Of a stretch of 28,358 nt of DNA, positions 1 to 28,358 are shown in pieces. The DNA lies in the IMG/VR virus record IMGVR_UViG_3300010316_000034, positions 1-28,358 of that record. The stretch is one strand, 5' to 3'. Both the position numbers and the translations under genes were made by a program. The stretch's first letter is position 1. Each line of letters opens with the position of its first letter. Source of the DNA: a virus. The notes beneath the pieces are model-generated. The model was not told the origin of the DNA and made no database searches. It saw nothing but the letters and a program-made list of their open reading frames with translations.

Positions 1-1155
1 AATTACTTGCGATAAAGCATAGTCAGTTGTAACACCATCGCCCGTAAAGGTATCAGTTGTAAAAGTATTACTACCGCCTCCACCGCCGATTGAACCCCAC
101 TCACTGTTTTGGTAGCCTTCAAATTGCTCGTTAGTTGAGTTATAGCGGAACATACCATTAGCTGGTATACCATCTCTTTGAGCTGTAGTACCTGCTGGGA
201 CTTTTACAGATCCTGTGCCTGTCATGGCCATGTTAACAAAGGATGGGCTATCTGTAGTGGCTACACCTTGGTTAAGAGCCTTGACTGATGCAACGGCTGT
301 AAGCTCACTGTCCATTAAGGCTCCAGCGGCTGTAACGTTAGTTGCATCTGTAACATCTGCTAAGGCTTCAATGCCATCTAGCTTAACGCCATCAGTAGCT
401 ACATCACGTCCATCAAAAGTACTGTTGGTTGTTATAGCGCCGGTCATTGCACCACCAGCTTTAGGTAACGCATTGACTGCTGTAGTGCCTTGAGCCGCTG
501 TAGCATAAGCTGTAGAGGCGAATGCTTTAACCTCTGCAAGATTAGTAACTTCAGAATCCATCAAAGCGCCAGCAGCAGTGACATTAATAGTGTCCGTTAC
601 ATCTGCTAATGCTTCAATAGCATTCAGTTTAGTATGGTCTGCATCTGTAAAGACATTAGAATCTATAGCAGCTTCTACAGCAGCACGTATCTCTGCGTTT
701 GTTTGATCAGCGGTGGCTGCTGACTCTATACCATCTAGCTTAGTACCATCAGTAGCTACATCACGCCCATCTACGGTTCCACCAACAACAATGCTATTGG
801 TTACGTTTAACCCTGTAGCTGTAATTGCAGCCGCAGTAGCTGCACCAATGACTGTACCGTCGATGGTGCCTGAGTTAATGTCTGCTGTAGTGGCTACAAG
901 GGATGCAATAGTCCCCAACGAGGTCACATTAGGTTGGGCAGCAGTTTGGAGGGTGCCGGTGACGCCACTATCCTTAAGCAACACGCCATCGATAGTGACA
1001 CCAGCGGCGGCTGTCTTCTCACCTATTGTGTCAGTAGTGAGCCCACCCGTGAACTTGGCAGCAGGCACCACTTCAACCGCTGTTCCTATAACTTTAGTAG
1101 GTGAGCCAGCGAAACCTAAGTCCCCTACTCCTGGTACATCCGATAGTAGTGTCAT
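1..1155 (-). CDS. Repeat-rich tail fibre-like protein, partial (C-terminus off the left edge)
   Basis: An open frame of 385 codons starts with ATG at 1155 and runs off the window without a stop. An AGGGGGT ribosome site lies six bases before the ATG, and the ATG directly abuts the portal stop. The protein is rich in Ala, Thr, Gly and Val. It carries two copies of a module DGRDVATDG-x-KLDGIE (residues about 129-144 and 248-263) and two of EALADVTD..NVTAAGALMDSE (181-202 and 263-284). A GGAMTGAI segment (about 234-241), a form common in phage fibres, precedes the second module. No enzyme motif is visible. Modules of this kind are typical of phage tail or fibre proteins, often from aquatic phages. 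Its place just after the portal is unusual for a fibre, so another virion surface protein is possible. The structural class is fairly sure, the exact role is not. Confidence 0.75.
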   Translation of the reverse strand, partial: MTLLSDVPGVGDLGFAGSPTKVIGTAVEVVPAAKFTGGLTTDTIGEKTAAAGVTIDGVLLKDSGVTGTLQTAAQPNVTSLGTIASLVATTADINSGTIDGTVIGAATAAAITATGLNVTNSIVVGGTVDGRDVATDGTKLDGIESAATADQTNAEIRAAVEAAIDSNVFTDADHTKLNAIEALADVTDTINVTAAGALMDSEVTNLAEVKAFASTAYATAAQGTTAVNALPKAGGAMTGAITTNSTFDGRDVATDGVKLDGIEALADVTDATNVTAAGALMDSELTAVASVKALNQGVATTDSPSFVNMAMTGTGSVKVPAGTTAQRDGIPANGMFRYNSTNEQFEGYQNSEWGSIGGGGGSNTFTTDTFTGDGVTTDYALSQVI

Positions 1156-3561
1156 CTAGACCCCCTGTTTGATTTGACCGGAAGCTTTCAACCTAAGTTC
1201 TGACTCCTTAGTGGAGGCGTCCCTTAGTCTAGCTTCTGCGGTCATTTGGTTGGTTTGTGCTGCCTGTGAATCGGTAGCCTCTTTAGAGAGGGAACGGCTG
1301 GCCTCGATATCCCGTAGTGTCTTGATCTGGGATGCCTTATTGATGGCCTCTTGCTCCTGCTTGTCGAGTTGAGCGAGGAGCCGCTGGGAGTCGATCTGTC
1401 CCATCTGCTGTAGCCTAGTCATCTCTCTGATGTGCTTACGTTCAGCATCGATAGCCTTGAGTTCCAAGGTGGCTGCATCGATCTGCTGCTTGGCTTGCAT
1501 CTCGGCCATACGGAGCTCAATCTCTGCTTCGTTCTTAGCCCTAATGCCTTCAACCTTAGCCTGCTCTGTTTCAAGCTGGGCTTGGGCGATCTGCAACTCT
1601 GGATCAATTGGGGGGTTCTCAGCCTCAGCCTTCTTACGGGTATCTGTCTCGTCTTGTGTCTCTGTGAACTTACCCTGGGGGAACTGCATACCCTCGGAGA
1701 TAGTCCGCATGATGGCCTCAGTCTTCATCCCAGGCAGCCCTGCGGAGTTCTGGAGGAGCATCATCAGGTTCTGTGTGTTGGTCTCACGCTGCATCAACAC
1801 TGAGGAGCCACGAGGCTCGATAGTCATGTTGCCCTTGATTTCATCATCCTCTTCAAACTCCATATGCCAGCTATACTGACGAGTCATAGTAGTCTTGGTA
1901 ATCAAGTCATCGAATCTACGGACTTGTCTACGACGGGCTACTGAGGAGTTGTTCTGGTAGATCTGGGTAGCACCTAATGTCAGGGGAGCGTTGTCAACGC
2001 CAGCGGCGTTCTTCTCAACTCGGGTGACGCCAGTTAGCTTATAAGCATCTTCTTCAGCCTTCTCCATAATCGCAAAGAACTGGTCAAGGTGGATTGGGAT
2101 GTCGTGGACCTCGAAGGGTTTACCCTGAGTTCCATCTGGTAGGTTGAAGGTGTCCCCGTTGATGTACCAGACCTTTCCTCCCCGTAGAGAATAGTCGTTA
2201 GGATCTCCTTCAGCCGGGGTAACCTTAGTTCTTAGCATAGTCACCATAGGGACTGCTGAGACACCACCGTGGTCCAGTATCATCCTCCAAGCAGCGTTGT
2301 AGATTAGCTGGGAATTCTCACCGAGTAATGGGATGGACTTACCGAAGAGACCATTCGGATCTTCATCCCAGCTCCATACGGAGAACGGCATATCGGTAGT
2401 GGCTTGCTGTGGGGATACGAATGCTTTCAGACAGATGCCAGCACAGTGAATCACACAGGCAAACACCTCATCATCACCGTCGTTATCATCATCATCTTCG
2501 GCACCTGGGATGGCCTTAACGCCTGCTCCCCGTAGCATGGCTTTAGGGAAGTCAGCCCAGGTCTCGAAGACCTCGTACCGTTTCCCGTACATGGACTCTG
2601 CGATACAGTTATCACGGATAGCCCTTAGTTCAGTGTCCCCCTCAGAGGTCTGTGCGAGCCCCTCAGGCTTCCTAGCGAGCAGCTCTTCCACTTGCTCGTC
2701 GAAGTAGTCGAGACCCCTCAGGGACCGCACCTGACGTGCTAAGAGCCACTCACGAGTTGAGGCGTGAGACATGTCTTCAGTACACGTAGCTGACATGTCA
2801 GGGAGGAAGTCAATGGGGTTGATGACCTTGTATGTGGCCTGCTGTCGGGTGTCGGAATGTAAGTCCCAAGCGCCCTCAGTCCCCCTTGCCCATCTTCGGT
2901 CCCTCTTGGGGTCCACGAATGGTCCCTTGAGGACTGCCGTACCAGTTTGCCCGCCGGATTCAATTAGGGTTCTACCGAGCTTACCGAACTCGACCCTGTT
3001 CATCGTCCCCTTGATCTTAGTCAGCATACGTTCAACCTTGTGATCCAGGGCTGCCTTACGCCCCTTCCATGCCATTAGGTTGGTTACTGGTTCTCCAGTA
3101 GTTTCATCCACCATTGGTTCGCCGTTAGCGTCAGCCGCTGATTGGTCTTGAATACTCAAGGGGGGCTTAGCGGGGTACACGGGGAGGAGTCCGAAGTTGT
3201 CTTGGTCAGTTGGGTAGAGGAGATCCCCAAGTTGGGAACAGCCATCGTTAGTGATCTGACGGAGGATGTTCTGGACAACCTTAGATCCCTCCTTGAGAGA
3301 TAATCGAGTTCCTTCCCAGAACTCCTCAGAGGTGTCTCTATAGTCCAACCCTACGGCGTTGTAGAGCTCGTATGAGCGTCTGATCTCGTGAGGTATCTGG
3401 GTCTGGTTTCTCCCCTGAATTGCCTCCTCAACAAACTCTCGTGCTTTGATCGCTAGTTGACTCCGCGCATCGAACTTAGTCTGTTGTTCCTTCGGGATAG
3501 CTTTCTCATCAGAGTCAGCTTCCCATTCCTTGGAGTACTGCTCAGCGGGAGTATCTGCCAT
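1156..3561 (-). CDS. Portal (head-tail connector) protein with long C-terminal coiled coil
   Basis: 801 residues, start ATG at 3561, nine bases after the large terminase stop. The N-terminal 550 residues have the look of a podovirus portal, with segments such as VINPIDFLPDMSA (about 247-259) followed by an REWLLARQVRSL stretch. A strongly acidic loop, EDDDDNDGDDE, lies at about 355-365. From about residue 640 to 790 the chain is Gln/Glu/Lys/Ala rich with long heptad-like runs, suggesting an extended coiled coil or barrel. The length is well above the T7 gp8 class (about 535) and closer to P22-like or BPP-1-like portals (700 or more). The portal forms the ring through which DNA is packaged and ejected and docks the terminase encoded just upstream. 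The assignment rests on recognition of the family pattern and on gene order. Confidence 0.85.
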   Translation of the reverse strand: MADTPAEQYSKEWEADSDEKAIPKEQQTKFDARSQLAIKAREFVEEAIQGRNQTQIPHEIRRSYELYNAVGLDYRDTSEEFWEGTRLSLKEGSKVVQNILRQITNDGCSQLGDLLYPTDQDNFGLLPVYPAKPPLSIQDQSAADANGEPMVDETTGEPVTNLMAWKGRKAALDHKVERMLTKIKGTMNRVEFGKLGRTLIESGGQTGTAVLKGPFVDPKRDRRWARGTEGAWDLHSDTRQQATYKVINPIDFLPDMSATCTEDMSHASTREWLLARQVRSLRGLDYFDEQVEELLARKPEGLAQTSEGDTELRAIRDNCIAESMYGKRYEVFETWADFPKAMLRGAGVKAIPGAEDDDDNDGDDEVFACVIHCAGICLKAFVSPQQATTDMPFSVWSWDEDPNGLFGKSIPLLGENSQLIYNAAWRMILDHGGVSAVPMVTMLRTKVTPAEGDPNDYSLRGGKVWYINGDTFNLPDGTQGKPFEVHDIPIHLDQFFAIMEKAEEDAYKLTGVTRVEKNAAGVDNAPLTLGATQIYQNNSSVARRRQVRRFDDLITKTTMTRQYSWHMEFEEDDEIKGNMTIEPRGSSVLMQRETNTQNLMMLLQNSAGLPGMKTEAIMRTISEGMQFPQGKFTETQDETDTRKKAEAENPPIDPELQIAQAQLETEQAKVEGIRAKNEAEIELRMAEMQAKQQIDAATLELKAIDAERKHIREMTRLQQMGQIDSQRLLAQLDKQEQEAINKASQIKTLRDIEASRSLSKEATDSQAAQTNQMTAEARLRDASTKESELRLKASGQIKQGV

Positions 3562-3570
3562 TAGGCACCT

Positions 3571-5112
3571 CTATAGATAATTAGTTAGGTCTACATTCTT
3601 GATGGTCTTAACGCTTGTCCGAGAGACAAACTCAGTGTGTCGCTTCAATGTGTCGTAGTCTGGGTGACAGAATAAGGCGAGGTATTGAAGTCCATCATGT
3701 GGGTGGCTCTCAGCCGACTTACAAGGGACATCCTTAAACTGGGCCTTACCGGCTACCTGCTTACGGCTGTACTCGTATGATTGGTTGAAGCCCTTAATGA
3801 GCAACTTGCAGGACTTGTCTATCTGGAACATAGGATGCCCAAGACGAGTCTTAGTGGTGAGGAAGTGTCGCACTGAATTCAGGCGAATCTCAGCGTGGTT
3901 ACTCTGGGCTGGCTTAGTGACAAACCAGTCCTTGAAGACACCTATGCGCTCATCATTCAGCACATGGAAGTAGTTCCTACTGTCAGCCGATAAGCCATGA
4001 CTAGAGAGTCCAGCAGGGTCACCTACGGAGATAATCTCCCAACCCTCGGCTGGCGGATACTGCTCCTCCAACCAGGGACGCACGAAGTCCTTGGCGAACT
4101 CTCTGAGGCCAATGTTATCCCCGTAGAACTCCTGTAGAACTCGGAGCTGCCCCGTCTTCATCACCTGTCCAACGATGCAGGACTCACCTCCCCTACCCCA
4201 GTCCCACCCTAATATAATAGGGCAGTCCTTAACGGCAGAGAGATCGGTCTTAGATACGTGGTAGGTGTGGTCCCACTGGCGTCTATAGACAGCCTTACCA
4301 GAACTAGTGACACCGTAGTCACCACAGAAGAGTACCTTCACCTGCTCAGGGGTGAGAGAGCCAACGCGGTCCAGGTAGTAAGCCTTAGGGCCGATACCGA
4401 GATACTTGAAGTTCTCGCCATACGGGTTGAGCATGTACCCCGAGTCGGACTTAGCTGACTTTATGAGTGCAGGGGGCTGTCTGAAGAACTCCCACCCTTT
4501 TGGGGTGTTCTCTTCAATACGAGCTACCCATGAGTCATCCTCAGGGGGGTTCGTATCCATTATCAAGGACACCCGTGTGATAGGGTTGTCGATGTCAACG
4601 GCATTAACTGGTGCTGGGTATCGACCCAACCGACTTAGGACCGCTGATACGATCTCCTGGTCCATCGCACCACACTCATTAATGAATGCACCTGTGAGCT
4701 CCAGACTCTTCAGGTTCTCGTAGTCATCAGGTTTAGCTACTGCCTGGAAGATGAACTCGACATTCAACCTCGTGCCATCTGGCAACGGGTCTGTCCACAG
4801 GATCTTCATTGGGGAGCTCTGTTTGTATCTACGGGTGCTGCTGTTAGGCTTTAGCCATATCTTGAAGGAGGCGAAGGTGGTCTCAAGAAGCTGTGGATAG
4901 GTCTCACGAACGATGACCCACTTGGAGGTCCTCTGGTTGTTCTTATCGGGCTTCTGCTGGATACACATCTTGAGTATCTCAACGATCATCATCGTGGACT
5001 TACCGGAACCCACGTTGCCTAGTACTAATCTGACATCTGCGTTGCTATTGTGGAACTCGACCCCAGTCGGGGATGGCATGTAGGTGATCTGCTGTTCCTT
5101 ATTGGTAAACAT
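3571..5112 (-). CDS. terL: Terminase large subunit (packaging ATPase and nuclease)
   Basis: 513 residues, start ATG at 5112, overlapping the upstream small gene by one base. The ATPase P-loop is LGNVGSGKST (about residues 31-40). VIVRETYPQLLETT (about 67-79) is an adenine-side motif frequent in phage terminases, and the Walker B end is GAFINECG with Glu146. The RNase H-like nuclease shows GWDWG (Asp304), VGDPAG (Asp365) and HPHDGLQYLAL (Asp473). All catalytic positions expected of a working motor and headful nuclease are present. It resembles the terminases of P22/epsilon15/BPP-1-like podoviruses more than T7 gp19. It acts with the small subunit (5425-6096) at the portal (1156-3561). Confidence 0.93.
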   Translation of the reverse strand: MFTNKEQQITYMPSPTGVEFHNSNADVRLVLGNVGSGKSTMMIVEILKMCIQQKPDKNNQRTSKWVIVRETYPQLLETTFASFKIWLKPNSSTRRYKQSSPMKILWTDPLPDGTRLNVEFIFQAVAKPDDYENLKSLELTGAFINECGAMDQEIVSAVLSRLGRYPAPVNAVDIDNPITRVSLIMDTNPPEDDSWVARIEENTPKGWEFFRQPPALIKSAKSDSGYMLNPYGENFKYLGIGPKAYYLDRVGSLTPEQVKVLFCGDYGVTSSGKAVYRRQWDHTYHVSKTDLSAVKDCPIILGWDWGRGGESCIVGQVMKTGQLRVLQEFYGDNIGLREFAKDFVRPWLEEQYPPAEGWEIISVGDPAGLSSHGLSADSRNYFHVLNDERIGVFKDWFVTKPAQSNHAEIRLNSVRHFLTTKTRLGHPMFQIDKSCKLLIKGFNQSYEYSRKQVAGKAQFKDVPCKSAESHPHDGLQYLALFCHPDYDTLKRHTEFVSRTSVKTIKNVDLTNYL

Positions 5113-5414
5113 CAGGTCTTCCCATTAGCCGTCTGCATGAACTGGAGGAGTAACTGGGAGAAGCCCTCTACGAACCTCTCGTTGGAGGAGAGCTCACACT
5201 CTCCCATAGTATCTAGGATCATATGGGTCAACTCGTGATAGAAGGTTTGTACCTGGGCCTGCTTGTTGAACTCAGGATTCACCTTCTGGAGGAAGATCGC
5301 CTGGAGGGCAGGGATGCACAGGCCGTATGCTGCTGACTTGACTATCAGGGTATCCTGTATAGCCACAGAGACAACACTAGGGCCTAAGGAGAAGGACTTG
5401 GGAATGGTCTTCAT
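5112..5414 (-). CDS. Small HExxH zinc metallopeptidase-like protein
   Basis: 100 residues, start ATG at 5414, lying between the terminase subunits. The sequence FYHELTHMILDTMG holds a textbook HExxH zinc motif (His60, Glu61, His64). It is followed 15-19 residues on by SNERFVEGFSQLL, where Glu79 or Glu83 could be the third ligand, as in gluzincins and IrrE/ImmA-like minimal peptidases. The protein is far shorter than a usual secreted protease and has no signal peptide. The substrate is unknown. Position within the packaging cluster suggests a role in the phage particle or late in infection, but a host-directed role is equally possible. The zinc-site reading is firm; peptidase activity is inferred. 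Confidence 0.7.
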   Translation of the reverse strand: MKTIPKSFSLGPSVVSVAIQDTLIVKSAAYGLCIPALQAIFLQKVNPEFNKQAQVQTFYHELTHMILDTMGECELSSNERFVEGFSQLLLQFMQTANGKT

Positions 5415-5424
5415 CAGGTGTCCC

Positions 5425-6096
5425 CTAGTGAGTCAACTTGTGGACTTCGTCTTCCCCCGGATCTAGCTCACCCAGCTCTATAGTCTCATCAGGTCTCTCG
5501 TATGGCTCCTCTTGGATACCACCGAAGTTGAAGATGAGTTGGGGTGCTTGATCTAGCTGCTTCTGATCCCACATCATCAGCGATGAGAGGAGGGTGGCAG
5601 CTCTATGCTGGGATACGTTATCCCAACCATAGGTGCCATCCGTGTTACGCCTGATGAAGTTCACTGCGGGGAGGAACCGAGCTTCAATCGCATGGAGTGG
5701 CTTAGGGATCAAGCTGAACTTGCCCTCAATGACAGTCCCATTGCCATTCTGGTAGGGGACCATCTCACACACGTCGAAGATACTTGCTAAGGATTGGTTA
5801 AGGAGCTTCACACAGAGAGCCGCTTGGCCCCCTGATAGTTGCTCCAAACGAGAAGCTAGCAGCTCATCTATAGCTGCCACCACCTCAGGCTTACTCAACA
5901 CCCGATCCCGTATGGTATCTAGGAGCTGCTTCTTCTTATCACTATAGCCAGCCGCTAGTCCCGCTTGGACTTTATCAAGAGTATCGCAGTAGACCATAAC
6001 AAAGGTCTGATGCATTGGTGAGAGGGAGTCGAAGATGGGGGTGTGGAATCTCTTGGATACCTTCCCGTCATCAGTAGGGCTATTCAGTTCGGTCAT
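5425..6096 (-). CDS. terS: Terminase small subunit (DNA recognition)
   Basis: 223 residues, start ATG at 6096. The N-terminal third contains QTFVMVYCDTLDKVQAGLAAGYS followed by LSKPEVVAAIDELLASRLEQ. This is the helix-turn-helix style arrangement of the Terminase_2/XtmA family, in which the chain recruits itself to phage DNA and the final P-x-V-x-x-A-I helix closes the domain. The C-terminal tail is acidic (LGELDPGEDEVHK), as often seen in small subunits that contact the large subunit. It sits two short genes upstream of the large subunit. The role is to recognise phage DNA and regulate the motor. The assignment rests on motif and context. Confidence 0.8.
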   Translation of the reverse strand: MTELNSPTDDGKVSKRFHTPIFDSLSPMHQTFVMVYCDTLDKVQAGLAAGYSDKKKQLLDTIRDRVLSKPEVVAAIDELLASRLEQLSGGQAALCVKLLNQSLASIFDVCEMVPYQNGNGTVIEGKFSLIPKPLHAIEARFLPAVNFIRRNTDGTYGWDNVSQHRAATLLSSLMMWDQKQLDQAPQLIFNFGGIQEEPYERPDETIELGELDPGEDEVHKLTH

Positions 6097-6161
6097 TAGA
6101 TTATCTCGAAGGAAATACTAGGGTTAACTCGTGGGGCCATATGGAGCCACTGGGTGGAGGA

Positions 6162-6473
6162 CTACTTCTGTTTCCAGCTAAGGAGCTTATCTACTCCAAA
6201 AACTGAGAGGGTTATCGTACCCACCATCCCTACATACCAATCAGGTAGTTCAGCCATTAAGGCGAACCCCTTAGCAGCGTAGGGTTGCAACGGGGGTACA
6301 AAGGTCATTACTAACGGGGCCATCCAGACAAACACTAGGAACTCATCGGAGTACCCAGGGATGCCAGTAGTGAGTCGTACTACCTTAGCCTCGGCCTTAG
6401 CTGCTGAGACCTTCTGCCTCCCCTGAAGGAAGGTACTAACCAGACCTAAGCCAGTCGAGACTAATGGAAGCAT
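6162..6473 (-). CDS. Holin-like small membrane protein
   Basis: 103 residues with an AGGAG ribosome site about eight bases before ATG 6473. A hydrophobic N-terminus (1-16) is followed by a charged stretch and two clear membrane segments, about residues 44-62 (FLVFVWMAPLVMTFVPP) and 78-98 (DWYVGMVGTITLSVFGVDKLL), ending in KQK. This pattern, with YSDEF before the first strong segment and LPDWY before the last, matches the 3TM holin family also found in gene transfer agents. A holin makes the inner-membrane lesion that lets the cell-wall hydrolase reach its target. It is the first gene of the minus operon, while the likely endolysin (21773-22189) is at the end of the plus operon. Confidence is good for the membrane topology and fair for the function. 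Confidence 0.78.
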   Translation of the reverse strand: MLPLVSTGLGLVSTFLQGRQKVSAAKAEAKVVRLTTGIPGYSDEFLVFVWMAPLVMTFVPPLQPYAAKGFALMAELPDWYVGMVGTITLSVFGVDKLLSWKQK

Positions 6474-7148
6474 TACGTGACTCCTAAGGTGGACGCATGC
6501 GGGATCTGCTTGAAAGGCAGTTGGGTTCGTTCAGCCGCCGCTCTAGAGTGAACATAGTAAACCGCATCAGGTTCACTAGGTGTAACCAGGTAGATAGAAG
6601 CCTCAGGGGAAACCTTAGGGGTATGGCGGGGGGAAACTGTGGACATACTTTAGGTGAACCTCAAGTTGACTATTATTTGGAATAGAAAAAGCTGCGCGAT
6701 TGCATACAGTACTCCCCCCGACGCCGCAGACCCACAGGGGGGTGGGGGGTCCTATCAAGTGGGATCTCAGGGGCTGGAATAGGGGCCCCCCATGCCCTTT
6801 TAGGCCGACCGTTTGTTTAGGTATCACCAGGTTACCCCAGTGTTTACGTGGCCTGCAGCCTGTTTGGCGGGTATGAATAGCGTGTGAGTGTATAAGGTGG
6901 TCTATATGACCAACTAATAGCGGGCCTAACGGGTGACATTAGGGGCAACGATACGAGACCGCATTGATCATAGGGGTCAACTTCTCCACTTTTGCCAATT
7001 GTCTGTGCGTTCTAAAGGTGCAGCTTCTTATCGCTATACAGTCTAAGCATATTGGTGCATTGGTGTTGCTATCTGCACTGGTACATCTTAACGTGTCCCC
7101 AGGTTGAAACGAAACGAACCACTAACGAGAACAATACGGGGTAACACA
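6474..7148. promoter_or_regulatory. Divergent control region between the minus (late) and plus (early) operons
   Basis: 675 bases between the start of the holin (minus) and the first early gene (plus). No convincing gene lies here. It holds a ribosome site for the holin (about 6481-6490 on the minus strand), a cluster of G-runs (6737-6785), a GGTC..GACC inverted repeat around TATAT (about 6898-6912), and a minus-strand word resembling a T7-type promoter core (6880-6896). Host sigma-70 promoters for lysogenic or early transcription must be expected in or near this region, but no -35/-10 pair stands out with good boxes and spacing. A 62-codon frame at about 6497-6685 with a possible AAGGTGG site is too Arg-rich and isolated to call. 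Confidence 0.55.
6737..6785 (+). other. G-run array with quadruplex potential
   Basis: On the plus strand six Gs, one T and six Gs are followed within 36 bases by GGG, GGGG and GGGG, at 6737-6742, 6744-6749, 6761-6763, 6770-6773 and 6782-6785. The last run passes directly into six Cs (6786-6791), which could pair with the early G-runs as a 7-bp TGGGGGG/CCCCCCA stem. The tract can therefore form either a quadruplex or a GC-rich hairpin. It lies in the middle of the divergent intergenic region. Confidence 0.5.
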
Positions 7149-7907
7149 ATGACAAGACCATTAGGACTAATCGCATATGAGGGACCATCACTGATTGATG
7201 GCGTAACGCCTATCGTTATGATTATCACCGGCATCGATGGGGGCAGCACTAATAGCAAGACGGGTCATATGGTGCAGACTCATATACTAGTAGCCGACGC
7301 ACTGCCAATGGCAGCACTGCAGACTGGCTTAGACAAGGCAATATGCGGAGACTGTAAGCATAGGGGCGATGGCGCCGGTAACGGCAGAACCTGTTATGTG
7401 CGAATCTATCAAGCACAAACGGGCATTATAAAAGCATATCATCGGGGCCGTTATGCTGCCTGGTTGCCAGAACACGACAAGCACCTAGCGGGCAAGCCTA
7501 TACGGTTCGGGTCCTATGGTGACCCTGCAGCGGTCCCAACTGTCATATGGGAGAGACTCGCGGACCTCGCATCACTCACCACTGGATACACTCACCAATG
7601 GCGCACCATGCCAAATATAAGTCACGTGGTCATGGCCAGTGCAGATACAGCACAAGATGCTATTGACGCGCATCAATTAGGTTATCGCACTTTTAGGGTT
7701 GGCATAGATGGCGACGTGCAATCGAAAGGTGAGGTTTTGTGTCCCGCTTCAAAGGAGGCTGGGCAGAAACTCCAATGTGCTGATTGCGGGTCATGTAATG
7801 GAACTCAAACGGGGCGCAAGGGTTCGATCTTTATCAACCTACATGGGGGCACATCTGTCATGGCTAATGCTGACAAGCTTAAGGTCCGGTTAATCGCTAG
7901 CGCCTAG
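7149..7907 (+). CDS. Cys-rich phage protein of unknown function (DUF7227-like)
   Basis: 252 residues from ATG 7149; a TTG at 7104 would add 15 residues that look unlike the family. Two cysteine clusters stand out: CGDC with Cys82 (Cys66, Cys69, Cys82), and Cys198 with CADCGSC (Cys210, Cys213, Cys216), consistent with a metal or iron-sulfur site. A central PIRFGSYGDPAAVP (about 117-130) and ATP-independent-looking alpha/beta segments follow. I recognise this as the widespread phage family with ICGDCxHR, TCYV, RxGSYGDPAAVP and an Asn/Lys-Thr-Gly N-terminal segment (here NSKTG, 35-39). The biochemical role is not known to me. As the first gene after the divergent region it is probably expressed early. 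Confidence 0.7.
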   Translation: MTRPLGLIAYEGPSLIDGVTPIVMIITGIDGGSTNSKTGHMVQTHILVADALPMAALQTGLDKAICGDCKHRGDGAGNGRTCYVRIYQAQTGIIKAYHRGRYAAWLPEHDKHLAGKPIRFGSYGDPAAVPTVIWERLADLASLTTGYTHQWRTMPNISHVVMASADTAQDAIDAHQLGYRTFRVGIDGDVQSKGEVLCPASKEAGQKLQCADCGSCNGTQTGRKGSIFINLHGGTSVMANADKLKVRLIASA

Positions 7908-7916
7908 CATATGCAC

Positions 7917-7951
7917 CAGGGCAGTTATATACACTCGAGGTATATCCCTGC
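7917..7951 (+). other. Hairpin between early genes
   Basis: CAGGG pairs with CCCTG and ATATAC with GTATAT around an ACTCGAG loop, with a five-base bulge (cagtt) on the left arm. It lies ten bases after the stop of the first early gene and has no T-run after it. It may be an mRNA 3' end structure or processing site. The left arm and loop also contain the word GTTATATACACTCGAGG listed as a promoter-like candidate. Confidence 0.35.
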
Positions 7952-8038
7952 TCAATAGTTAATCAAGCCGATGGCATTAGTGGTAACGCTAGTGCTATCG
8001 CCTGGATCAACTATAGCAAACCGAAGAGAGGCGACACA

Positions 8039-8302
8039 ATGACGACAGCAAGATGGGCGGAGAGTGGGGAGGTCATAATTAGAGCCTTTTCAGAATACCA
8101 GACAGCGGACAATACAGGCGGGTACGTTAAGCACAAGCGTCTGCTATCCAAAACGGTTATATATAGAGACTGGGCAAACCCCGATGAATGTATATCCACG
8201 GGTATGAGAGTATACGGGGAGTTAATAGCCGCCTATGCAAGCTGGCAGGATGGCGACGTAACCGTATCCATTTTGATAAAGGATCAAGCCGTTAACATGT
8301 GA
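8039..8302 (+). CDS. Small early protein, unknown
   Basis: 87 residues from ATG 8039, with AGAGGCG six to eight bases upstream. The protein mixes charged and aromatic residues (ARWAESGEVIIRAFSEY, YGELIAAYASWQDGDV) and has no membrane segment, cysteine cluster or catalytic motif that I can recognise. It belongs to a run of small genes after the divergent control region and is probably an early takeover or accessory protein. I do not recognise the family. Confidence 0.6.
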   Translation: MTTARWAESGEVIIRAFSEYQTADNTGGYVKHKRLLSKTVIYRDWANPDECISTGMRVYGELIAAYASWQDGDVTVSILIKDQAVNM

Positions 8303-8348
8303 TATCCATCTGCTACCACGACAGTCACCAGCAAAGAGAAGCGACATT

Positions 8349-8594
8349 ATGAAGCTAGACACGCTCGACCAGTATGACCTACACCATCAGTCAATAATGG
8401 CTGACATTGAGACGGCATTAGGGGCCGCATTCTTGCCCCTACCTCCACTCCCGCCAACCTTGGAATCTCTAGGCTACCAATCTGTAACAGAGTATATAGC
8501 TGCAGGTGGTTCCGTAACCATACTAGCGCCATCTGCCCGCGCCTCTAACGATCAAGTCAATGTCATGTTAAGGAGTTACCGAAAAGATGCATAA
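8349..8594 (+). CDS. Small early protein, unknown
   Basis: 81 residues from ATG 8349, preceded by AGAGAAGCGACATT, a leader very like that of the previous gene (AGAGAGGCGACACA). The sequence has a Pro/Leu-rich middle (LPLPPLPPTLESLGY) followed by VTEYIAAGGSVTIL. No family is recognised. The shared leader shows the genes are translated by the same signals and supports the start. Confidence 0.55.
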   Translation: MKLDTLDQYDLHHQSIMADIETALGAAFLPLPPLPPTLESLGYQSVTEYIAAGGSVTILAPSARASNDQVNVMLRSYRKDA

Positions 8595-8664
8595 TAAGCG
8601 GTTCCATTTGTATAAAGGTATTTACTACACCTTCCCCGAACTGTTAGGTTTACACTATGGATGA
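8587..8664 (+). CDS. Possible 25-residue peptide, coupled
   Basis: ATG 8587 overlaps the stop of the upstream gene by eight bases and has AAGGAG about ten bases upstream. The peptide reads MHNKRFHLYKGIYYTFPELL plus five residues and ends at TGA 8664, itself overlapping the next start (8657). The overlaps on both sides suggest translational coupling, but a frame this short may be chance. Confidence 0.35.
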   Translation: MHNKRFHLYKGIYYTFPELLGLHYG

Positions 8665-8800
8665 CCTGGCACACCTCAAAACTATAGCTGAGACGACGTT
8701 AAAGTACGCCGACAGACTGGCTTATTTCGACTACCTGACCCTCACGAGAGCGCACTGTGCACATTTTGAGCAGCCCACACCCCCTCTCAAACCCCCCTAG
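8657..8800 (+). CDS. Small early protein, unknown
   Basis: 47 residues from ATG 8657 to TAG 8800, overlapping the 25-residue frame. It begins MDDLAHLKTIAETTLKYADR, a likely amphipathic helix, and ends in a Pro-rich tail (EQPTPPLKPP). There is no strong ribosome site, so it may depend on coupling. No family is recognised. The tail is encoded by C-runs which, with CTGGGG after the stop, could form a short ACCCC/GGGGT stem. Confidence 0.4.
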   Translation: MDDLAHLKTIAETTLKYADRLAYFDYLTLTRAHCAHFEQPTPPLKPP

Positions 8801-8861
8801 CTGGGGTCGTACAATTCACACCTCTAGCCTCTCATAAGGGTTTATATGAATCAGAGTAGAT

Positions 8862-9272
8862 ATGCACAGGGATAGATATATGTTGTATGACGGAAGATAC
8901 AGGATTAAGGTGGGCACCAACGCCACCCAGTCAGGTGGGCCAAGAGGTGCGGCCCCAGAGGAGGCACTAGAGACATTTCTGGGACATGGGAGCGCCCTCC
9001 TAGCCACCTGGAACCACCACAAGACGGGTCTAGAGGAGTGGTTAACTGATGATGATGTGATTCGAGATCCCGTAGAAAGGATAGAGGTACACCTGATAAG
9101 TGGACCTGAAGACCTCGAAGGAGAGATGCACCATCTAGAGAAAGCAGCCCATCAGAACCTAATTATGCTTAAGGTGACGAGCGGCGGAGTAACCATTGGG
9201 GGTACGCTAATTACGTACCCTGTTGAGAACATCTACCTTTACCAGCTAATTGCTGGAATCATTGGGCTGTAG
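8862..9272 (+). CDS. Early protein of unknown function
   Basis: 136 residues from ATG 8862; an in-frame ATG at 8880 has a better AGGGATAG-like site upstream and may be the true start. The protein is mildly acidic and contains HHKTGLEEWLTDDDVIRDPVER (about 52-73), with IEVHLISGPEDLEGEMHHLEKAAHQN after it, and a beta-rich C-terminus (VTSGGVTIGGTLITYP). No signal peptide, membrane segment or known motif is visible. It is the last gene before a 290-base regulatory gap. Confidence 0.6.
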   Translation: MHRDRYMLYDGRYRIKVGTNATQSGGPRGAAPEEALETFLGHGSALLATWNHHKTGLEEWLTDDDVIRDPVERIEVHLISGPEDLEGEMHHLEKAAHQNLIMLKVTSGGVTIGGTLITYPVENIYLYQLIAGIIGL

Positions 9273-9310
9273 CTAATAAGTGTGCTACTAGAAGATATGA
9301 TAAAGAATCA

Positions 9311-9363
9311 ACTTAAGATTCAACTAAGGATAACTAAAGCATGACTAAGGTTTATAACTAAGG
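9311..9363 (+). repeat. Phased ACTAAGG iteron-like repeats
   Basis: Three exact copies of ACTAAGG begin at 9323, 9344 and 9357, with ACTAAAG at 9333 and ACTTAAG at 9311. Start-to-start spacing is 12, 10, 11 and 13 bases, so all lie near the same face of the helix. They lie in an AT-rich 290-base gap upstream of the winged-helix gene. Candidate roles are an operator array for that regulator or a replication start region. Confidence 0.5.
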
Positions 9364-9375
9364 AAGTGTGATGAG

Positions 9376-9390
9376 GTTGTATAACTCACC
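9376..9390 (+). promoter_or_regulatory. Possible phage RNA polymerase promoter word
   Basis: GTTGTATAACTCACC resembles the core of T7-type promoters (TA-rich block followed by ACTCAC). Similar words occur on the minus strand at 6880-6896 and on the plus strand at 7924-7940. The match is partial and untested. Confidence 0.2.
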
Positions 9391-9455
9391 ACCCCTCCCT
9401 ATACATATACCTAGTCTCTCATTAGACTTACGAGAGATACGAGCTTTAGACATAT

Positions 9456-9473
9456 CCTTAGGATATCCTAAGG
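9456..9473. promoter_or_regulatory. Perfect 18-bp palindrome, candidate operator
   Basis: CCTTAGGATATCCTAAGG reads the same on both strands. It lies 90 bases before the winged-helix gene and about 95 bases after the ACTAAGG repeats. A perfect dyad of this size upstream of a dimeric MarR-like regulator is a typical autoregulatory site. A run of seven Gs follows it. Confidence 0.5.
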
Positions 9474-9562
9474 GGGGGAGAGTTGTTACAGCTAATTATG
9501 AGTAAGCTGGATTTCTCCCTCTAGTAGCCGCCTTTTTAACACAGCCCCCATTAGGAGGCATT

Positions 9563-9931
9563 ATGCCAACGTTAAGCGTAACACACGCAGCACGGGGAAT
9601 GGTCCGAGCGATGGACTACGTAACAACAGTCACAGATCAACAAAGCACCATCAATATGGCCCTGTGGACAATCGCTAGTCGTGGTAGTTCGGGTATCACG
9701 ATCTACGAACTAGCTGAGAAGCTGAACGTATCCCCTAGTCAGGTCTCTAGGTTGATACGAAAGCTACACAAGCTGACAGTAGAGGGGGAACCTGGGTTAG
9801 AGATGGTGGATATCACCTTCGACCCTACGCAGCCCAGGTACAAGATCATTACCATTAACGCGAAGGGGGTCGCAATGCTCACCGAGCAGTATAAGTTGAT
9901 GAGTGGCATAACACTCAGGAATGATCTGTAG
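9563..9931 (+). CDS. Winged helix-turn-helix (MarR-like) transcriptional regulator
   Basis: 122 residues with TTAGGAGGCATT directly before ATG 9563, one of the strongest ribosome sites in the window. Residues 33-42 begin helix 1 (ALWTIASRG), followed by ITIYELAEKLNVSPSQVSRLIRKLHKL (about 45-71), a clear helix-turn-helix, and a wing strand-turn-strand (LEMVDITFD..PRYKIITI, about 79-98). This is the winged-helix core of the MarR type without long dimerisation extensions. The adjacent iterons and palindrome are likely sites for it. It is placed between early genes and the integrase, so it could set the choice between lysogeny and lysis or time early genes; that part is inference. No cI-like repressor was seen elsewhere in the window. 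Confidence 0.8.
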   Translation: MPTLSVTHAARGMVRAMDYVTTVTDQQSTINMALWTIASRGSSGITIYELAEKLNVSPSQVSRLIRKLHKLTVEGEPGLEMVDITFDPTQPRYKIITINAKGVAMLTEQYKLMSGITLRNDL

Positions 9932-9941
9932 GTCATCTAAA

Positions 9942-9975
9942 GGAGGGGGCTGGTATTCGTTACCACCCCTGCTCC
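9942..9975 (+). other. Strong hairpin after the regulator gene
   Basis: GGAG/CTCC, GGGG/CCCC and TGGTA/TACCA form a 13-bp stem with a TTCGT loop and two small bulges (c 9950; tg 9970-9971). It starts ten bases after the regulator stop. No T-tract follows, so a factor-independent terminator is not clear. A transcript-end or processing structure is likely. Confidence 0.45.
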
Positions 9976-10024
9976 ACCCAGGGCCTCTCATCTGTGTATC
10001 TATATGCCCTACTGCAGATATGCC

Positions 10025-10055
10025 CTCAGACGCATCTGAGAGCCCCTTACAGGGG
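10025..10055. repeat. Two adjacent small inverted repeats in the attachment region
   Basis: CTCAGA-CGCA-TCTGAG (10025-10040) is followed by CCCCT-TAC-AGGGG (10043-10055) and then TTTAAAAGTTT. The second could act as a weak terminator. A further 8-bp pair, CTTGTAGG at 10069-10076 and CCTACAAG at 10102-10109, follows. Such clustered dyads are usual in attachment-site arms. Confidence 0.4.
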
Positions 10056-10162
10056 TTTAAAAGTTTAGCTTGTAGGATGGGTTAGGTTTGATGTAAAGTC
10101 CCCTACAAGAGCTCACACGAGCTTGATTGAGATATACCTGAAGGGCAGGATTGGCTTGCCCT

Positions 10163-10269
10163 CTTAAGAATATAAACAAGTCAATGCAGTTGGTTATTCT
10201 GACTGTTAATCATTGGGTCCGTGGTTCGAGTCCACGTCGGGGAGCCAATAACTTGTTGATATTCTTAAG
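10163..10269. repeat. 19-bp inverted repeat framing the attachment core
   Basis: The left arm CTTAAGAATATAAACAAGT (10163-10181) and the right arm ACTTGTTGATATTCTTAAG (10251-10269) are reverse complements at 18 of 19 positions. They enclose the tRNA-Asn-like segment. The right arm runs into TAAGGTT-TT-AACCTTA (10266-10281), just before the integrase start. Arms could be integrase or accessory protein sites, or form a long RNA hairpin if transcribed. Confidence 0.7.
10200..10247 (+). other. attP: Probable attachment site core: 3' part of a tRNA-Asn (GTT) gene
   Basis: The segment begins in the anticodon stem, carries the loop CTGTTAA with anticodon GTT at 10205-10207, a perfect T-arm (CGTGG, TTCGAGT, CCACG), the acceptor strand TCGGGGA and GCCA. 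No matching 5' half is present: TCCCCGA is not found at the right distance, and the two outer anticodon-stem positions before 10200 do not pair. It is therefore not a complete tRNA. A 3' tRNA fragment next to a tyrosine integrase is the usual form of a phage attachment site that restores the host tRNA upon integration. A CAGTTGGTTA word (10187-10196) resembles a D-arm, but its spacing is five bases short. Confidence 0.8.
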
Positions 10270-10291
10270 GTTTTAACCTTAGGAGCATCAT

Positions 10292-11257
10292 ATGTTGACT
10301 GAACGACTGTTAAATCAGGGCCCTAGCGGCCTTTTCAGCTTAGAGATCAATTACCCCAAGCTTGTCGCCTGGTTCCTAACCGACCATGCATCGGCGAAAC
10401 TAACTACAGGGACGCATCGGAACTACGAGCTGTGGCTCGATAGAATCTATCGCTATCTCCTCCTGAATCCCCGTAGCACCCTGATCGATGGCACGGCGAC
10501 ACTCTACACCGCCCGTATGGAGCTCAGAGAGGCGCTCAGAGAGATGCGGCGTAAAACCCCCGTCCAAGCTAACCGCACCAAGTCAGCCCTAAGCTCAATG
10601 TTCAAGTGGGCCCTGGAAGAGGACCTTGTGACCGACAATCCGGTCTACGGTATCCCACATACCAAGGAGAACCCCAAGACCCGCCACCTCCTAGACTACG
10701 AGCTGCAAGGGCTCCTCAAAGCGATGGCTGAGGAGGACCATAACCCCAACACAGTCGCCTGCTTACAACTCATCCTCCTCACCGCCCTGCGCCCTGGGGA
10801 GACCCGTGAGTTGACCCCTATGGGTGGCGATAACCCCCTAGAGCGGGGCATCGTTGATCTGGAACGGCGTGAGATCCGCTTCGGGACCACCAAGAACGGA
10901 CATGCCCACGCCGTCCCCCTCTCCCCCCAGGCCCTCATCCTATTGACCCCGTTAGTTGCCACGACAGCCCCAGGGCATAAGATATTCAAGTGTGGCGCGA
11001 CCGGCATGGCGCTCGTCGCGAAGAAACTCGCAGTGGCCGCGAAGATTCCCCACGCTGCGCCCCACGACTACCGACGCACCTGCGCGACATTAGCGGGCTC
11101 GTTGGGTGTGCCCTACGATGTCATTGCGGGGCTCCTAAATCACTCCCCTGCGGATGTCACTCGCCGCCACTATATGCTCTACGCATACGATAAAGAGCGG
11201 CGTGCAGCCCTCACCACTATAGGCAATCACTTGGTTGACCTGGGGTTAAACCTCTAG
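10292..11257 (+). CDS. int: Tyrosine-type site-specific integrase
   Basis: 321 residues, start ATG 10292 with TTAGGAGCATCAT upstream. An N-terminal SAM-like core-binding domain (about 20-120) precedes the catalytic domain. All catalytic positions are visible: Arg167 in LTALRPGE, Lys201 in TTKNGHAHAVPL, His258 and Arg261 in PHDYRRTCAT, His284 in LLNHSP, and Tyr294 in RRHYMLY. The enzyme should recombine the adjacent attachment core (10200-10247) with the host tRNA-Asn gene, which marks the phage as temperate. It lies directly upstream of the RNA polymerase, the same relative place as integrases in some temperate T7-like marine phages. No separate excisionase was recognised; one of the small unknown genes may serve. 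Confidence 0.95.
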   Translation: MLTERLLNQGPSGLFSLEINYPKLVAWFLTDHASAKLTTGTHRNYELWLDRIYRYLLLNPRSTLIDGTATLYTARMELREALREMRRKTPVQANRTKSALSSMFKWALEEDLVTDNPVYGIPHTKENPKTRHLLDYELQGLLKAMAEEDHNPNTVACLQLILLTALRPGETRELTPMGGDNPLERGIVDLERREIRFGTTKNGHAHAVPLSPQALILLTPLVATTAPGHKIFKCGATGMALVAKKLAVAAKIPHAAPHDYRRTCATLAGSLGVPYDVIAGLLNHSPADVTRRHYMLYAYDKERRAALTTIGNHLVDLGLNL

Positions 11258-11272
11258 ACAACTGCGGACTAA

Positions 11273-11292
11273 AGGGGCACACTTCTGCCCCT
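11273..11292 (+). other. Hairpin between integrase and RNA polymerase
   Basis: AGGGGCA (11273-11279) and TGCCCCT (11286-11292) form a 7-bp stem with a CACTTC loop. It lies 16 bases after the integrase stop and 34 bases before the RNA polymerase start. No U-run follows. It may partly separate integrase and polymerase expression. Confidence 0.4.
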
Positions 11293-11326
11293 ACACCTAT
11301 TCATCTATCTACGAGAATGCAGTTAT

Positions 11327-13741
11327 ATGACACAGAGTCGCCTTGATCGGGAACGGGAACTAGAGGAATTAGCCGCAGGGATAGCGCGGGATCGCTTGAG
11401 TGAAACCATCAAACGCAGTGGCTTGAGCGAGACCGCAGGGGGTAAAGCGTTAGTCGGACGCCTGTTTGCCGCCAAGACCTTCTCAGTGGCCCTGGCAGGT
11501 TGGGTGGCGAAGGAGGCGGATAAGCTGAGGAAGAGCGGTGCGTATGATGTCCTCGTAGCCCTCCCCTTGGATGCCACGACGTTGATCGTCTACCGCACGC
11601 TAGTGGACTCGATCAGCAAGGAGCAACTCACCTACCATGCGCTCGTTAAGAACCTATCAGAGCAACTGCGGATAGCACTCGGCGCTCACCTATACGAGTC
11701 GCGGGATAGCGAGGGGTTCAAGCGATTGACCCGCCGTCTCAACTGGTCACCTCGGACCTACACCCGCCAGAAGCTCCTTGAGGAGACCCTAACGATTGAG
11801 CATATCGATGTCACCCTCACCGAGCACCAGCGCCTCGCTATCGGCACCATCCTGATCGAGCTATTCTGTGACCATACGGGCCTGTTTGAAACCCACACCC
11901 AATTCAAGGAAGGCCGCTCAATCAAGCATGTACGGCTCACTGACGATGGGCAAAAGTGGGGGATGGATGCCATGCGGAGCAACCAGCTAGCCTACCCGTT
12001 TCATCTGCCGATGGTCGTACCACCCTACCCCTGGACTGATATGCATGATGGTGGATACCTCCTCCAACACCTCCACCCCAGTCAATTCGTGAGGGTAGCT
12101 AAGGTCTCCCCGAAGCTGGCTGCCGCCAATCTTGATGTGCCCATGAGCGCCGTTAATGCCATCCAAGCCACACCCTGGAGAATCCACCAGCGGGTCTACG
12201 CCATCTGGAAGGAATGCGTGGGGCGGGGTCTGGCAGGCACCTCCAACACTGAGCGGGTCGAGGTGCCAGACAGTGTCTACGATTGGGGTGGTGGGCTGTG
12301 TGGTGCCTTGATGAAGACGAAGGAGGCCCAAGTGCGTCAGGGAGAGCGGCGGGAGGTCTACGACTACATCAACACTAACACTTCTTTAAAGTTCGCTGAG
12401 GCGCAGAAGGCACGACTCGCTGAGATCCTCCTCCACGACGAGAAGATCTACTACGTCCATAACCTGGATTCACGGGGGCGGGTCTACCCCACATCAGGGG
12501 CTGGCTCTATAAACCCTCAAGGTGACGATGGTGGACGTGCGTTGATCGAGTTTGCCGAGGGCATGGCCTTAGGGGAAGAAGGTGTGGCGTACCTGTTCGT
12601 CCACGCTCAAAACTGCTGGGGCAACGACAAGGGCTCACTACAGGACCGGATCGACGCGACCCAAGCGAACCTCAGTCTGTACCTGACCTTCGCGGCCGAC
12701 CCCATGCTCTATCGAGGTTGGATGAAGGCTGACAAGCCCTTCCAGTTCCTCCAGGTCTGCTTCGATCTCCAAGGGTATGACCTACTGGGTCGTGAGTATA
12801 TCTGTCACACACCGATGGCCCTCGATGGGACCTGCTCGGGGCTCCAGCACTACGCAGCCCTCACAGGCGATCAACATCTGGCTGAAGCGGTGAACGTCCT
12901 GCCCCACCCTGATGGCACCCGTCAGGATATCTATATGGCAACGGCTGAAGCTGCCACTGCCGCCCTCCACGCCTCAGAGGACCCCTTGAGTGTCTACTGG
13001 TTAACCAAGGTCACCCGTGCCCTGTGCAAGTTGCCCGTGATGTGCAAGACCTACGGTGTCACCGCTAATGGGATGCGGAATCAGGTCCAGGACTACGCCC
13101 GCAAGCAGGTTCGTCGGGGGCACATTGAGTACCAAGCAGGGACCACGGGCGCCCACGCTGCCTTTATGTCTAACTGCATTGATGAATCTATCAGCACCAT
13201 CACAGGCGCAGCGGATGCGGTCATGTCCTGGCTCAAGGCCTCAGCGCGGCAGAAGGCGCAGGACACCACCGACCTTGACACCATCAGTGAGTGGACGAGC
13301 CCAATGGGACTCCCCGTCAGGCAGGACTACTTTGAATACAACACCCGCCGGTTCAAGGTGGTCTACGACTCCAAGCCCATCCAATTCACAGAGCGACAAG
13401 GACCGGCTGGCGTGCAGCGTAAGGAGCAGCAACTGGGTATCGCACCCAACTTCATCCACTCACTTGATGCGTCACACCTATGCTTCACCACTAACGCTTT
13501 GAGTGAGTTGGGGGTGAAGTCGTTCGCAATGATCCACGACAGCTTCGCCGTGCCAATGGGGCAAGCGGGTATTCTCTTCGAGGTCTGTCGTGATGAGTTC
13601 TTCAAGATGTATCAAACCGACTGGCTCCTAGAGTTCTACCTGGAGCTACCCGAGGATGTCCAAGTCGAGATCGGACCGCCCCCGTCACGCGGCTCGTTGG
13701 ACCTGTCAGGTGTCTTAAACAGTGAGTTCTTCTTCTCCTAG
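11327..13741 (+). CDS. Single-subunit T7-type DNA-directed RNA polymerase
   Basis: 804 residues (T7 enzyme 883). Catalytic landmarks align with T7: Asp500 in ALDGTCSGLQHY (T7 Asp537), Arg564, Lys568 and Tyr576 in VTRALCKLPVMCKTYG (T7 Arg627, Lys631, Tyr639), and His737-Asp738 in MIHDSF (T7 His811-Asp812). DSRGRVYP (about 381-388) and GIAPNFIHSLDASHL are also conserved. The C-terminus, DLSGVLNSEFFFS, matches the conserved foot that ends FAFA in T7. The chain is thus complete and probably active, with a shorter N-terminal domain and specificity region. It should transcribe phage genes from its own promoters. The ribosome site before ATG 11327 is weak. Confidence 0.96.
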   Translation: MTQSRLDRERELEELAAGIARDRLSETIKRSGLSETAGGKALVGRLFAAKTFSVALAGWVAKEADKLRKSGAYDVLVALPLDATTLIVYRTLVDSISKEQLTYHALVKNLSEQLRIALGAHLYESRDSEGFKRLTRRLNWSPRTYTRQKLLEETLTIEHIDVTLTEHQRLAIGTILIELFCDHTGLFETHTQFKEGRSIKHVRLTDDGQKWGMDAMRSNQLAYPFHLPMVVPPYPWTDMHDGGYLLQHLHPSQFVRVAKVSPKLAAANLDVPMSAVNAIQATPWRIHQRVYAIWKECVGRGLAGTSNTERVEVPDSVYDWGGGLCGALMKTKEAQVRQGERREVYDYINTNTSLKFAEAQKARLAEILLHDEKIYYVHNLDSRGRVYPTSGAGSINPQGDDGGRALIEFAEGMALGEEGVAYLFVHAQNCWGNDKGSLQDRIDATQANLSLYLTFAADPMLYRGWMKADKPFQFLQVCFDLQGYDLLGREYICHTPMALDGTCSGLQHYAALTGDQHLAEAVNVLPHPDGTRQDIYMATAEAATAALHASEDPLSVYWLTKVTRALCKLPVMCKTYGVTANGMRNQVQDYARKQVRRGHIEYQAGTTGAHAAFMSNCIDESISTITGAADAVMSWLKASARQKAQDTTDLDTISEWTSPMGLPVRQDYFEYNTRRFKVVYDSKPIQFTERQGPAGVQRKEQQLGIAPNFIHSLDASHLCFTTNALSELGVKSFAMIHDSFAVPMGQAGILFEVCRDEFFKMYQTDWLLEFYLELPEDVQVEIGPPPSRGSLDLSGVLNSEFFFS

Positions 13742-13793
13742 CAAACCCCCTACAGCCCCCTAGTTTATATAAAGGGGGCTATTAGAAGAAGAA
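13727..13793 (+). other. Long imperfect hairpin at the 3' end of the RNA polymerase gene
   Basis: TTCTTCTTCT (13727-13736) pairs with AGAAGAAGAA (13784-13793), and inside it AGCCCCC (13754-13760) pairs with GGGGGCT (13774-13780) around a TTTATATAA-type loop. The left outer arm lies in the last codons of the polymerase. No U-run follows. It could be a phage-type pause or terminator, or an RNA processing site that separates polymerase mRNA from the replication genes. Confidence 0.5.
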
Positions 13794-13820
13794 TACGAAA
13801 AGACACTTAAGGATACCACC

Positions 13821-14066
13821 ATGAACAAGTATCTCAATGCTTACGTCCTCAGTGACAACCCTATATACCCCTGGTCCCCCAGTGAGTCCCCACCCGATGA
13901 CTTTAGCTATGTCTACTGCCGACAGTACGAAGATGACTCCCCGATCTTTGCCTGTCTGTACATCAACAGTAGTTATCTAGCATTAGGTGGGGAGGAGGAA
14001 CCGGACGTTAGTGAGCAGGTAGAGCTATGGATGCATATACCCCCAGTGGAGGTGGAAGATGAATGA
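13821..14066 (+). CDS. Small acidic protein, unknown
   Basis: 81 residues from ATG 13821 with AAGGA seven bases upstream. The chain is rich in Asp, Glu, Pro, Ser and Tyr and ends VEVEDE; SPSESPPDDFSYVYCRQYEDDSP (about 20-42) is the notable stretch. No known motif is visible. It is the first gene after the hairpin at the polymerase end. Small acidic T7-group proteins at this place are often inhibitors of host enzymes, but nothing in the sequence shows that here. Confidence 0.6.
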   Translation: MNKYLNAYVLSDNPIYPWSPSESPPDDFSYVYCRQYEDDSPIFACLYINSSYLALGGEEEPDVSEQVELWMHIPPVEVEDE

Positions 14067-14211
14067 TGAAGATGGTTACAGCCATGAGTATGTAAAGACC
14101 TTGCAGGACCAGCTCAAGGCGATACAGGACATCGTATCAGAAGCGGCCTGGGCAGAAACATCGATCAAGGTGCAACGCATCCTGACACCCACCCCACGAG
14201 ACCCTAGCTAG
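14059..14211 (+). CDS. 50-residue helical protein, unknown
   Basis: ATG 14059 lies six bases after GGAGG and overlaps the end of the previous gene by eight bases, which is strong support for translation. The product begins MNDEDGYSHEYVKTLQDQLK and continues with IQDIVSEAAWAETSIKVQRIL, probably two short helices. The stop is TAG 14209-14211. The function is unknown. Confidence 0.55.
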   Translation: MNDEDGYSHEYVKTLQDQLKAIQDIVSEAAWAETSIKVQRILTPTPRDPS

Positions 14212-14228
14212 ACAGAGGTATTAGTAAC

Positions 14229-14477
14229 ATGGCCCCATCCAACCCCATCACCTACACCGCCACCAGAGCTACTAACGACACTACTCACGTCGTAGTGGGT
14301 GGCAACACTACCACCATCCCCATGCCCATCATGGCGTTCTCTGCCGCCATCCACGATTGGCGTTCGGGGGTCCTTGTGCAGGATGCCTTCCCCACCCTCA
14401 ACCCCGACCAGCGTGAGTTCATCATGACAGGGCTCCTGCCTGACCAATGGGACACGCTCTTCAAGGAGTCGCAATGA
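14229..14477 (+). CDS. Small protein with LNPDQREFIMTGLLPDQWD motif, unknown
   Basis: 82 residues from ATG 14229, with AGAGGTA upstream. The N-terminal half is beta-rich and Thr-rich (TYTATRATNDTTHVVVGG). The C-terminal half, VLVQDAFPTLNPDQREFIMTGLLPDQWDTLF (in two pieces, about 49-79), belongs to a short motif I recognise from many small phage proteins in which an aromatic-flanked REFIMTG is followed by a DxWDxxF end. No biochemical role is known to me. Its stop overlaps the next start (ATGA). Confidence 0.6.
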   Translation: MAPSNPITYTATRATNDTTHVVVGGNTTTIPMPIMAFSAAIHDWRSGVLVQDAFPTLNPDQREFIMTGLLPDQWDTLFKESQ

Positions 14478-14791
14478 GCTTCAAGCAAGCACCCCCTGAC
14501 CACTACGCAGAGCATAAGGCTGATGGCCTGATGAAGATACGGGCCTTCCATCAACGAGCGGGTTTCAACGTCGTTCAATACAGCCCGAGTGAATCCCGAG
14601 AAGTCCTTAGGGATGCTAAACGGGAGTTCGATAGGACGAATGACATAAGTACCAGCACCATTAAGTTAATGGAATTCGCTGGATATCAACCTGAGAAGGT
14701 TCTCCGTCTGTGGCGTCTTAGACGTCTTATGGTGGCTGCCGAAGTTGATATGGATGGCATCGACAATCACCCCGACACACCCAAAGAGTGA
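14474..14791 (+). CDS. Small protein of unknown function
   Basis: 105 residues from ATG 14474, preceded by AAGGAG at a spacing of six; a longer reading from 14447 would overlap the upstream gene and lacks such a site. The chain is basic and helical in the middle (SESREVLRDAKREFDRTNDI, then KLMEFAGYQPEKVLRLWRLRRLMVAAE). The acidic tail reads DNHPDTPKE. No fold is recognised. It is translated together with its upstream neighbour and lies just before the SSB gene. Confidence 0.6.
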   Translation: MSFKQAPPDHYAEHKADGLMKIRAFHQRAGFNVVQYSPSESREVLRDAKREFDRTNDISTSTIKLMEFAGYQPEKVLRLWRLRRLMVAAEVDMDGIDNHPDTPKE

Positions 14792-14796
14792 ACAAC

Positions 14797-15576
14797 ATGA
14801 ATGCAATGAAGATAGAAGCCACCCTCCCCTTAGGCATCGCAGTATACCCCGCCTTGATCAACCCAGATGAATACAAGGGCACCTCCAACTACAAGACGGG
14901 CGTCAAGCTTGACCCCGAGAGCACCGCTGATTGGACCGTCACCACCACTGTCCCTCGCGAGAAACCTATCGTCACCCAAGGGGACAACGTGGGTGAGTTC
15001 ATCAAGGTGATGACCAAGCTCTGTGAGCAAGCGTTCGCAGATGGTAAGGAATCTCTCACCAAACAGATTGATGCGGCTACTGGTAAAGCTAAGGCTGGCC
15101 TCAGGTCTGCATTAGATGATCTTGAGATGCATACCCCCTTCAACCCTGACTACGATGATGATGGTGATGAGACGGGGCTGGTGATCTTCAATACTAAGAG
15201 TAAGTCGTCAGGTGTATCGACAGATAAATCAGGTAGAGAGAAAGCATGGCAGCGTGAGCTACCCCTGTATGACTCAAGTGGTGCCCCTATCCCTCCCTTG
15301 AGCAAGTCGCCCATGCGTAAGGATATGACGCTCTGGTCTGGCTCGAAGATTATTGTTGCGGTACGGGCGATGCCCTTCTGTGCGCCAGGCTTGAAGAAGG
15401 CGGGGCTCTCACTCCAGATCAATGCCGTTCAGGTGATTGAAGCAGTGGGTGGTGGTGGCAATCGTACTGCCGGTAGTTTCGGCTTCGGTATTGTCGGTGG
15501 TGGTTATGTTGCTGATTCATTTGAAGCAGCCACCGCACCCACTGCCGTTACCACCGAAGATGATGATGAGTTCTAA
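14797..15576 (+). CDS. ssb: Single-stranded DNA-binding protein, T7 gp2.5/DUF2815-like
   Basis: About 259 residues from ATG 14797; a GTG at 14788 overlapping the upstream stop would add three residues. The N-terminus (MKIEATLPLGIAVYPALINP) and the YKGTSNYKTGVKLDPES segment match the phage SSB family that includes DUF2815 proteins. The C-terminus is the key sign: it is acidic and ends in EDDDEF, the same acidic tail with a final Phe that gp2.5 uses to bind the DNA polymerase and primase-helicase. A Gly-rich linker (GGGGNRTAGSFGFGIVGGGY) precedes the tail. It sits first in the replication block, directly upstream of the resolvase. Confidence 0.82.
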   Translation: MNAMKIEATLPLGIAVYPALINPDEYKGTSNYKTGVKLDPESTADWTVTTTVPREKPIVTQGDNVGEFIKVMTKLCEQAFADGKESLTKQIDAATGKAKAGLRSALDDLEMHTPFNPDYDDDGDETGLVIFNTKSKSSGVSTDKSGREKAWQRELPLYDSSGAPIPPLSKSPMRKDMTLWSGSKIIVAVRAMPFCAPGLKKAGLSLQINAVQVIEAVGGGGNRTAGSFGFGIVGGGYVADSFEAATAPTAVTTEDDDEF

Positions 15577-15969
15577 ATGACAGACTTCCCTGTTCAGGGA
15601 CCTGCTCATTTCATCCTCCATCTCAAATACCCACCCAGCATTAACAACTACTACGGGATCACAAGGAGCGGCACACGCTTCATTAAGACCCCTGGTGTCA
15701 AGTATAGAGAGCACGTTGTTGATGTCCTGAGGGAGCTCCGTGAGGGCTCCCACACCATTGCTAAGCCAAAGAGAGTCCAGGTCTTTATCGAAGTCATGCT
15801 GCCCGACAACAGGGTGCGCGACCTTGATAACTTAGGTAAGTGCCTCCTCGATTCTCTCACAGGCTCTGTGTACGAGGATGATTCGCAGATCGCAGATTTA
15901 AGATTCACCCGCATCGGTGTCGCCAAACCTGGATATGTGCGGGTCCACATCAGTTTATTGGAGTCGTAA
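15577..15969 (+). CDS. RusA-family Holliday junction resolvase
   Basis: 130 residues; the ATG follows the SSB stop directly (TAAATG). The family signature is complete: PPSINNYYG (about 19-27) near the N-terminus, RDLDN with Asp82 and Asp84, Lys88, Asp92, and VYEDDSQI with Asp101/Asp102. These match the acidic and lysine residues of RusA needed for junction cleavage. It should resolve branched DNA before packaging. T7 uses an unrelated endonuclease I at this point, so this is a substitution within a T7-like replication block. Confidence 0.9.
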   Translation: MTDFPVQGPAHFILHLKYPPSINNYYGITRSGTRFIKTPGVKYREHVVDVLRELREGSHTIAKPKRVQVFIEVMLPDNRVRDLDNLGKCLLDSLTGSVYEDDSQIADLRFTRIGVAKPGYVRVHISLLES

Positions 15970-15971
15970 TA

Positions 15972-17594
15972 ATGAGCCTGCCCTGTCCTAAGTGTTCGTC
16001 CAGTGATGCGTTCTCGGTTCAAGAGAATGGATGGGGTCACTGCTTTAGTTGTAACAAGAACATCCCGCCAGGTAGTGGTGGGGAGGGGGAGACACAGGAA
16101 GCCACGCCAATGGCACCTCGTGGCGCTCCCCCTCCTGTCCCTAGTAGTCACAAGGCGCTCCGTCAGATACCCCTGAAGACGATGGAGAAGTTACGTTATG
16201 CGGTAGCCGAGTATCAAGGGCAGTCCGCCCATCTCGTCTCGGTCCCCTATGGTGACGGACGGGGCCACGCGGCTACCAAGATACGTCTGCCCAACAAGGA
16301 CTTCCGCTACATCGGTGACACCAAGGCTGCTGGCTTAGTGTTCCAAGATCGCTGGCCCAGTGGTGGGCGTAAGGTGGTTATCACTGAGGGTGAGTTTGAT
16401 GCCCTGTCAGTCTCCACCGCGCAGGATGATAGATACCCCGTTGTGTCACTCCCCAATGGTGCGGCAGGTGCCGTGAAGAGTCTCACTAATGCGTACAAAT
16501 GGCTGGACAGCTTTGAGGAGATCATCCTGTGGTTCGATAACGATGAACCAGGTCGGAAGGCCGCAGAGGAATGCGCCGTGCTGTTCGCCTACGGCAAGGT
16601 TAAGATCGCCTGCGCCCCCTCAGGGTTCAAGGATGCTAACGAGATGCTGAAGGCCCACGATATCAAGGGCATCATCAACTGCATCTGGAGAGCGGAGGAC
16701 TACACCCCAGCCCGCTTCATCAGCTTCAAGTCCCTTAAGGTTCAAGTCATGGCACCCCCTGTGGAGGGGATACCGTGGATCTTCCCTGAGCTTAACGATT
16801 GGACCTATGGGCGTCGGGGCGGCGAGGTGTACTTCTTTGGCGCTGGTACGGGGGTTGGTAAGACTGACTTCTTCACCCAGCAGGCAGCTCGTGACATTGC
16901 TGAGGGTGAGAAGGTCGCTATGTTCTCATTTGAATCACACCCCGTGGAGACCGCTAAGCGTCTCGCGGGCAAGTATTCTGGGCACCGCTTCCACATCCCC
17001 GATGCGGGGTGGGTGCCTGATGATCTTGAGCAGAGCTTCAACGCCCTTGAGAAGTCTGATGCCTACATCTACGACCACTGGGGATCTGCTGACTGGGCTA
17101 CCGTATCTCAAGACATCACCCTCCTCGCTCACATGGGCTACCGCCACTTCTACATCGATCACCTGACTGCCTTCGCGGCTCACGCTGATGATGAACGGAG
17201 GATGCTCGAAGGGGTCTGTGCTGACATGGCTGGGCTAGCCGCGAAGCTCGGCGTGATGTTCTATGTGATCAGTCACTTGAGCACCCCTGATGGCACACCC
17301 CATGAAGAAGGGGGGCGGGTGTTTGTACGGCACTTCAAGGGCTCCCGAGCTATTGGCTACTGGGCTCACTTCATGTTTGGTATCGAGAGAAACACGCAAG
17401 CCGAGGATACACAGGAGAGAGCCCGAGGACGCTTCAGGTGTCTCAAGGACCGCTTCACTGGCAACTCAACCGGCAAGACCTTAACGCTGCTGTACGACCC
17501 CCTAACGGGCCTACAGAGTGTTGACAATGACTGGGTGTGGCCTGGCAAGGAGGGGGGTAGTAGCCCATTCACTGATCAGCGGGAGCAATTCTAA
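15972..17594 (+). CDS. Bifunctional DNA primase-helicase, T7 gp4-like
   Basis: 540 residues (T7 gp4 566). A zinc ribbon with Cys5, Cys8, Cys24 and Cys27 is followed by a TOPRIM domain (VVITEGEFDALSV with Glu139; LWFDNDEPG with Asp189 and Asp191). The DnaB-type helicase follows: Walker A GAGTGVGKT (about 290-298), YIDHLTA (Asp396), YVISHLS (His435) and the arginine-finger region RFRCLKDRFTGNSTG (about 487-501). All functional blocks are present. It lays primers and unwinds DNA ahead of the polymerase encoded nine bases downstream. The C-terminus ends in Phe after a mildly charged tail. Confidence 0.95.
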   Translation: MSLPCPKCSSSDAFSVQENGWGHCFSCNKNIPPGSGGEGETQEATPMAPRGAPPPVPSSHKALRQIPLKTMEKLRYAVAEYQGQSAHLVSVPYGDGRGHAATKIRLPNKDFRYIGDTKAAGLVFQDRWPSGGRKVVITEGEFDALSVSTAQDDRYPVVSLPNGAAGAVKSLTNAYKWLDSFEEIILWFDNDEPGRKAAEECAVLFAYGKVKIACAPSGFKDANEMLKAHDIKGIINCIWRAEDYTPARFISFKSLKVQVMAPPVEGIPWIFPELNDWTYGRRGGEVYFFGAGTGVGKTDFFTQQAARDIAEGEKVAMFSFESHPVETAKRLAGKYSGHRFHIPDAGWVPDDLEQSFNALEKSDAYIYDHWGSADWATVSQDITLLAHMGYRHFYIDHLTAFAAHADDERRMLEGVCADMAGLAAKLGVMFYVISHLSTPDGTPHEEGGRVFVRHFKGSRAIGYWAHFMFGIERNTQAEDTQERARGRFRCLKDRFTGNSTGKTLTLLYDPLTGLQSVDNDWVWPGKEGGSSPFTDQREQF

Positions 17595-17603
17595 GGAGGC
17601 ATT

Positions 17604-19568
17604 ATGCTTAGACTAGTTGGCGACATAGAGACCGATGGTTTCTTAGATGTATGCACTCAGGTCCACTGCATCGTTCTGTACAACCTAGAAGAAGAAACGT
17701 ACCACCGCTACAACTCACAGACGGCAGGCGAGATTGACACAGCCATCGTACTGATGAACCAAGCTGACGAACTCTACTTCCATTACGGGCACGGGTTTGA
17801 CTACCCCGCACTGAAGAAGCTCTACCCCGACTTCAACCCCTACCCCTCTGCCATGTTCGACACTATCGATATGGCTAAGGCTATCTATCGAGACATCCGC
17901 AACATGGACTTCTCGGCAATGGCTAAGGGCAAACGCCATCCTGACTTCGCCAAGCTACAGCTCGTTGGCAAGCATTCGTTGAAGGCGTGGGGTTATCGCT
18001 TAGGCATCCTCAAGGGCTCACTAGCTGGTGGTGATGGCACGACTGATTGGTCTAAGTGGACACCAGCGATGGAGGACTACTGTGTCCAGGATGTGGCTGT
18101 CACGGTTGAGCTCCTCAAGTTGATACTGGCTGACAAGAACCTTGTCGTGCATCCGATGGAGTGTCATCGGTTAGACAACAGGTTTCAACATCTCATGAGT
18201 CGGCAGGAACGTCAGGGGTTTACGTTCAACCAGAACGAAGCCATTAACTTACATGCAGATGTCTCTCAGCAGCTAAAGGATATAGAGAATGAACTACAAG
18301 AGTTATTCCCCCCATTCTACAAGCGAGGAGCTAAGTTCATCCCTAAGCGGGGCAATCAAGGGGCGGGCTACCTCGCTAATGTACCTCTATCAAAGGTTAA
18401 GCTTACCGAATTCAACCCAGGCTCAACAGATCATATCGAATATTACCTCAAGAAGCGTTACGGCTGGCAACCAACAGCGTTTACTGCGGATGGAAAGGCT
18501 ACTCTCGATGAGTCAACAGTATCTTCGTTGCCTTACCCCTGTATCCCCCAACTGCTTGACTATATGTGCCTCTCTAAGTTCTCAGGTCAACTGGCTGCTG
18601 GCAAGAAAGCATGGCTTGGGGCAGTCAGGCCAAGTGGAAGAATTCACGGAAGAATTGATGCTATGGGCACAAATACTTGGAGATGCTCACACAGTAGTCC
18701 TAACCTCGGACAAGTTCCAGGGGTTAAACATGGCGCGGGAGGAGAGGCACTCTGGGGTCTCAAGGGGCGCTATGGAGCCAACGCTCGAAGCCTATTCGGC
18801 GTACCACAGGGCCATCTCCTGTGCGGCAACGATGCTTCAGGATTGGAACTTAGGTGTCTCGGGCACTATGTCGCCGCTCTTGATGGTGGAGAGTATGCGA
18901 GAGAGATTGTCGAAGGTGACGTACATACAAAGAACCAACTCGCCATCGGACTCAACCACCGCTCTAATGCCAAGACCTGGATCTACGCCTTCCTCTACGG
19001 GGCTCAAGACTTCCGACTTGGAATCACAGTCCTTGAGGACTTCCCTGCAGACAAGCGCCTCCGCTTCCACACCCAGTACGGTGAGTCGGGAAGTAAGAGC
19101 TTTACAGCAGCAGTTACGGTACTTGGCAAGGGAAGCCGAGTCCGTATCTCGAAATCTATCCCTGCCCTCAGTGAACTTATCAGACGAGTCAAAGAGAAGT
19201 CTAGGAGAGTTGGGCACCTCATTGCGCTTGACGGCAGAAGACTTGAGGCGAAGGGCAACTCAGCTTTCAACTTCCTCTTGCAGTCCTGTGGGGCCATCCT
19301 GATGAAGCAGTGGTTAGTCATCGTGGATGAGCTGTGTCAGGAGGCGGGGTTAGTCCCCTACCAATGGAAGCATCCATCAGTAGTTGGTCATTACGAGTAC
19401 GTAGCTAACGTCCATGATGAGGCACAGACAGAAGTGATGGCTGAGTATGCTGAGCAGTACAGCGAGATAGCAATTAAGGCGTTCCCCCTAGTACAGCAGT
19501 ACTACAACTTCAGATGTCCATTAGATGGCACAGGGGCAATAGGGGCAACGTGGTTCGACACCCATTAG
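17604..19568 (+). CDS. DNA polymerase, family A (T7 gp5-like) with 3'-5' exonuclease
   Basis: 654 residues (T7 gp5 704), AAGGAGGCATT before ATG 17604. The exonuclease is intact: DIETDGF (Asp7, Glu9), GHGFDYPAL (Asp66) and YCVQDVAVT (Asp163). The polymerase motifs are A, NDASGLELRCLGH (Asp410), B, RSNAKTWIYAFLYGA (Lys457, Tyr461), and C, NVHDEAQTE (Asp605). Tyr461 is at the position of T7 Tyr526, the residue that governs sugar selectivity. Between B and the C-terminal motif there is a basic stretch (about 475-535) longer than in T7, as also seen in other marine phages. It works with the SSB and primase-helicase. A thioredoxin-binding loop is not obvious. Confidence 0.95.
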   Translation: MLRLVGDIETDGFLDVCTQVHCIVLYNLEEETYHRYNSQTAGEIDTAIVLMNQADELYFHYGHGFDYPALKKLYPDFNPYPSAMFDTIDMAKAIYRDIRNMDFSAMAKGKRHPDFAKLQLVGKHSLKAWGYRLGILKGSLAGGDGTTDWSKWTPAMEDYCVQDVAVTVELLKLILADKNLVVHPMECHRLDNRFQHLMSRQERQGFTFNQNEAINLHADVSQQLKDIENELQELFPPFYKRGAKFIPKRGNQGAGYLANVPLSKVKLTEFNPGSTDHIEYYLKKRYGWQPTAFTADGKATLDESTVSSLPYPCIPQLLDYMCLSKFSGQLAAGKKAWLGAVRPSGRIHGRIDAMGTNTWRCSHSSPNLGQVPGVKHGAGGEALWGLKGRYGANARSLFGVPQGHLLCGNDASGLELRCLGHYVAALDGGEYAREIVEGDVHTKNQLAIGLNHRSNAKTWIYAFLYGAQDFRLGITVLEDFPADKRLRFHTQYGESGSKSFTAAVTVLGKGSRVRISKSIPALSELIRRVKEKSRRVGHLIALDGRRLEAKGNSAFNFLLQSCGAILMKQWLVIVDELCQEAGLVPYQWKHPSVVGHYEYVANVHDEAQTEVMAEYAEQYSEIAIKAFPLVQQYYNFRCPLDGTGAIGATWFDTH

Positions 19569-19576
19569 GAGGAGAG

Positions 19577-19798
19577 ATGGTAGATAAGGTGATGATTAGT
19601 ATTACTGCTGATGGCGAGAATCACGCCCTCGTAGAGATCGACTTCGGACCAGATGGGTTCGACCCCGACAGTGAGATACACGATCTAGGTAGTTACATTA
19701 TGGACGTGACTATGGGGGTCAATGGGTACGACACGATGACAACTCATGACGTTAACAACGTCACACGTATTCACCCAGAACTCGGAGATAGCATATGA
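19577..19798 (+). CDS. Small acidic protein, unknown
   Basis: 73 residues from ATG 19577, with TAGGAGGAG directly upstream, eight bases after the polymerase stop; an upstream in-frame start within the polymerase gene is less likely. It is strongly acidic (ALVEIDFGPDGFDPDSEIHDLG) with two short beta-like segments. The stop overlaps the next start by four bases. No known domain is visible. Coupling to the lipase-fold gene suggests the two are made together. Confidence 0.6.
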   Translation: MVDKVMISITADGENHALVEIDFGPDGFDPDSEIHDLGSYIMDVTMGVNGYDTMTTHDVNNVTRIHPELGDSI

Positions 19799-20502
19799 TC
19801 AACCCAACAGCAGTCATAGCGGCCCGCCTATGCTGGATGCCAGCGTATGTCTTGTATGGCTTACGACAGCGGGAAACTATTATTCGCTTTGAGTCATCGA
19901 TAGAGGACGTGGGGTTCGACCTGATAGAGCACAGCGGCATCCTGTTCGTTGTGTTCCGTTACGAGACCACTGTGGACACCACTGACAGGGACAACAGTTA
20001 CGACATCGCTGGCGATGTCCTGGCTGCTCACTCCTACCTATCTGGTGCTGTCGTTGAGGCGATACTTGAGAGGAACACATCGGCGTACATGGCTGATCGG
20101 AGGGTGAGCAAGATAGTCTACACGGGGCATGGGTGGGGTGGGGTGTTAGCCCTGCTGCAGAACACTGTGACCCCTGCTGACTACACCTGTACCTTCGGCC
20201 AACCCGCTGCTGGTAACGAGGACCTTGAGGTGAAACTCAAGGATGTCTGCGCGAGTAAGAAGCATGGCAGTACTAAGCTGAATTACGAGCGGTTCACGAT
20301 GACACCCGACACGCTAGCTAGAGGCGAGCTCTTCACCGCTCTTGAGCACTTCGGCACACATATCTCTATGGATGTAGTCGGGGCTTGTTACCTCAACCCT
20401 GGGTGGACCACGCAGTTCATCCACAGGTTGATGGTCCCCAGCGAGACGGAGAGGAAGGTGGATGCTGAGGAGTACTATCGATGCATCAAGGGTGCCGAGT
20501 GA
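19795..20502 (+). CDS. Class 3 lipase-fold protein with the nucleophilic serine replaced by glycine
   Basis: 235 residues, overlapping the upstream gene by four bases. The overall pattern is that of class 3 lipases: a strand ILFVVFRYETT (about 49-59), IVYTGHGWGGVLALL (about 107-121), TCTFGQPAAGNEDL (about 131-144, like the TFGxPRVGN of lipases), MTPDTLARGE (Asp172) and EHFGTH (His185 or His190). In active members the elbow is GHSLGG; here residue 113 is Gly (codon GGG), so the catalytic serine is missing. It is read as a pseudo-lipase or a binding protein of the fold. The position between DNA polymerase and exonuclease is unexpected. Confidence 0.72.
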   Translation: MINPTAVIAARLCWMPAYVLYGLRQRETIIRFESSIEDVGFDLIEHSGILFVVFRYETTVDTTDRDNSYDIAGDVLAAHSYLSGAVVEAILERNTSAYMADRRVSKIVYTGHGWGGVLALLQNTVTPADYTCTFGQPAAGNEDLEVKLKDVCASKKHGSTKLNYERFTMTPDTLARGELFTALEHFGTHISMDVVGACYLNPGWTTQFIHRLMVPSETERKVDAEEYYRCIKGAE

Positions 20503-21251
20503 ATACCACCCTACTGCTTGACTCGGACATCTTCGCATTCCAAGTATCAGCGACACACCAGAGCACCTCCCCTTGGGGGACATGGACCTACTTTGAGGAG
20601 GCATGTAAGGAACTCGATACCCGTGTGGCTCACCTGATGGAAGACCTAAAGGCAGACGAGGCGATCATGTGCCTCACTGATCCCTTGGACAACTGGCGCT
20701 ACAACATCAGGGATAACTACAAGGACCGTGACAGGAGTAACCGCCCTGTCCTGCTCACTGATCTGAAGGAGTATCTAGCCAATGAGTATACATGCTATCA
20801 GAGGGATTCTCTCGAAGCTGACGATGTTCTGGGAATCCTATCGACGCACCCTAGCTTGGTATCTGGAAGACGCATCATCGTATCCGAAGACAAAGACCTG
20901 CGTACAGTGCCAGGGCTCCTCTTCAATCCTCGCAGACCAGAGCTGGGTGTCTTGGAAATCTCTCAACAGGAAGCGGCTGCGTTCCACATGTGGCAGACCA
21001 TCGTGGGAGATCCAACGGACGGGTTTGGGGGTGCGCGTGGTGTGGGCAAAACGTCCGAGTATGCAACTGACATCATTGCATGTGACATGCCTGAGATGTG
21101 GGACTGCGTACTCGACGCATTTGCTTCAGTCGGAGCTGATGAATGCGAGGCACTGGAGAACGCTCGGATGGCTAAGATCCTAGACCACCACCACTACAAC
21201 TTTAAGACAAAGGAGGTCCTACTATGGAACCCAATAGCCCTCGATTACTAA
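20499..21251 (+). CDS. 5'-3' exonuclease, T7 gp6-like (FEN fold)
   Basis: 250 residues from GTG 20499, which overlaps the upstream stop; ATG 20481, which has AGGAG eight bases upstream, would add six residues and is a real alternative. The N-terminus MNTTLLLDSD (Asp8, Asp10) is typical of the family. SLEADDVLG (Glu106, Asp108, Asp109), VSEDKDLRTVPG (Asp131, Asp133), and GDPTDGFGGARGVGKTSE (Asp171, Asp174, helix-three-turn-helix about 175-186) complete the two-metal site. It degrades host DNA, removes primers and processes ends, as gp6 does. The following small gene begins within its 3' end. Confidence 0.88.
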   Translation: MNTTLLLDSDIFAFQVSATHQSTSPWGTWTYFEEACKELDTRVAHLMEDLKADEAIMCLTDPLDNWRYNIRDNYKDRDRSNRPVLLTDLKEYLANEYTCYQRDSLEADDVLGILSTHPSLVSGRRIIVSEDKDLRTVPGLLFNPRRPELGVLEISQQEAAAFHMWQTIVGDPTDGFGGARGVGKTSEYATDIIACDMPEMWDCVLDAFASVGADECEALENARMAKILDHHHYNFKTKEVLLWNPIALDY

Positions 21252-21463
21252 GAGTGCCCGCTCCCCCTCAACCCGTGACAGAAGGGTTCTGGGCGCGCGT
21301 GGATTGGAGCAAGGTAAAGAATCTCACACAGATAAAGCAGATACTGGAGGCAAGCAACCTGATGATCAACTTAGACAGAGACAAGAGACTGGAACGGTTC
21401 TCCCTAGACAGACTACTGGAGATCACAGCTACTGATACGAGAGGACGCCCTAGTGCCAAGTAA
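21224..21463 (+). CDS. Small basic/helical protein, unknown
   Basis: 79 residues from ATG 21224, which has AAGGAGG seven bases upstream and overlaps the exonuclease end by 28 bases. The N-terminus is Pro-rich (MEPNSPRLLRVPAPPQPV), and the rest is helical with many charged residues (KNLTQIKQILEASNLMINLDRDKRLERFSLDRLLEI). The family is unknown. It overlaps the next gene by 11 bases, so this part of the operon is densely coupled. Confidence 0.6.
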   Translation: MEPNSPRLLRVPAPPQPVTEGFWARVDWSKVKNLTQIKQILEASNLMINLDRDKRLERFSLDRLLEITATDTRGRPSAK

Positions 21464-21773
21464 CCCGTTAGACACACAAGTTGGTGGGGTTCACTATAAG
21501 GACCTGCCGATCCAGCCGGTGGAATACATACTGGCTAATGGCATCGGCTACATCCCAGGCAACATCATTAAATACATTACCAGATACCCCTATAAGCATA
21601 AGGATGGGTTGGAAGATTTGGAGAAGTGCCAGCACTACTTAGACATACTAGTGGCCCACTTGAAAGCTCCTCAGTCCACAACGCCCGTGCAGACTAACTT
21701 GAAGCTCAACGATGTAAACCCACGCCAGTGGGATGTCGCCAAAAGCTATGGACTACTAGCGGGGCAGGATTAA
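21453..21773 (+). CDS. DUF3310 protein
   Basis: 106 residues from GTG 21453 with GAGAGGA upstream. QVGGVHYKDLPIQPVEYILANGIGYIPGNIIKYITRYPYKHK (about 9-50, in pieces) followed by GLEDLEKCQHYLDILV is the full DUF3310 pattern (VGGxHY, QPxEYI, GNxxKYxxRxxxK, DLxKAxxYL). The family is found in many T7-like and other phages and is sometimes annotated as a nucleotide kinase or metabolic partner without firm proof. Its stop and the next start share TAATG. Confidence 0.82.
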   Translation: MPSNPLDTQVGGVHYKDLPIQPVEYILANGIGYIPGNIIKYITRYPYKHKDGLEDLEKCQHYLDILVAHLKAPQSTTPVQTNLKLNDVNPRQWDVAKSYGLLAGQD

Positions 21774-22189
21774 TGAGCGACTTCAAGATGAAGCACTTCA
21801 TCCCACAGGAACTCGTGCCCCGCTCCCTCTTCCAGAAGTATGGAGAGCAGTCCATTCGTTACCTCGACCCTCGTATGCTAGCCGTTTTGGAAGTCATCAG
21901 GGAATGGTTAGACGCCCCTATGACTGTCAACAACTGGCACTCAGGGGGTAACCGTGAGTGGTCCGGTATCCGCACCGCAGACAGCCCCTGGTGGTCAGTA
22001 GGGTCAGCCCATAGTTGGGGCATGGCTATCGACGCTGTCGGTGATTGGGAAGCAGAAGAAGTACGATCAGCAGTCCTCAGTGGGCAACTTGAGTTACCGT
22101 ATCCAGTTCGACTGGAGATGGGCATCGATTGGCTCCATGTGGACGTAATGAACATCAGTCAGAAACCAGTGGAGATATTCTACCCATGA
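21773..22189 (+). CDS. M15-type peptidase, probable endolysin
   Basis: 138 residues from ATG 21773, with CAGGAT upstream. GSAHSWGMAIDAVG (about 77-90) is the SxHxxGxAxD motif of M15/VanY-type peptidases, with zinc ligands His80 and Asp87, and WLHVDV gives His122; Glu115 in RLEMGIDW is the likely catalytic base. There is no signal peptide or membrane segment, so release would need the holin (6162-6473). The likely substrate is the peptide of murein. The gene lies far from the holin and on the opposite strand. The fold is sure; the cell-lysis role is inferred from family and phage context. Confidence 0.82.
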   Translation: MSDFKMKHFIPQELVPRSLFQKYGEQSIRYLDPRMLAVLEVIREWLDAPMTVNNWHSGGNREWSGIRTADSPWWSVGSAHSWGMAIDAVGDWEAEEVRSAVLSGQLELPYPVRLEMGIDWLHVDVMNISQKPVEIFYP

Positions 22190-22392
22190 GCAGTGAGATA
22201 GCAGATCAGTTGAAAGGTATAGACCAGCAGGTCACGAGTGTCCTCAAGAACCTCATCATGTTACAGCGAGAGCTGAAACAACAGGAGGAGCAGTACGCAG
22301 CCCTGACGAATGCACTAGCCGGTGTTGAGCTAGGACGTAAGGCTGAACTAGAAGACAGGGATGCAGCAATAAAACCCCCAACAAGCATATAG
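22186..22392 (+). CDS. Small coiled-coil protein, unknown
   Basis: 68 residues from ATG 22186, overlapping the peptidase stop by four bases. Most of it is one long amphipathic helix (QLKGIDQQVTSVLKNLIMLQ, then RELKQQEEQYAALTNALA), so a coiled coil is likely. It has no signal peptide or membrane anchor, so it does not fit a classical spanin. Its last codons also encode one arm of the minus-strand terminator. It is the last gene of the plus operon. Confidence 0.55.
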   Translation: MSSEIADQLKGIDQQVTSVLKNLIMLQRELKQQEEQYAALTNALAGVELGRKAELEDRDAAIKPPTSI

Positions 22393-22404
22393 CCTGAAGG
22401 GGGG
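22371..22404 (-). terminator. Minus-strand terminator
   Basis: On the minus strand, a C-run (from 22404) pairs with GGGGG (22379-22375) across a loop of about 20 bases and is followed by TTTTATT. It can end transcripts from the right-hand virion block. Part of it overlaps the last plus-strand gene. The loop is long, so efficiency is uncertain. Confidence 0.45.
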
Positions 22405-22420
22405 TCCGAGGAAACACTTA

Positions 22421-22454
22421 CCTCACCATAGAGAAGATCCTATGGTGGGGTTTT
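22421..22454 (+). terminator. Intrinsic terminator of the plus-strand operon
   Basis: CCTCACCATAG (22421-22431) pairs with CTATGGTGGGG (22440-22450) as an 11-bp stem with one G-T pair and an eight-base loop, followed by TTTT (22451-22454). It stands between the last plus gene and the end of the convergent minus operon, just where a terminator is needed. Confidence 0.8.
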
Positions 22455-22459
22455 AACGG

Positions 22460-24748
22460 CTACTCTTGGTCAGAGTCTTCAAAGACGATTCCTCGCCTAA
22501 CGATGTTACGGAGCATCTCCTCATAACGACGAGTACCACCACCTTTGTATTGCTGTGCGAAGGCATCGATGAACCCTTCAGCCGCCTTAAGACCACCTGC
22601 ACGGTAGGTCTGTTCAGCAGCGTCATAAGCCTCCAGTTCCATCTGGTATCGCACCTTCTCACTCACTTCACCCTTTGTCATATTACCGACGGCAGCGAGT
22701 CTTCTAGGCTGACCTATACCAACGTCAGTAACCTTGGGGAGCACAGCCGTGGCGATCATCGCTGCGTTACGTTTACCACCTGAGGGCAGGAAGCGGAGCG
22801 AAGAAAGGAGCAGTAAGCCAGAGCCCGATGGGTTGTCCCGAAAGCCCCCGAGGGTTGTCACATCTCGCATCTGCCAAGACTTAGCAGCGCGGTTGATGAA
22901 GTCCTTCCCATAGGTAGCACCTTCCCATAGGGTATCTTGAGCGTCAGGGTGTATGGTCCCTTTGAGAGAGGCTTCAAACTTCTTCCCATCAAATGGGATA
23001 CCACCCCCCTTAGTCCTTGCTCTACCCGTACCCGCAGTGGCAGCTTCGAGGGCTTGTAGTAGAGGGGCTTGTTGAACACTCTTCCAGACCTCATCTCCTC
23101 CTTCCATACCCATCAGCCTAGCTTTAACAGTCTTCAGGTTCCTGGTGTCCTGACCCTTCGTCAGCTTAGTGATCGCTTGATCCATCGCAATCCTTGGGCC
23201 CTTACCTTCTCCAGCACTGTTGGCAATCATGTTGATGACGGACTTCTCATCCCAGTTTTGACTGAACTCAGCCCGTAGGGTCCTTGCTGTGACCGCAGCT
23301 CTTTGAGTAACAGAGCCTCCAATCTTAGGATCAGCTAGAGCACCATCAATGAAACCATCGAGGAGCTCCTTAGCTTGTTCAATAACCTGCTTATCTCCGT
23401 TGTTGAGTTTGCCATTACCATAGAATGCGTTTAGCTCTTTACGCAATTGCTCTGAGGTGCCAAAGGTGAGCTGCTTGCCAGGACCCCCCACTCTCTTAGC
23501 CAGATACTCCACGGAGTCCTTCGCCGTGACGTTGGCACTGACGCCATACTTCTGGAATATCTCCTGGACCTTTGGGCCGACAGAGGACGCCACAGGGATA
23601 TCCATACGGGAGACACCAGTCGCGAGTTGGTCCTTACCAGGGAGGATATAGTTCTGGGTAAGGGCCAGCTCATCTAACCGCTCATACGCCTCAACGTAGG
23701 CATCCTTAGCTTTATCGCGAGATGAACTTAACGACTCAGCTAGTAGCCTATTAGCATCAGAGAAGGTCTTCCCTGCTGACTCACCGAACTGTTCAACGAA
23801 CAGAGTAGCCCGCGCTGTGACAGCCTCCTCCTGATCTGCAATGAAGTCCTCAATCATGTCAGAGCTAATGTCATTCGCGTTCCGCATGTCCTTCACTTCT
23901 TGAAGGGAGGTACGGGTAGCGGCGGCAGTATTACCATCGATAGTATAGCCACCAAACTCATCAGCCTCTTGAACTCGTGGGGTTATGGTCTCATCTATAC
24001 GGGCATTAACAGTATCCTCGATGCCTGACTTAGATCTCCCGAGGGCCCGTATGTATCCACCACCCACATCCATAGCGCCACCTAATAAGGCACCACCAGC
24101 GATATTCGCTCCTGCACCAATAGCAGCATCAGTGAGGCGGGAACCCTCCCCCTTACCTTCTGATGTCAGGAAGCCAGAGGCTGCCCCTTCTAGCCCTAAT
24201 GTGCCACCGGCAGCCAGCCATCCTGTTGATGCCCTGCCAGCAGCACTAAGGCCGCCCTTAATGAGGCCCCCTGAGAGGCCCCCTAAAGGAGCTAGAGCAA
24301 TACCCTCCCCGACAATATCCCCTGCACCATAGGCCCAAGGAGATCGTTTCTGGTATTCAGCGTCAGCTAGCTTGCGATCCGACTTCAGCTTGTTAAGCCC
24401 TGCCAGTACATCCTCATCACCGTTAAAGTCAGCAACCAGTCTACCAACGTCAGTACCAATGTTTCTGAATCCAGTATATGCCCCACGGCCAAAGTCCCCA
24501 GCAGCTTCTACCGTTGAGGCGGCAAGTCCTGGGACTCCTTCTTCAACAGCGTTGGCAGCTCTCTGCCCAGGAGCGAAGAACCCCGAGGGCTCGCTAGATG
24601 ATCCAGCAGGTGGTTCACTACGGACTGCATCAGCTAGCTTTTGAGCATCCTCGCGTGCTCTCCGAGCTTCCTCAGGGGGTGTGTTTGGGTTGGTTGCTAA
24701 TGCGTCAGCCACCCTTAGAGATGCTAACAAGTCATCTCGTCTACTCAT
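22460..24748 (-). CDS. Large internal virion/ejection-type protein
   Basis: 762 residues; the start overlaps the upstream stop by one base. The N-terminal 60 residues are charged and Ala-rich. Residues about 60-230 hold long Gly/Ala-rich, weakly hydrophobic runs (GDIVGEGIALAPLGGLSGGL, then GAGANIAGGALLGGAMDVGGG), the kind that can line a membrane channel. The rest is mostly helical with many charged residues and has no enzyme motif that I can see. Such large, mixed proteins lying with small Gly/Ala-rich and coiled-coil partners are typical DNA-ejection proteins of P22/BPP-1-like podoviruses. It is the last gene of the minus block. The role is inferred from composition and context. Confidence 0.65.
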   Translation of the reverse strand: MSRRDDLLASLRVADALATNPNTPPEEARRAREDAQKLADAVRSEPPAGSSSEPSGFFAPGQRAANAVEEGVPGLAASTVEAAGDFGRGAYTGFRNIGTDVGRLVADFNGDEDVLAGLNKLKSDRKLADAEYQKRSPWAYGAGDIVGEGIALAPLGGLSGGLIKGGLSAAGRASTGWLAAGGTLGLEGAASGFLTSEGKGEGSRLTDAAIGAGANIAGGALLGGAMDVGGGYIRALGRSKSGIEDTVNARIDETITPRVQEADEFGGYTIDGNTAAATRTSLQEVKDMRNANDISSDMIEDFIADQEEAVTARATLFVEQFGESAGKTFSDANRLLAESLSSSRDKAKDAYVEAYERLDELALTQNYILPGKDQLATGVSRMDIPVASSVGPKVQEIFQKYGVSANVTAKDSVEYLAKRVGGPGKQLTFGTSEQLRKELNAFYGNGKLNNGDKQVIEQAKELLDGFIDGALADPKIGGSVTQRAAVTARTLRAEFSQNWDEKSVINMIANSAGEGKGPRIAMDQAITKLTKGQDTRNLKTVKARLMGMEGGDEVWKSVQQAPLLQALEAATAGTGRARTKGGGIPFDGKKFEASLKGTIHPDAQDTLWEGATYGKDFINRAAKSWQMRDVTTLGGFRDNPSGSGLLLLSSLRFLPSGGKRNAAMIATAVLPKVTDVGIGQPRRLAAVGNMTKGEVSEKVRYQMELEAYDAAEQTYRAGGLKAAEGFIDAFAQQYKGGGTRRYEEMLRNIVRRGIVFEDSDQE

Positions 24749-25908
24749 CAGTAAGAGCCTCCCTTATTGAAGTCTAATTTGGCTGAGGGGTATCTGTTTA
24801 TTAACTCATCCGCCTCCTCAGTGGACATAGGCGGCGGGCTTTCTGCTCCAAACTCCCAGTTATGCCCCTCGACTCGCTTAGAGTCGCCCAGCACGGCCTC
24901 GTTGGGTTTGAACGCACCAACCTCTTTAAGCCCATTTGCGCGGGCAGCAGTGAGGGCTGCGGACCTTGCAATATCTACAGCGGTGTTACGGGTCGCACCC
25001 TCACCAGCAGCCTCACTAAACGCATTCAGAGAGACTTTCATAATAGATAACTTAACCCTGATGGTCTCAGGTTTATCACCAGCCAAAGGGATGAAGGAGC
25101 GATAACGAGCAGCTTCAGCATCTGAACCAGCCGCGCCCGACTCACCCTTAAAGAGTGACTCAGCGAACCGCTCAGCGTTGACATTGAACACCTGTCCTTC
25201 TTCGGTCATTAGGTAGTTACCGAATCCGATATTAGCGGCGACTCTATCCGTGAGGGCAGTGGCCGAGCTTAAGTCATAGCCATCCGCTAGGGACTTCTCA
25301 AGACCCTTATACGTTTCCTCCATACTGGTGCTGTGGAGCTTCATCTTGGTTTGAGCTTCAGTCCGTTGCTTTGCACTAGTCACCTTACCGCCAGCACTGA
25401 GCTTGACATAGTACCCTTCTGGATTAATACCGTAGTCAGGGTCAGCGCCAATGACACCAATACGTGCACCATCCTTGTTTAGGCGAACCATAGTTGGCAC
25501 AGCCCCTTTAGTCCCAGGCTCAACTGCCACACCCGCCTCATCAAGATACAAGGTCTCTGTTACGGCTCCATCCCCTTCTTCCTTTGTCTCCAAGGCAAGA
25601 CGAGCAGCTTCTCGGTCAGCTATTTGCAACTCACGAGCAGCTTCTAGGTCAGTTAATTGCAACTCACGAGCGGTAGCTTGATCCGCTACGACGTTAGCTC
25701 GATCCTCCGTTCTCTCTTTAGTTCTCTGCCCAAGGAGCAGATCTCTATCCGCAACCTTCTCAGCCCGCGCTAAAGCTAACGCCTCGGCATTCTTCTTCTG
25801 GATGGCAACATCGCCGTAGTACTTACCGGCTCCTTGTATCGCATCACCTAAAGCCTGACCGAAGCCATAGCGCACTGGTCTTCTTGGATCTTCTGAGTAT
25901 CTAGGCAT
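24748..25908 (-). CDS. Coiled-coil internal virion protein, putative
   Basis: 386 residues, start ATG 25908. Residues about 35-110 are almost wholly helical and highly charged, with an 11-residue tandem repeat (RELQLTDLEAA and RELQIADREAA at about 81-102). The middle has a beta-rich segment (TETLYLDEAGVAVEPGTKG). The C-terminal half is helical. The N-terminus (YGFGQALGDAIQGAGKYY) resembles the start of other phage ejection-block proteins. It overlaps both neighbours, so translation of the block is coupled. No enzyme motif is visible. The likely role is a virion-interior or tail-associated protein. Confidence 0.6.
   Translation of the reverse strand: MPRYSEDPRRPVRYGFGQALGDAIQGAGKYYGDVAIQKKNAEALALARAEKVADRDLLLGQRTKERTEDRANVVADQATARELQLTDLEAARELQIADREAARLALETKEEGDGAVTETLYLDEAGVAVEPGTKGAVPTMVRLNKDGARIGVIGADPDYGINPEGYYVKLSAGGKVTSAKQRTEAQTKMKLHSTSMEETYKGLEKSLADGYDLSSATALTDRVAANIGFGNYLMTEEGQVFNVNAERFAESLFKGESGAAGSDAEAARYRSFIPLAGDKPETIRVKLSIMKVSLNAFSEAAGEGATRNTAVDIARSAALTAARANGLKEVGAFKPNEAVLGDSKRVEGHNWEFGAESPPPMSTEEADELINRYPSAKLDFNKGGSY
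25602..25668 (-). repeat. 33-bp in-frame tandem repeat
   Basis: Two near-identical 33-base units (25602-25634 and 25635-25667) share GCAACTCACGAG and GAGCAGCTTCT, with a decayed third unit beginning at 25668. They encode the 11-residue repeat of the coiled-coil protein. Recent duplication within the gene is the simple explanation. Confidence 0.65.
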
Positions 25909-26455
25909 CGGCCATAAACCCCCTTAGTTCGTCTTCATCAAAGTCGCCTTGGTTGGCCCCCATGTAGCTCTCTATACCAATCGCATACGCCTCGGCCATG
26001 TCATTCTCGGACAGGTCTATCTCAGGCTGAGCCATCTCCAGAAGCTCTGTGAGCTCCTCTACAGCACGCTCACCTATAGCCCCTAACACGTCATCAGTTG
26101 CACCTGGAGTCTGCCTCTTGAGCACCCCTACGATGTCTGCGGCGAGGGTCCCAATGCCATGCACAGGGTCCTGCGCCGACATGATGGCGGTCAATGCCTG
26201 GTTAGACTTATCGGCGCCATGCACCATCTCTAGCAGCGCCTTCTCCATCTGGGATACCATTGCCTGTTCCTCGGGACCCGCCTCTACTTCCTGTAGTTCC
26301 CTATCGGCCACCTGCTCCATCTGCTGACGGTGACCCACACGTTGTTGCTGAGCTGATGCGCCTGCATCTACCTCGTTATCTCGTGAGTATTGATCTTCAG
26401 CCACGACCTGTTGTTCGTCCTGCTGGCGTCCCTTAATCTGATCTAGGATATTCAT
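25901..26455 (-). CDS. Acidic Gln-rich virion-block protein, unknown
   Basis: 184 residues, overlapping the downstream gene by eight bases. The N-terminal third is very rich in Gln, Glu and Asp (GRQQDEQQVVAEDQYSRDNE, then QQQRVGHRQQMEQ). A helical middle (QMEKALLEMVHGADKSNQAL) and an acidic C-terminus (GDFDEDELRGFMADA) follow. No domain is recognised. Its place between the Gly/Ala-rich protein and the coiled-coil protein suggests a small partner of the ejection machinery or an assembly chaperone. Confidence 0.55.
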   Translation of the reverse strand: MNILDQIKGRQQDEQQVVAEDQYSRDNEVDAGASAQQQRVGHRQQMEQVADRELQEVEAGPEEQAMVSQMEKALLEMVHGADKSNQALTAIMSAQDPVHGIGTLAADIVGVLKRQTPGATDDVLGAIGERAVEELTELLEMAQPEIDLSENDMAEAYAIGIESYMGANQGDFDEDELRGFMADA

Positions 26456-27189
26456 TAGCCGCCCCCTCGGTTCAGTGCATAGGTATCACTCTGGGCATCA
26501 TAAGCCCACGTGGTTGAAGGGCGGGGTGGTTGGTTGGTCGCCATACGTCCCCAGCCCCCTGCGTAGCCTCCGATACTGTCACCGATATTCAAGACAGTTC
26601 CTGCGTTCCTACGTCGGTCAGCCATCTCCTTCTCGTATGCCTCTTCCTCAGCTTTAGCCTTAGCTGCCCCTGAGAGCATCATGCCCCCCGTAGTGAGACC
26701 TGCGGCTAGCACAGCGCCTGCACCCGCAGACATACCCCCAGCGGCGGCGGCAGTACCAGCAGCAACACTACCAGCAGCGGCGGTTCCAGCAGCGGCGGTT
26801 CCTCCATAGACAAGCCCTGTCCCACTCTGGAGTACTGGGAGTGCAGCAGTGCCCGCAGCAGTAGTGCCCGCAGCCCCTCCACCCATACCTAACGCCCCAC
26901 CTATGCCACCACCTATGATAGCGGCATTGCCAGCGAAGTTCGCACCTATAGCGCCTAGTCCCCCACCAATGGCACTGCCACTTGCAGCAACCCCACTAGC
27001 AGCGCCAGCTAAACCCGCCCCCGCAGGAGCCGCCAGGAACCCAGCAGCGGCACCCGCAGTAAAGTAGATAGCAGCGGCGATGACGATGGCTTTGAAGATC
27101 TTGTTCTTCATTACCTTCTTAACGACCTTCTTCAGGAACTTGAAGGTCTTCTTATAGGCTTTCTTAATTGATTTGATTAGCCCACTCAT
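26455..27189 (-). CDS. Gly/Ala-rich membrane-active virion protein, putative
   Basis: 244 residues, start ATG 27189. The N-terminus is a cationic amphipathic helix (KSIKKAYKKTFKFLKKVVKK, about 6-25) followed by a hydrophobic segment (IFKAIVIAAAIYFTAGAAAGFL, about 31-52, in two parts). About 130 residues then are nearly all Gly, Ala, Ser and Thr. A charged helix (KAKAEEEAYEKEMADRRR) and a polar tail close it. This suits a protein that inserts into the host membrane during DNA ejection. It is unlike a holin in its length and low-complexity body. The role is inferred from composition and neighbours. Confidence 0.6.
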   Translation of the reverse strand: MSGLIKSIKKAYKKTFKFLKKVVKKVMKNKIFKAIVIAAAIYFTAGAAAGFLAAPAGAGLAGAASGVAASGSAIGGGLGAIGANFAGNAAIIGGGIGGALGMGGGAAGTTAAGTAALPVLQSGTGLVYGGTAAAGTAAAGSVAAGTAAAAGGMSAGAGAVLAAGLTTGGMMLSGAAKAKAEEEAYEKEMADRRRNAGTVLNIGDSIGGYAGGWGRMATNQPPRPSTTWAYDAQSDTYALNRGGG

Positions 27190-27632
27190 AATCTATAATA
27201 CTCCTCTGATGCCTTGTTGAACCCGTGTCTCTCAAGTAGCTTCTTGAGCCCAGGTTGCATCTGGCTGGTGGTAAATGATTTGAACAGCACGTCGGGCTTT
27301 GATTCAGCCCAGTCTATAAATGACTTGAACATCAGGATGAAGTCCTTACTGCCGCGATGGTCTGGATGTATGTACACCCCGAGTTGTGCTGCTATATAGC
27401 CTACGCAATATGCGTGGGGCTTGAGCTCCCCCATGTAGCACCCTACGATCTCGTTAGAGTCCGATAGGGCTACACGGGCAAAGCCGTTGTCACTCGCTAT
27501 AACTGCTTTAACGTGATCCAACAGTCGCATCTTATCGACACGTAGGTGGCGCTCAACGCTGTTAACATTGAGGCTCTCTAGGAGGAGTGAGGCGATCTTA
27601 ATGGAGTCCCTATGAACGGCTTGACGTATCAA
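27186..27632 (-). CDS. GNAT-fold acetyltransferase-like protein in the virion block
   Basis: 148 residues from TTG 27632, overlapping the upstream stop (TTGA). The first ATG in frame, at residue 35, would remove the first strand and helix of the fold, so TTG is preferred. QLGVYIHPDHRGSKDFILMF (about 83-102) is the acetyl-CoA-binding motif A of GNAT enzymes, with the R-G-S turn, and LKKLLERHGF..ASEEYYRL (about 129-148) is the usual C-terminal end. T7 gp13 and small GNAT-like proteins in other podovirus virion blocks occupy a similar place. It may modify a virion or host protein, or serve only structurally. Confidence 0.72.
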   Translation of the reverse strand: MIRQAVHRDSIKIASLLLESLNVNSVERHLRVDKMRLLDHVKAVIASDNGFARVALSDSNEIVGCYMGELKPHAYCVGYIAAQLGVYIHPDHRGSKDFILMFKSFIDWAESKPDVLFKSFTTSQMQPGLKKLLERHGFNKASEEYYRL

Positions 27633-28357
27633 CGTAGATCTACATTAATGTTTCCTACATTAATGTTTCCCACATTCGGACCCCCTGGGTTGCCAGAGCC
27701 TGGTGTGCCAGAGCCTGGAGTGACAGACTCACCAGTTCTCTTATTAATACCTAAGAAGGACATACGAGCATCAAAGGAGGAGGTAAGGCGTGAGAACTGA
27801 GCACGTTGAGATTCAGGAGTGGCGTTAGGGTCAATGTTAGCGATACCCTGCTGGAGGTTATCCCAAGCACTGCTCACTTCTGCTCGGGCCTGGGCACCCA
27901 CGTTGAAGTTAGCCCTGATCTTCTCGATCTCAATCTGTGCGTCATTGCCAAGGGTGGCTACACGCACTCTCGCAGCATTATCAATACGAGTTAGCTCTAG
28001 CCGGTTAGCCCTATCGAGTTCCGACATATCCTCTTGTGACTTGATGGTCTTGTTATTCATGACATCTCTGAGGGCTCTGTCAGCGGCAGCCATGCCCTCC
28101 TTAGAAGCAATGTCGTTGATCTGGATAGCTACGTTAGCATCGATACCAGCTTGGGATAGTCTCTCGCTCAGTGCGTTCTTAGCCGCCTCAATACCTTCCC
28201 TACTTTCTATGTCAGCATAAGAGACATCGGTCTGCCTCTGACTCACTAGGTCCTTCATGGCAAGATCGGCTGCCGCCATACCCTCGTTGGAAGCAATCGT
28301 TAGCAACTGCTGCTTCTCTTGAGAGCTGAGGTTCATTGTAGTCAGCTTCTCATTCAA
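27629..28357 (-). CDS. Helical repeat virion protein, probably 5'-truncated by the window
   Basis: 242 codons are visible, from a possible TTG at 28357, one base inside the right edge; an internal ATG lies at residue 8. The true start is probably outside the window. Three repeats built on IASxEGMAAADxAxxD occur at about residues 20-37, 49-66 (degenerate) and 81-99, and a charged helix follows (ELDRANRLELTRIDNAARVR). The C-terminus is a low-complexity Gly-Pro-Ser stretch (TPGSGTPGSGNPGGP) followed by NVGNINVGNINV. No enzyme motif is visible. A virion structural or ejection role is likely from composition and neighbours. Confidence 0.55.
   Translation of the reverse strand: MNEKLTTMNLSSQEKQQLLTIASNEGMAAADLAMKDLVSQRQTDVSYADIESREGIEAAKNALSERLSQAGIDANVAIQINDIASKEGMAAADRALRDVMNNKTIKSQEDMSELDRANRLELTRIDNAARVRVATLGNDAQIEIEKIRANFNVGAQARAEVSSAWDNLQQGIANIDPNATPESQRAQFSRLTSSFDARMSFLGINKRTGESVTPGSGTPGSGNPGGPNVGNINVGNINVDLR
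27645..27677 (-). repeat. Short tandem repeat encoding NVGNINV
   Basis: ACATTAATGTTTCC occurs twice with a period of 15 bases, followed by a diverged ACATTCGG copy. On the minus strand it encodes NVGNINVGNINV at the end of the virion protein. Just beyond it the Gly-Pro-Ser codons form a second short repeat. Confidence 0.6.
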
Positions 28358-28358
28358 A

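Follow-up and report, generated by a model that had tools for sequence, protein, structure and literature searches.

A T7-type RNA polymerase is taken as the hallmark of a whole phage order, whose genes for replication and for the virion are presumed to move as one set. The window analyzed here, a stretch of 28,358 nucleotides (28.4 kb) of viral DNA, raises the question of whether a T7-type transcription and replication engine can be combined with a virion block of another kind, encoded on the opposite strand. We confirmed that this combination is real. The window belongs to an apparently undescribed group of probably temperate phages, in which a T7 RNA polymerase and its DNA-copying genes lie opposite a shell and packaging set unrelated to that of T7. 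It is very probably best explained as the incomplete genome of a probably temperate podovirus lineage in which a temperate T7-like early module and a different podovirus-type virion and packaging module occupy opposite strands. The evidence seen directly consists of gene content and order, trees, boundaries in independent contigs, a tRNA-Asn fragment and hairpins.

The plus strand holds an intact T7-type early module, ordered as MarR-like regulator, integrase, RNA polymerase, SSB, resolvase, primase-helicase, DNA polymerase and exonuclease. PHROG and Pfam matches bore out the sequence-only reading, which had assigned a T7-type RNA polymerase, SSB, primase-helicase, DNA polymerase, exonuclease and integrase to this strand. 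The first early gene (7104–7907, 267 aa; PHROG 2554) encodes a homolog of gp064c of Caulobacter phage S2B (45% identity). The MarR-like HTH regulator (9563–9931; PHROG 9665, PF01047 above cut-off) is represented at the matching position of an independent IMG/VR contig, G494, by a Cro/C1-type HTH gene instead, and the tyrosine integrase lies at 10292–11257 (PHROG 1, E = 1.2e-38; PF00589). The 804-aa RNA polymerase (11327–13741) matched PHROG 414 (E = 9.5e-176), PF00940 (E = 1.6e-88) and T7 RNA polymerase in the PDB, and it keeps all of the T7 catalytic residues D537, K631, Y639 and D812. Further along the same strand are a gp2.5-like SSB (14788–15576; PHROG 112), a RusA-like Holliday junction resolvase (15577–15969; PHROG 34), a T7-type primase-helicase (15972–17594; PHROG 239; 48% identical to RHEph01/LUZ100), a T7-type DNA polymerase (17604–19568; PHROG 17), a T7 gp6-type exonuclease (20481–21251; PHROG 107) and an endolysin (21728–22189; PHROG 894).

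This early arm resembles those of the temperate T7-like phages LUZ100 (Pseudomonas), S2B and RHEph01 (Rhizobium), which share its gene order from regulator to exonuclease. The window has its own T7-type single-subunit polymerase and conserved T7-type replication genes adjoining it, both traits of Autographivirales (formerly Autographiviridae), as well as the MarR-like regulator gene and the integrase gene directly preceding the polymerase, an arrangement that marks the LUZ100/Pasto type. Identity of the polymerase to those of LUZ100, S2B and RHEph01 is only about 30%. In the RNA polymerase tree, the window and G494 group together (100/100) within a 98/95 clade containing S2B and other T7-like phages. 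Used as sole query against IMG/VR, the window polymerase found no close relatives; G494 was retrieved through alignments, chiefly of the primase.

The minus strand is of another type. Its first gene encodes a probable holin-like small membrane protein, as judged from sequence (6162–6473; PHROG 2524), with homologs in the T7-like contigs L220, L243, L302 and L144. It is followed by the terminase small subunit (5425–6096; PHROG 51, PF03592), whose 43–51% identical homologs adjoin TerL in relatives, a small protein with an HELTH (HExxH) motif between TerS and TerL (5112–5414; PHROG 1233; 47% homolog in L217), and the terminase large subunit itself (3571–5112; PHROG 2, E = 3.5e-26; 73–79% identity within its clade). 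The portal had been read as an 801-residue minus-strand protein and is exactly that (1156–3561; PHROG 1216), with 49–56% identity in 16 IMG/VR contigs. Its profile matches in the PDB were the large portals 7sxk, 9nwm and 7z44 (705–747 residues); identification of 7sxk as the DEV entry was ruled out. Directly after the portal lies a tail-fibre-like gene cut by the contig end (1–1155, 385 codons; PHROG 892, E = 6e-47), to which the relative L216 has a short match at the corresponding position. Membership of this virion clade extends to at least 16 IMG/VR contigs.

Might the late arm nevertheless be a T7 virion block that was inverted or has diverged, in an otherwise ordinary temperate Autographivirales phage? 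LUZ100 and S2B do have this early module in this order, but the late proteins make the reading extremely improbable. The portal has no match to PF12236, the T7-type portal family, and no detectable similarity to T7 gp8 (profile comparison, E = 0.48). TerL sits in a ten-member clade with 100/100 support, well away from and outside all T7-type TerL, and the capsid gene of the clade, examined in relatives, matches PHROG 1357 and has as its nearest counterpart the capsid of phage Y3, annotated as 'N4-gp56 family'. T7-type portal, TerL, capsid and tail tube proteins are among the seven core genes used for Autographivirales (PMC11092137); none of the four is of that type here, capsid and tail having been examined in relatives only. 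Nor does the window, or G494 with the same layout, have the one-strand transcription of that order, and in LUZ100, S2B and RHEph01 the T7-type virion genes lie on the same strand as the early genes, unlike the window's portal and TerL and the clade capsid. The two modules also separate across records: PF00940 was found in 0 of 49 virion-relative records and a window-type TerL in 0 of 50 RNA polymerase-relative records, with T7-type portals in 32 of the latter 50, including all those of at least 30 kb. Terminase and portal do not go with the polymerase's closest phages, as the first reading had anticipated, with TerL in its separate clade and the polymerase among temperate T7-like phages.

Each end of the window falls within the late operon, of which about 10–11 kb (scaffold, capsid, tail) is absent, and the window yielded no gene for a major capsid, scaffold or tail-tube protein. 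Relatives carry these missing late genes between the counterparts of its two ends, and the whole genome probably measures 38–40 kb. At the other end of the window, again on the minus strand, are a late protein truncated where the contig ends (27629–28357; homologs of 388 aa in the relative G014 and 459 aa in G494), a GNAT-like late-operon protein (27186–27632; PHROG 1249), a 244-aa protein (26455–27189; 42% homologs in G494 and G014), a 184-aa protein (25901–26455; 45–47% homologs in G014 and G494), a 386-aa protein (24748–25908) and, as the last late gene, a 762-aa putative internal or ejection protein (22460–24748) with a 771-aa G494 homolog at the corresponding position. The GNAT-like and 386-aa proteins likewise have counterparts at corresponding positions in G014 and G494. 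The description of the products of 22460–27189 as 'ejection-type' holds by position only; apart from the GNAT-like protein, none of them matched PHROG or Pfam better than expected by chance, and those lacking a family assignment have two or three homologs each. No giant virion RNA polymerase, the trait looked for as a sign of N4-like phages (Schitoviridae), was found in the window, where the late operon is incomplete, or among the G014 late genes read.

The arms meet at one divergent and one convergent boundary, as originally proposed, at 6474–7103 and 22393–22459. The former is a non-coding control region between the late (minus) and early (plus) arms. At the latter, two opposed hairpins with U tails (22370–22455; fold z = −4.7 and −3.1, with no shuffle folding as well) are likely back-to-back terminators. 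Standard sigma-70 and terminator scans did no better than chance and missed these two hairpins, which folding revealed.

Might the contig be a metagenomic artefact that fuses a T7-like phage with a podovirus unrelated to it? In favour of a chimera, the combination is absent from known isolates and the contig is a fragment. The tetranucleotide correlation between its arms (0.815) is also slightly below the 0.86–0.95 obtained when twelve other phage records were halved and compared; G494's own arms correlate at only 0.69, and correlation with other compared records was at most 0.62, except for L160 and L169, which are virion contigs of the clade. Against a chimera, G494 carries an early arm (integrase; RNA polymerase 44%, primase 61%, DNA polymerase 55%, exonuclease 53% and endolysin 49% identical to the window) and then window-type late genes on the opposite strand, so that the convergent junction recurs with early proteins only 44–61% identical. 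In G014, TerS, TerL, portal, capsid and tail genes are continuous with the late genes of the window's other end, and its first early gene, 73% identical to that of G494, points away from its late arm. A further contig, L162, overlaps G494 over 1468 nt at 98.6% and carries TerS, TerL and portal. Within the window, both arms share a rare avoidance of AAAA and CCGG, and the hairpin-plus-U structures interlock across the convergent boundary. Misassembly is very unlikely because G494 repeats the convergent boundary and G014 holds both ends of the late operon; together with L162 and composition, these contigs led us to reject a chimeric assembly, to which we assign a very small probability.

We compared the virion module of this lineage with those of other phages. 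TerL is homologous to those of Y3 (Pseudoalteromonas), Pmp11 (Pasteurella) and BcepC6B (Burkholderia) at 30–34%, the portal to those of Y3, Pmp11 and StenR_269 (Stenotrophomonas) at 24–27%, and the clade capsid is 45% identical to that of Y3 and 35% to that of StenR_269. No T7-type RNA polymerase was found in the stretches of these four phages compared, and replication differs from that of the window, being lambda-like O/P in Y3 and O/DnaB in Pmp11. Cronobacter phage Ss1 and Vibrio phage VA-RY-3 share a 34% identical TerL and likewise use both strands, with one divergent boundary and one convergent; unlike the window, they have DNA polymerase III alpha among their replication genes and lack the RNA polymerase, and profile comparison of their last late genes with those of the window was not significant. 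The label 'P22/BPP-1-like' for the terminase subunits applies loosely and to TerL only: BcepC6B TerL is 29.5% identical, but in the tree it sits with Y3 rather than in the window clade. The portal is not of that kind: BcepC6B, with its 549-aa portal, is absent among the 32 records matched by the window portal, whose best matches are Y3, Pmp11, StenR_269 and the HMO-2011-type marine phages (a distant relation, about 24%). The virion is not really P22-like. HMO-2011-type phages, which have a reported integrase and a DNA polymerase architecture different from the window's (PMC6918029), are absent among the window TerL matches.

A precedent for the general kind is roseophage CRP-7 (MK613349; PMC6918029), in which one strand encodes a T7-like RNA polymerase together with replication genes and the other a non-T7 virion, the two meeting at a convergent boundary. 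Its polymerase, however, is only 22–26% identical to those of the window and G494 over aligned parts, its gene order (DNA polymerase, exonuclease, primase, RNA polymerase) differs, it lacks an annotated integrase, and its TerL, portal and capsid have no detectable homology to their counterparts in the window or clade. CRP-7 is a comparable but independent combination. The window is a real new lineage of a general combination already known since 2019, and the proposal of a mosaic lineage distinct from the T7 group is supported, TerL and RNA polymerase being placed separately. It needs refining in that the early half belongs to a known temperate T7-like group, the virion is of a kind not really like P22, and CRP-7 offers a comparable case.

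Which polymerase reads the late arm? The candidate T7-class promoter core ACCACTATAGG (11213–11223, plus strand) precedes the RNA polymerase gene; LUZ100 likewise has a candidate promoter directly before that gene. The core is the window's only T7-class promoter-like match at ≤1 mismatch; G014 has the same core and G494 a related motif upstream of the polymerase gene. Since no copy was found on the late strand, we lean slightly toward the host enzyme for the late arm. The fuller proposal, in which the T7-type polymerase is uncoupled from virion production, acting only on its own gene plus the arm for replication and lysis, with host polymerase reading the late operon, is tentative and falls clearly short of an even chance. 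If correct, this would be, to our knowledge, the first known case of an Autographivirales-type polymerase that does not transcribe the late genes. Somewhat under an even chance goes to the phage polymerase also transcribing the virion operon, through minus-strand promoters too diverged to detect, which would leave the T7 scheme intact in two directions. The late genes of T7 itself have phage promoters (T7 record), and a 20-nt element occurs ahead of each arm, on opposite strands (9308–9327, plus; 6650–6669, minus). That element is unlike a T7 promoter, though, and may be an operator or iteron; besides the solitary core in the window, the G014 late arm has no match to it at ≤3 mismatches, and no repeated phage-promoter family was found in the window. 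The lineage is a natural experiment on whether a T7-type polymerase must also drive virion genes.

Lysogeny, promoter function and packaging are predictions from sequence, and they suggest the following cycle. Host RNA polymerase would first transcribe the plus-strand early region, and the choice for or against lysogeny would fall to the MarR-like regulator and the integrase, the phage integrating into the 3′ half of tRNA-Asn. During lytic growth, the T7-type polymerase would be made, amplify its own transcription from the candidate T7-class promoter just upstream and drive the SSB, RusA, primase-helicase, DNA polymerase, exonuclease and lysis genes. The virion operon would have its own expression, starting in the 0.6-kb divergent region, with the two opposed terminators shielding it from the early arm, and TerS/TerL would package DNA into an N4-gp56/Y3-type capsid. 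The lineage is natural and repeatedly sampled, pairing a polymerase-integrase-replication module with another kind of virion in opposite orientation; it shows the T7 engine to be exchangeable as a single block and blurs the definition of Autographivirales.

The phage is probably temperate, judging from its integrase and the attP-like tRNA-Asn fragment that precedes the integrase gene. This candidate attP is the 3′ half of a tRNA-Asn(GTT) ending in CCA, set within a 24-nt inverted repeat (10163–10269; arms 10163–10186 and 10246–10269). The fragment points to a gammaproteobacterial host, with an exact 48-nt match in four gammaproteobacterial MAGs. No RNA polymerase was found in these four, and sampling of the order of the candidate host (294 to 391 genomes) showed no prophage with both modules; 8 of 294 genomes had a single-subunit RNA polymerase match and 1 of 391 a weak TerL match.

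The window, a linear IMG/VR record, is 28,358 bases long; its plus strand encodes, within 7.1 to 22.4 kb, a MarR-like regulator, a tyrosine integrase, a T7-type RNA polymerase (RNAP), a gp2.5-like SSB, RusA, a primase-helicase, a DNA polymerase (DNAP), a gp6-type exonuclease and an endolysin. On the minus strand, TerS, TerL and an 801-residue portal occupy one end, and a GNAT-like protein and several family-less proteins the opposite end. The polymerase retains the T7 catalytic residues D537, K631, Y639 and D812, and T7 RNA polymerase chains were its top PDB matches. These gene families confirm the T7-type engine on the plus strand and the non-T7 virion block on the minus strand that were proposed in the sequence-only reading. 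Within the replication module, we also observed a 235-aa Lipase_3-like protein (19795-20502), barely above the Pfam cut-off, for which BLAST gave no match to the alpha/beta hydrolase opening the relatives' late arm. Between TerS and TerL lies a 100-aa protein with an HExxH (HELTH) zinc-protease-like motif (5112-5414), with a 47% homolog at the equivalent position in a related record (L217). At 1-1155, the portal is directly followed by a tail-fibre-like gene, where most relatives have a scaffold-position gene; another related stretch, L216, has a short match to it at the equivalent position.

The early half follows the gene order of the temperate T7-like phages LUZ100, S2B and RHEph01, and among the matches listed its RNAP, DNAP and primase are 29-31%, 35-39% and up to 48% identical, respectively, to those of isolates. 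In a polymerase tree of 29 rows, the window and G494, an independent related contig, formed a 100/100 pair nested in a 98/95 clade that also contains S2B and jiawei, among others. The TerL tree placed the window within a clade supported at 100/100 whose ten members are all IMG/VR contigs, with very long branches separating this clade from six T7-type TerLs. Similarity between the window portal and T7 gp8 was not detectable, and a PDB profile search with this portal returned only large portals (705-747 residues); portals 49-56% identical to it were present in at least 16 IMG/VR contigs. The clade capsid shares 45% identity with the capsid of Pseudoalteromonas phage Y3, which carries an N4-gp56 family annotation. 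PF00940 was found in none of 49 virion-relative records, many being fragments, and window-type TerL in none of 50 RNAP-relative records; thus, the pairing of this RNAP arm with this virion is unusual. T7-type portals were carried by 32 of 50 RNAP-bearing records, including every one of at least 30 kb. By the TerL tree and these counts, the terminase and portal fall outside the clade of the RNAP's closest phages, as the mosaic proposal had anticipated.

Because the pairing is unusual among relatives, a first worry was that the halves had been joined by misassembly, a concern answered by four lines of evidence. G494 (IMGVR_UViG_3300013116_000265, 27.7 kb) carries on one strand an integrase, RNAP (44%), SSB, RusA, primase (61%), DNAP (55%), exonuclease (53%), a kinase-like gene and endolysin (49%), met from the opposite strand by homologs of the window's 762-, 386-, 184- and 244-aa late proteins, GNAT-like protein and end genes, reproducing the window's convergent junction (22393-22459). 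The late end of G494 overlaps L162, a related stretch encoding TerS, TerL and portal, over 1468 nt at 98.6%, and the first early gene (GP88 family) is common to G494 and a further independent contig, G014 (73% identity), where it is divergent from G014's own TerS side. Within the window's 67-nt convergent gap, two hairpins with U tails lie in opposite orientations, each positioned beyond the point where the other arm ends, so one break could not give each arm its own terminator. The tetranucleotide profiles of the window's arms correlate at 0.815, which is below the 0.86-0.95 between halves of twelve single-phage records but above the 0.69 between G494's own arms; correlations with other compared records were at most 0.62, except for L160 and L169, virion contigs of the same clade (0.73-0.85). 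Both arms avoid AAAA (0.24/0.11 of expectation) and CCGG (0.19/0.19).

Together with the placements in the RNAP and TerL trees, the layouts of G494, G014 and L162 support the mosaic reading. A putative DNA methyltransferase gene, identified from sequence, is split into two parts that run off the contig ends, one in L162 (1-548) and one where the G494 early arm begins (end of L375), consistent with the two contigs being neighbouring parts of similar genomes. As a separate observation, A/T runs are strongly avoided in the window (52% GC), where runs of at least four number 16 for A and 17 for T compared to 154 for C and 121 for G; A/T-run and CCGG avoidance is common to L160 and L169 and absent from G014 (AAAA 1.56 in the stretch L018).

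The contig is incomplete: scaffold, capsid and tail-tube genes were looked for in the window and none were found. G014 (IMGVR_UViG_3300047375_001061) contains an unbroken run of TerS, TerL, portal, scaffold-position gene, capsid (PHROG 1357), adaptor-position genes and tail genes, continuing into genes homologous to those at the opposite late end of the window and thereby showing the continuity of the late operon. Since about 10.8 kb separates its portal end from the point that corresponds to the right end of the window, the complete genome is probably 38-40 kb. The window sequence crosses the attP-like site upstream of the integrase (a tRNA-Asn fragment) without host DNA, which suggests the phage rather than the integrated form.

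In published temperate T7-like phages, the virion is of the T7 type and is encoded on the same strand. The general kind of arrangement seen here nevertheless has precedent in roseophage CRP-7 (PMC6918029), whose T7-like RNAP and replication genes share a strand opposite that of a non-T7 virion. However, the CRP-7 RNAP is 22-26% identical to those of the window lineage over the main aligned part, the CRP-7 gene order differs, an integrase is not annotated, and no homology to the lineage's TerL, portal or capsid is detectable, so the lineage is an independent combination. No description of it was found in the papers searched, mostly outside subscription journals. The earlier proposal of a mosaic genome therefore stands as to the combination, and needed correcting as to the incomplete contig, the virion type (N4-gp56/Y3-like clade capsid) and the CRP-7 precedent. 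Among other records, IMGVR_UViG_3300046665_000193 (78,980 bp) has two T7-type primase-helicase genes (L245 and L247; 41% and 40%) roughly 44 kb apart, and is possibly two joined or neighbouring phages.

In LUZ100, a host-type promoter co-transcribes the MarR-like regulator and integrase, and a phage promoter immediately precedes the polymerase gene (PMC10134795); gene order here is the same in the window. The core ACCACTATAGG lies about 105-115 nt upstream of the window polymerase gene, its sole match at <=1 mismatch. On its own, a single match of this kind would be expected by chance (shuffles gave a mean of 1.7); the core gains weight from its position, from its recurrence ahead of G014's first early gene and from a related motif before the G494 polymerase gene. 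Core copies before the first early gene in G494 and G014 overlap the ribosome-binding region, which may contribute to them. As such a core was found neither on the window's late strand nor, at <=3 mismatches, in the G014 late arm, host polymerase may read the late operon; alternatively, it may be transcribed from diverged phage promoters.

Immediately upstream of the integrase, a 24-nt inverted repeat flanks the 3' half of a tRNA-Asn(GTT) gene that terminates in CCA, a layout that fits integration into tRNA-Asn. A 48-nt exact match to this fragment occurred in four MAGs only, all gammaproteobacterial. In G494, a Cro/C1-type HTH gene (L218 2701-3324) precedes the integrase in place of the window's MarR-like gene, suggesting that members of the lineage can exchange the lysogeny switch. 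A 20-nt element, TCAACTTRAGRTTCAMCTAA, lies upstream of the MarR gene (plus strand, within 9304-9362) and of the late operon (minus strand, 6650-6669); the pattern was built from these two copies, so that its shuffle count is no independent test. At 9.3 kb it opens a series of repeats, each of about 11 bp and with CTAAGG/CTAAAG at its end, and element and repeats could be an operator or iterons.
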